DNA from: Magnolia sinica
Lineage: Eukaryota; Streptophyta; Magnoliopsida; Magnoliales; Magnoliaceae
Length of the DNA stretch: 64,000 bases
NCBI RefSeq assembly: GCF_029962835.1
Contig: NC_080590.1
Span: forward strand, 63,796,001-63,860,000
Direction of reading: 5' to 3'
Each line of letters starts with the position of its first letter. Within the stretch, counting starts at the first letter, position 1. A program made the translations under genes and the position numbers. Shown one piece after another: positions 1 through 64,000 of this stretch. The notes below the pieces were generated by a model. That model saw nothing but the letters and a program-made list of their open reading frames with translations, was not told where the DNA came from and did no database searches.

Positions 1-440
1 TTATCGGTCAATTTCAAGAAGTTCGCGGTCAATTTCACGAAGTTCTCGGTCAATTTAATGAATTTATCGGTCAATTTCATGTGCTTCTCAGTTAATATCA
101 CTTAGTTCTTGGTCATTTTCATAAAGTTCTCGATCAATTTCTATAAAGTTCTCGGTCAATTTAGTGAATTTCCCAGTCAATTACATCGAGTTCTCAGTCA
201 AATTCAATGGCTTAGAACTCAATTTCACTCAGTTCTTAGTCATTTTCATTACGTTATCGGTCAATTTCACTTAGTTATCGGTCATTTTTATTAAGTTATT
301 GGTCAATTTGGTGGTCATTGAAATGCACCGAGAAGTCGGCCATATTGACCGAGAACTTCATGAACTCCTTGCAATTGATTGATTGAGAACTTGGAAAATT
401 TGATTGATAAGTCGGTCATATTTCACCTAGTATACTAGTG
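1..440. repeat. 21-bp tandem array, outer variant, left copy
   Basis: Degenerate head-to-tail array of a 21-bp unit, read on the + strand as roughly tcggtcaatttcacttagtt plus one base. It runs off the left edge of the window. From about 300 to 400 the orientation flips (gaccgagaacttcatgaa), giving a small foldback, and the repeat then fades. The monomer has the AACT(A/G)AGT variant that is also seen at 21300-22875, not the GAAGTGAGT variant of the arrays at 4851-9536. The array lies directly upstream of the mudrA-like gene and may belong to the end of that element. Confidence 0.85.
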
Positions 441-528
441 AATTTCCTAATACTTGGTCAATTCCACCTTATACATGTGAATATTAAACGAGTTATATCT
501 TATGTGTCATTGTGTTTGTTTTCAAAAA

Positions 529-2755
529 ATGGCTTCGTAAATCATCGTATGCTCTTATGGTGGGGAGTTACTAAGTGAAAACAATTGATACATGTACAAG
601 AGTAGAAAATCGAAAAGTATTGTTGTGGGCGTCGAGACTACATATGAGGAGCTTCTATCTAAAATGTATAGGATTGTGAAGAGTACACTAAAGGATTATG
701 ATATTAGGTTAAAAGTATTATACCCTTACTCAAACCAATCAATCCCTCCAACCAAAATTGAAGCGACGAAGATGTGAGAGTGTTCTTGGCAACACAGTTG
801 GAGCATTCGGATAAATATACCCCTTTAATCATTGAGACAATGCAGCGCATTAATGAGATAATACTCAAAGGCCCAATAGCTTATAGTGTGGGGTGTCGAA
901 CATGACTCCCTAGCAGTTGGAAGTTTAGGTGAGGAACATGGCGTGAAATATGAATATATGACATCACCTTCACAAGTTTCTCTAAGCAACACTCCACTAC
1001 TCGAGCCAGTTCAGACATCAAACTTCATGACTAGTCAGTGAGCTAGACAGGTGACCTTAACTTCAGAAGTGAATATAAGGCATCACCTTCATCTACAAGG
1101 GTAGATTTGCCTTCATCATCCAATGCCAAATTTGTACTAGGAAGTGACATTCCATCGCCCGAGCAGGCTCGAACATCAGACTTCATCATCGGCCAAGTTA
1201 TTGTGCCTTTCGAGGAAGCTGCATTCACCAATGTAGAGCTGTCACATTATTCATATTCATTGGATGAGCTAATTGATATCGCCATGGGCCAAACATTTAA
1301 GGACAAGAACTGGTGTCAGTATGTTTTGAGCCAATTTACAATTCGCAACAACTTTCATTACAGGGTTTTGTACTCGTCACCCAAGAAATTCACCGTGGTG
1401 TGTTTCGAAGATAAGTGTGAATGGAGGTTACACGCATCTAGGGTGAATGATGAGGGGATATTTAAGATAAGGACTTACACGTCCATATATGCATGTGGCA
1501 TGTCATGGATGAAGAGTGATCACCGGCAAGCAAGCAGTAAGTTAGCCAATGAACTGGTTGTTAGTCGCATTGAACAATGCCTAGGATTAAGGCCGATGGA
1601 CATTAACTTCGTAATGCAAGAGAAGTATAATATTCTTATTAGTTATAAGAAGGCATGGCGCATTAAGGAGATCGCAATCAATCGCGTAATAGGGTCTTAT
1701 GAAGACTCTTATAATGAACTCCCGATGTACTTGCATGAGTTGAGGAGGCGATCCGGGGATGGTGACTGCCATGCTTGTTAATCCACAGACGAGCAGGTTC
1801 GAGAGATGTTTTGTTGTGCTCGGACAATGCGTTACAAGTTTTCAAATATCTCGACGAAGGTTCTTAGCCATTGATGGCACGCATCTAAAAAGGTAAGTAA
1901 AAGGGTGTTTTATTCATTGCTATAGCCTTGGATGATGACAATCATATTTTTCCAGTCACTTTTGGTATCGGAGAATCAGAGAACAACAACAGTTGGAACT
2001 GGTTCCTTACCCACCTCAACTGTACATTAGGGGATCTACCTTGTCTTTTGATCATATTAGACTGACATAAAGGTCTAATGAAAGAAGTTCAGGTCTTACA
2101 AAATACAATCCATGGCTACTGCACCTACCATATATACCGAAATTTGGTGGACACGTTTAAAGACAAGTCGTTAGAAATCTACTATTAGCGAGCTGTAAAG
2201 ACTTGTAGGAAGGCTGAGTTCGAGAAGTTAATGCATGATATCGAACTTGCCAATCCCCCAGTCACGCATGACTAAGAGAAATAGGATATGAAAGGCAGAC
2301 ATCTTCGCACTTTTCAGGAAAAAGATTCAACTTGGTCACTACAAATATAGCTAAGTGCGTTAATGCTTTATTCAAAGGAGCACGAGAATACTCTGTGACT
2401 ATATTGATAGAGACGGTCATATTTAAAATTCAAGAAATATTCTATAAGTGAAGAGAATTTGCATCATCATTTGTAGGATCATTGACACCGTGGGCCAAGA
2501 AATAATTAAAGGATCTCATACCGAAGCCGTGAAATGTTTGTTGCCATGCAATTTCTCGCGATGAATACTATATTGTGGGAGACTACAACGATACTTTCAA
2601 GCTCAATGAGCTTTCCCATACATGTCGCGAGTTTGACATAAAAGGGTTCCCTTGTTTTCATGTTCTTTCAACATGTATAAACTATAATCTTCCTCATTAT
2701 TCATATTATTCCCCATTGTACACGATGAGAAATTACTAGATCACGTATGATGATT
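529..2755 (+). pseudogene. mudrA-like (MULE) transposase, N-terminal and catalytic part, broken
   Basis: Remnant of a Mutator-family transposase, the enzyme that cuts and moves MULE DNA. The ATG at 529 opens a frame with stops a few codons in; it then reads through YMYKSRKSKSIVVGVE and an N-terminal block with YDIRLKVLYPYSNQS. A frameshift near 768 moves the frame. The 1107-1781 segment holds the plant MuDR N-terminal domain (CEWRLHASRVN, then QASSKLANELVVSRI). Further on, FLAIDGTHLK near 1855-1890 is the start of the MULE catalytic domain with its first Asp; after another frameshift at about 1897 come IFPVTFGIGESENNNSW and a degraded second Asp site. Near 2600-2700 a SWIM zinc finger is recognisable (THTC-like start, then GFPCFHVLSTC). 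Many stops and frameshifts make it non-functional. It is cut at 2755 by a solo LTR and resumes at 4234. Family assignment is firm; exon or frame limits are approximate. Confidence 0.88.
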
Positions 2756-4233
2756 TGTTCACAACCCTAAGTGTAGGGTCGCGATGTAGTAATAACTTGG
2801 TAAGACCGATGTTGAATCCACAAGGACTAAACTTGTGTGTATTCTGAGAAGAATTAGAAGTAGAACTAGAAGAAGATGTAAATTTGAATTCTGAAATAAT
2901 TGAAAGTGATTGTGAATAAGGTTGATTAAAACTTATGAATTTAAAGGTGGGAACTAGGGTGGCAAGGATCCACTTGTAGCTATCAAGATGCCACCTTACT
3001 TGATTTAGGAGATGCAACTGGAATCAGAGTCCTATCTTATCCAGTTGGAAAAAGAGATTATTAAATCTCTGAACTTTTCATTAAACTAGCCTCAATAGAT
3101 GAAGATTTGGAAGGGATTCCATCACCCTACCATGCCCAGGAGATGATGGTGAACAATAAGATTTACCAATCTCACAATCTCAAATAAGAAAAGAAGATAT
3201 TTAAAGCTATCGCAATGTCTATTGTAATTTGAGTCACAACAAACCATAGAAAACTGAAAATATTCCTTAAAATCCTAGAAATCAGTGAAGTTCAACATAA
3301 ACGAGAATCAAAGCAAGATAAACGTCCCCATCATGCTATAAGCTTCACCTCTTAGCCCTAGCTAAGAGGTTTAGTTAACCATAGACATGATTAAACCAAA
3401 ATCTCTCAAACAAAACATGAAACAAACTAAGGAAGAATAAGAAAAACTCTTGAGGGCAGCTCTCCTCTCTTTTGATCCACTCCTTAAACCCTAGAAGATA
3501 CCTATGAATGTTCTAGGGATTCCTATCTATAGTTGTGAAGCTCTACCTTACACACCGACTTGGAATTTTCACAATTCGATTGGAAACTGCCTCAATTTAT
3601 GCATCCACATTACACATCGGTTAGACCGAAGTGACCTTCGGTCGAACCAAAGTCGAGACTAAGCTCGGACAGGATTCTGTTTCGTCAGTTGACTGATTTT
3701 AGTTGTAACGAGCATGGGTTCGGTTGGACCGAACTTAAGTTATCGGTTGGATCGAATTAATATTCAGTCGAACCAAATTAACTCCAAAATTCATCGTTCT
3801 TCGCTGGAGCTTTTTGTGCCTTTATGGTCGCACCGAATCCTCCCTTTGATCGGACTGAATTGTCTATCGGTCGAACCAAATTAGCTTTCGAATTTCATGT
3901 TTGGTTGCTGGACTGTTTTGGGCGAGTTTGGTCAAATCGAATTGTTTATTTTCCTATCGCAGATTCTATATTCTTTAAGGTCCTTTCTTCATCATTTGTA
4001 CTTGGTTTCCTTGGATATTTGGCATGTGAATTCTTTATTCTTGGTCTCCTAAGATCCATCATTTGCCTTAGTGATTCTTGAGCATTAAATTCATGCTTTT
4101 AGCATTCGTTTCAATCCAAGTCCTCAGATTCACCTCGCAACACAAACATGTATAAAATAAACTATTAAGCATTATCATGTTCATGAAACCAAGATATAAA
4201 TAGGGGAGAATATGCAATATTTGACACTTAACA
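2756..4233 (-). mobile_element. Solo LTR, Gypsy-like family X, copy A
   Basis: Starts TGTTCACAACC and ends TTAACA, with near-matching 5-bp flanks tgatt (2751-2755) and cgatt (4234-4238), as expected for an LTR with a mutated target duplication. No primer site, polypurine tract or coding interior is attached, so it is a solo LTR. Orientation is inferred from copy C (44558-56035), where the same end is followed by a tRNA-Asp-like primer site on the - strand. It contains clustered words of the form CGGTTGGACCGAA and CGGTCGAACCAAA between 3605 and 3945. It interrupts the mudrA reading frame between the SWIM finger and the zinc knuckle. The short open frames inside it are not genes. Confidence 0.8.
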
Positions 4234-4450
4234 CGATTCCGTGCATCTAGCATGTGACAAGAGCCAATGGAAAATATCACTTGAATTCAGGGAATATTGT
4301 GCGAGAATTAAGCCCCCATGACAAAGGAGGTCAGCTGGAAGATCGAAAAAGGCAAGAATTCTTTCTCATGGAGAGGAATGAAAAATGGTAAAATGCGGAA
4401 GACGCAAACAAATAGGGCATAATCGTCGAAGTTGCAAGTTTCTGATACCT
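4234..4450 (+). pseudogene. mudrA-like transposase, C-terminal zinc-knuckle fragment
   Basis: Continuation of the transposase after the solo LTR. In frame fragments read GRSKKARILSHGEE, followed by CGRRKQIGHNRRSCK. This is the CCHC zinc knuckle that closes many plant MuDRA-type transposases, here with its second Cys lost. Stops occur before and inside it. Its position right after the LTR shows that the LTR landed inside a once continuous transposase gene. No further coding sequence is seen after about 4450. Confidence 0.8.
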
Positions 4451-4850
4451 CTGGCATAATGTAATTTGTAATGCATTTTTTGTAATGTGACAGTGAATGA
4501 TATAAATCGAAGATGTTTGTTACATTTTTTGAAATTGCGGGTTTACTACTATGATTCAGACTTTGAAAGAATAAATAATAATCATGAAAAGGAATACTGA
4601 CCCTGAGTATGATTGAAATGAATACGGTCAGTTCACTCAGTTATCAGTCAGCTCATGTACAATTTATACGCCTTTTCCATATCCATCACAACTCCCAATT
4701 GGCTTAATACATGATTGCCATGATTTCACAGTTAATTAGCATGAGTTATCGATAAAGTGTAAACCTCCATTTTGAGCAGTCTCAATTTAATTACCAAAAC
4801 AGTAAAGTGATTTGCTAACATCAATGAAAGAGTCTATTATACCGTTATCA
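4451..4850. other. Non-coding, 3' flank of mudrA
   Basis: AT-rich sequence without recognisable coding or repeat structure. It connects the end of the transposase remnant with the start of the 21-bp array. No terminal inverted repeat could be recognised by eye. Confidence 0.5.
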
Positions 4851-5540
4851 GTGAATTTCACTAAGTTATTGGTGAATTTCACTCATATATCAACCAATCT
4901 TCGCGGCCAATTTCACTCACTTCGAGGTCAATTTCGCTTACTTCCCGGTCAATTTCACTCACTTCGAGGTCAATTTTCCTAACTCTTAGTCAATTCACTT
5001 ACTTCGCGGTCAATTTTTCTAACTTCTCGGTCAAGTTCACTCACTTCGCGATCAAATTTACTCACTTCGTGGTCAACTTCACTCACTTCGCGGTCAATTT
5101 CACTCACTTTAGGGTGAATTTCAGTCACTTCGCGGTGAACTACACTCACTTCACGGTGAATTTCAATCACTTCGTGGTCAATTTCACTCACTTGGCGGTC
5201 AATTTCACTCAGTGCGTGGTGAACTTCACTCACTTTGCGGCCAATTTCACTCACTTTACAGTCAATTTCAATTGCTTCGCAGTCAATTTAATCACTTCGC
5301 GGTCAATTTCACCCACTCGCAGTGAATTTCACTCACTTCGCGATCAATTTTCCTAACTTCTCGGTCAAGTTCACTCACTTCACTGTAAATTTCAATCACT
5401 TCGCGACTAATTTCACTTACTTCGCGGTCAATTTCACTTCATTCGTGGTCAATTTCATTCACTTCACGGTCAATTTTACTTCATTCGCGGTCAATTTCAC
5501 TCACTTCGCGGTGAATTTCACTAACTTTGCGGTCAAGAGA
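4851..5540 (+). repeat. 21-bp tandem array, inner variant, left arm
   Basis: About 30 head-to-tail units of a 21-bp monomer, on the + strand close to cggtcaatttcactcacttc plus g. Units are diverged at scattered positions but the 21-bp phase holds over most of the block. The monomer carries the ACTCACTTCG variant. The array at 7985-9536 is the same variant in opposite orientation, so the two form a long inverted pair around the gene at 5829-7114. Because 21 is a multiple of three and the unit lacks stops in several frames, long spurious open frames occur on both strands. Confidence 0.92.
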
Positions 5541-5828
5541 TCATTCACGACCAATCATTATAAAAACATAAGGCACTCATGCAATTTAGACAACCCAAAA
5601 ACATTTTCATTATAGCAAAAAAAACATTTAATACATGGGTCGCCACATCACTTGCAAACAGTTAAGGAAATTGCGAGTTGCTTACAAAAGAGAATACTAC
5701 GTCCTAACTAATATATGTCTTAACTATTACAGGTTAGAAAAAGGAAAATAAGTCTAACTACTTCAAGCAAACATACGAGTGACTATCAATTAAATAGTAG
5801 GCCCCTCTTCCATATCCATCACAACTCC
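5541..5828. other. Non-coding spacer
   Basis: Short spacer between the left array and the 3' end of the - strand pseudogene. No feature recognised apart from decaying array-like words (ttcacgacca). Confidence 0.5.
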
Positions 5829-7114
5829 CTATTGGTCGTCCGAGTTCGGCGAGGGACGGGGTGCTCTCACCTTTTGCACACAGCACAACACCGCCTTTAG
5901 CGTGCAGTACATATTTCGCATCTTGCACTTCAGGTAGTGTTGATCCTTCTTACTCTCAGCCATACTAGCATTGAGCACTCCTAAATGCTCCACTACGCCC
6001 AGAGGTGCAATTAGCACCTCTTCACCTCCCTGGAATGGAGCTCCCGTCTCATATGCATCCTCACCCTCTTTGTCTTCAGCTTGATCTTCTTCATCATCCT
6101 TTTCTTCTTCTTCATCTATCTCGTCCCCAAATTCTTCCAACCGTTGCTTATCTTGCTTGGGGCCACATTGCATGTGGTTTAATGTGTCTTCGGTTATCAC
6201 CCTTTCTGGCTTAACGGGGCCGCTAGATCCCTTGAACCCACACTGTCGGGCATCTTGCAAATCAGGCGGCCAAATGGGAGGCCCAATTTGCCTCTTTTTG
6301 ACTTGATGACCTTCACTATCTGGTAAAGGACTATTGAGGGCAGGCACGCATCCTCCCCATGCCCTACTTGGTACATTATCTTTGCCATGTAGATGGAAAT
6401 CTCCGTATGGTTTCCCCACCTCGGATATACATTGTATGTGAAAATGTAGTGCAGCAATCGGTAAATTGGTATCATGCTTGAGTTTCGTATACTACTATTT
6501 CTCCTCCACTCAATGAGTTCGCCGCACAAGCTCATGCTAAGCTCATCCATGTGCTGCCACGTATTCAAGTCCTTAGTGGTAATATGGACTGTTCCCCATG
6601 GCACATCAAGTATCTGTGTGATGATGGCTCTTACGTTGATGTGCACTACTCGATCTCTTTATGAAGTGTCAAATCCCCAAGGATCGAGCTTTGGACTACA
6701 TATTCGAGAGTAGAAGGACCTTACATCCTACGCATTGGTCTGATAGTTGCCTTCAGAAGCAGGTCCCCAACCGGCGTGCAGGAGTTGATCCAACATGTCG
6801 TTCTCATCAAACAGATTGTCCCCCACCATGACTTTGAAGACAACTTTTCGACCCCAATATCGACTCGCATCCAAAGGCCCCGCATCCCGATCATTAGCCC
6901 TTTTCGTCCTTCTTTCACGACGTGGTGGTGAAGGGCTCGCTGCATTGTCATTGGCCATCCTGACACTTCTTCGAATACATGGTGATGAAGGGCTCGCTTC
7001 ATTGTCAGTGGCCCTCCTCACCCTTCTTTCAGTCTGTGGTGATGAAGGGCTCGCTTCATTGTCATTGTCCATCCCCGACCTTGTTCCACGACTCACCGCT
7101 CTCTTCTTCCCCAT
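5829..7114 (-). pseudogene. Putative plant transposon protein (Transposase_32-like), broken
   Basis: Reads on the - strand from an ATG at 7114. The first about 60 residues are a basic, Ser-Pro-rich tail with three near-identical 19-residue repeats (DNEASPSSP...RRVRRA type), a plausible nuclear-localisation or DNA-contact segment. Then RYWGRKVVFKVMVGDNL and GWGPASEG precede an in-frame TAG at about 6728 and a TAA at about 6650; both lie in one continuous frame. The core IYRLLHYIFTYNVYPRWGNH, then GHGEDACLPSIVLYQIVKV and KLGLPFGRLICKM match what I know of the putative plant transposon protein domain found in several plant elements. A frameshift around 6200-6300 leads to an acidic tail with a run of Glu/Asp (EIDEEEEKDDEEDQAED). 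Function of the family is not established. It lies between inverted 21-bp arrays. Confidence 0.65.
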
Positions 7115-7189
7115 TAGAGAAAGAACACGGGGATGGAAAATAATGAAGAAAAGATTACAATAAATCCCATTTCAATGAAACTATAGATT

Positions 7190-7690
7190 TTGTTAGGAAA
7201 TGAGAATTCGAATTGGGTAGGATGGTTATTTGGAGGATTTGGGTTTTGGAAAGAGTGGTTTGGAAGAAGAAGTAGGATTTTAGAAAGAAGGGTTTGGAAG
7301 AAGAAGTTGTGTTGTGAAAGAAGGGTTTGGAAGCAGAAAATGGGTTTTTGAAAGAAGGGTTTGGAATAAGAAGATGTGTTTTAGAAAGAGGGGTTTGGAA
7401 GAAGGAGATGGGTTGTGAAAGAAGAAGGTGGGTTATGAAAGAAGAAAATGGGTTGTGAAAGAAGAAGAAAGAGGGGTTTGGAGGAAGAAAGAGGGTTTTA
7501 GAAAGAAGGGTTTGGAAGAAAATGGGTTGTGAAAGAAGTGCTTGGAAGAAGGGATATGTTGTGAAAGAAGAAACTAGGTTGTGAAAGAGGGGTTTGGAGG
7601 AAGAGAGAGGGTTTTAGAAAAAAGGGTTTGGAAGATAGGTTGGAAGAGGGGTTTGTGAAAGAATGGTGTTAGAATATGTGGAAGAGGAGT
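7190..7690 (+). repeat. Purine-rich minisatellite upstream of the 5829-7114 gene
   Basis: Irregular tandem copies of a unit around 30-40 bp based on gaaagaagggtttggaagaa with gatgggttgtg or gggttttag inserts. The + strand is nearly all purine plus T; the - strand, which is the coding strand of the neighbouring pseudogene, is pyrimidine-rich. It begins about 75 bp before that gene's ATG, so it occupies the 5' leader or promoter region. Confidence 0.8.
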
Positions 7691-7984
7691 TTAAGTATGA
7701 TTCAGATGGGACCCAACCCAAAATTATAAGTGTAGTGATCTAGGGGCAGCGGCACTATCGCCGACCCTTGGCCTGATGCATGGAATCCTAACATGGAATT
7801 CTCTCTCTCACTCACATGGTCTCCTCGATTCGCATGAAATCCTCTTATCTTCGATTCGCATATGAGCATGTTGATCTGCGATCGCTAATTAAATTCATCA
7901 GTCATTGAATTAGGTGAATTATGTTGATTCGACATCGCTACATTAGTTGACAAAACAACTAAGGTTGTCCCTACGCACTTGTTG
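7691..7984. other. Non-coding spacer
   Basis: No coding or repeat structure recognised. It joins the purine-rich minisatellite to the right inner array. Confidence 0.4.
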
Positions 7985-9536
7985 AGTGAATGAGAACATA
8001 GTGAAATTCACCGATACGTGAGTGAAATTGACCGTGGAGTGAGTGAAATTGATCACAAAGTGATTGAAATTGACTACGAATGAAGTGAAATTCAGAGAAT
8101 AGATTTCCAATTCTGACCCCCTTTTGGCCGTTCCATGGTTGAGGTGGATCAGAACATGGCCCAATATGAAGCAGAGATGATCTAGACCATCAGAATTTTA
8201 AATGGATGTATCTCATAAACCAAAATGAGTTGTCGGACATACCACATATGATTTTGGGGTAGGACAGGCTAATTTAGTGACACAACATGTTATGTCGGGT
8301 TGCGCATGCCAAATTCATGAGCTGTCTGAAATTAGCCGCTTCTTAAGTGAAATTGACCGCAAAGTGAGTGAAGGTCACCGTGAACTGAGTGAAATTCACC
8401 GCGAAGTGGGTGAAGTTCATACCGAAGTGAGTGAAATTCACCACGAAGTGAGTGAAGTTCACAGAGAAGTGACTGAAATTCACCGCAAAGTGAGTGAAGT
8501 TCACCACGAAGTGATTGAAATCGGCCACAAAGTGAGTGAAATTGACCACGATTGAAATTAACCGTGAAGTGAGTGAACTTGACTGAGAAGTGAGTGAAGT
8601 TCACCGTAAAGTGAGTGAAGTTCACCTTGAAGTGAGAGAAATTGACCGCGAAGTGATTGAAATTGACCACAAAGTGAGTGAACTTGACCGAGAAGTGAGT
8701 GAAGTTCACCGCGAAGTGAGTGAAATTGACTGCGAAGTGTGTGAAATTCACCACAAAGTGAGTGAAATTGACCACAAAGTGAGTGAAGTTCATCGCGAAG
8801 TGAGAGAAATTGACCGCGAAGTGAGTGAAGTTCATCGTGAAGTGAGTGAAATTGACCGTGAAATGAGTGAACTTGACCGAGAAGTGAGTGAAGTTGACTG
8901 CGAAGTGAGTAAAATTGACCGTGAAGTGAGTGAAATTGATTGCGAAGAGAGTGAAGTTCATCGCGAGTGAGAAAAACTGACTACAAAGTGAGTGAAGTTC
9001 ACCGCGAAGTGAGTGAAATTGACCGCGAAGTGAGTGAAATTCACAGCGAAGTTAGTGAAACTAATCGCGAAGTGAGTGAAATTGACCGTGATGTGATTTA
9101 AATTGATCGCAAAGTGAGTGAAGTTCATCCGGAACTGAGTAAAATTGACCGTGAAGTGAGTGAAATTGACCGCAAAGTAAGTGAAGTTCACCGCAAAGTG
9201 ATTAAAATTCGCCACCATGTGAGTGAAATTGACCATGAAGTGAGTGAAATTGACCACGAAGTGAGTGAATTTCACCGCGAAGTGAGAGAAATTGACCGCG
9301 AAGTGAGTGAAGTTCACCGCGAAGTGAGAGAAATTGACCGTGAAGTGAGTGAAATTCACCACGAAGTGAGTGAAATTAATCGCGAAGTAAGTGAACTTAA
9401 CTAAGAAGTGAGTGAAGTTCACCGCCAAGTGAGTGAAGTTCACCATGAAGTGAGTAAAATTGACCGTGAAGTGAGTGAAATTGACTGCGAAGTGAGTGAA
9501 GTTCACCTCGAACTGAGTGAAATTGACCAATACCAA
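7985..9536 (-). repeat. 21-bp tandem array, inner variant, right arm
   Basis: Array of the 21-bp unit in the orientation gtgagtgaaattgaccgcga plus a. A short outlying block (7985-8100) is separated by about 230 bp of unrelated sequence from the main block (8336-9536), which holds roughly 55 units in almost unbroken phase. Variants alternate between gaaattgaccgc, gaagttcaccgc and gaacttgaccga, with local higher-order patterns of two or three units. The orientation is opposite to that of 4851-5540. Translated, it gives heptads such as VSEIDRE on one strand and VNFTHFA on the other; I regard these as by-products of the period, not as proteins. Confidence 0.93.
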
Positions 9537-9789
9537 TTCACAAACAAATCACCATTCACGATGAAATCACTATTCATAAATAAATGAATTAACTATTCAT
9601 AAGCATGTCTTCATTCACCATGAATTTTATACAAGACATCATTCACAACAAATTATAACATTTCGCAAAATTTCCCCATTCCTCTCATGCCTAAGACAAA
9701 TGTCATCTATCGTGGATACTTAAACAATCATAGGATATTGAATTCCTAAAAATGGGAGTGAATTTTTACAAGTCTGTTCCTAATAAAAT
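9537..9789. other. Non-coding spacer with attcac words
   Basis: AT-rich, with repeated short words (attcac, cattcac) that look like array decay. It lies at the 3' end of the Ulp1 gene; no terminator or poly(A) signal could be assigned with confidence. Confidence 0.4.
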
Positions 9790-10637
9790 TCGATCGCTGC
9801 ACAGAATGTCAATATTTCATGAAAAATATGCTACAATCATATCCGTTCATCTACTTCAATGTGAAAATGTCTTTTCTGACGGTCTAATCATTCCCATCCT
9901 ACGCAAATGTATCTCCTGTGGCATGGAATATAATTGGCAATCCCTCCATCAGCTCGATCTGTTCCTTGTATCGACTGACTGCCCTCGAATATAAACTATC
10001 AAGAAGAAAAATTTCTCATTTTTCAGGGTGGATGACCATTAAGAACCAATGACTGTTGTCGTGGTTCAAGGGTATGTATGCCTGTCCATGTTTAACAAAA
10101 TAAGATATCATTAAAGAAATGATAGAAATGGGTACACCCAACGTTGATAAGTTGTAATGACAACATTACCCATTCATACTGCCACATGGCCTTGGCCCAT
10201 TCTCGATGTTTAACAATTCCAGTCACACCGACCTTATCGACTTATAATGCTTTTTGCTCTGAGTTGTTGCCTATGTCCCGATACATTCTCAATATCGACA
10301 TATTCAACTGGAGACATGGTTATTATAAATAGAACAAAAAATTAGAACAAATCTCATATAAACACAAAACAGAGTAACCATAATCCAATTTAAACATTTA
10401 CCAAAAAATATGTGGGGGAGAACTTGCAATCCTGAGTATACAACGTTGAAAGTGAATAATGCCTTCTCACCAGGAATTCAACGTATTTGTCAATAGCCTA
10501 ATCAATAAAATTTAATGATTAAGCTCACAGCTAATATAAGAGCTAAATACACATCCATATATGTATGTGAATTACTTACATCGCTATCAACCTATGCATC
10601 TTTTGCCCATATGGATTTGAACCAAATATATGTCGTC
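9790..10637 (-). pseudogene. Ulp1-like cysteine protease domain (3' half of split gene)
   Basis: C-terminal half of a SUMO-protease-like (peptidase C48) gene as found in plant MULEs. On the - strand, the exon cut by SIRE1 ends at 10580 with a good donor (gat|gtaagt). A probable exon at 10402-10497 reads AIDKYVEFLVRRHYSLST; another lies within about 10141-10309 (HREWAKAMWQYEWV). The last exon starts at 10081 after acceptor catggacag and gives AYIPLNHDNSHWFLMVIHP, with the catalytic His of the HW pair. It is followed by IFLLDSLYSRAV with the Asp, and near 9815-9845 by NGYDCSIFFMKY with the catalytic Cys. All three catalytic positions are therefore present, but in-frame stops (after HPEK and after FMKY) and a frame change before the Cys block show that it is dead. 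The 5' half lies at 19148-21204 beyond the copia element. Confidence 0.85.
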
Positions 10638-10642
10638 GTCTC
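10638..10642. repeat. Target-site duplication of SIRE1, left (gtctc)
   Basis: Five bases gtctc immediately before the 5' LTR. The same five bases follow the 3' LTR at 19143-19147. A perfect 5-bp duplication shows that the whole 8.5-kb element is one insertion in the Ulp1 gene. Confidence 0.95.
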
Positions 10643-11097
10643 TGTAAGTGCTATGGTTTTATGATCCTTTAGTTGTCAAATTTTGTGGTGCCAAAACCTC
10701 AATCTATGTCTTGTGCAGCTCATTGTTATATATGTTCAAGACATTGCATCATCTCTTTAAAAAATTTTTTGCCTCAAGTCAAGACCGAAGATCTACTTCA
10801 TTTCATTTCAAGAAATACAAGTTCAAACTACAACGAAAAAAATGATCTTGTTCAAGACTCAGGTTTGTGTATAACTCAAGATGAAGTGTAATTCAAGCTC
10901 TAAAAGATCTCAAGTTCTATGCTATATCATGTAAAGAGATCTCAAGCTTCACAATCTTCAAAGGTCAACTATCATATGAAGAAAATGAAGTCTCGATGTT
11001 CATATCTCACTTTCAAGGTATGATTGACCTTAGATTGACCTTATGGTAGGTTATTTTATATACATAATTCAAATTGAATTACTTTACATGTATTTGG

Positions 11098-11485
11098 GTT
11101 GTTCTAAGACTAGTCCTGAACCCTATTCGACTAGTCTTAGCACTGCCTTGACCAGTCTAAGAAATTCCATGACCAGTCATAAGGTTATTGCAATTTTTCA
11201 GAATTTTCTGTTCGTCCATGACCAGTCTTGGACTCTATTCGACCGGTCATGTGAACAGTGCCGACTCGTCCTACGATCAGTCCTGGATCTACGACTCAAA
11301 CTACAACAACTAAATCTGGTGCCTCACGACTAGTCGTAGGGTGGTTACGTCTAATCGTGGAGGGATCATGACCGGTCGTAGACTGCCTTCGACCAGTCGT
11401 GGAATGGTCTGATCCGATCGCGCTCAAAATTTCAAAATGTTGTTGGTCCTACGACCAGTCGTAGTGTCCACGGGACCAGTTAAAG
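11098..11485 (+). promoter_or_regulatory. Palindromic-word cluster in SIRE1 U3
   Basis: About fifteen copies of an 8-10-bp word around GAC(C/T)(A/G)GTC, such as cgactagtcg, cgaccggtca, acgaccagtcgtag and tgaccagtcata, spaced roughly 20-40 bp and ending about 20-30 bp before the TATA box. The cluster is repeated in the 3' LTR (17680-18060). Placement suggests an enhancer-like binding array, but no factor can be named. Confidence 0.7.
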
Positions 11486-11501
11486 GTGCGATTTCTGCTA
11501 T

Positions 11502-11509
11502 TATAAATA
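11502..11509 (+). promoter_or_regulatory. TATA box of SIRE1 5' LTR
   Basis: tataaata within gctattataaatagagcac. The same box is found in the 3' LTR at 18075-18082 and in SIRE2 at about 46320 and 54292. It marks the U3/R boundary region; transcription would begin some 25-35 bp downstream. Confidence 0.8.
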
Positions 11510-12567
11510 GAGCACGAATTTCAGAGTTTCATAACTCAATTCAAGTAAAATCAAGGCATCACTCTGAGATAAGTTTGTATTCATTTTAAGCTACTTTGTG
11601 CATATTTAATATTCTCTTTTGTTAGCTTTATAGATTTGATTTTGTTTCTATATTCCAATCTGAATTGAAAAGAGGAATTGTGATATTCCTTCTTCTTGGA
11701 ATCAAAATCAAATAGAGCTAGCCCAACTGGTTTAATTTAAAATCAATTAGAACCTAGAACCATTTTAAAGTGAGTATTGGACATTGAACTTCTACATTCG
11801 AATTTCTACTCTGATTGATTCTTCCGGGCTACTACAAAAAGAGAAATCCCAGTATTTTACATTTGTGTAAATTTCCTTTATTTTGGTTTCTTTTGAGATT
11901 AAGCCAGAAAAATCTCATTGTGTTGGTTATCTGAGGAGAGCCAGAAAACTCAGAAGTGGGGTTTTTGAATTGTGTAAGCCCATTTGAAAGACACAATTGT
12001 GAAGGTTTTAGGTGAACCTGAGAAACCTATTTTCATAGTGAATGCTAATATCCACTGTGTGAGGATATTAGGAGTGGAGTAGCAAGCTGTGTGGCTGTTG
12101 TTTAACAGTTGGTGAACACACAGGCGAACCACTATAACTCTTTGTGTTTTGTGGATGTGTGATTTATTTTTTCTATCTTTTATCATTCAAGTGTGTGGGA
12201 TGTATATGTGGATGTGAATGCTGTAATATTTACGTTTTAAGTATTGTGGGGATGTTGTAATAGTTTAGAATTTTAATTCCTTGCTATTTATTTATTCCTC
12301 TTCAGTTTGAATTTTTGATACTAATAACTTTCTAGAAATAAGGTTGTCCTGCCATAAACCCTTAGTTTTTATGGTGTAAGGTTGTTCTTAGAACAACATT
12401 TGTATCAACCTCTTAATACTTGATTATTGAGGCTGCTTTTCATTTCAGCATTGTGAATTGATTTCTTTTATTTGGCTATCATATTCTTTTATTCCGCTGT
12501 TAAAGTTTAAAATTTAGTATAGTCCTATTCACCCCCCCTCTAGGACATATAGCTTGGCTTTTTCAAG

Positions 12568-12579
12568 TGGTATCAGAGC
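12568..12579 (+). other. Primer binding site of SIRE1
   Basis: tggtatcagagc, two bases after the end of the 5' LTR. This is the standard copia primer site complementary to the 3' end of initiator tRNA-Met. Confidence 0.93.
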
Positions 12580-12649
12580 CTAATAACTCATTTTAATTCT
12601 TATTTTTTGGATTTATTTTCTAAGCTAATCGATCTAAGCTATTTATAAG

Positions 12650-14329
12650 ATGTCAAATTTTGATAGCCTTTCAGTCACCAGGCCTCCACCATTTGATGGC
12701 TCCAATTATGCCTATTGGAAAGCCAGGATGAGGATTTTCCTTAAATCCATGGATGAGAGTGTGTGGCAAGCCACAGTGACTGAATGGACCCCTCCTACCA
12801 TTGAAGTAACTGGTATCGATGGATCCAAATCAATGAAAGTCTCACCTTATTTTTCTTGGACCATACTTCAGAAAAGTGAGAGTTGTGCCAATTCAAAAGC
12901 ACTAAATGCAATCACTTGCGCACTATCACTGGATGAGTTCAAAAGAATTATATCCTGTGATACTGCAAAGCAAGCTTGGGATATTTTAGAAATGACACAC
13001 AAGGGAACATCAATTGTCAAGAAATCTAAAGTCCAACTCCTCACAACCAAATTTGAGGAAATATATATGGAGGAAATTGAAATTTTCATAGACTTTTATA
13101 CAAGATTAAATGACATTGTGAACTCTATGTGGGGTCTTGGCGATAAAATTCCAGAAAGTAAAGTGTGTGCAAAAATACTACGCTCATTACATGAATGGTT
13201 CAACTCAAAGGTTACCGCGATTCAGGAACTTCATGATACGGACAATATCAGGGTAGAAGAACTAATTGGGTCATTACAAACCTATGAGTTAAATTTCAAA
13301 GCTCTTAAAAGTAAATCTATTGCCCTTAAGTCTTCTAAAAATATTTCTCAAGAAAACAATAGCAGTTCTGATTTAGAAAATTCTGAAGACGATATGACTC
13401 TTTTAACAAAAAAGTTTTACAAGATTTTCAAAAGTAAAAAGAGGGTTGATTTTTAAAAATCAAATAATAAGAAAAGATCTAAATCTAAATCTAAAACTTA
13501 GAAATCTTTAAAGGATAGTTAATGTTACAACTGCCAAGAATATGGGCATTTAGCAAACAAGTGTCCTAAAAAGGAAAAACCCAAAAAGAAGAGTATGTTT
13601 GCTACTTGGGATGAATCTTCTGGCTCTGAAGCCTCTTCTGAATCAGAAGATTCTGAAAATGAGTCGGGCAATGAAGTTAAAGCCCTTATGACTCTAGCCA
13701 AGTTCACTTTTTCAGATCATGATGATTCTACTAGTGAAGAAAATATGATCATGAAAATGAAGAAGACCTTCAAGATGCTTACAATGTCCTATATAAGGAA
13801 ATTTGTAAAATTGCAGCAAAATTAAAACTTTAAAAAGAAAAGTTTTTAAAACTTAAAGAAAATTTTGATTCTCTTGTTTTAGAAAAATTTCATATTTCAA
13901 ATTGTTTTGAAAAATCAAAATGTGATTTAGATTTCAAAACTTCCTTGATTGAAAATCTAAAATCTGAAAATGAAAATCTTAAACTGGAAATCTCTTTTCT
14001 TTTGAGTTTAAAGGATACATGGAGGTATGCCCAAGGTGATCCTAAGTTAGAAAAACTTTTATCTGGATTAAGAAAATGTAGTGACCGATCTGGTTTGGGC
14101 TACGATAAAAATGTTCCTCCTAAACATGAAGAATACTTCTCCTAAGTTTGTAAAAAGAGAGTCCTCGAACTCAAAAGAGAAAAGTTCAAATCAAAAGTTT
14201 TCTAAAAATGCTAAAACATTTTAATCATTTAAACCTAAAAGTAATCATATCAACTATAATAATCAGAACCGAAACCTTTTAGCTGAGAAAATAGTTGATT
14301 TACTTAAGAAGCTCTTAAAATCTAACTCA
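12650..14329 (+). pseudogene. SIRE1 gag, broken
   Basis: Capsid-like gag of a copia element. The ATG at 12650 opens a 268-codon frame with RPPPFDGSNYAYWKARM, DEFKRIISCDTAKQAWDIL and LRSLHEWFNSKVTAIQEL, all usual for SIRE-type gag. A TAA stops it at 13454, but the same frame continues with a CCHC zinc knuckle (CYNCQEYGHLANKCP) at about 13526 and a Ser/Glu-rich acidic stretch. Further stops and shifts follow, then a coiled-coil-like segment (13945-14145, KSENENLKLEISFLLSLKD) before the protease. Truncated relative to a working gag. Confidence 0.9.
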
Positions 14330-16502
14330 GTGGGTCATTCTTACAACAACTACAAATATAAGAAGACCAACTATACTCCTAAACCCAAAACAGTTATGAA
14401 ATGGGTTCCTAAGGTTACTTGCTTGGTTGCCCACACAGCTTTTAAAGCTTCAAGCCATTCAAAGTGGTACCTAGACAGTGGATGCTCCAAGCACATGACT
14501 GGTGACAAAGGTCTGTTCACCACTCTTAAAGATATGACTGATGGTTTAGTCACATTTGGTGATGGTAGCAACTACAGGATTATTGGCCAAGGTATGGTTC
14601 AACTTTCTAACCTCCCCTTATTTGAGAATGTTCTTTACGTTGAAGGTTTAAAATTACCATAACTTGTTAAGCATTTCTCAAATATACGATAAAAATCATA
14701 GTGTTAAATTTTCTAACCTAGGGTGTAAAATATTAAACAAAAATGGTTCAGTAATATTAACCGGTCGTAAAACTTCTGAAAACTACTACATCATAAGTGA
14801 TTCTAGCTTATCTAATTAACTGTGCTACCTGGTCCATACCGATGAGACCGAGTTATGGCATAAACGTCTTGGACATTTACACTACCACAATCTCTATAGA
14901 TTGAGCAAAAGAGAACTAATAAGAGGTCTACCTAAATTATAAAAAATAGATAAAATATGTGGCGAATGCCAGATTGGCAAGCAATCAAGGAGCTCTTACA
15001 AGAAGGTGAACTCCAATGCCACATAAAAACTACTCGAACTTCTCCACATGGATCTTGTAGGACCAACCAGGATGAAGAGTCGAGGTGGTAAAAAATACAT
15101 ATTGGTAATCATAGATGATTTTACCAGATTCACTTGGGTAGCCTTCCTAAGGGATAAATTAGAAACCCTTGATGAAGTAAAAATGATTATCAAATGGATC
15201 CAAACTGAAAAAGGTTCTCAAGTCAATAAAATCCGTAGTGGTTATGGATCTGAGTTCGAGAATAGCAGTTTTGAGAAATTATATTGCGATCAAGGAATAC
15301 TACATGAATTCTCTGTACCTAAAACACCATAACAAAATGGTATAGTTGAAAGAAAAAATAGAGTGCTTCAAGAAATGGCTAATGTAATGTTGAATAGTAT
15401 GAAGCTATCTAAAAATCTTTAGGCTGAAGCCGTAAATACTGCTTGTTATATAATTAACTGGGTTTATACAAGAAAGTTAAATAATAAAACTGCTTATAAA
15501 ATGTGGTTCAATAAGAAGCTTACTGTCAAATACTTTTGACTTTTTGGCAGCAAATGCTATATTTTACGTGACCGTGAAAATCTAGGAAAGTTTGACACTA
15601 AAAGTGATGAAGGGATCTTTTTAGGATATTCTTTAAACAGTCGCGCTTATTGAGTACTGAACAAAAGGACCGGTGTTATTCAAGAATCTATTAATGTAGT
15701 CATAGACGATCACTTGAATACACCTGCCCCAAGTTCAGATAATGATGAAGTTCTTTTAATTGACAAACCAGATACTTCATCAAGTCAAGACAATTTAGAA
15801 CTGAGGACTATTAAAGATCATTTAACTACTCAGATTCGTGGAAACCCTCTCACTGGTGTTCGCACTCGTAAACAACTTGAAGACATATGTAATTACGTAT
15901 GTTTCACATCCCAGATAGAACCGGCTAACATAAAAGAAACTCTTATTGACGAAAACTGGATTGTTGCAATGCAGGAAGAGCTTAACTAATTTGTGAGAAA
16001 TGATGTTTAGTACCTTGTTCCTAGACCTAAAGATAAACATATTATCGGTACTAAGTGAATTTTCAAAAATAAGTCTGATGAACTTGGTAATATAATTCGA
16101 AACAAGGCTAGACTGGTTATACAAGGGTACACTCAAATTGAAGGAATTGATTATGATGAAACGTTTGTCCCAGTAGCTCGTCTTGAATCAATTAGACTAT
16201 TCATATCTATTGCTTGCTTTAGAAAATTCAAAATTTATCAATGGATGTAAAGAGTGCCTTCTTAAATGGTGATCTACATGAAGAAGTGTATGTGGAACAA
16301 ACAATGGGTTTTGAAGACCCTAAGAACACTGATCATGTCTATCGCCTTAAAAAAGCTCTCTACAGATTGAAACAAGCTCCCAGGGCATGGTACAAAAAAT
16401 TGACTAAGTTTTTACTAAGTCATAATTTTCAAATGGGAAGTGTTGATAAAACTTTGTTTGTTATGAAACATAACGATGATATCTTAATGGTACAGATCTA
16501 TA
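14330..16502 (+). pseudogene. SIRE1 pol: protease, integrase, partial RT, broken
   Basis: Protease: WYLDSGCSKHMTG with the DSG active site at about 14470. GAG-pre-integrase: ELWHKRLGHLHYHNL, then a zinc-binding C..C (CGECQIGKQ). Integrase: HMDLVGPTR gives the first catalytic Asp near 15050; the second is lost, since the family's Asp is read as Gly in IRSGYGSEFEN (about 15240); the Glu block QNGIVERKNR remains. [49 protein letters not shown] and YIDDI near 16500, where the domain ends abruptly. At least ten stops are present, most at positions where the family has Gln, Trp or Arg. RNase H is missing altogether. Confidence 0.92.
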
Positions 16503-16725
16503 TTGATGATATTTTTGATGAACTTGAATCTAATTCTGCTAATGATCCTGACTATGAACCATCTGATTTTGATGCGCGTCTTCGTGCACTTGAGGAGAAG
16601 GTAGAGAACATGAATGTTGCCCATGATTTACAATTTAAATATATGCGAAAGTAACTTAGGTGCTTAAACAAGGGCCTTTATTAACTTGATCCTACCATAC
16701 CCGCTCCTTCCTCAGGATCTGATTA
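16503..16725 (+). pseudogene. SIRE1 third reading frame (ORF3) fragment fused to RT
   Basis: Directly after the RT motif YIDDI the frame reads into an acidic segment ([17 protein letters not shown]), then [12 protein letters not shown] and a stop at 16652-16654. The same segment occurs in SIRE2 at 52740-52985, well downstream of RNase H. The reading frame is continuous by chance of the deletion. It has a heptad pattern ([11 protein letters not shown]) suggesting a short coiled coil. SIRE elements often carry an extra, sometimes envelope-like, frame here; I see no signal peptide or membrane span, so no envelope role is claimed. Confidence 0.7.
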
Positions 16726-17226
16726 AGTGATTTACTCTTTGGTCTGTAATAACTTTTATTCTACTTTGCTTTATTTCAGTTTGTGAGACTGACTTTTTCT
16801 AACTTTGGTTTATGGTTTATGGTAAGTGAACTTGGACATTTCTTATATATCTTTCATATCTTGACTAATTACCTCCTTTATTACTCCATTGTTAATTGTT
16901 AGTTCTCCATATTGTTGTTTCTTCCTTTGTCATATTTTGACAAAAAGGGGGAGAATGTATTTGATTATGCATATGGATTGTGTTTGTGGAGTAGTAGCAA
17001 CATTTTTTTGAATATTTGTGTGCTACTCAGGGGGAGTACGTGGGGAGATGTTTTGCCTATGTTGTGCCTAGTTCATAATGTTGTACTGATGATAACTGGT
17101 GCATGATTCTTTAACCAGGTTGTAAATGGTTTTCTCTTATAACTAGTGCATACATGATTTTTTGTATGTGTATTGGTGATATTATTGTTGAGTATGTTTT
17201 GTCACAAATTTGACAAAGGAGGAAAT
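16726..17226 (+). other. SIRE1 3' untranslated region with repeated purine tracts
   Basis: Non-coding stretch with three G-rich purine runs: gacaaaaagggggagaatg near 16939-16957, cagggggagtacgtggggag near 17028, and gacaaaggaggaaat ending at 17226 directly before the 3' LTR, which is the polypurine tract that primes plus-strand DNA. The same three runs occur in SIRE2 (about 53202, 53268, 53411). Confidence 0.8.
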
Positions 17227-19142
17227 TGTAAGTGCCTATGGTTTTATGATCCTTTGGTTGTCAAATTTTGTGGTGCCAAAACCTCAATCTATGTCTTGTG
17301 TAGCTCATTGTTATATATGTTCAAGACATTGCATCATCTCTTTTAAAAAAACTTTACCTTAAGTCAAGAACGAAGATCTACTTTAATTCATTTCAAGAAA
17401 TGCAAGTTCCAGCTACAATGAAAAAAGTAATCTTGTTCAAGACTCAAGTTTGTGTATAACTCAAGATGAAGGTAATTCAAGCTCTAGAAGATCTCAAGTT
17501 CTATGCTACATCATGTAAAGAGATCTCAAGCTTCACAATCTTCAAATGTCAACTATCATATGAAGAAAATGAAGTCTCGATGTTCATATCTCACTTTCAA
17601 GGTATGATTGACCTTAGGGTAGGTCATTTTGTATACATAATTCAAAATGAATTACTTTACATGTATTTGGGCTATTCTAAGACTAGTCCTGAACCCTGTT
17701 CGACTAGTCTTAGCACTGCCTCGACCAGTCCAAAAAAATTCCATGACCAGTTATAAGGTTGTTGCAATTTTTCAAAATTTTCTGTTCATCCACGACTAGT
17801 CCTGGACTCTGTTCGACCGATCGTGTGAACAGTGCCGACTCGTCCTACGATCAGTCATGGATCTACGACTCAAACTATAGTAAGTAAATCTGGTGCCTCA
17901 CGACCAGTCATAGGGTGGTTACGACCAGTCGTGGAGGGATCACGACCGGTCATAGACTACCTTCGACCAGTCGTGGAACGGTTTGATCCGATCGCGCTCA
18001 AAATTCAAAATGTTATTGGTCCTACGACCAGTCGTAGTGTCCACAGGACCAGTCAAAGGTGCAATTTCTGCTATTATAAATAGAGCACAAATTTCAGAGT
18101 TTCATAACTCAATTCAAGTAAAATCAAGGCATCACTCTGAGATAAGTTTGTATCTATTTTAAACTACTTTCTGCATATTTAATATTCTCTTTTGTTAGCT
18201 TTATAGATTTGATTTTGTTTCTATATTCCAATCTGAATTGAAAAGAGGAATTGTGATATTCCTTCTTCTTGGAATCAAAATCAAATAGAGCTAGCTCAAC
18301 TGGTTTAATTTAAAATCAATTAGAACCTAGAACCATTTTAAAGTGAGTATTGGACATTGAACTTCTACATTCAAATTTCTACTCCGATTGGTTCTTCTGG
18401 GCTGTTACAAAAGGAGAAATCCAGGTATTTTACATTTGTGTAAATTTCCTTTATTTTGGTTTCTTTTGAGATTAAGCCAGAAAAATCTCATTGTGTTGAT
18501 TATCTGATGTAACACCCCGTATTTTCCAGTACTCGGGTTTTTGAATTGTGTAAGCCCATTTGGAAGACACAATTGTGAAGGTTTTAGGTGAACCTGAGAA
18601 ACCTATTTTCATAGTGAATGTTAATATCCACTGTGTGATGATATTAGGAGTGGAGTAGCAAGCTGTGTGGCTATTATTTAACAGTTGGTGAACACACAGG
18701 CGAACCACTATAACTCTTTGTGTTTTGTGGATGTGCGATTTATTTTTTCTATCTTTTATCATTCAAGTGTGTGGGATGTATATGTGGATGTGAATGCTGT
18801 AATATTTACGTTTTAAGTATTGTGGGGAATGCTGTAATAGTTTAGAATTTTAATTCCTTGCTATTTATTTATTCCTCTTCAGTTTGAGTTTTTGATATAA
18901 AGAACTTTCTAGAAATAAGGTTGTCCTGCCATAAACCCTTGGTTTTTATGGTGTAAGGTTGTCCTTAAAACAACATTTGTATCAACCTCTCAATACTTGA
19001 TTATTGAAGCTGCTTTTCATTTCAGCATTGTGAATTGATTTCTTTTATTTAGCTATTATATTCTTTTATTCCGCTGTTAAAGCTTAAAATTTAGCATAGT
19101 CCTATTCACCCCCCCTTTAGGACATATAGCTTGGCCTTTTCA
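17227..19142 (+). repeat. 3' LTR of SIRE1
   Basis: 1916 bp, TGTAAGTGCC...CTTTTCA, closely matching the 5' LTR with scattered substitutions and small indels. One block at 18508-18536 is unlike the 5' LTR. Followed by the gtctc duplication. Confidence 0.95.
18508..18536 (+). other. Foreign Gypsy-type LTR terminus inside SIRE1 3' LTR
   Basis: The 3' LTR reads tgtaacaccccgtattttcc and a few more bases where the 5' LTR (about 11931-11960) has gagagccagaaaactcagaa. TGTAACACCCCG is the usual first bases of many plant Gypsy LTRs, two of which seem to be present in this window (27479; minus strand at 39624). It replaces rather than adds sequence. Confidence 0.6.
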
Positions 19143-19147
19143 GTCTC
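19143..19147. repeat. Target-site duplication of SIRE1, right (gtctc)
   Basis: gtctc directly after the 3' LTR, identical to 10638-10642. Confidence 0.95.
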
Positions 19148-21204
19148 TTTGTTTGCATTATACTAACTCTCCAATTCTTGCAGTTCCTCCTCCGATATAA
19201 CCCTGAATGGGTCCATCTTAGCCTGAAAGGGTATCGGAGAAGTACAAAATTTGTTGGGTTTCTGAGAATCGGTGACGATGCTTAGAGTTGTTTAAATGAC
19301 AGAGATGGATAACAATGGAGAAACCTTATAGACAGACGGCTTCAAGACCCTCTTAGTTCTCTTCTGATAAACAATAGTAGACAACAATGATTTCTCACAT
19401 ACATTATCGTCTGTCACATTATATGGTTGAACCTCCGCCTCTCCATTCTCCTATTCCTTATCTTCCAAATCCTCTGATTGCCTATTGTTCTTCAACTCCT
19501 CCTTCTCTAACTCTTCCTTCTCCTTCCAAAATTGCCCCTTCTTTGTTAGAAATGCATCCATCTACTTCTTCAACTCCACCTTCTCCTCCTCTAAGTCTTC
19601 CTTGCACGTGTAACTTCTTCCTTCTCCTTCTTCAATTCCTCATTCTTCATCTTCAATTCTTGCTTCTCCTTCAAAAAAAAAAAAAAAATTCCCTCTCCAT
19701 CTTGAAAAATGCTCTCTCATTCAACTCTTCCCTTCTAACCTTAAGGCTTCCTTCTCCTTGAGTGCTAGTTCTATCTCATTCTCTATCAATTCTTCTCTCT
19801 CTTTCAGTTGGTGTTCCCTCTCGTTAATATGCTTTTCCTTCTGACTTAACTCCTCCCTATCTTTCTCTAATAATTCTCTCTCCTTCTTCAGCTCTTTCCT
19901 ATCCTCCCTTAGCTCTTCTGCCAATTCATATCCCTCTCCCTCTCCCTCTCCATCTCCGTCTCCTTCTCCCTCTTCCTCTCCCCTTTATTCTCCCTCTCCC
20001 TCTCCCTCTCCTTCACCACCCTGTTCGAACTCATTCTCTTCCATAACTTCATCCTCCCCATCTTTAATGCCCTATAAAATGAAGTAATGTATATATCAGA
20101 GGTGTAATATGTCACAGTAAATATAAAATTTCAATATAAAAGAAGACTCTTATGACATCTTACATTAAATCTATCACAGACCAAACGAACGGCCTTCGTC
20201 TCCAGTTCTTCACTGGTGAGTTCCAAGGTAAGGATTAATTTAGTCTGTAAAAGAACATCTTTCATGTTCATGTACAGTATAGAACATATATATTACAGTA
20301 AGTGACCATCTAGCTTGATATAAATTAGCTTACATCTTCACTCTCAAATATTTGATGAATTTTCTTGTACCTCCAACCCTTCCAGCCTTAGTATCGTATG
20401 AATCGTAGAATTTGGAAGGGAATATATGAAATGACACATTATCTAAGGGTCGGTACTCTCTCTACGACCCATATCTGTGACAGTGAATTAACAAGATGGG
20501 CTTAAGAAACTATAGTTTAGTATAAACTCTAAATTCAAATAAAAAAGGAAAGAATTCTTACTTGTATAGGAAAGATACAACCGTTAACATTGTAGCGAAA
20601 CCCATGTGATGCCATCGCAACACTTTCAACCCCTTCGGCCATTGTCTGAAAGGTCAAACTACCTCATGGATAACTATTGAAGTCTTCTAATGAGTCTACT
20701 AGGTCAATATACTTCGTGTTGCACATAATTTCCATGTCGGTTCCCCTAACAAACTACTCTATGTATAGGGCTACCTTCACGACATCTTCATGCTTATTGC
20801 TGTCAATTAATTTATTAAACACCTCTTGTACATATTTCTTTAAGATAGGATATTCTTTAAAGTACTTCTCTCTTATTGACTTCCTGGTATGATGGATTTT
20901 GGGTATACAGTCTTCAGCCCTGTTATAAGGGTGAAGTCCATCTCCGTAAATTTCAAACGTGTCCCCGGTATATCAAATAAAAGATCACCTCTGTATCTAT
21001 TAAAAAGTAGGTGATAGAAAGGTCCTATAAACCTAAATGATGGAATGTGTAGTAAAAAAGAGAATGGAGACTGCCAAAAAATATTTAATCTACTCTTGTT
21101 CTTCTCCAAACCACTCTTCACAGTATCAAACCACCACGTCAATGAGCATTTGTAGGATAAGTTCGGGACTCCAGCATCAAATCCGTTATGCGGAGACTTG
21201 CCAA
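19148..21204 (-). pseudogene. DUF1985 / coiled-coil part of split Ulp1-type MULE gene
   Basis: 5' half of the gene whose protease lies at 9790-10637. Exons on the - strand with clean splice sites: 21204-20562 (acceptor ccttgtag, donor caa|gtaagaatt), 20474-20334 (acceptor cactgtcacag, donor gat|gtaagct), 20244-20164 (acceptor cttttacag, donor aat|gtaagat), and 20071 onward (acceptor cattttatag). The first carries a DUF1985-type domain (LLFDIPGTRLKFTEMDFTLI, later LVDSLEDFNSYP and LTFQTMAEGVESVA); exon two continues it with WVVERVPTLR and GWKGWRYKKIHQIFE. Exon four encodes an acidic then strongly charged coiled coil (KERELLEKDREELSQKEKH and relatives) before SIRE1 cuts it. A frameshift near 20885 and several stops show decay. 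The 5' start is not found. DUF1985 plus Ulp1 is the known layout of proteases carried by plant Kaonashi-type MULEs. Confidence 0.82.
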
Positions 21205-22380
21205 CTACAAGGATGAATTGGAAAATATATCAATAATAAAGTTCAATATTTAATGAAGCATGATGTGAAAGTCGACTTGTTACGGTGAAAAATCATAAAG
21301 TATAGTGTTAGTTTCCCAAGTCGACTGTCAATTTTGGCAAATTCTAAGTCAAAATGCCCAACTTATAGGTGAATTTCAATAAGTTTGCGGCTTGTTTCAC
21401 TTAGTTATCGATCAATTTTTTGAGTTATATGTTGTATATTTGCCCGAGAACATTTTGAAATTGACTGCAAATTAAATGAAATTGGCCGCAAACTGAGTGA
21501 GATTGACCGCGAACTGACTAAAATTGACTGTGAACTGAGTGAAATTTGCCGTGAACTGATTGGCATTGACCACGAAGTGAGTGCAATGGACCGAGAAGTT
21601 GTGGAAATTGACCGAGAAATAAGTAAAATTAACCGACAACTTTATGAAATTAACCGACAACTTTATGAAATCAACCAGTCAGTTTCACTCAATTCTCAAC
21701 CACTTGCACTCATTTCTCAGTCAATTTCATGAAGTTGTAAGTCAATTTTCGTAAGTTCTTAGTCAACACGATGTCAATTTCAATTTGACTTGCCAACTAC
21801 AAGGATGAATTGAAAAATATATCAACAATAAAGTTTAATATTTAATGAAGCATAATGTGAAAGTTGACTTGTTATGGTAAAAAATCATAAAGTATAGTGT
21901 CAGTTTTCTGAGATAGCGGTCAATTTTGGTGAATTCCAAGTCAAAATGCCCAACTTATAGGTGAATTTTAATAACTTTGTGACCTGTTTCACTCAGTTAT
22001 CAGTCAATTTCCTGAGTTATATGCTGTATATTTTTCCGAGAACATCGTGAAATTGACTGTGAACTAAGTGAAATTGGTCGTGAACTGAGTGAGATTGACC
22101 GCGAACTGACTGAAATTGACCGCGAACTGAGTGAAATTGACCAAAAACATCATGAAATTGACAACGACGAAGTGAAATTGACTAAGGACTAAGTGAAATT
22201 GATCAAGGATTAAGCAAAATTGACCGACGACGAAGTGAAATTAACCAAGGACTAAGTGAAATTGATCTAGGACTAAGTAAAATTGATCGATAACTGCTTG
22301 AAATTGACATCTCGAACTGAGTTAAATTGACCGAGGACTCAGTTAAATTGACTGAGAACATCATGAAATTAATTGCAAAC
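21195..22380. repeat. 592-bp tandem segmental duplication
   Basis: gacttgccaactacaaggat begins at 21195 and again at 21787. After each start the same order follows: AT-rich spacer (tcataaagtatagtgt), ggtgaattt words, then a block of 21-bp repeats in - orientation. Copy 1 includes the first bases of the DUF1985 exon and its splice acceptor; copy 2 therefore carries an orphan exon edge. The copies differ at several percent of positions by eye. Confidence 0.85.
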
Positions 22381-22875
22381 TTAGTGAAATTGACCGCGAA
22401 GTGAGTGAAATTGACCGATAACTGAGCGAAATTGACTGAGAACTTGCTTAAGTTAGCGAAAGTGACCAATAACGGAGTGAATTTACCACGAACTTAGTGA
22501 AATTGACCGATAACTATGTGAAATTGACTAATAAGTGAGTGAAATTGACCGAGAACTCACTTAAGCAACTATCGGTCAACACGATGTTAATTTCAAGCAG
22601 TTCGGTCAATTTGACTCAGTTCTCGGTCAAGATGTCAATTTTAAGCAGTCCTCGGTCAATTTTACTTAGTCCTCGGTCAATTTCACTCAGTTCGCGGTTA
22701 ATTTAACTCAGTTTGCGATCAATTTAACTCAGTTCGCGATTAATTGAACTTAGTTCGCAGTCATTTTAACTCAGTTCGTGGTCAATTCAACTCAGTTCGT
22801 GGTCAATTTTACTTAGTTCATGGTCAGTTTAACTTAGTTCATGGTCAATTTTAGTCAGTCCTTTGTGTATTTCAC
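21300..22875. repeat. 21-bp tandem arrays, outer variant, right copy
   Basis: Blocks of the 21-bp unit in alternating direction: - strand form (gaactgagtgaaattgaccg) at about 21440-21690 and 22040-22560, + strand form (cggtcaatttcactcagttc) at about 21690-21780 and 22570-22875, so each duplicate holds a foldback. Monomers have AACTGAGT, as in the array at 1-440, rather than AAGTGAGT as in the inner arrays. This block sits upstream of the DUF1985/Ulp1 gene and probably marks one end of that element. Confidence 0.85.
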
Positions 22876-22880
22876 TCAGT

Positions 22881-24370
22881 CTTCGTTCTTTGATAAAAAA
22901 GCCTCAATGTGGCCATTTGAGCATTGAATTTGCCTCATTTTTCAGCTCATGCCCTAAAATTTTTAAATAAAATAGCTTGATTGTGGACGGTGTGGATATA
23001 TCATATAAAATACGATGGGGTCCATATAATGAAGTTAAAACTTTGAAATATACCTGCCATTAATAGCTTCTTTGATGGAGGTACCATTTTCGTCCTATTT
23101 TAGGTTAACAAAACTAAAAAATGACATATGTGGCAAGTGTATTCTCGACCAAAAGAAAAAATATAAAGAAATTAGAAGATTTTAAGAAATAGGGTTTTTG
23201 AGGTCGAGTGTTCTTGTACCAAGATGAGAAAAGAAAAGAGGAATTTGGTGTTAGGGTGGAATCACAAAGAGGAGAGAAGAAATCAGAAAGTGGGAGTTTT
23301 ACTGCTAAGGTTAAACCGTGTGAAGGGAACAAAAGCTTTCAGAAATTGCATTTCTGATAAAGAAGGGACATTTTCATCCAGTAAAAATGCACCCATACAA
23401 TAAGGTAATAGTTTGGGAAAGTAAGGTTTGAGAGTCACAACAAGGACGATGGGTTAAAAGTAAGGCATACAGTCGGAAAAATCTCTAATAAAAACTAAGA
23501 GCTTAGCTAAGCACACATGCGCGTGCACTAGAGCTCAAGTAAACACCACATACATGCCTTCATGGCACATATGTAAGGGATTTAATCCATCCATCTGCTT
23601 AATTTGACCTTTTTACATGTTACCTAAAAAGAAAATCGGCTTATGTTAGCACGTGGGCCTTAATATTGGAATACATGTAGATGGGTTAGAAAAAACCTCA
23701 TCCAACTATTTCAGGCCATGCATTTGTAAAATTGTAGCTCACCTGGCTGGTGTATCAACCTAATTCTTGAGCTAGGGCATCAGTATAATTGTTCTACTAT
23801 GATTGATAGATTAGACCTCAGACCTATGGTACCATATTGGCACATATGTAACATGTATATGTACTTTTTTACACATGTGTGAGCTTAGCAATCTCAAAAA
23901 TAAAATTTTTAAAGAGGGTTTCTACGATGCTATGTGTGACAATCAATATGCAACACTCATAAATTATACATGTGGCATATATATTAATTCAAATAAAATT
24001 GAGCCTTTGGATATTTCCCCCCCGGTGCATTTTAAAACCTATCCTACTCTCGGACTCTCTCTTCTTCTTTTTTTTTTTTTTAATTAATTTTTTATTTATA
24101 GGATTGTCAGGTTTGAGACCAGCTATTCCAACAAATATTCATAAATCTTCTACTTAGAAAATGGAATAGCTGTAATTTTGTATTATGATCCATCTACATT
24201 GGGTACCATAATTTGGACAGTTTAATTTGATTACTTGTGTGCCATGTTTGCAATTTCTAAGTGCATGCATGTCATCTATCACACATTTTCAAAGTTTTAA
24301 GGTTTTTAAAAAGGTAGTCTTGCTAAGCTGTGCAGATTGCCTGTGACAGACTTAGATTCAGTGATAACCC
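22881..24370. other. Non-coding; one dispersed repeat copy
   Basis: 22905-23050 is a copy of the dispersed repeat with words tttttcagctcatgccctaa and gtggacggtgtggat. The rest is AT-rich with no recognisable gene; open frames at 23114-23332 and 23875-24157 show no family resemblance. Confidence 0.5.
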
Positions 24371-26115
24371 CTCCAGTCCGAGGTCGGTATTGATCGGTGT
24401 CGTTGGTTCTCTATGGACCCAACCATGATGTTGGTTTTGATGGGTGTTTAAAAAATAAAAACTAGAGAAAGTGAGAGAAATGGTAAATAAGTTGCTCTTT
24501 TGCTCTTGAAAAGTAGCTTGGTCTCACGTCGGATAGATATGGGGACTTCTTCTCCTTTATATTAGAGTTCATGGAGATAGGTTGTGTTAGCTTTCTTAGG
24601 CATGGTATGCTAAAGACTACATGAGTGCGCGCGCGCCCGCTACGCCGTGCTGATCTTAGGCTTGTTTACATGAAATCTTTTATTTTTTCTCTTTATTTTT
24701 GGACCTTTGACCGAGGCTTGTGAATGGTAGATGTACGTTACAAAAATGGTGTAGTGACTGTTCTTCATAACATTGGCAACCACCTCAGCACCAGGTGACT
24801 ACCAAGTGGGCAAGGGTAATTAGTATATAATCTCGCTTAAGCAGATTAGCAAAGTGGAAAAAATTAGAAACCCTAACCCTAGTCGTAGACTCTTTGCCTT
24901 ATTCGAAAATTATAATAAAAAGAGCTTGGCTTTTTCTTTTTCATTTTCTAATCTATACAATACTAAGCATCAGGCCACTGAGGTGTGGGTGTCTGCCACT
25001 ATAGTCAATCTTCGATTGTATCCCAATGACAATTGCGGCAGTGGATATGGATCATTTTCTATTTCTAGAATAGGTGCATCACGCCACTAAGGTGTGGGTG
25101 TCGGCTACTACAGCCGATCGTCGGTTGTATCCCAATGACAGTTACAGCAGTGGATCTGTATCTGGATCGTTTTCTATTTCTAGAATAGGGTGCAAATTGT
25201 CTTTAGGAGAGCGACCAAATCCACACCTCCATTGATTTATCGTTATGACCTTCATTATCATTTTGTAACAGAAATCAGGTACAGACGTTCTACATCTCAT
25301 ATTACTCTTTTGCATGTTATTTTCTTCACTACTTAAGATTACTTATCATGTTGAATTTCTGGGTACCTGAACAACAATTTGAAGACAAATCATTGTCTGT
25401 AACCCTTATTTTGTTCAATAATTCGTTATTGTTATAGGTCTGTTAGCCTATCTCATTTAATTTAGATCTGCCCTATGTTATGTAATAATTTCAAATATTT
25501 TGTTTAAATTATTCTAGATCTATTATTTAGTTGTTCCAAATATGTTATTTAGTTATTCCAGATCTGTTATCTATTTATTTCATAGTTGTTACTCGACTTA
25601 ATCCAGATATGTTTATTGGTTTAAATCTGTTAGTTGATTTATTTTGATTTGAACTTATTGTTTGCTCTTATCTGATTTGACCTTTTAATTAACTTGATTT
25701 GATTAGTCCTTTTGTCTAATATATTCTGATATGATCCTTTTGTTTGGTTTGATTTGATTTGGTATTTTGTTTGATCTAATCTAATATGTTAAATTAAATC
25801 TATTTCACTTCTTTTCAAATCCGCATTGCTAATCAATTATAATTGGTTTCATTAAATATAATCCATCTCCTGCTTATACAATCCATTATTTGTACTATGA
25901 TTAGATCTGGTTGCTTAGTATATTATCGATATTAAGCACAATTGATAAATCTATTCTTAGCACAAATTACTTAAAATTCCTATGGAACATATCTATTACT
26001 GTCTAATTTTCTGATTCATATCAGTTTGCTTAATTCCTCAATTATTTCAATATTGTTTATTTCTTTTTTAATCATTCTTATACAGTTGATAAGATATATT
26101 AGTTGAGACTATAAG
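24371..26115 (+). other. Probable LTR/leader of an old copia element
   Basis: No gene recognised. 24974-25192 contains a tandem duplication of about 107 bp (ccactgaggtgtgggtgtct / ccactaaggtgtgggtgtcg, each ending ttttctatttctagaatagg). The long T-rich stretch 25270-26100 with repeated gatctgtt and tttgatttgat words looks like an untranslated leader or intron. It precedes a gag fragment at 26116, which is why I suspect an LTR and leader; no primer site could be fixed. Confidence 0.35.
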
Positions 26116-26343
26116 ATGGTCTCTTTTAAAAATCACTCCCATTCTTCTGTCATAATAGATCTGTTTGACGGGTTTAGTTTCAGAAGATGGGAGAAGAAGA
26201 TCGAGTTTCTCCCATATAAAGAGAAACTTCTCTATATACTTAAAGAGGAGGAACCTAACTCAAATATGCTAAAACCATATCGTAGTTGGAAGTTAAAAAA
26301 ATGAAAAGAAGATGATGAACCATGTGGAGGTTATACAGTTAGG
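26116..26343 (+). pseudogene. Old copia gag N-terminal fragment
   Basis: The frame from ATG 26116 reads LFDGFSFRRWEKKIEFLPYK and then, after a stop, KEDDEPCGGYT. This resembles the start of copia gag polyproteins with their FDG..F.RW..KM pattern and W..ED..CR.YI block. It ends where another LTR starts at 26344, so it seems cut by that insertion. Short and diverged, hence moderate confidence. Confidence 0.5.
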
Positions 26344-27478
26344 TGTTAGTGCACTTATTTGTGAACCTATTTGTTAATCATGTGGGCCCGTGTGTCAGTT
26401 AGTCAATAGAGCCCCTGGAAGCTGAAGACCAAAGACATAAGAGGACATGAAGCATCAAGGAGTGAAGAACATGTAAGTCATGAGGTGACTTTGTGACCTT
26501 AACCTTAGACCCAAAACAATCTAAGCTCTAAATGATCTGTTCTCAAATAAGTAGACCCTTGCTTGATCATTAGCCTTAGGAGCTCATTTGAAACATGATA
26601 AATTGGTCAAAAGATGTCCAGAGTTGCTGTAAACCAAACATTCCAAAACAACACTCTCGACCAAAGCTCGATCGATTGAGTCAATCGATCTCAATTGATC
26701 GAGTCGATCGATCGACAGTCAAGCTCAATTGATCGAAGATGGCCTATTTTGACCAAGTTCTATCAATTGAAGACCCTCGGTCGATCGATTAAACTTGTCA
26801 TTTTTTGTCCATTTTATAGCTGTTGCAAATCAATTTCTATATAAAGGGCATTCAGGCTTTGGGAAAAACGATGAGTTTTCTATAGCATTGAAGCCTAGGT
26901 GTTTTCCCTTTTGAATATCTCTCTTCTAGACTTCATACCAAAGAGATCTAAGATATATTCCTTGTATTTCATCACTTGAATAAGCACTTCAAGCTCCATT
27001 TGAAGATGAATTTAATCTCCTACATGTTCTAGAGATTACACACTAAACCTATAGGCAAATTCTTATTTAAATTCTCTAGAACACCCATTTAGGTGAATCC
27101 CTACTAGGAACTAACTATCATCTGTAGTTGTAGGAGATTCCACCATCCTCCCATCACCTTGGTCATCTCATTGGTACATTGCATGTAAGGTGTTTGATCA
27201 TGGAGTTGAACCATCCGCATCAACGATTGTGGGAGCAATTGAGAAGCTGATTGAAGCATGGGAGAGTATGGATCAAGCATCTCAACTAAGGTGCAACAAC
27301 GGAGCTCAATCTGGCAAGTAAGTTATCATTCGTAAGTCCACACACTCTTTCCTTGTGTAGGATTGAGTGAAGAGTTTGTGGCACAAACTCGAATAGGTTC
27401 TTGTGTAGGACCGAATTCACCGAACATGGATGCGTATGTATTAGTCTCCATGGGAGCCTCTAATGAGAGTAAACATAA
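26344..27478 (+). mobile_element. Copia element D, 5' LTR, first part
   Basis: Probable LTR starting TGTTAGTGCACTT within the older gag fragment. It has a cluster of ATCGATCGA-type palindromes (26650-26795) followed by a TATA box (tctatataaaggg, about 26839). The LTR is interrupted at 27478 by a Gypsy-type LTR and resumes at 31035. The blocks on each side of that insertion share a tandem repeat (aggaccgaattcaccgaaca / aggaccgcattcaccaaaca), showing they belong together. Confidence 0.6.
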
Positions 27479-28989
27479 TGCAACACCCCGAACTTTTCAA
27501 TACCTGCATATTGAAAGTTCTCGAGTGTTACCGTGAAATTTAACTTGTTATGTACATGTGTACGATACTAATCTAGCTATCCTCACCTTACGTCTACTCT
27601 CAAACATGAACCTGATCATTTAGAATGAGCCCCATTTATAGATTGAACCATCTGACCATTAAATCTAAGGAAAGACTATCCATCATGTGATTTGACGTAG
27701 GAATAGTCCCTTGAGCGAACTAGAAAATGACTCCCTACCTGTAATGATATAGATGCGGGTCCATTTGTAAGAATTGTTTAGAAAAGGGCATACAACTATG
27801 TAGGATCATTGGATTTCACAAAACTCTTAGATCAGCAATAATTACGAGAATGCAACTAACCTAGACACCTAAGTTTTAAGAACACGTAGTCCTCACTATC
27901 CGTTTAACATGAAATTTTATACCATGCCTATGAATCATAAATTAACCGTACAAGTCGAATTTCAACCCTTAGATCATTGTAAAAGTGACCCAATTGGCAG
28001 ATCAGCCCCTTGACCCTTGATCTTGTTGTCCATGGAGTAAAGAAAGATCATGGGCAGTTGTAATAGGATATTTCTCTTCATCTATGTCTGTATGATCTTA
28101 TGAACAGGTTGGATAATAAACAGATATCACTGTGAGGCCTAGAAAGATTGCAATAGTGGAAATCAATACCCACCGTTACATGAAGTATGATCCACCTGAT
28201 CTTTGGATATGCTTCCAAATCTGAGCTCAACCCCTTAAATTAGATGGGACAACGAATGGACGATGTAGATTTCTCAGAAATACCGCTGTGGACCCCATTT
28301 CAAGAAGTGCATGCACACACCAAAGGTGCACATGTGTTGCACCAGACTAGGAGGAGTGGTTAAACCATGTTTGACCCGAACTCCCTGAATTCGGCCGGTT
28401 GTCCTGCCGCAAGGAAGTTCAAACGATCGCACCTGCAATCAACCACGGCCCACTAAGATCGATTGGAATCGTCCATTGGGAGCATATGAGATCTCCGACC
28501 ATAACCTGGCCAAACGGCGTCGTAAATGGACCAACTTTCATCCCCATTGTTTCCCCTGCACTCGGATCTCCACAGCGAGATCACTCAATGGGCCACACCG
28601 AAGACACCTCCTCCTAGGCCAAATATATACACTGAAACCAGTGGATGGAGTAGATTTCTCACAGGCTCGTGATCGTGGACCCTATCCGTTACGCAGGAAG
28701 ACCTTCCGCAGCAAACGCGGACGACAGAGAAGGCGTGTTGAAACAGGGCATTGTGCGACGAGTTGTGTGATCAGAGCTCGGATCAAAACCTTGATCCAAA
28801 CCGTCCATATTTCTGGGAGGGGAGTTTTGACTCCTCCCACGTTGGCCAAATAAATCGGACAGGATCGCGGGCTGGTCCAAATCCCAGCTACGTGCAAACG
28901 AGATTGTGTAGCGAGGAAACTCCGCACGCTGTTACGTAAACAGATCCACGCCAGGATCTATGTAGAAGAGTCTAGAGACTCTCTCCGTC

Positions 28990-28998
28990 TATAAAAGG
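28990..28998 (+). promoter_or_regulatory. TATA box of the 3.6-kb LTR
   Basis: tataaaagg in cgtctataaaaggcctcc, about 50 bp before a long GA microsatellite that would lie in the 5' leader of the transcript. Confidence 0.6.
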
Positions 28999-29036
28999 CC
29001 TCCATCCAACAAAGGGTGAGGGAAAGAAAAAAAGAA

Positions 29037-29040
<4 letters not shown>

Positions 29041-29115
<75 letters not shown>
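29041..29115 (+). repeat. (GA)n microsatellite, about 37 units
   Basis: Uninterrupted gagaga run, followed by further purine-rich sequence (aaagaaaag repeats to about 29290). It lies just downstream of the LTR TATA box. Confidence 0.98.
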
Positions 29116-29116
<1 letters not shown>

Positions 29117-31034
29117 AACGGCCAGAGCCCTCCTGCTGGACGTGAGCTGGATGTGCAGCAAGAAAGGAAGAGAGAAAGAAAAGAAAAGAGAAAGAAAGAG
29201 AAAGGGAAAGAAAAGAAAAGAATGGAAAAGAAAAGAAAGTAAGTAAGAAAGTAAGTAAGAAAGCAAAGAAAAAAGAAGAAGATTGAGAGAAGGATCGAGA
29301 GGGTGAGATAGAGATGTCTCCCTTCGCTGACTGGTTCCCGCAGCCAGACCGGTGACTCGCCATCCAGCTTGGGCCGAGTCTGAATTCATCCAAACGTTGG
29401 TCTAAATCTCGCCTTCACTGACTTCCGGGATAGAAGAAAAGGAGCTGAAGAAGGAAAGCAGGAGCAAAAGGAAAGAAAGGAAGAAGTAGAATGTAATCCA
29501 CACCTTTCAAGGCCATTAAACTAGGTGAGGTATAATGATGTTATAAAATAAACACCAACCCTAGCATTCAATTCATGTAAGTTAGGACAAGAGAGTGGGT
29601 TCTGATCTTAGGATTACTCGAGGCCTTTAACCTTACTATCAGACATTAAATAGTCTAAGGTGGGGGTTTATTCCTTGAAGCTTATAGTAATTTAAGTTGA
29701 TATATTATTATCTTGCCCTTTTACATACTATGTTTCATGTTACTGTGAATTCTCCCTGCAATTATATGTTTTACCATCAATTATTTGCCCTTTGGTATTA
29801 TAGTATAATGTTGATTACATGAGATCTTTATGAATTTATGCCGGCGATGGATACAAGCCTTGCCCTTGCCTTTATCAATTTATTGAGTTAGCCCTTACTA
29901 CTCTTCTCTTTATTGAGTTGGCCATTGCCACTCCCCTTTTTGTTGAGTTAGTCACTGCTACTCTTATCTATATTATGTTGGCCATTGCCACTTTTATCTT
30001 TACTGAGTTGGCCATTGTCACTCTTCTCTTTATTATATTGGTCTTGTGCTATTTACCTATAAGGCTTGGGCATGTGTCTTGATATTTTAGAACCTCCACA
30101 ATTCAATTTATCTCTCTATAAGTGCAAGTGATGTGTTAAGATGTATCACAACTTGTGATTCAATTATTTTATCATGGAGGTATTGTGCTCTGGGTAGAGA
30201 CCCTCTTGGTTGTCACGTAATTCCATACATTTTTAGGTAGTGGTACATAAATCGATGTGTGTAATTCACAAATGTAGTGTCACATCACTTCCAGGATTGG
30301 ATGTCACAAATAGTCGCTTTATGAACAAATCGTGTCACTTAATTCATCCGACTCTTGTGTTGTGCGCCTTGAGGTGTTCACGTAAATCCACGGTAGCGTT
30401 AGCTATGCCGGTGAATATCCGTAATTATGAGATGCGGGTCGAGTCGGATTTTCTATAAATCATATTCCACATTGTGATGCTCACTATGTATGATCAACCG
30501 GTCACACTTTGCTAGGTATACATCTCATGTAAGTTGTTTGCGCATTCTGATATCCTCGTATTAGTGGAGTACGAAAGGTATCAGAACCCTTTATATTACT
30601 TTTATAAATCTCTTGAATTATTGTTAATCTTAAAGGATAACCATCACTATGACTAGGGCGTTGACCCTCTCCAACCGTATAGATGATGCAGGTGACGTAC
30701 AGATTGAAGACGTGGACGATTATCTCTCTATGGAAGACTATACTGAAAGAATAAGAAGATAGTTTTAAATTTTAGTTTTATACTTCTGCTGCGAACTCGA
30801 TAAATGTAATAAGCTCTCATTAAGAGGGCATTTGATTATTCTTTTACTCTGATAAAATAATTAATACAGTCAATTTTATTCTCGTGAATGTTACTTTTGT
30901 AAATGTGTCTAGATCTGATCCAAATGAAAAAAAAATAAGGTGTGATTTTTAAAGCATCCAATTTATACATTATTAACACTCGATTTTTTCGGGTATGAGT
31001 ACAAACTCTAGCCATGAAAATTCGAGATATTACA

Positions 31035-31690
31035 CGTAGTGCCTTTGATTAGGACCGCATTCACCAAACACGGATGTATACATGTTAGTCTCTATAGGGA
31101 TCCTCTGACATGAGTGTGCGTAGAGCCTTGGATTAGGACTACTAGTGGTTGTTGGTTAGCTAATAGAAAACCAACTAAGTCTCTATGGAAGCCACTGATA
31201 TAGGTGAAAATATATTCTCTAACACAGGAATGTACGTGTAGGTTAGTGGATAGCATAGGAGAAACTATTGTAAATGTTAAAGGCGAACTTAATTTAAAAC
31301 TTTCGAGATATTGAAATCCGATACACTCGAGGAGAGTGCATCCACCGGGAGTGGAGTAGGCTAGTAGCCGAACTAATATACATGCTTGTGTTTGGGATTG
31401 TTATTTGTGCACATTTCTATTTATGCTTGTGAGCTTATCTTGCTGAATTATATGAATGCATAATGAGATGTATGCTAGGTGTTGAATTATTTGCACATCT
31501 CACACACAAATAACTATTCTTTTAAAACCAATTGCTTATATTGTTGTATCTATTATAGTCTATGTGATTAGGCTTACTTGGCTTGAAAGCTTAAGTGTTA
31601 TTTGCCTTATTGAATTAGAATTGACAAATTAGTTAGTTAGGTAAAGAATTTTAAGTGGTCCTATTCACCCCCTCTAAGACTTAGTCATAA
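31035..31690 (+). mobile_element. Copia element D, 5' LTR, second part
   Basis: Continues the LTR begun at 26344. Near its end it has the copia-like ctattcaccccctctaagac stretch (about 31660). A standard tggtatcagagc primer site is not found after it, so the primer-site region seems lost or heavily changed. Confidence 0.5.
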
Positions 31691-32073
31691 TTCTAAGCTC
31701 CACTAATCTTCTACATGCCATGGTAGACAATCGACATAATTTCACTAAGGAATACATGATAAGTCCTTTAACTGCTACATGATGATAGCCGTTAAATCTG
31801 TTATAACTCAATTTGAAGAAATTCAATTACTCTTTAATGAGGTATTACAGGAAGGTATTAAGGTAGATGAGCAATACTTAGTAACCTCTATCATTGACAA
31901 GCTACCACCTACGTGGAAGAAAATTCAGAAAGACCTTAGATGGATGTCTGATGAACTCACAATGACTTGATTGATTACGGACATTCGTATTAAAGAAGAG
32001 GCACAGCTACAAGACCGCAAAGAAGGCAGTCATATTAAGGTCCACAATGTAAAAATAAAAAATTCAGACATAA
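31691..32073 (+). pseudogene. Copia element D gag fragment
   Basis: Reads SVITQFEEIQLLFNEVLQE, then VTSIIDKLPPTWKKIQKDL, the conserved copia gag block around IDKLPPSW, with a stop at 31968 and a further KEEAQLQDRKEG piece. The segment stops at about 32073 where the LTR of element E starts; gag C-terminus and protease are missing on the far side (41107). Confidence 0.75.
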
Positions 32074-33197
32074 AGATCAAGTAGACATTCAATTGAAGAT
32101 TTACAATAAAGTTTGATTGATCGACCATAGGGTTCGATTGATCAACAGATCCTTAAGCTGTCTTAATTGATCGGCATAAGACATAGAAGAAATACAGAAT
32201 TATGTAGAAAACTCACTGGACACTTTTTATAATGTTCAATCAATCGAAGGACAAGGTTGGTTAGATCAATCGATAGTGTTCCAAAATTTGAAAATCAATT
32301 GCTAGACATTTTTAGAAAAGTTTGATTGATGCTTTAATCGATGGTAGAGGTTGCTACGAAAGTTCATAATTTTCTTAAGTCGGTGTGGAGTTACGGAATT
32401 TGTAGCTATAAATAGGAGTGTTTTAAACGTTCCTAGGGATCAATATAGGGCTTGAGAGACAGAGAAAGCTTAGGAGGAGCACCAACAACACCTTCCTTCG
32501 CCCATTTCTTCTTCGATTCTAGTAGTTTTCATGTTTTTCTTTTATCTAAGAGTTAGTTATGTCTAACTAATCTCTTAGCTATGGCTAAGGGGTGAAGCTT
32601 GTAGTTAATTTTAATATTATAGTTTATTAATTCATACATTAGATATAATGATGAATATTTAATTGAATTAGATTTGAATTTATTTTAAAGCTTTTGAGTT
32701 GTTTATTTCTGAATTCGTTGTGAACTTCGGTTACATTGGATACTTTGATTTTGCAATTGCTTAACTTAATTAAAGAATAAATCAATCTATAAAATTTCTT
32801 GAACTATTATAGACTTTGAGTACAATAGATGATTGAATTTCTTGCGATTGATGTCTTAGTACTTTATGAGAGAATCATTCAATTAAATTCATATATTATT
32901 GGATGTTTGTGATTGGTTTAACTATTTAATCTTCCAATTAGAATGGATTGAAATCTGATTCTAGTTGAGTTATCGAAGATGAATCGATAAATTAGACATT
33001 ATGATTGCTAGAAGTGAATCATTGTATCCTTAGTGTCTTGTTTTAATTGTTTTTCACCCTATCTTATTCATTAGACTCTTAATTTTAGAAGTGACTTAAT
33101 CCTATTGTGCTCTTAGCCACATAATACTCCCTGTGGATCAACCTCAATCTCACCAAGTTATTACTACATCATAACCTTGCACTTAGGGCTGCGATCA
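32074..33197 (+). repeat. LTR of Gypsy-like element E, 5' copy (truncated start)
   Basis: Begins abruptly at gacattcaattgaagattta, which lies inside the LTR as judged by the copies at 39625-41106. It contains tcgattgatcgac-type palindromes (32110-32350), a TATA box (ctataaatagg, about 32404) and ends GCGATCA at 33197 just before a primer site. It carries the ctctta(g)ctatggctaagg inverted motif that is shared with family X LTRs. Confidence 0.7.
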
Positions 33198-33203
33198 AGT
33201 TTT

Positions 33204-33221
33204 TGGTGTTGTTGACGGGGA
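33204..33221 (+). other. Primer binding site of element E (tRNA-Asp-like)
   Basis: tggtgttgttgacgggga is a mutated form of the tggcgccgttgccgggga site used by Athila/Tat-type Gypsy elements. It follows the LTR end by six bases. Confidence 0.65.
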
Positions 33222-33469
33222 TTGCGCGGTTTTGAATACTTTAGGTTTGAGGATTTTGATTTTTCTTTTTAGGATTTTATTTTATTTTTGTGTAGGATAG
33301 ATTTTCGCTACATTCCTAGTTTAGGTATTTTATTTTTCTAAATTTGCTAACATCGTTTGTTTTATGTTTTATAGATTTTTTAACTTAGTTCTTCATCCCA
33401 TGTACTATCCTTATAACTTTCTTTTTAATTGCCTTTTAGATTTTTGTTTTATTTTTTTTCTAGAAATGG

Positions 33470-34800
33470 AAGTAGAGATTAAGGTTTTCTCATGTTCATG
33501 CCTGAGTGGACACGAGATAGCACTAAACAACTTTTAAGAGATGGGATATTAGTTGGAGGGTTGTGAAACCACTATGTTAATTAGGAAAAGCCCTATGTCT
33601 TGTAAATTAATTGAAACTATAACTGAGAATCAACCTGTTTATGATGAGAACGGGGTATATGATGTTCCACCAGTTAGGATGATGTATGATTATTTGAATA
33701 ATTATGCTTAACAACAACCATTGAGTGCTCCAACATATAATACGCGCAATCTTAATTTGAGGAACCATTACAATTTTAGTTAGAGAGATGGACCAACCAT
33801 GAATACTAACAACTATCCCCAGTGGCCCTTTACCTACGTGCTCTCACCAACAAAGATACTTGAGGATATATATTGCAAGCATTTATGGAAGAAAAATTTT
33901 AAATTAATCAAAGCATATTGCAGGCCATACAAGAGTTGACAATGCCAATTGAGAAAATTGAGTCACACCTCATCATTAGGGATGAATGGACTTTTCTAAC
34001 CCAACCTCAGCCTAACCCTTAAGTACAATGTGAGATGAGTTATCTCAATTATCACAACACACTTGTTAAGCATATTGAATCTACCACAAGCCTTAAAAGT
34101 GGTAAGGTGATTAATGAAGAGATTCCAAAGAAGGTTGAAAAACCTGAGGAATCTACAAAATCTAAAGGTGATGATGAGATTAGTTGTATGTTCAACATGA
34201 TGAAGAGTCGGAGTGTGATTATGAGCCTGAGGTCTAGTTTCCCTAAAGATTAATTTCATTTAAGCCTCCAGTTAATGATCAAGATATGCTGAAAATGTTC
34301 AAAGAAGGTAATGTTGATACAATCCACCAAATGAACATGCTTGATTCTATTATGGAGAGTAAGTCCCTTTTAACTAAATGTTCTAACACTCTAGAAGTTT
34401 TCTTGACACACTTTGATGATTCTAACGATGGCATGATTAAGGAAATAGTGAATGCCTTGCAAGAACCTACCTCGGTGCCTGACACTGACCAGGGGAAACA
34501 TTGTTTTGAAATGCTTCCTTCTACCAATCTTAAATATTTAATATTAAGAGTGGAAGAGATGAAATTTGAACCAAAGTCTGAAACTTCAAAAATTATTAAT
34601 ATTACATTGATAAAAGATAAATTTTATGAATTACAATTAATTGTAGTCTCTCATACACCGTGGTACACTGACACTGAAAATTCTTTCACCACAGATGAAT
34701 TTTATACACTTTGGGCACCTCAAAATATTAAATGAATTTTTTTTGCTGAGGTTTATAAATTTCTCTAGATATTCATGCTCCAGGATATCGAAGCCTAATG
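33470..34800 (+). pseudogene. Element E internal coding remnants (Gypsy gag/pol)
   Basis: Several short frames broken by stops. Upstream pieces (VYDVPPVRMMYDYLNNYA, YPQWPF) look like the leading part of Athila-like gag, but this is weak. The frame 34286-34735 ends in VVSHTPWYTDTENSFTTDEF followed after a stop by FFAEVYKFL. This matches the short linker before the integrase zinc finger in Tat/Athila pol (a ..TPWYAD..N.L. block). RT and integrase core are absent, so most of pol has been deleted. Confidence 0.5.
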
Positions 34801-35856
34801 ACAATGAGCCTTTAGATAATCTTCCTGAGAAATTTGTTACAATACTAGCAAGAGGAGGAAAACATCTATAAAGAACTGTTCCCTTTGCTTTCCTAGAATA
34901 GCTTTTCTTGCTTTCTTAGGATTAGTTTGCTTTAGTATTTAGGTAGTTATGTAGTTTTACACTGATTCTTAGAAATTCAAGAGATTTTGCATAGTTGTCA
35001 TCTCAGGTACTCTATATCCTCTATTTGTTATAATTTGATTGCTCTCATGTGATTTTATTGCACATCTTTCTAACATTAAGTACACTGTATCATTTAGGTT
35101 GTGCTATTATGCTAAATTTTTTACTATTTTTGGGCTAAATTGAAAATTGAAAAAAAATATTTGGGAAGACTAATTTCTATGAATTTTTTATAATTTGAAG
35201 AAATTTAAGTATTAAAGTGATAAGGTACTAGTATTGGGAATTATCAAAGCCTATAATCTAATTATTTGGTAAATTTTGAAATTGAGTTCTTTTTATTAAT
35301 TTTTAGTTGAAAATGTGTAAACAGTAATGAGTCATGAATTTCACCTTTTGCATTTATCTTACACTTCTAGGGTCTAAGTTTGATACTGTAGTGTTAACTT
35401 GATGCTTATCGAGAATGTTAAGAACCAAGCCCGGGGAACTTGTTCATCATGTTCAAGTAAAAAAAAAAAAGTTATGAGAAGCTAGTTAAAAAAACAGTGA
35501 GCATCGAAAAAGGTTACCCATTGAAAATAAAAAGAAGTTGAAAAAGAAGGAAAAATTGTATGTGAAAAGAATGGAATGAAAAGAAGAATGTTAAGTGGAC
35601 ATGAAAAAGAAGAATTGAAAAAAAAATAGTGTGAAAGCCGTCGATGAAAAAAAATTGAAAAATTAGGAATTTCTTTTGAATAGTAGGAAGGGTTAATTCA
35701 TTGACATCTGTCCACTTTTGGGTAACTGTGAGTATTACATTACTGTGGGAAATTAAACTTTTAAACATGTTAGTCTGGATATCACTGTGCATAATGGAAC
35801 TCGATGTTTGAAATCTTTCAATGGAATGTTGAATGATTTGAACTTACTTTGATAAT
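34801..35856. other. Element E non-coding interior
   Basis: AT-rich with A-rich stretches (35460-35660). Contains aaccaagcccggggaacttg, a kind of sequence often seen after pol in Athila-like elements. No gene recognised. Confidence 0.35.
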
Positions 35857-36580
35857 TGACATAGGGGAGGACGTGAGATCGAGCACCGTCTTCCTCATGA
35901 GGATAACTATTCCGAATCCAGGGAACTTCTCTGGACTCCTCACAAAGACTTCTCGAATCCACGAGGAAAGAAAGCAGAAAATAGAAATAAATTCTAATAA
36001 ATTCGAAATTGATTAATGAATTCTTAAAAACGAGTTCACAACCCCTTAAATAAGGGTATCAGGCAATGGGAAAGAAATCATAATCAAACTACAACTCAAA
36101 CTCCTAGAATCCGCGACTTACTATAAATAGTAAACTTACTATTTATAGACAGTCGTGATGTCTACTAGTGCGCAAGGTTTTCAGCCAAAAATAGTAAGTG
36201 TCCTATTTGGCTTCACCAAACCGTTCCCCTAATTATTCTAAGCTCTTTTCACGTTGGGCGCAACTCCTAAAGCCCGACGGATGAAGAGTTATAATCAAAC
36301 TAAAACTTACTATTTATAGTAAAAACGAAATTAAAACAGGGAAACGACCGTCAATCAAGGGATTTTTCACAATTCCGGGCTGCGCAACCCGGCATAGCAG
36401 GGTTGGTTGGCTAAAGTAGCTTGTTCTACCCCAAAATCATATATTTTACGCCCGATAACTCATTCCGGATTGTGAGATGCGCCCGATCTAAGGTCCGATG
36501 GTCCGGATCACTTTTGTCGTCGACCGAGCCTTTTCTGATCCATCTTGGCCATGAAACTGTCCGCGACCCGCTCTACATCA
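35857..36580. mobile_element. Solo LTR family P, copy 1
   Basis: 724 bp, TGACATAGGGGAGG...CTCTACATCA, with a perfect 5-bp duplication ataat (35852-35856 and 36581-36585). A second copy lies at 59399-60090. Internal tactataaatagtaaact and ctatttatagac form a TATA-containing palindrome near the middle. No coding capacity. Orientation cannot be set. Confidence 0.85.
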
Positions 36581-36766
36581 ATAATTTACTAAGTGCTAGC
36601 ATATAGGTTGATAATAAATTCAAAACTAGTCTGCTTAGAAACATAATTATTTAGATTATTTTTAAGGATTACATGGATTTACATAATGAATTCTTCTAAA
36701 AAGAATTTTGACCTAGATTTCAAAAATCTTTCGCATGTTTTCTTCAGGACTAGCAAAATGATAGTT

Positions 36767-36783
36767 GGGGGGGGGGGAGGGTC
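36767..36783 (+). other. Polypurine tract, probably of element E
   Basis: A run of eleven or more G followed by aggg and tc, directly before TGATGAG. The LTR of element E also starts TGATGAG (minus-strand copy ending at 41106), so this looks like the E polypurine tract and the first bases of its 3' LTR. The homopolymer length may be a sequencing estimate. Confidence 0.5.
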
Positions 36784-39624
36784 TGATGAGATAATTAAAC
36801 CCATAAATATATGCTAATATTTAAAATTTACAACTCCAAAAGTGGTGTTCACCCAAATGACGGCTACATAAGCCACAATAAACATTCAACAACACAACTA
36901 ATGGAGTCCACCCAACTGGGGACTCTAAAGTACCGATTCTCAAAATATATGAAAAAAAGAGAAGCTAGGCACTCCATCCAAGCCTGCCCATCTGACAACT
37001 GGAAGTATGGAGTGCCATCAATAGGGTGCACTATGTCTTTTCTAATGTGTCAGTGTAGTACCTGCATTGGTAATATCGTATACTTGGTGTTTTAAAACAC
37101 CTTCCCAGGTGGGAGTAAGTAGCTAACTCAGTGGTTCTATTAGTTCTAAGTTACATATGTTATCGAATCAATCAATGCAGGTAATGATAAAGCAGGTAAA
37201 CAACTACTTCATAAATAATCTTGTTAAATGCACTTATGGAATTATGAAATGATGCATGCCCTTACAATCCAGTACTCCCTCACAAACGACTTCAACACCT
37301 ATTTTGCAAATGCTAACACTTCCTATTTACACGACTCCAATGCCAAATTGCAACAACCTAAATTAATGCAATGCGATTGATATGTATGTTTAGTCAAGTA
37401 GTTATTAAGTCCCGTTCCTCTAACATATTGGGGAAGCTAGAGTACCTCTATTTTATCATCGGTGTCAACCAAATTACTAGGCTTAGAACGGCCGTAGCAG
37501 CTCATTGCATGTGTCCCTTGATCCGTTTTGTGTTCATCACTCTTAATCAAACACATATGATAAGAAAATTGTCAATAACATTACTCAACGGATACTATGA
37601 GGAGGCTTGTCACCCTAGCGTAGGTCGACAACACGAACGCGGTATCCTATAGTACCATGCTCGACTCATAAGTCTTGTGGATCATATCGCTAATGGTTAA
37701 AATAGACTCATTCAATGAAAATATAGTATTATAGATTCAATTGGTTGTTGTCTTACATTGTGAACGTACATGATCAGTCAGCCATTAGACTAATTTGATT
37801 GACCTGAAAGAACCTCAGTGCAACTAGAATTGGGTGCAGGCATCCCACGTAGTCCAGGTACTATTATTCATCTGTGTTCGAATCGGGTCGATCGAACAAG
37901 CTTAAGGTGGTTAACCTAACTCGGGCTACCCCTTAGTTCAGGTGATTTACCGACTGACCCAATGTCATAAGTAGTTCTAAACATCACTAAGGACTAAAAA
38001 TTCATTAGACAATCATAATGAGATTTTGCACAAATACTAAATTTAGTAACTTATTCATTCAAGCATTTCATCAAATATGTGAGCATCGATACGTAAGTAA
38101 TAACATGATTTGCAATTAAAATCAAAATATAGACATTTTAACATGCATTAAACCATTCACAACAAGTAATTATTAGATGAGACCTTCAATGGTTAATAAC
38201 CGGTAACCTAGGAATAATGGTCCACACCTTAGAGGGTTTCACGCGACCTAATCGTGCTTAGGGTTAGGGTTTTTAGGACAAATCACCAATTCCTATACAA
38301 ACACCAAGAACTATATATGCGAGATTCATACAATTCTCCTAGAAAAATCTAGATTGGGAAGTAGGGTTTATTTCTTACCTCTCAATCGCAAGTAGGGTGG
38401 ATTCAGTGAAGGAAAATGATTGAGGTCTGGGCTTTAATTGGAGAGAATCGATGAAAGGAAACACCAAAACTTCCCCACTTATACTCTCACTCTTCTTCTC
38501 TTCCTCTTTCTCTTTCTTTCTCTCTTTCTCTCCTTCTCTCCTTTGAAAATTCGTATGGGGAGAGGGGGTGCCCAAATGAGGGTATTATATAGTGTCAAAA
38601 GTGGTGCAAATGGTCTTAGAGACTAGATATTTGATATTATAACCCTATGGGAGGTTGTTTCCAACTATTAAGGTCCATTAGAGGGTGTATGGGTTGATAT
38701 ACATCATAGGATAGTTGGCCTTGGTGATGATCTATGCATGAATACAATCGGTCTGCCATTTGGATGCACTAATCGATGAGTATGATTAGAAGTCAGTTCA
38801 ACGGTCATCGATCATTGATCGGAGTTGTAGCTATAAGGATAGGTGCATGGTATGAACTTAGATTGGTGTCCCAAATTCGGTTATGATCTAACAGTCCGAA
38901 AGTCACAACTTTGGCAAAGACCGGATACATACAACTAACTTAAGTTTTTGATTAATTTCATAAATATTCACACATCTCATTAATTGTCATTGTGAGTCCA
39001 AGTTGAGCAATTCGAGATGTAATATCAGCTCGATGTCCTACGATCGATGGACTTGACAGGCTTGCACATTAAGCCCGCTAAGACGAATGTCTTTCTATAG
39101 TATTGGGTTTAGTGGCCCACTAACGAATGGTCTAGACCTTGTTCAGAAAATCAGGGCATTTGTAGAATAAATTAGGTATCAAGATTTATTGTGCGCAATG
39201 ATTAGAGTTTAAATTAGCTAAGTTCATAGTGTAGCCTATTCATAATTAGAGAAACTGACTATCCGATCCTAATCACCCTAAACAAGATCAGTTCAGTTTG
39301 GTAAATAAGATCCGACCCCTAGTTGTCTCAGCTTTAAGTATGTCTTAATTTAGTTACGATTATCTTGATTAGTCAGTAATAGGTCATTTAGATTTGGGTC
39401 TTAGATGAATAAATAACAAGGCTAGACTTGAGGTTTAAGTAATCAGACGAATTCGTTAACTTTCTATGGTCAATTAATCATATTTGTGCGGTTCTTTATT
39501 GGTAACACCCACGTATAGGCTAACATCAAGTGTTAAGGGTCAGTAAGTGAGAACATAAGCTAATTATAGTGAAAAAATTTTTAGGATATTTTAAATCCAA
39601 ATAGAGAAAATTCAGGATGTTACA
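36784..39624 (-). mobile_element. Gypsy-type LTR F in minus orientation (left limit unclear)
   Basis: The right end, read on the - strand, starts TGTAACATCCTGAATTTTC, the usual start of plant Tekay/Del-like LTRs. A TATA box on the - strand (ctatataatacc, about 38595) is followed by a long GA-rich tract (38540 down to 38470), as in the 27479-31034 LTR. The left end was not found; the first 40-60 bases probably still belong to element E's 3' LTR. No genes; open frames inside are not supported. Confidence 0.5.
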
Positions 39625-40340
39625 TAAATCGATCTGATTAGTTGTGTTTTCAACATGTATGAGGATTTAAAAATCTAAGAAGAATCCATGCTTAAGCTGA
39701 TGATTTCAAGCCTAAAAGAATACAAGTTGAAGAATAGGTGATTGGAGCATTGAATTGAAGACCTGAAGTTCCAAGAGTTCAAGGAAATCAAGTACTAAAG
39801 TGAAGAAGTCGCTTGAAGATAAAATGGACATTCAATTGAAGATTTACAACAGAGTTCGATTGATCGACCATAGGATTCGATCAATCAACAGATCCTCGAG
39901 CTGTCTTGATCAATTGACAAAAGACATCGAAGAAATTTAAAATTTTTTGTAGAAAACTTGCTGGACACTTTTTGGTAAGTTCGATTGATCGAGGGATAGG
40001 GTTCGATCAATCGATAGTGTTCCGAAATTTGAAAATCAATTGCTGGACATTTTTAAAAAAGGCTTGATTGATCGATGAATTGATCAACAGTGGCGGTTGC
40101 TATAAAAGTTAGTGATTTTCTTAAATCGGTGTGCAATTGCAGGATTGCTAGCTATAAATAGGGGTGTTTTAGATGTTCCTAAGGATCACTCTTGGGCTTG
40201 GGAGAGAAAGCTCGGGAGGAGCACTGACAATCTTTCCTTTACCGATTTCATCTTCAATTTTAGTAGTTTTCATATTATTATTTTTGTTTACGAGTTAGCT
40301 ATATCTAGCTAATCTCTTAGCTAAGTTTAAGGGATGAATC
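39625..40340 (+). repeat. Element E LTR fragment, + arm of inverted pair
   Basis: taaatcgatctgattag onward matches the 5' two-thirds of the E LTR: the same palindromes (tcgattgatcgacc, cgatcaatcgatag), TATA box (gctataaatagg, about 40152) and aatctcttagctaag. It ends near 40340 and is followed directly by the same sequence reversed. The R/U5 end of the LTR is absent. Confidence 0.75.
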
Positions 40341-41106
40341 AATAAACTAGAACATTGAAATTAACTACAAGTTTCACCGCTTAGCCTTAACTAAGATATT
40401 ATCTATATATAACTAACTCTTAAATAAAAGAAAAACATGAGAACTACTAGAACTGAAGAAGAAATCGGTGAAGGAAGCCATTGTTGGCACTCCTCCCAAG
40501 CTTTTGCTCTTTTCCAAGCCTTAGAGTGATCCCTAAGAACATCTAAATCACCATTATTTATAGCTAAAAATCCTGCAATTTCGCACCGACTTAAGAAAAT
40601 CATGAACTTTCCCAACAACCGCCACCATTGATTGATCGAACTTTCCTAAAAATGTTCAACAACTAATTTTCAAAATTTAGAACACTATCGATCAAACTTG
40701 GCAAAAAGTGTCTAACCAGTTTTCTAAAGAATTCCAAAATTCTTCGATATCTTCTTTCAATCGATCGAGATAGATCAAGGATTTGTCGATCGATCGAACC
40801 CTGTGGTCAATTGATTAAATTCTGCTATAAATCTTCAATTGAATGTCCGCTTGATATTCAGGCGGCTTCTTCACTTTGATACTTGATTTCCTTGAACCCT
40901 TGTATTCTTTAATTCCATCCTTCAAATACCAATTCTTCAACTTGTATTCTTTCAGGCTTAAAATCATCAATTTAAGCACGATTCTTCTTAGACTTTTAAA
41001 TCCTCCTACATGTTGAAATCGCATCTAATCAAATCGATTTAACACTCAAATACATGGGAAAACAATGTCTAAGAATGGATAAATATGTAATATTTGAGTC
41101 TCATCA
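40341..41106 (-). repeat. Element E LTR fragment, - arm of inverted pair
   Basis: Reverse-oriented LTR start: on the - strand it opens TGATGAGACTCAAATATTAC at 41106 and runs down through palindromes and a TATA box to about 40341. With 39625-40340 it makes a near-perfect inverted repeat with arms of about 700 bp and almost no loop. Followed by element D integrase sequence at 41107. Confidence 0.75.
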
Positions 41107-41725
41107 GAAAGGAACCATGATTATGAAATTCATATCTAGATGAGAATTTGCTTTAAAAGATGTTCTGCACATCCCTGATCTTTAGAAAAATCTTGTATCT
41201 CATCATTTACTTGATGAGCTAGCATTAAGGCTATAACTGAATGTAGACAAGTGGAGTTTTCTAAGAATATGAAGTTTGTGGGTGAAAGCTTATAAAGTAG
41301 ATGGGATGTATAAACTCTCTTTTGATTGTAATAAAGCTTCTTATCTCATTACTTACATTTTTAGCATTTGTAATGAGAATGTTTGACATGGTAGGTGCTG
41401 TCACAGAAATACTAAATATGTGAAACGCATGAGTTCCTTAAAACTCATTCCTAAATTAAGCAACAAAAATCTATTAGACAACTGTGTGCACTGCAGTAAG
41501 ATTAAAATAGTTAGAAAGCCTTTCAAATCAAATGAAAGGAATTCTAAACTTTTAGGCCTTGTACACTCAGATATTTATGACTTGAAGGAAACACAGACTA
41601 GAGGTGGTAAAAGGTACTTTATTACCTTTATAAATGACTATTATAGGTTTTGTGATATATATCTTATTAGGTCTAAGGATAAAGCCCTAAACATGTTTGA
41701 AGTTTATAAGGTTGAAGTAGTGTAA
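41107..41725 (+). pseudogene. Copia element D pre-integrase and integrase fragment
   Basis: Fragments FALKDVLHIPDL and KNLVSHHLLDELAL belong to the block between protease and integrase of copia pol. The frame 41420-41725 holds the HHCC finger end (LDNCVHCSKIKIVRKPF) and the integrase start LGLVHSDIYDLKETQTRGGK with the first catalytic Asp, then RYFITFINDYYRFCDIYLI. It stops at 41723 and nothing of the rest of integrase or RT follows. Together with 31691-32073 this shows that elements E and F and their debris are lodged inside element D. Confidence 0.85.
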
Positions 41726-41765
41726 CACCTCAACCCTCCAATGCTCAAGTATTGGATGTCTTTGG
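41726..41765 (+). other. Possible Gypsy LTR terminus next to element D
   Basis: tgtaacacctcaaccctcca starts at 41721, overlapping the stop of the integrase frame. TGTAACACC is the typical beginning of a Gypsy LTR, so a further insertion may begin here; its other end was not found. Confidence 0.3.
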
Positions 41766-43902
41766 TGTTCACAACCCCAAGTGTAGGGTTGTGATGTATT
41801 AATAATCTTAGTAAAACCGAGGTTGAATCCATAGGGACTAAACCTTGTACATATTCTGAAAGTAACCAGAACTAGAACTAGAAGAAGGTGTAATCTAAAT
41901 TAAGAATTTTAAGAGAAATAATGGTGAGAATTTTAAACTAAAACTTAATAAATTCAAAGGTGGGAAAACTAGGGTGCCAAGGATTCACTTGTAGAGATCA
42001 GGATGATCTATGCTCGATTCATAAACACAACTGGAATCAGAGTTCCATATTAATCTAATTAGAAGATAATTCATTAAAATTCAAATCTGAACTTCCTTTG
42101 ATTTAGTTTTCAATAGAAGATAGGTATGAGAATTAGAATTGATTCCATCACAAAACCATGCTCATGAGACAAAGTAAACAACAAAATTTAGTCAATCCAC
42201 AACCAATCTAAGGGAGTTATGAATATTAGGAAGGATTCCATCATCTAACCATGCCTAGGAGATGATGGTGAACAACAGGGTTCCCAAATACCTATAATGA
42301 AAAGAACATACTCAAAGCTATCGCAGAGCTATTGTAATTTAAGTCACAACAAACCATTAAAAACTATGAATATTTTTTATAATCAAACTTAAATCAAAGA
42401 GAGTTCAACAACCATGAATCAAAGCAATAGAAAACCACCCCATCACGCTACAAGCTTCACCTCTTAGCCCTAGCTAAGAGGTTTAGCCAATCATAGGCAT
42501 GATTAGGCTACAAATAAACATGAAAGGAACAAAATTAAGGAAGAAGGAGAGAAGAGCTCCTGGCCGTCCACCCTTTTCTCTCTATCTCACTCTCTCTCTA
42601 TCTTCCCACGCTCCACACTTCATGTCAGATGCCTCCACGGCTACTTGGATCCCCCTCCACGTCCAAATCTCTCTCTCTTTTATAGCACAAGGTAAGGCGG
42701 TGGCTGGAGTCAGTCGGTGGAGAGCTTTTACGCAGCTCTGCGAAACCTTATGCACGGGCAACCAAGAAAGCGCAAATAGAGTTGCGTTTGGTGTAAATTT
42801 TTGGGACAACGACCATCCCATCCTCTGTTTGGCCTTCATGGTGATGGTCTTGGCCCTCTTCTCTCTCTTCTGGACGGTCCAGATCTTCGAAACGATCGAT
42901 GATCGTGACCCACAACTCCCTCAAATTTTTGAATTTCTCGGATGCATCGTAAGTCTTATGCGAGTTGCGTTGGGCTCTTAGTGGGCCCCACAGTGGTATT
43001 TTCTGAAGAATCCACATCATCCATTGGATTCCTGACGAAATTTCAGTCGGAAAGGACTGATTTTGGTCTAGTTTTGGTGCGTTCCACTATATAAAATCAA
43101 CTTACCGTTCATCCTACGTTTTTTGATGATCCACGTGCGTACACGTACATGGGATCAAAATTTCAGCATGGTTTTGGTCGTGGCCATCTCCTAGATTAAA
43201 TTAACGTCTCGGATCGTCTAAATGTATGATCATGGTGGCCCACTACGTACAACAGCGGAATGGGCGTCCGCTCGTTGGCGAGACATCTGGCGCGGGTCAG
43301 GTCAGCGCTCGTTGACCGGATCTCTCGGTCTGGTGCGGTGCGGACGTGCACACCCCATGTGCATGCTCGAACTAGTGTAGGCCCCACTGTGATATATATG
43401 CGAAATCTGCTCCGTCCATACTTTTTTTCATCTATTTTAAGGTTAAAACCGAAATTGAGGCACATCCAGAAATCAGGTGGTCCCCAAATCGATGATTCAT
43501 GGGCTGATTTGACCGTTGGGATACTTTTACAAGGATCCAAAGTCTGAAATTCAATTTTTAAGGTTAATTTATGGTCTTCAGGCCAGATATAAAGTTTTGA
43601 GCCAAACGGATGGTGGGAACCCTGTGATCTTGCATAAGGGACAACTTTTAGGTTCCTTTAATGTCAATTTCTTGATTTTCTCGATATCTAGCATGTAAAT
43701 TCTTCAAACTTGGTCCCCTGGAATTTGTCCCTTGCCTTGGTGACTTCTGAGTTTTAAATTCATGCTTTTAGTACCCTTTTTCAGTCCAAGCTCTTAAATT
43801 CACCTTGCAATAAAAACACGATTAAAATAGGACGTTAAACATTATCATGTGGTAAAATCAAGTATTAACTAAGGTCTAAGATGCAATATTTGACCCTCAA
43901 CA
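41766..43902 (-). mobile_element. Solo LTR, family X, copy B (long variant)
   Basis: TGTTCACAACCCC...CCCTCAACA, 2137 bp, with flanks tttgg (41761-41765) and attgg (43903-43907), a one-mismatch target duplication. Its ends and the aagcttcacctcttagccct block match copies A and C, but 42540-43520 is different and GC-richer. That part lacks the CGGTTGGACCGAA words of A and C and contains gtgggccccacagtgg-type dispersed-repeat sequence. Open frames at 42499-43698 lie in this part and are not supported as genes. Confidence 0.75.
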
Positions 43903-44557
43903 ATTGGGTATTATTACTAGTAATTTTTTTTTATTAAAATACATAATCGCACCTGCTTACATGTGTGTATGCTCGAAGACCTTGGTATCGTGAGCCATAA
44001 CTTGAACCTAGAAATCTATAACTTAATTAAACTTCATGTCCCAATAAGTCAAACCATCTTATAACACCTATGGGACTCGGGTCATCGGATCCTTGGTCCA
44101 TTAGACCCTGATGTGTTATCGGATGGAAATCCACATTAGGATGCATTAAATAGAATATTCAATCTAGGTAATTAACCAATGGAACACATAGAAATGCAAG
44201 AGGGTTTAGAGCAAATAGAAGAAATCTGAAATAATAAAGTGCTCGATTGATGATTTAGGTTAGATTCTACAAAACAGAAAAAACAATGTTAGTATCTAAC
44301 CATTTAAAAAAATATATATAAAAAAAAAAATCCTAATATAGAAACACATGAGGGTTGGAAGGATAGTACTCGATTAATGATTCTAGGTTAGATTCTACAA
44401 AATAGAAGAAACAATGTTAGTATCTAACCATTCAAAAAAAAATAAAAAATCCTAACATAGAAACGCAACGAAAAACTAACCCTAATCGTACATTATTTCT
44501 AATACTAATGTATTTCAGACAAATGCAGCCGAAATCCCAGCAACGGCACCAAAATTT
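43903..44557 (-). other. Leader of family X element copy C, with primer site
   Basis: Non-coding. On the - strand the LTR ending at 44558 is followed by tttggtgccgttgctggga (44535-44553), a tRNA-Asp-type primer site. A tandem duplication of about 115 bp (aggttagattctacaaaa...aacaatgttagtatctaacc) occupies 44262-44460. The X interior that should follow was not found; it is lost or lies under other insertions. Confidence 0.6.
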
Positions 44558-45449
44558 TGTTGAGAGCAAACCCCAAGTGCAAGCCTGCAATGTAGTAATA
44601 ACTTGGTGAGACTGAGGTCGTACTCACAAGGACTTATGATTGTGCGATTTCTGAAACACTTTAGAACTAGAAATAGAGGTACTTCTAAAATCTGATTAAA
44701 GAATAATGTTGTAATTGAGAAGGAATTTAATAGAGATAAAATACTAAAGCGTCAAAGATCCGCTTATAGTTATTCTTAATGTTTAATTTACTTGATTCAA
44801 TCATATAACTCAACTGGAATCGAAGTCTTATCCTATTCAGCCAGATAATAGAGTGCTTAAATCATCATTCATAAACCCAAAATAAATTTAAACTTTAATT
44901 GAATTGGTTCCCACATCATGCACCAAAGTATTAATCACAAGGAATTCAAAGCATTTATCGTGCTTGTAGTCTATGATAGATCAATTGATTTTACAAATCA
45001 ATCCCTTACAAAATAAATAAAAAATTACTCTTAACTTTCCTAAGCATCTAATGTGCTCGGAATCGACAATGGATCAAAGTAAATTAGAAATAAATCTTCA
45101 TTTAAGCCAAATATTAATGATTTCTTCAATAACCAAATCAAATACTCAAATAAAAGTAAACTAAGACATTAAGAGTAGCTACAAGCTTCATCTTTTAGCC
45201 CTAGTTAAGATATTAGCCAATCAAAGACATGATTGAACTAAAACTCAAAAAGGAAAAAAAAAACACGAATAGAACTGAATGATTAAAGAAGAACAAGGAC
45301 TCCAAAGAAGCTCCACAACTCCTTGCTATATCCCTTCTACCCTAATTTATTTTTAGGCAAGCTAGAATCACCCATTTAAATAGGAAAAGTTTGCACTAAC
45401 TTGAAACCAACTTCAATTTCCGCACTTTTGTTACACTCTAGTTGCATCC
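44558..45449 (-). repeat. Family X LTR, copy C, left part
   Basis: Starts TGTTGAGAGCAAACCCC next to the primer site. Contains gtagtaataacttggtgaga and cttagccctagttaagat as in the other X LTRs. Interrupted by SIRE2 with a catcc duplication; resumes at 55485. Confidence 0.8.
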
Positions 45450-47508
45450 TGTAAGTGCTATAGTTTATATCCCTGTTTGTTGTCAAATTTATAGTGCCAA
45501 AATCACTATTATACTCTGTTATATATAACTTGCATAAGTGAAGCTCTCTCAAGGATCAACATACATGAACAAACTAAGCTCACATCAAGCAAAGCTCTCA
45601 AGTACAAGACTCAAGATCTTGAATGCAAGAGCTGCTCACAAAACAAGACTCAAGCTGAAAAGAAAAAGAAAGTACAAGGCAAGACTCAAGCTAAACTCAA
45701 GACTCAAGTTGAAAGTCAAGCTGAAATCAAGACTCAAGCTGAAACTCAAGCCACTTTCAAGATTGAGCTACTTCAAGGTTTAATCTTCATCAAGACTTCA
45801 AGGCTCATTCTTCATGGTCTCTTGTTTCAATGTCCATACTTCATGATTGAGGTTTGTTTGACCATAGGATGACCTTAGAAGTAGGTCATTTCGGATACAT
45901 AAGTCGAATGTTATTTTACATGTGATTGGTCTGTTCTTCGACCAGTCTTAGGTCTGCTTCGACTAGTCCTAGACTTGCTTCGACCAGTCTAAGAAAATCC
46001 TCGACCAGTCGTAAGTTTGTTACAAATTCCGGATAAAATCTGTTAGCCTTCGACTAGTCCAGGAATCTGTTCGACCGATCGTAGGAACAGTGTTTCGCAT
46101 CTTCGACCGATCGTAGAATCTACGACTCAAGTCAACTTTGCAGGATCTACGACCGATCGAAGGAAACCTACGACGATCGTAGGTGACCTACGACGATCGT
46201 AGGAGGGCTACGACGATCGTAGAACGGTCCGAGCTTATCCCGCCTAATCTTTCAAATATACTTATGGCTTCGACTAGTCGAAGAGCACTCTAGACGATCG
46301 AAGACCTGATCTTCTCACCTATAAATAGAGCACGAATCTCGGAAGAAATCATCAATTTAATTATAGTATTCAAGCCAATCTTCGTCGAACTTCGAGAGAT
46401 AATTTTGTGCTCCATTTAAGCTAAGTGTGCTTATTTAATATCTTCTTTCCTTAGCTTTATTTTAATTGATTTTGTTTCTTATATTCCAATCCGATTTGAA
46501 AAGAGGAATTGTTATTCCCTTTCTTTGGAATCAAAATCAATTAAGGCAAGCCTGTTTGGTTTAATTTAAAATCAATTAGAACTAGAACCATTGTAATCGA
46601 GTACTGGACATTGAACTTGGACATTCAATCATCTACTTTGATTTGGTTCTACCGGCTGCTACAACGAAGGAGATATTCAGGTATTTTACATATTGTAAAT
46701 TCCTTTCTATTATTTTGGTTTCTTTCAAGATTTGCCGAAAAAATCTTGTTCTTTTGGTTATCTGAGGAAAGCCAGGAAAACTCAGAAGTGGGGTTTTTTA
46801 ATTGTGTAAGCCCACATACAAAGACACAATTGTAAGGGTTTTGGGTGAACCTGGGAAAACCTATCTTTAGTGAACGCTAATATCCCCTGTGTGAGGATAT
46901 TAGGAGTGGAGTAGCTTTTGTGTGGCTGTTGGATAACGGTTGGTGAACACACAGGCGAACCACTATAAATCCTTTGAGTTGTGGTTGATTGATTTATTCT
47001 TTTAATTGTTTTTATTCTTTTTGTGGGATGTATGTATGGTGGTGAATGTTGTAATTATTTCAAGCTTTGTGAGAATGTTGTAATAGCTTAGAATTTACTT
47101 TCTGCTATTCCTTTATAAGCTTGTTTTTCAATTTCATGTTTAAAGTTGTTCCAGAAAGGTTGCCCCGCCATTTTTATGGTGTATGGCTGTCCCTAGAACA
47201 ATACATCTTTAATTACAAGTTATTTCAATTCGGTTCATATTTGTTTTTGTATTCCTCTTCGATTTGAGACTTGATACAAAGACCTTTCTAGAAATAAGGT
47301 TGTCCTACCATAAACTCGTTTTTGGTGTAAGGTTGTCCTTAGAATAACGTTTGTATCAACCTCTCAAGATCTGAATTTTGAGGTTGTTTTTCTTTCCTGC
47401 ATTATTATTTAATTTGGCTATCATTTTCTTTATTATTCCGCTGTTATAAGTTTTTATTTGGCATTGTCCTATTCACCCCCCTCTAGGACATATAGCTTGG
47501 CCTTTTCA
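45450..47508 (+). repeat. 5' LTR of SIRE2
   Basis: 2059 bp, TGTAAGTGCTATAG...CCTTTTCA. Near the start, 45640-45760 is a minisatellite of aagactcaagctgaaa words that gives a spurious Lys/Leu-rich 81-codon frame, seen again in the other LTR. Palindromic words fill 45925-46310; TATA box tataaata at 46320-46327. Confidence 0.95.
45925..46310 (+). promoter_or_regulatory. Palindromic-word cluster in SIRE2 U3
   Basis: Roughly fifteen words such as cgaccagtcg, cgactagtcg, cgaccgatcg and ctacgacgatcgtag. They end just before the TATA box. The 3' LTR has the same cluster (53905-54275), but the two differ more here than elsewhere (for example cgacgatcg against cgaccgatcg). Confidence 0.7.
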
Positions 47509-47510
47509 AG

Positions 47511-47522
47511 TGGTATCAAAGC
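47511..47522 (+). other. Primer binding site of SIRE2
   Basis: tggtatcaaagc, two bases after the LTR; one change from tggtatcagagc, the site complementary to initiator tRNA-Met. Confidence 0.9.
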
Positions 47523-47564
47523 CTAATAGCTCCTTTTAATTCTTGGATTTAATTCTTCGATGAT

Positions 47565-47627
47565 TATTAAAATCTAACTCTATAGGTCATTCCTACAAGT
47601 ATACACAAAAGAAGACCAACTATGTTC
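47565..47627 (+). repeat. 63-bp copy of internal sequence at the gag start
   Basis: Identical over 63 bp to 49192-49254 (starts tattaaaatctaactctata, ends accaactatgttc). Here it replaces the gag start codon and the first codons that SIRE1 still has at 12650. Confidence 0.93.
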
Positions 47628-49196
47628 TTGGAAAGCCAGAATGAGGATCGTCCTCACATCCATGGATGATAATGTGTGTCAAGCCTCAGTGTCTGACTGG
47701 AATCCTCCTATCATGGAAGTTACCGGGGTTGATGGTTCAAAGTCTATGAAAACCACACCATATTACCAATGGACCACCCTTCGAAAAGTGAGAGTAGTGC
47801 AAATGCTAAAGCACTAAATGCAATTACTTGCGCACTATCACCGGATGAGTTCAAAAGAATCATTTCTTGTGATACCGCAAAGCAAGCTTGGGATACATTA
47901 GAAATGACACACGAGGGTACTACAATTGTCAAAAATCTAAAGTCCAACTCCTCACAACCAGATTTGAAGAAATTCATATGGAGGAAAATGAGATGTTTAT
48001 GGACTTTTACACTAGATTGAATGACATTGTAAACTCAATGTGGGGTCTTGGCGATAAAATCCCGGAAAGTAAAGTATGTGCAAAAATACTACGCTCACTT
48101 CCTGAACGGTTCAATTCTAAAGTAACCGCAATCCAGGAACTTCGTGATACGGATAATATGAAGGTTGAAGAACTAGTTGGTTCTCTACAAACCTACGAGT
48201 TAAACTTTAAAGCTCCTAAAGGTAAATCTATCGTGCTAAAATCTTCTAAATGTAATTCAGAAGAAAATTCTGATTCAGAAGATGATATGGCTCTTTTGGC
48301 TAAAAAATTTTATAAGATTTTCAAAAGCAAGAAAAGAGTTGATTTTCAAAAATCAAATGACAAAAAGAAGTTTAGACCCAAATCTCGAAAATCTTTGAAA
48401 GATAGTCAATGTTACAACTGTCTAGAATATGGGCACTTAGCAAATAGATGTCCTAAAAGGGACAAACCCAAGAAGAAGGGTATGTTGGCTACATGGGATG
48501 AATCATCTGATTCTGAAGGTTCTTCTGAATCAGAAGATTCTAAAACCGAGTCGGGCAATGAGGTCAAAGCTCTTATGACTCTAGCCAAATTCACATTTTC
48601 AGATAATGACTCTACAAGTGAAGAAAATCTGAATAGTGAATGTGAAAATGAAGATGATCTTCAAGATGCTTACAATGCCCTATATAAGGAAAGTTGTAAA
48701 ATTGTCTCAAACTTAAACTTCAAAAAGAAAAGTTTTCTAAACTCAAAAATTGTTTTGAATCGCTTGTCTTAGAAAAATCACAAATTTCAGATAATTTTGA
48801 AAAATCAAAATGCGATTTGGAATTTAAAAACTCTCAAATTATTGATTTAAAATCTGAAATTGAGAAACTTAAAACTGAAGTTTCCTCTCTTCTGAGTTTA
48901 AAGGACACATGGAAATATGCCCAAGGTGATCCAAAGTTAGAAAAATTGTTATCCGGATCAAGAAAATGTGGCGATCGATCCGGGTTGGGCTATGATAAAA
49001 ATCAACCTCCTAAACAAAAGTATACTCCTCCTATGTTTGTTAAAGGAGAGTCCTCAAACTCAAAAGGGAAAAGTACTTATCAAGATTTTTCTAAAAATTC
49101 AAAAACTTTTCAAAAACCTAGAAACAGCCATGTCAACTTTAATCAGAATCGAAATCCACTAGCTGAAAAGATATTGATTTACTCAAGGAGCTATTA
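47628..49196 (+). pseudogene. SIRE2 gag, start codon lost
   Basis: Gag matching SIRE1 from the KARMRI region onward. Early frames are shifted (47769-48020, then 47888-48772). The second, 294-codon frame holds LRSLPERFNSKVTAIQEL, the acidic DSEDDMALLAKKFYKIFKS, the CCHC zinc knuckle CYNCLEYGHLANRCP at about 48410 and the Ser/Glu-rich stretch. A frameshift near 48770 leads to the coiled segment (48817-49197, KSEIEKLKTEVSSLLSLKD). The canonical N-terminal end is missing because of the 63-bp replacement. Confidence 0.9.
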
Positions 49197-49271
49197 AAAT
49201 CTAACTCTATAGGTCATTCCTACAAGTATACACAAAAGAAGACCAACTATGTTCCCAAACCCAAAACAATT

Positions 49272-52200
49272 ATGAAATGGGTTCCTAAAGTCACCTGCTT
49301 GGTTGCTCACACCGCTTTCAAAGCAACAAGTCATTCAAAGTGGTACCTAGACAGTGGATGCTCCAGGCATATGACAGGTGACAAAGCCTTATTCACCGAT
49401 CTGAAAGATATGACTGATGGTTCAGTCACATTTGGTGATGGAAGCAACTGCAAGATTTTAGGCCAAGGTACGGTTCAACTTTTTAATCTTCCAGTGTTTA
49501 AAAATGTTTTATATGTTGAAGGCCTAAAGCACAACTTGCTTAGTATATCACAAATATGTGATAATAACCATAATGTTCGGTTTTCTAATCAAAGCAGTGA
49601 AATACTAAACAATAAGGGTTCTGTAATATTAACTGGACGTAGAACGTCTGAAAATTGCTATATTATTAGTGAATCCAGCTCATCTAATCAAACATGTTAC
49701 ATGGTCCATACAGACGAGACTGATTTATGGCACAAACGTCTTGGACATGTACATTATCAAAATTTATATCGATTGAGCAAACGAGAACTTGTAAGAGGTT
49801 TACCCAAACTTCAGAAATTAGATAAAATATATGGTGAGTGCCAGATAGGCAAACAAACAAAGAACTCACACAAAAAGGTGAATTCAAATACCACATCAAG
49901 ACCACTCGAACTTCTCCACATGGATCTGATAGGACCTACCAGAACAGAAAGTCGTGGTGGGAAAAAGTATATCCTAGTAATAGTTGATGACTTTACCAGA
50001 TTCACTTGGGTAGTCTTCTTAAGGGATAAATCTGAAACCCTTGAAGAAGTAAGAAAAGTTCTCAAAAGGATTCAAACTGAAAAATCCTCTCAAATCAGTA
50101 AGATTCGTAGTGATCATGGATCTGAATTTGAGAATAGCAATTTTGAGAAGTTCTGGACCGACCAAGGAATATTACATGAATTCTCTGCTCCCAAAACTCC
50201 ACAACAAAATGGAATTGTAGAAAGGAAGAATAGGGTGCTTCAAGAAATGGCTAATGTCATGTTGAATAGCATGAAGCTCTCTAAAAATCTTTGGGTTGAA
50301 GCAGTCAACACAACTTGCTATATTATTAACCGAGTCTATACTAGCAAAGATAATAATAAGACGGCTTACGAATTGTGGTTCAATAAAAAGCCTCTTGTTA
50401 AATACTTTCGAGTTTTTGGCGGAAGTGCTATATTTTACGTGATCGTGAAAATTTGGGAAAGTTCGATACGAAGAGTGATGAAGGTATTTTCTAAGATATT
50501 CTTTAAACAGTCGAGCTTATAGGGTTCTGAACAAAAGGATTGGTGTGATTCAAGAATCCATTAATGTTGTCATTGATGATCATTTAAACACACCAACTTC
50601 TAATTCCAGATAATGATGAAGTACTAATCATTGATAAACCCGATACTTCATCAAATCAAACTGATTCTGAGTTGAGGAATGTTAAAGATCATCCAACCAC
50701 ACAAATTCTTGGAAACCCTCTCACCGGTGTTCGCACCTGTAGACAACTTGAGGATATATGTAATTATGTATGTTTTACATCCCAAATTGAACCATCTAAC
50801 GTAAACGAAGCGCTTACTGAGAGCTGGATTGTTGCGATGCAAGATGAACTCAACCAATTCATAAGAAATGATGTTTGGTATCTCGTATCAAGACCTAAAG
50901 ATAAACACATCATTGGAACAAAATGGATTTTCAAAAATAAGTCTACGAATGTGGAAATATAATTAGAAATAAGGCTAGACTGGTGGTACAAGGTTATACT
51001 CAAATTGAAGGGATTGATTTCGATGAAACCTTTGCACCGATAGCACGTCTTGAATCTATCGGACTATTTATATCCATTGCATGTTTTAAAAAGATAAAGA
51101 TCTATCGATGGATGTGAAAAGTGCTTTTCTAAATGGCGATTTACATGAAGAAGTCTATGTTGAACAGCCAATGGGATTTGAAGATTCCAAAAATACTGAT
51201 CATGTATATCGGCTTAAAAGGCACTTTATGGATTAAAACAAGCACCTAAGGCATGGTATGAGAAACTAACGAAATTTTTTTAAGTCATAATTTTCAAATG
51301 AGATCTGTTAATAAAACTCTGTTTGTTAAAAAACATAATGATCATATCTTAATAGTACATTTATGTTGATGATATCATTTATGGATCAACTTGTACTGAC
51401 TTGACTACTGAGTTTGCAGATTTGATGAAATCACAATTTGAAATGAGCATGGTTGGGGAATTGACTTATTTCCTTGGATTGCAAGTAAAGCAACAATCAA
51501 GGAATATTCATTTCTCAATCTAAGTATGCCTTGAATCTAATCAAGAGATTTGGATTTGAGAATGGTAAGAATTTCGATACTCATATGAGTACGACCACTG
51601 AAACTATCAAAAGACTCTAATGGTAAAAATGTTGACTCAAAACTTTATCGGAGTATGATTGGTAGTTTGTTATATCTAACTGTAGACCCGATATTTCTCT
51701 AAGTGTTGGTATTTGCGCAAGATATCAATCGATCCAAAAGAATCTCACTTGATTCCTGTCCAGCGAATTATTAGATATGTCGCAAATACTGGTTAATCTC
51801 GGTCTCGGTATCCTCATGAAACCAATGTTCAATTAGTTGGGTACTCGCTGACTGGGGTGGTAATCTAGATGATAGAAAATCAACCGGTGGTGGTTGTTTT
51901 TTATTGGAAATTGTCTAGTTTCTGGTTTAGTAAGAAACAAAATTCTATATCACTTTCAACATCTGATATATTATTGCTGGTAATGCATGTACTAACTTGT
52001 TTGGATGCAACGAATGCTAAGTGATTATGGAATTAAACGAATTCTATGTTATTACATTGTGATAATTCGAGTGCGATAAATATTTCAAAAATCCTATTCG
52101 ACATTCTCGTACTAAGCATATTGACATTAGATTTCATTATATAAGGGAATTAGTAGAAGAAAAAGTTATATCTCTAGAATATATTCCTACGAAGTTCACG

Positions 52201-52280
52201 TGCCGATATATTCACAAAACCTCTTGATAAAAGCAGGTTCAAAAAGATGAAATTTGATCTTGGCATGTGCATTTTAAATT
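49272..52280 (+). pseudogene. SIRE2 pol: protease, integrase, RT, RNase H, broken
   Basis: A 416-codon frame (49272-50522) holds protease (WYLDSGCSRHMTG), GAG-pre-integrase (DLWHKRLGHVHYQNLYRLS, CQIGKQ) and the integrase core with all three acidic residues: HMDLIGPTR, IRSDHGSEFEN and QQNGIVERKNR. It shifts frame near 50430. RT follows in short frames: [74 protein letters not shown] near 51365, and ELTYFLGLQVKQQ. RNase H is very degraded; its end ADIFTKPLDKSRFKKMKFDL is clear at 52200-52260, before a stop. Dense single-base losses from about 50900 on destroy the frame. Confidence 0.93.
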
Positions 52281-52590
52281 GATAATTTATGCCTTCTTGT
52301 ATAATATTGTATATATTTGCTAGATTGAATTTCAATTTTTGTGTATATTGCAAGATATTGAATTTTTGGGGTTTGTACGACCAGTCGTGAGTATACACGA
52401 CCAATCGTACTACGACCGGTCGTAGATACCCACGACCAGTCGTGGAGCAAGGGTTTCACTTCAAATGGTATCTATGCTATCTCAAATGGTACTCGATTTG
52501 TTTGCCATCCTTAATCTGTCATTTCATTCTTGATTTCGCCTCCATCCTGGTCATAGTGACATTCCATTTGCATACTTTATGAGTATTGGC
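52281..52590 (+). other. SIRE2 pol-ORF3 spacer with palindromic words
   Basis: Non-coding. 52376-52445 has four words of the LTR type in a row: cgaccagtcg, cgaccaatcg, cgaccggtcg and cgaccagtcg, outside any LTR. Confidence 0.7.
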
Positions 52591-52985
52591 TACTCATATG
52601 TTAGTCGATATGCCTGTTGATGAAGCACCAATCCATCATCGATCTTCAACAATACAAATATTAATAAGATGAAGTTGGATCTGCTCCCGAACAAGGTGGT
52701 GGTGGTGGTGGTCTGAAGAAGCTGGTGTTGATATTAATATGGATGATATTTTTGAGGAACCGGATTTCGACTCGCTAATGATCCGATTTTGTACCATCGA
52801 TGTTGATGCACGTCGAGTGCATTAGAAGATAAAGTTGAGAATATTAATGTTAAGTTGGAGAACATGTCCGTTGCTCATGATTTGCAATTCAAATACATGC
52901 GCAAATACCTAAGGCGCTTGAACAAAGGCATGCACCAACTTGATCCTTCTATTCTTACTCCATCTTCAAGTTCTAATTCCGACTA
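52591..52985 (+). pseudogene. SIRE2 third reading frame (ORF3), broken
   Basis: Frame pieces after pol: VDMPVDEAPIHHRSST, a (GGT)n stretch at 52693-52712, a segment with DDIFEEPDFDS, and across shifts a heptad block with VENI and [17 protein letters not shown], then YLRRLNKGMHQLDPS and a stop near 52985. The last part is conserved with SIRE1 (16540-16680), so this was a real reading frame in the ancestor. No membrane segment or signal peptide is visible. Role unknown. Confidence 0.6.
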
Positions 52986-53425
52986 GTTTCTATGAGACTT
53001 TTGGTATGTAATAACTTTATTACTTTGCTCTTGTTTGATTGAGTTTGAGTTGGATTCTATGTTGGATATTTGTTTTTCATGTAATATTTATGCTGGATAT
53101 ATGTGATGCTATCTTGAGTATCTCTATGACTCTTTTGCTATACTCTATTTCCTCCTCATGTTTACTCTCATTCCTTTATTTAGTTCTCCTTTGTCATCTT
53201 GTGACAAAAAGGGGGAGAATGGTTTGTTAATGTGATTGTGAGAGGAGTAGCATTGGTTATGTTACTCAGGGGGAGTGGGGTGTCAAGAAGAATATATGTT
53301 TGATCTTGTTTCTTGTTGAATGTTGAAACTGGTTGAATGTTAAATGTTGATTTGCATGTATTAACCAGTTGTTTTATGTTTATCTTGGTTATGTGTTTTG
53401 TCACTAATTTGACAAAGGGGGAGAT
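52986..53425 (+). other. SIRE2 3' untranslated region and polypurine tracts
   Basis: Three runs: gacaaaaagggggagaatgg near 53202, cagggggagtggggtg near 53268, and gacaaagggggagat (53411-53425) directly before the 3' LTR, the last being the functional polypurine tract. Confidence 0.8.
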
Positions 53426-55479
53426 TGTAAGTGCTATAGTTTATATCCCTGTTTGTTGTCAAATTTGTAGTGCCAAAATCACTATTATACTCTGTTATAT
53501 ATAACTTGCATAAGTGAAGCTCTCTCAAGGATCAACATACATGAACAAACTAAGCTCACATCAAGCAAAGCTCTCAAGTACAAGACTCAAGATCTTGAAT
53601 GCAAGAGCTGCTCACAAAACAAGACTCAAGCTGAAAAGAAAAAGAAAGTACAAGGCAAGACTCAAGCTGAACTCAAGACTCAAGTTGAAAGTCAAGCTGA
53701 ACTCAAGACTCAAGCTGAAACTCAAGCCACTTTCAAGATTGAGCTACTTCAAGGTTTAATCTTCATCAAGACTTCAAGGCTCATTCTTCATGGTCTCTTG
53801 TTTCAATGTCCATACTTCATGATTGAGGTTTGTTTGACCATAGGATGACCTTAGAAGTAGGTCATTTCGGATACATAAGTCGAATGTTATTTTACATGTG
53901 ATTGGTCTGTTCTTCGACCAGTCTTAGGTCTGCTTCGACTAGTCCTAGACTTGCTTCGACCAGTCTAAGATATTCCTTGACCAGTCATAAGTTTGTTACA
54001 AATTCCGGATAAAATCAGCCTTCGACTAGTCCAGGAATCTGTTCGACCGATCGTAGGAACAGTGTCTGCATCTTCGACCGGTCGTAGAATCTACGACTCA
54101 AAGTCCAGCTTTGAGGTTCTTCGACCGATCGAAGGAAACCTACGACGTCGTAGGTGACCTACGACCGATCGTAGGAGGGCTACGACCATCGTAGAACGGT
54201 CTGAGCTTATCCCACCTAATCTTTCAAATATCTCTATGGCTTCGACTAGTCGAAGAGCACTCTAGACCATTCGAGAACTGATCTTCTCACCTATAAATAG
54301 AGCACGAATCTCAAGAAATCATCAATTTAATTATAGTATTCAAGCCAATCTTCGTCGAACTTCCGAGAGATAATTTTGTGCTCCATTTAAGCTAAGTGTG
54401 CTTATTTAATATCTTCTTTCCTTAGCTTTATTTTAATTGATTTTGTTTCGGCTATTCCAATCCGATTTGAAAAGAGGAATTGTTATTCCCTTTCTTTGGA
54501 ATCAAAATCAATTAAGGCAAGCCCTGTTTGGTTTAATTTAAAATCAATTAGATCTAGAACCATTGTAATCGAGTCCTGGACATTGAACTTGGACATTCAA
54601 TCATCTACTTTGATTTGGTTCTACCGTGCTGCTACAATGAAGATATTCCGGTATTTTACATATTGTAAATTCCTTTCTATTATTTTGGTTTCTTTCAAGA
54701 TTTGCCGGAAAAATCTTGTTATATTGGTTATCTGAGGAAAGCCAGGAAAACTCAGAAGTGGGGGTTTTTAATTGTGTAAGCCCACATACAAAGACACAAT
54801 TGTAAGGGTTTTGGGTGAACCTGGGAAAACCTATCTTTAGTGAACGCTAATATCCCTGTGTGAGGATATTAGGAGTGGAGTAGCTTTTGTGTGGCTGTTG
54901 TATAACAGTTGGTGAACACACAAGCGAACCACTATAAATCCTTTGAGTTGTGGTTGATTGATTTATTCTTTTAATTGTTTTTATTCTTTTTGTGGGATGT
55001 ATGTATGGTGGTGAATGTTGTAATTATTTCAAGCTTTGTGAGAATGTTGTAATAGCTTAGAATTTACTTTCTGCTATTCCTTTATAAGCTTGTTTTTCAA
55101 TTTCATTTTGAAAGTTGTTCCAGCAAGGTTGCCCTGCCATTTTTATGGTGTATGGCTGTCCCTAGAACAATACATCTTTAATTACAAGTTATTTCAATTC
55201 AGTTCATATTTGTTTTTGTATTCCTCTTCGATTTGAGACTTGATACAAAGACCTTTCTAGAAATAAGGTTGTCCTACCATAAACTCTGTTTTTGGTGTAA
55301 GGTTGTCCTTAGAATAACGTTTGTATCAACCTCTCAAGATCTGAATTTTGAGGTTGTTTTTCTTTCCTGCATTATTATTTAATTTGGCTATCATTTTCTT
55401 TATTATTCCGCTGTTATAAGTTTTTATTTGGCATTGTCCTATTCACCCCCCCTCTAGGACATATAGCTTGGCCTTTTCA
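53426..55479 (+). repeat. 3' LTR of SIRE2
   Basis: 2054 bp, nearly identical to the 5' LTR with scattered changes that are densest in the palindrome cluster. TATA box at 54292-54299. Followed by the catcc duplication. Confidence 0.95.
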
Positions 55480-55484
55480 CATCC

Positions 55485-56035
55485 GACTGTGGCCTTCGGT
55501 CGCACCAAATTTGAGTTCAATCGCACTGAATTAATCGCTCAGTTGCAGCCAAATTTTTTCGATTTTCATCTGAAGTCTCTTTCTCCCTTAGTTCCCACTG
55601 AACCTGCCTTCGATGACACCGAACATAGCTTTGGTTGCACCGAATGTTGAGCCGAATTATGCCTAAAAATCACAGTTTTGTTGTTAGACTGTTTTGTGCA
55701 CATTCTGTCGGACCGAACCAACCTTAGGTAGGATCGAATAGTTTGTTATTTCTGTTATTGCACTTTGTGATTCAACCAGTCTTTTCTCTCTCCTTTGCAC
55801 TTGGTTTTCTTGTATCTTTGGTACTTGAAATCTTCATTAAACACCTCCAAATATCCAAATCTTCTTTTAGTCATTCTTCGAGCATTAAATGTTCTGTAAT
55901 TATTCTTTTCATCTTAGCTCTATAAATCACATCACATATATAGGAAAACATGCGTAATTACAACGATTAAGCGCATCTATACTGATAAAACCAATGCATA
56001 ATAAGGAGAAAATATACAATATTTCATATTCAACA
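55485..56035 (-). repeat. Family X LTR, copy C, right part
   Basis: Continues the LTR cut by SIRE2. Contains cggtcgcaccaaat and cgatgacaccgaac words and ends acaatatttcatattcaaca at 56035. With 44558-45449 the LTR is about 1.44 kb, similar to copy A. Short open frames here are not genes. Confidence 0.8.
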
Positions 56036-59000
56036 GTAAGTAATAATTATTTTTAAAGGGTGTTTGTAGAAGAGGGAAATACATTCGTAAATACACCTCG
56101 AAAATAGCACCATGATGCAGGTAATCAAATAGGCTTGGGTATTGTTAAAATCCATGAGTCCCATAATGATGTGTATATGTGATCTATGACATCCATCCAT
56201 TTCATCATCTCATTATTGAGTATGCGGCCATAAATGAGGCAGATTAGAAGCTTAGGTGGACCAAACCATGGGAAACAAGGGGGTTAATAATGTCTATCAT
56301 TCACACCATTTCCTATGGTGTGGTCCACCTGATCTTCAAATCTGCGTCATTTTTGGGCTCATACCTTAAAATGAGTTGGCAAAACAGATGGACAACATGG
56401 ATAAGATTTAAACATCATGGTGGGCCACACAACTTTTTATGTGGAAATTGTACAAAGTCAATACTTTGAAATAGGATTCTTAACTAAAAACAAGTTCACA
56501 GTGAGCATCAACCTCTAAATTGGTGTGTTAATTACTATTTACTGGTAATTGCATACGTAAATGAAAAAACAAGCATTCTCTTAAAAGGGGCAGATTGAAA
56601 ATACCAATATGGATCGTATCAGAGAAAACAATCGCAATAGAAGGTTGTTGGAGGCCAGTGATGGAGGAGAGGAAGAATGTGAGAGATGTTGCTGGAGGTC
56701 AGTGATGGAGGAGAGGAAGAATGTGAGAGACCTACTAGAGATGGGAACCTCGCCGGAGTAGTAAGCCTTTAATTAAAGATGAGAGTGATTAATGAAGGGA
56801 GATAAGGGGATAGTGGTATGGAGGACGGATCAAATTTTAGGAGTTTTGTAGTTGGGTTACCCCTTCACGAAGGAGGAAAATGATTGTGTTGCCCAGCTAT
56901 TAGTGGTATGGATTGTACCCTTTCTATGTGGGGCTCATCCCGATGAGTTTATTTCGTATCCACGTCGTCAGTCCATATTATTAGCTCACGTAAGGATGCC
57001 ATCCTAAAATCCCCCGAAATCCAAATTTCTGGTGGACAACAACACTTGGAAAATCGGTGAATAACCATTGAAAGCTTTTTACCGGCCACAAATTTGTTGT
57101 ATCAAGCTAATCTTTGTAGTCTTGCCGAATCCATTTCAAGTTGGCCCTATCAACAGGCTGGATGGAAAGTACTCATTATGGACCTTCTTAATTTGGGCCT
57201 TGTGGAGTTTTTAACGCCCATCGTACTTTCATTGTAAAATTTTTTTTTTGGTGTGGTCCACTTGTGATTTGGATATTCTTACTTTTTAGAAACGTATCCT
57301 AAAATATGTTGGAAAATCAAATGGAAGGAGTGGATGTACAAAATGCCATCAAGGTGGGCCTCACGATAAGGGTACATGGGCCCATCTAGATGAATTATAT
57401 GCAACTTAAAACCAAGTAGAAGCTAGTCATGAAGTCCATGGTATATTATTATAAAAAACTTCACAAGTGTAAGGGTGGCAATGGGCCAACTGCACTAGGT
57501 CCGGCTAGGCCTTGACCTACTATCTTAGCCCATGTATCGGCCTAACCAAATTGGCAGGACATACCCTACCTGCATTCACTTGTATTTCCTATACCCTAGG
57601 AGATCCACTTTAATTACTGATCAGGCAACCTACATCTCAATCACATTATATAGTTAGCCTAATGTGGTTTATTTTTGTGAATTGGATAATTAGTTACCTA
57701 TTTGAGGATTTCTATGTGGCTAGATATAGATGTATATAGGTTGTTTTTGGTGGCATAGAAATCACTCAAATAACTTGATGCCGTTTTAAGGTAAAGAGAT
57801 GCATGTAACCACCCTCCCTCATGGCCCAATTGTTGAATACTACATATTAGAAGGTACTCCGTGATGCAATTCTCCTTCATGAGATATCCTAAATAGCTTG
57901 CTTCCCTTTCATAAAAAGTCTAGAAAGCTATTTGGTAGTTTTCATAGTACCCTGCCGATGATTTCGATCCGAAGAGCTCAATTATTATCTCAAAGGTACA
58001 ATTGAAATTGACCCTTATGTGTTATTCGTATGCAACATATCTTGAGAAAGCCATTTTTCTAGTGTCAACAAGGATCCTTGACCTAATATTAAAAAAACTG
58101 GTTTTTGAAAACCTTTAACTCCATTGTGTTTCCATTAAAAATCCAACAATACCTTTTTTCCATGTCCAAGGGCATGAGCATATTTATTTAAGTTCTTCCA
58201 TGTCCAAGGGCATGAGCATATTTATTTAAGTTCTTCCCCCCCCCCCCCAGCTAACCACTAAGGGTGTGAGCTTTATTGTCTCAACCACATTGCAATTCTA
58301 ATTTTCCTAGCCTCAAGTGAAGGTATTATTTCTCCTTGGCATATGGTGTGAGCTTTTTATCCCCTCCCTTCTAGCACCTTTTGTATCTCCACTTGTTTTC
58401 TTTAGAGTATTTTTGTCCCTCTTTAGTTAGTAATAAAAGTATTATTTCTTGCCTTCCAAAGGAAAAAAAAACAACAACAACAACAACAACAACGTGGGAC
58501 ACCATTAATATGTGACACTTCTTGGCGAACATTGTCATTAAGGAATTCAGAGCACAGATAATCCCATGTGTATAGTGTGAGTTGCGCTCTATGGCTTTAC
58601 AAACACAAGAAAATACCTTGATCATGCACGTAGATTTGTGAATTTATACACTACATTGGACAAAACAGTTCATTTCAGATGTATATAAAATCACATTTTA
58701 TTATGGTTTAGTGCTCTAAATCCATGGATGAATTGATATCACTAGGAGTTGCTACATTATCCTGTACTACTTCGTGTAGTGGGATTAATGTTGGGGTAAT
58801 GCCTTAGAAAACCAATGTTTAGTTGCTCCTCAACTCATATTTTTTAAATTGATCATTTAATGGCCTAGTTAGTTTGTGTGAACATGCTTTTATTATTATG
58901 ATTTTGTTGTCCCTAAGCACCCTAAAGATTGGACACATTGGCTTGTGATATAGGAGAGATGTGATTCATGGTTCTTAATGCTTGGGCCATGACCAAGGTG

Positions 59001-59270
59001 CTTGGACACACCTATACCATTTGGATTGGTCATCTTGTATGAGGGGATTAACATAATGTCGAGATGAATAGTCTTCACCACCAAGCCCTATTTGGTGTTA
59101 GTGTACCTTCACCCTACCCTAAATGAGCGTGTGAATGTATCATGGATAGTCCCTTGGATTGGGACCTTTGATCATTCAAATTGGCTCGATCGCTTTCAAA
59201 TGACTCGTTAGGGAGACCTATCATACCTAGACTAGAACATACTGTTACACTAACTCACGAGATCCTAATT
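56036..59270. other. Non-coding region with dispersed repeats
   Basis: Copies of the dispersed repeat at about 56290-56450 (gtggtccacctgatcttcaa, aaacagatggacaac) and 57150-57375. Short tandem duplications at 56646-56735 (ggaggagaggaagaatgtg, about 52-bp unit) and at 58160-58235 (38-bp unit, perfect). Poly-C at about 58237-58248 and (CAA)n at about 58472-58494. No gene recognised. Confidence 0.55.
58160..58235 (+). repeat. Perfect 38-bp tandem duplication
   Basis: ccatgtccaagggcatgagc plus 18 further bases, twice in a row (58160-58197, 58198-58235), followed by a poly-C run. Identity of the two units points to a recent event or an assembly artefact. Confidence 0.95.
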
Positions 59271-59315
59271 GATACTTTTTTGTTTCACTTTACAAGGCTA
59301 CTAAGAAGCCACTAC

Positions 59316-60340
59316 GGGCCTGTTTGGATACCACCAAATAAGTTACTTTTTCTACTTACAGTAGTAGATAAGTAACTTATTTCAAATAAGTAAGTTTGTG
59401 ACGCAGGGAAGAATGTGATGAGGTTGATCACCGTCTTCCTCGGGGGATATCTACTCTGAATCCACAAAGCTCTTTGGACTCATCATAGAGCTTCCTTGAA
59501 TCCACGATGGGTAAAAGTAGAAATAATTTTTAATAAATTTGAAATAAATTGATTGATGATATAAATAAAATAAAATTACAATCCTTTAAATAATGAGCTC
59601 AAACCTAGGATAGAGTTTTAGACTCAAACACCCTAAAAACATGACTTGCTATTTATAGACACCCTCCATTCCTACTAGACTTCACAGTTTTTGGCCAAAA
59701 ATAGCAATTGTCCAATTTGGCCCAACCACGTTATTCTACTAACTTTTTAAAGCCCTTTTCGTGTTGGGCACGATTGCTACAGCTCAAAGGATCAAAAGTT
59801 ATACTCCAACTAAAACTTAATATTTATAGTAAAAACAAAATTAAACGGGACTTTTGACTGTGGATCTGATGGAATCTCACAAATCCATCACGGGAAACCC
59901 GGTGTAGCAAGTTGGTTGTCTTAAGTAACTTCTCCTACCCCAAAATCATATTTGGTATGTCGAAAAACTCATCCCAGTTTGCGAGATATGATTGTTTTAA
60001 GGTTCCGATGGTCTAGATAGTTTCCGCCTCTGATCGGGCCTTCTTTGGTCCATCTTTGCCATGAAAGTGTCCATGACCCACTCTACATCAATTTGGTTTA
60101 TGATTAATTTTAAATAACCTTTTTACTTATAAGTACGTAATATCACTTCAGCTATTTTTAAAAAAAAAAGTTTTTCTACTTTTCTTAAGTCGCTAAAGAG
60201 AGGGAAAAGAGATATGAAAGAGAGGAGAAGCTAAGATGTTGTTCACTGAACGTACCTGTCTTCTTAATAAGTAGAAACTAAAATAAGTTACCTGTGGCAT
60301 AAGTAACCTATCTTAAGCAGCTTACCATCCAAACACCCCC
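59316..60340. mobile_element. hAT-like miniature element, split by a solo LTR
   Basis: Left end gggcctgtttggata, right end (reversed) gggggtgtttggatgg; these imperfect terminal inverted repeats are typical of small plant hAT-related elements. Interior has aagtaactta and ttaagtagctt-like words. Without the LTR at 59399-60090 it is about 330 bp. No 8-bp target duplication found; instead a direct repeat of about 40 bp (gatactttttt...cactttacaaggctact...agaagcc) lies on each side (59271-59310, 60352-60399). Confidence 0.55.
59399..60090. mobile_element. Solo LTR family P, copy 2
   Basis: 692 bp, TGACGCAGGGAAG...CTCTACATCA, flanks gtttg (59394-59398) and atttg (60091-60095), one mismatch. It matches copy 1 (35857-36580) over its whole length with many differences, in the same orientation. 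Inserted in a miniature element. Confidence 0.8.
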
Positions 60341-60402
60341 TAAAAATGTTCGATACTTTTTTTTTTTTCTTTGACTCACTTTACAAGGCTACTTAGAAGC
60401 CT

Positions 60403-60952
60403 CTTAAAGTAGGGGTGGCACAATCCAAACAGAAGTTACATGGGCGCACTTTAATGTATGTGAGAAATCCACTATGTCCATCATTTCCTCAAGCTCGGAA
60501 TAGGATAGAAGCTGGAACATGAGATAGATCCAAAATTCAGGTGGCCCACACAACAGGAGAAACAGTGAGAATGGAAACGGCAACCACTGAAACCCTCCCT
60601 GAGCCTATTAATATGTTTAAATGTCATCCAAACCGTTCATAAGGTTGTTCACTCGGGAATGAAGGAAAAATACAAATATTAGCCTGATTGAAAACTTTTG
60701 TGGCCCCAATAAGATTTCAATGGTTTGATGTTTGGTCCACCTATTTCCTGTGGCATGATCCACTTGGTGTTCTGTATCTGCCTCATTTTTTTAGCTAGCG
60801 TCCTATTGTGAGCATGCAAAACTGATGGATTCCGCTTCCAAGAACTTATTCCAGAGGCAAAGGCAATTCGTGTCCGAACATGGGCCATTCATTACACTCT
60901 GGCCCAAATGAATTAAGGCTAGCCTACTAATGAGGAAGGCCATACTTGTACG
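60403..60952. repeat. Dispersed non-coding repeat copy
   Basis: Contains ggtggcccacacaacagg, ggtccacctatttcctgtgg, gatccacttggtgttctgta and gcaaaactgatggattc. Similar word sets recur at 22905, 56290, 57150, 61740, 62405 and 62740. No coding capacity; class unknown. Confidence 0.5.
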
Positions 60953-61345
60953 TTGGAGCTTCTAAGGGAATTGGGGGCATTGGTGGTGGTGAGAGAATTT
61001 TACGTGATCACGAGGTACTATTATTTAGTTATTCAGGGTAGGTACTGCTCCAATTCAGCTGCCAAAGCTCGTTCTTTGTTGATATTTTGGTTGATGGGAT
61101 GCCCCCTTGAGAGATCTCTGGTCTTTAAATGCTCAAATGTCTATGCGCATCTCCTCGCAGAAGGGAATGGTGTTGTCGACTTCCTGGCTAATCATGCTTC
61201 TTTTCAACGGTATCAATTATTTCAATATTTTCAAGAAGTCCCTTTGGATACTCAAAAGGAGTGTTATTTTCGGTATTCCCTACCTTTCGATTCTCTAAAT
61301 TCACTTAATCATCCATATATTTTCCCATTTTTCTTCGCTTTGTAA
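60953..61345 (+). pseudogene. LINE RNase H domain fragment
   Basis: Frame with GRYCSNSAAKARSLLIFWLM and, further on, VYAHLLAEGNGVVDFLANHA, then QYFQEVPLDTQKECYFRYSLP. This is the end of the RNase H-like domain (RVT_3 type) at the C-terminus of plant L1 retrotransposon pol, where H..REGN.VAD.LA is conserved. The first acidic half of the domain is damaged (VITRYYYLVIQG). RT and endonuclease are absent, so it is a 5'-truncated copy, as usual for LINEs. A domesticated RNase H-like gene is possible but nothing supports it. Confidence 0.7.
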
Positions 61346-62404
61346 ATGTTATTCTTGCCATCATCGTAATTTAGATAGAATATAGGTGTTATTTTATATT
61401 GATTAAGAGTTCTAAATGTGGTTGTTGATATTTTTATTTTTTTTCTTCCACAAATTAATAATATTTTCTTGCAGCTTTAATTATTATTTTTTAATTAAAT
61501 GGGTCATGTTGGTTTTCCGTTGACCCATTTATATATGGGTTTGTTTCGGTTGAGATTTTAAACCTGTTGAATAAATAAGCTAGGCTTCCCAGTTCAATGG
61601 ACCACCATTGACCATTTCTCTTTTTAATCTTGCCCATTTGAAGGCGCCCTCCAACACCACGGACCAGCGACGTTATAATACAGATGTACATCACCAACAC
61701 ATCTCGCCCAATTATAATAAAACTATCTATAGATCATCCATCCATGCAGTGCGAGTCCTATCATAGTTCAAGCTATGACCTAAAACAAGTTGGATCAAAG
61801 TGAGCTTTTCATGGAAAGGAATGATAGGCGCATTAGCTCATGTGAGATGGATGGAAAGCTTCAAGATATGCATATTCATTTTTGGGGCTATTCACAGTGG
61901 GATCAGACTGGCCCTCTCATCCCGTGGGCCACACTTTAATGAGAAAATAGACTAGGAGAAAAAAAGGAGTGAGACTGCCATAATTTTTGTCCACGGAGTG
62001 CTCGCATTGTTCCATACAGGGCTACCAATGGGCCGGGCCATCCCGTGGTTTTGGCCGAGCATGTATTTGGATTGGGTTTGGGCACTTCCTTTAGGTCCAT
62101 GGGACAGGAATGGGCTTTGATATAAAGCCTGAACAATTATGGGCCAAGCTTCAGCTACACCAGCTAGGCCCATATATGCAATAGATAGTTTCCTGCGAGC
62201 TGTGCAGTATCTACTGGAAACAAACCAAGCCAGCTCAAAAGCTCCGCTCCAATTGGTTTGAAAAAGCTCAGCTTAGATTGGTTCAATAGAAGTTCAAACC
62301 AAACCAAGCCTCAAGAGTCAAGCTCGTTTGAAAAAAAAGAAACCACCCTCAAACCAGGGTAGTACAGGCTCCTGCTCGGCTTGGTTCAGCTTGGTTTGAT
62401 TCGG
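61346..62404. other. Non-coding; dispersed repeat and sequence rich in agctc words
   Basis: 61740-61960 resembles the dispersed repeat (agttcaagctatgacctaaa, gtgggccacactt). 62215-62400 has repeated ggtttgaaaaagctcag and ggctcggcttggttcag, sequences often found in hAT-type plant repeats. No gene recognised. Confidence 0.4.
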
Positions 62405-62660
62405 CTCCTAGATTGTATGCACACAGTTTCCTGTGGTGTGATACACTTCAGCTTTGGATATGATTCAATTTTGGGATCATGACCTAAAATGATATGTAAA
62501 ATGGGATGGACAGTGTGGATAATACATAATGCATATACATGAATGCACACTGTTTCCTGTGGTTTGGTCTACTTGAGCTTTGGATGTGATGCAATTTTGG
62601 GTCATGTCCTGAAATGGTATGTAAAAACGGATGGACAGTGTGGATAATACATATACATGA
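62405..62660 (+). repeat. Tandem duplication of a dispersed-repeat unit, about 125 bp
   Basis: Two consecutive units each with gtttcctgtggtgtgatac/gtttcctgtggtttggtct, tttggatatgattcaatttt and gggatggacagtgtggataa, ending atacat(a)atacatga. Open frames over it on the - strand are by-products. Confidence 0.85.
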
Positions 62661-64000
62661 CAGTGGGCTCGCAAACTCTACTCGGCACATTAAAGCGAGA
62701 TTCAAATTGGCTGGTGACCTCAACACCTGCCATGTAGCTGGTGTCAAGCACTTTGAACCCCACCGTGATATATGTGTTTTATCCAGCCATCCATCAAAAT
62801 TTCCAGCCCATTTTACAGTATGAGACCAAAAATAAGATCCAAACCTCCAGTAGACCACAATACAAGATGCAAAGTTGTTGGGGGACAAGTTTTGGATCAG
62901 TACTGTTTTCCTATGGTGGGGCCCACCTCAATGTATGTGATGCATATCCACGCAACCCATCCATTTTTTCCAGTTCATTTTATGGCCTAGGCCAAAAAAT
63001 GAAGTTGATTCAAATATCGGGTGGGCCATACCACATGAAACATTGATCATTGAACGACTGCCATTGAGAAAGTTCATATTATGTATATCGTTTATATAAA
63101 AAAAAAGTTCATATTATGTATAATGTCTATTTAACAAAAAAAAAAAAAACAAGCGGACCCTATTTGAACTTCGAACTTGCCTCGTTTCGGCTCTGATATT
63201 TGGACCAAACCAAACCAAACCAAGCTCAAACAGTAGGGATAGACTTGAAGCTCGGCTCGTGTAAAGCTCGAACAGGGGTTGTCACATAAACAAGCCAAAC
63301 CAAAGTTGGGTCAAACTCAGTTTGGCGGGGCTCATGTACAGCTCCGAGTACCTACTAAACTACCTTCTTCCTTTCCCTTCTCATTTGTGATAATACCACA
63401 GGTAAAAAGCAGAAAAGCTGAGTGGAAAATAATTTTTGTAATACACGTCCAAAAAAAGTAATGGAAGAGAATTTTTGTAATACACGTCCAAAAAAAGTAA
63501 AAGGGGGAGGGGGGGATAAGAGCTAAAAGCAATCGCATCTCATGACCGAAACAATACCCACTCCCTCTGGCATGACTGGAATTCTGCCGCTCCACCTCTC
63601 TGTCATCTGATTGCTCCAAGCAAATTTGCACCCCCAAGATTAGCACCATCCAATTGCTGAGGGATTCACAGCAGAGAATACAATGAGAATTATTACCACC
63701 TTTAGATCAATTTCCTGTCTTTCAGTTTACATAATTTGGATAGAAAAGGGCCACAAATAAAAAAGGGTTGTGCATAGCTGTGATTGTGAAGACATGAAGC
63801 AGAGTACCTAGACAGACAGGGCTGCTAGGGAGATTTCCCATGATGCTCACCCCTTTGTCCCATGATTGTGAAGGCGTGAAGCAGAGTATCTAGACAGACA
63901 AAGGTCTGATAGGGAGATCTCCCATGAGGCTCGCCCCCTTGCATCATCATGTAATGTCTAAGGCCGCGTTCCTATAGCAAGACCCACCATGGATTCACCT
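62661..64000. other. Non-coding right end with short duplications
   Basis: 62740-63050 is another pair of dispersed-repeat units. 63085-63130 (gttcatattatgtat twice) and 63425-63505 (ttttgtaatacacgtccaaa twice) are small duplications. 63779-63946 is a tandem pair of about 83 bp (gattgtgaagacatgaagca / gattgtgaaggcgtgaagca). No gene recognised. Confidence 0.6.

Follow-up and report, generated by a model that had tools for sequence, protein, structure and literature searches.

A decayed mudrA and DUF1985/Ulp1 locus of Magnolia sinica with two pools of 21-bp tandem repeats

The window, i.e., the whole 64-kb stretch of Magnolia sinica DNA analysed here, contains a mudrA-type transposase gene and a DUF1985/Ulp1 gene that converge on a PF20167 gene, together with four arrays of 21-bp monomers (A1 to A4) that form two pools (Table 1). 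We read this locus, with slightly less than even confidence, as a decayed Kaonashi/VANDAL-like MULE whose arrays would be targets of a VANC-type protein, and into which a PF20167 unit would have inserted between the convergent genes. The outer element would have carried mudrA on the plus strand and DUF1985/Ulp1 on the minus strand, with 21-bp arrays filling its noncoding parts. By analogy with VANC, the DUF1985 protein would have bound the tandem motif and kept the element family free of silencing, and the 21-bp step, which is two helical turns, would line up all sites along one face of the DNA. The second unit, a PF20167 gene flanked by two arrays of opposite orientation, would carry a diverged form of the outer 21-bp motif. 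A SIRE1 retrotransposon and an LTR element that is now a solo LTR would also have broken into the outer genes.

Table 1. Features of the locus, with positions in the window.
Feature	Position	Strand	Description
Array A1	1..420	-	21-bp monomers, minus to ~300, then few weak plus; upstream of mudrA
mudrA-type transposase pseudogene	1080..4450	+	DBD_Tnp_Mut 3.8e-13; MULE 4.8e-5; SWIM 2.1e-4
Solo LTR in mudrA	2756..4233		TG..CA; flanks TGATT/CGATT, 4/5 bases alike
32-bp copy of inner-gene 3' part (5804-5835)	4671..4702		30/32 match, outside A2
Array A2	4844..5537	-	G-class; monomers 30/30 minus
Inner gene	5832..7114	-	PF20167 (Transposase_32): 2.6e-10 in one ORF
A/G-rich degenerate tandem repeats	7240..7592		upstream of inner gene
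Array A3	7994..9532	+	G-class; monomers 62/62 plus
Ulp1/Peptidase_C48 catalytic part	9749..10108	-	3.7e-9 read through five stops; 3' part of DUF1985/Ulp1 gene
SIRE1-type Copia retrotransposon in DUF1985/Ulp1 gene	10643..19142	+	TSD GTCTC; LTRs 93.4% identical
DUF1985 domain	20559..21229	-	3.5e-8 read through stops and one frameshift
Array A4	21305..22890	+	C-class, mixed orientation, contains tandem duplication

The outer genes and their LTR insertions

The transposase gene has the DBD, MULE DDE and SWIM domains of a MULE transposase; DBD and SWIM score above the curated cut-off and the MULE domain just under it. Nearly the whole gene aligns to transposase proteins, three of them from Magnolia sinica, with 10 stops in 626 aligned codons, and the solo LTR separates its C-terminal part (4226-4450) from the rest. 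The second gene lies in reverse orientation to mudrA, as in Kaonashi elements. Its DUF1985 domain reaches 34.0 bits when read through (curated cut-off, 35.1); taken singly, one ORF piece scores 0.11 and the other has no DUF1985 match, and a protein database search with the fragment gave two candidates, none at E 0.001. In the catalytic part, what we take to be the Ulp1 motifs are recognisable, with His at 10043-10108, Asp at 9989-10006 and Cys at 9812-9850. Since the two genes are adjacent, we infer that they belong to one element. The outer arrays enclose, as the first-pass annotation had proposed, a mudrA-type transposase and a DUF1985/Ulp1 gene, and its identification of a MULE with an Ulp1 gene agrees with the domain matches and the alignment. 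The analysis saw no second copy of the element, and found no tRNA genes.

A likely 3' splice acceptor lies in front of the DUF1985 exon and adjoins A4, which suggests that A4 occupies an intron. Self-comparison reveals a tandem duplication in A4 with an offset of 592 bp (21195-21671 versus 21787-22262; 477 aligned columns, 82%), which carries a second copy of this acceptor. By coordinates, subtracting the 8.5 kb of SIRE1 and the 1.48 kb of the solo LTR gives a span of ~12.9 kb, which replaces the earlier estimate of about 14 kb; removing the inner block as well leaves ~8.2 kb. Sequence related to the solo LTR is also present at 41766-43902.

The 21-bp arrays and their two monomer pools

Tandem Repeats Finder places 21-bp rows at 4-309, at 4844-4883 and 4899-5536, at 8000-8094 and 8346-9528, and, as several rows, at 21456-22885. 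A consensus scan of the window returned 156 monomers, against 3-6 per run in five Markov-simulated runs, and all but 4 of them fall inside the four blocks that flank the three genes. This concentration makes it very unlikely that the arrays are a genome-wide 21-bp satellite or minisatellite present here by chance and with no tie to the transposon genes. The step from one monomer to the next is exactly 21 in 119 of 129 cases, and A3 has no higher-order period (lags 1-12 are alike). A dispersed repeat, with further copies at 36381-36557 and 59896-60066, interrupts A3 at ~8100-8318. A1 is truncated by the window edge, beyond which lies the left end of the outer element.

Two further properties of the arrays were considered and set aside. 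That the 21-bp phase has been kept was not established, because the outcome depends on the control used: rare substitutions per indel stand at 21:1 in the arrays, which differs from the 8.5:1 of two LTR pairs taken together (p 0.03) and does not differ significantly from the 16:1 of the SIRE1 LTR pair by itself (p 0.61). Long ORFs cross the arrays, but 12 frame tests against column-preserving shuffles, six on A2 and six on A3, all failed to show a shortage of stop codons (lowest P 0.15); the arrays are thus probably noncoding. A protein search with the array ORF returned three repeat-bearing, coiled-coil-like proteins, one of them from a Chloroflexi bacterium, which we judged unrelated, and a 30-bp array pattern had no matches in viral contigs.

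The division of the four blocks into two monomer classes, made on first reading, is borne out. At monomer position 4 the ratio of G to C is 79:7 in A2 and A3 versus 10:53 in A1 and A4 (Fisher 2.5e-22; A or T in 18 of 167 monomers), and all 23 copies of the palindrome GTGAANTTCAC in the window lie in A2 (5) or A3 (18). The accompanying description of the outer blocks as having the AACTGAGT form stands in part: the class is real, but A1 fits it weakly, with C at position 4 in 9 of 18 monomers and the consensus GAACTTCATGAAATTGACCGA. A1 differs from A4 (7.64 differences per 21) as much as it does from A2 (7.66). Classes were judged by distances and Fisher tests rather than by a monomer tree, and we claim no clade of A1 and A4; the outer class is a common, probably older base rather than a tight cluster.

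The inner blocks are also more homogeneous. Pairwise divergence is 4.8-5.2 whether monomers are compared inside A2, inside A3 or across the two, and rises to 6.9 within A4 and 7.8 within A1. Each inner block has a single orientation, whereas the outer ones are mixed (33 plus and 24 minus in A4, 14 minus and 4 plus in A1). The nearest block is the class partner for 29/30 monomers of A2, 58/62 of A3 and 13/18 of A1; for A4 it is so for 8/57, because A1 is so diverged.

The inner unit and its origin

A2 and A3 enclose a different transposon-protein gene, as had been noted before. Read through its two stops, the PF20167 match improves to 1.5e-10 (41.7 bits; cut-off, 45). The N-terminus has about three copies of a 19-residue basic, SP-rich repeat (a 57-bp DNA repeat, 6909-7074), and a frameshift near 6230 is followed by an acidic tail. 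All three genes of the locus are broken; the inner gene has 2 stops in 427 codons against 17 in 974 in the comparison, a lower density that is not significant (p 0.08; stops in the DUF1985/Ulp1 and inner-gene reading paths were counted by hand). The PF20167 domain is shared with the additional ORF of Athila (PF20167/ATHILA ORF-1), at least in the excerpted sources. We rejected an Athila retrotransposon for the inner unit, which, unlike Athila as described there, is a gene flanked by 21-bp arrays: self-comparison showed no LTR-like direct repeat pair around the PF20167 ORF, and five ORFs scanned within 5541-7984 had no gag or pol domain.

The 3' ends of mudrA and Ulp1 converge on a short gap, which the unit occupies. 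This place, together with its private monomer pool, the opposite and pure orientations of its arrays and their lower divergence, favours the earlier proposal of a second element nested in the first. A target duplication, which in MULEs measures 9-11 bp, was not found for the unit: the best of 638 pairs at its edges agrees at 7 of 9 bases, and a wider scan gave one 8/9 pair clear of the arrays (4820/9580), which does not lie at the edges and is close to what chance would give. Similarity between A2 at its inner edge and A3 at its outer edge is not significant on shuffling (P 0.13), and the two inner edges of the unit show no inverted similarity (P 0.52). The 32-bp piece of the inner gene outside A2 is not predicted by simple insertion and speaks against nesting; it is possibly repair filler.

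Since no target duplication was found, the locus could instead be one KI/VANDAL-like MULE with three genes (mudrA, PF20167 and DUF1985/Ulp1), the four arrays being its noncoding regions with two motif types. We consider this rather unlikely, though it is the strongest competitor. Three genes are reported for KI-MULEs in an excerpt of a review (PMC13317346), and Hi carries VANA, VANB and VANC in the part of PMC5735166 cited here; the 32-bp fragment beyond A2 and the C-type monomers at the outermost positions of A2 and A3 would also fit. Against a single element, the A2/A3 pool is private even though neighbouring arrays would be only ~2.5-3.3 kb apart without the SIRE1 and the solo LTR, and the inner arrays are less diverged than A1 and A4. 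Moreover, PF20167 is reported from an Athila element (PMC11728184, in excerpt), and a limited literature search on PF20167 names gave no MULE title.

The opposed orientations of A2 and A3 also bear on another possibility, namely that both elements are foldback MULEs, one within the other, whose arrays would be long terminal inverted repeats of tandem units and possibly extra transposase-binding sites. A2 and A3 do form an inverted pair of tandem-unit arrays, presumably terminal, as in foldback Mutator elements (Tm1; FARE, Tnr8), and an excerpt describes Tm1 as a Mutator/Foldback family whose TIRs are composite (PMC3169594). The resemblance to what those excerpts describe ends with the outer arrays, which are mixed in orientation and of which one abuts the likely DUF1985 splice acceptor beside an exon, and with the inner unit, for which neither its edges nor the wider scan yielded a convincing target duplication. 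A foldback origin is thus improbable.

Comparison with VANDAL and Kaonashi elements, and implications

The interpretation of the arrays as VANC-type targets comes from their places, which match the noncoding tandem repeats of VANDAL MULEs. In Arabidopsis, according to the portions of PMC5735166 cited here, VANC is a protein that binds to tandem motifs and relieves silencing; VANDAL21 has motif-bearing tandem repeats both upstream of VANA and inside VANB and VANC introns, and VANC carries DUF1985, with subfamilies that differ by a one-base motif type. By layout and domains alone, the Magnolia locus resembles VANDAL21 and VANDAL6: a mudrA-type transposase is accompanied by a DUF1985 gene (on its read-through score), noncoding tandem arrays precede the transposase gene and adjoin the DUF1985 gene, and motif types differ by one base, there between subfamilies. 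It differs from them in the strict 21-bp unit in dense arrays and in the Ulp1 domain, VANC proteins being drawn with DUF1985 and DUF287 in those portions. The arrays had at first been described as satellite-like ends of a MULE, without known precedent. As they lie upstream of mudrA and next to the DUF1985 exon, this is probably not the best description, and the VANC-target repeats supply a precedent for arrays in MULEs (PMC5735166).

Kaonashi elements, in which an excerpt of PMC2528002 places Ulp1 in reverse orientation to mudrA, share this gene arrangement; the 21-bp arrays, which go without mention in the excerpts on them, and the PF20167 gene between mudrA and Ulp1 set the Magnolia locus apart. 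A review dates the capture of Ulp1 to the monocot-eudicot split, in the part cited here (PMC13317346). The layout itself may reach the magnoliids, since the named transposase relatives are from Magnolia sinica. Arabidopsis transposons are known to practise sequence-specific anti-silencing; its layout, found together with a transposase like those of Magnolia, would extend the range.

A bolder extension, which we think doubtful, is that two array-plus-protein systems are nested here, in a magnoliid, the outer VANC/Ulp1 protein acting on the C-type motif and the inner PF20167 protein serving the G-type motif. The G-type motif would then be derived and have gained the palindrome GTGAANTTCAC, and the protein serving it would be of the Athila-ORF type, with basic tandem peptides at its N-terminus. 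If true, a second protein family would also have come to provide sequence-specific anti-silencing, which would be older than the eudicots. Two motif pools at one locus, with the palindrome in one of them only, would offer a natural test of the co-evolution of proteins and their targets.

The 21-bp arrays and their two monomer pools

The 21-bp repeat forms four blocks, all within the first 22.9 kb of the window: the outer arrays A1 and A4, flanking a decayed mudrA gene and a DUF1985/Ulp1 gene (the outer element), and the inner arrays A2 and A3, flanking a PF20167 gene (the inner gene; with A2 and A3, the inner unit). A consensus scan gave 156 monomers in the window, whereas each of five simulated runs gave 3-6; only 4 of the 156 lie outside the blocks. 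The monomer step is exactly 21 in 119 of 129 cases; 21 bp is two turns of the helix. A looser threshold gave 167 block monomers, the basis of the position-4 count. One copy of a dispersed repeat family (8130-8306, 36381-36557, 59896-60066; ~72% identity) interrupts A3, and at 29039-29115 the dinucleotide GA is repeated 38.5 times without a mismatch.

Features of the outer element and the four arrays (monomers counted at the looser threshold)
Feature	Position	Strand	Details
Array A1	1-420		18 monomers
mudrA	1080-4450	+	DBD_Tnp_Mut 3.8e-13; MULE 4.8e-5 (below cut-off); SWIM 2.1e-4
Solo LTR splitting mudrA	2756-4233
Array A2	4844-5537		30 monomers
Array A3	7994-9532		62 monomers
Peptidase_C48 (Ulp1)	10108-9749	-	3.7e-9, stops read through
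SIRE1 within DUF1985/Ulp1 gene	10643-19142		TSD GTCTC
DUF1985	21229-20559	-	3.5e-8, stops read through, one bit short of curated cut-off
Array A4	21305-22890		57 monomers

The first-pass annotation proposed separate inner and outer monomer classes, and the counts bear this out. Numbered in the frame GAANTGAGTGAAATTGACCGC, position 4 has a G:C ratio of 79:7 in A2 and A3 vs 10:53 in A1 and A4 (A or T in the remaining 18 of 167 monomers), and the palindrome GTGAANTTCAC occurs in 23 copies, all in inner arrays and none elsewhere in the 64 kb. C stands at position 16 in 35/92 inner vs 5/75 outer monomers (p 1e-6), and jointly with G at position 13 in 17/55 (A3), 2/29 (A2) and 0/50 (outer) of the monomer set used for that count. 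Mean distances within and between A2 and A3 (4.8-5.2 of 21) make them one pool. The outer arrays are no tight group: A1 lies 7.64 from A4, 7.66 from A2 and 7.96 from A3. The monomers at the outer edges of A2 (4848) and A3 (9510) are of the C type, so that C was probably ancestral at position 4.

The outer genes and the position of the inner unit

Domain matches support the mudrA and DUF1985/Ulp1 genes earlier placed between the outer arrays, those of DUF1985 and Peptidase_C48 via read-through (without it, single pieces score just 0.11 and 0.006). The mudrA gene has 10 stops in 626 aligned codons and five protein relatives, of which the three named are all from Magnolia sinica. Sequence akin to its solo LTR lies at 41766-43902 (flanks TTTGG/ATTGG), immediately preceded by a Copia fragment (gag_pre-integrs 2.4e-4, below cut-off). 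The segment 47244-51383 shares 80% identity with 12287-16520 of the SIRE1 copy, and two LTR-like copies (45450-47508 and 53426-55479; 97% identical) probably represent a second SIRE-like Copia element.

The inner gene matches PF20167 (2.6e-10 within a single ORF and 1.5e-10 with stops read through, neither reaching the 45-bit cut-off), a domain previously reported from an extra ORF of Athila (PMC11728184). Near the N-terminus of its product a basic, SP-rich 19-aa motif is repeated about three times, encoded by a 57-bp tandem DNA repeat (6909-7074).

The inner unit sits between the 3' ends of the convergent mudrA and Ulp1 genes, with ~390 bp separating it from the final mudrA match and ~220 bp from the final scanned Ulp1 residues. 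A2 and A3 are each pure in orientation, mutually opposite, and less diverged than the outer arrays. Once SIRE1 and the solo LTR are subtracted, neighbouring arrays are 2.5-3.3 kb apart throughout, and the likeness of A2 and A3 is therefore not explained by distance. Their private pool, opposite pure orientation, lower divergence and place between convergent 3' ends give a modest preference to an inner unit nested in the outer element, as first annotated. Stops are fewer in the inner gene (2/427 codons vs 17/974 in the outer genes), a difference that is not significant (p 0.08) and comes from partly hand-picked paths.

Two observations tell against nesting. No target duplication was found flanking the inner unit, and a 32-bp piece outside A2 (4671-4702) nearly repeats, in direct orientation (30/32), the 3' part of the inner gene (5804-5835); none of 300 simulated pairs was equally good, and no flanking similarity was found beyond the repeat. 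Both would suit a single MULE holding the mudrA, PF20167 and DUF1985/Ulp1 genes, and PMC13317346 describes three-gene KI-MULEs. Such an element is nevertheless somewhat less likely than nesting, given the private pool of A2 and A3 despite the similar spacing of all arrays, their lower divergence and the convergent-gene location. The 32-bp piece may be repair filler and would fit a rearranged left edge.

Comparison with VANDAL target arrays

MULEs with Ulp1 (Arabidopsis, melon, rice and grape; PMC2528002), VANDAL tandem target arrays and foldback MULEs (PMC3169594 and PMC4079207) are already known. Among the matches listed in the open-licence literature, we found no report of arrays in the strict 21-bp form, of an element like this in a probable magnoliid, the host suggested by the three protein names, or of a PF20167 gene surrounded by this array family.

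PMC5735166 describes Arabidopsis VANC as a DUF1985 protein that binds short motifs; these sit in tandem repeats, both upstream of VANA and within VANB and VANC introns. The target motifs come in types one base apart, and VANC proteins themselves contain tandem peptide motifs. Later work restates VANC targeting and adds that RdDM opposes it in those regions (PMC10398659), and a review assigns VANDALs with an Ulp1 domain in VANC to the KIU type, acting on their own kind (PMC13317346). The present locus likewise has an array upstream of mudrA (A1) and one adjoining the DUF1985 exon (A4), where a likely splice acceptor is duplicated together with the A4 array. No coding constraint was seen in A2 and A3. 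On whether the 21-bp phase is actively kept, two controls give different answers: the ratio of rare substitutions to indels, 21:1 in the arrays, differs from that of two pooled LTR pairs (8.5:1; p 0.03) but not significantly from that of the SIRE1 LTR pair alone (16:1; p 0.61).

The arrays were first taken for MULE ends; the positions of A1 and A4 match those of VANC-target repeats. Because the same parts stand in the same places as in Arabidopsis VANDALs, we prefer to read the arrays as putative VANC-type target arrays rather than transposon ends.
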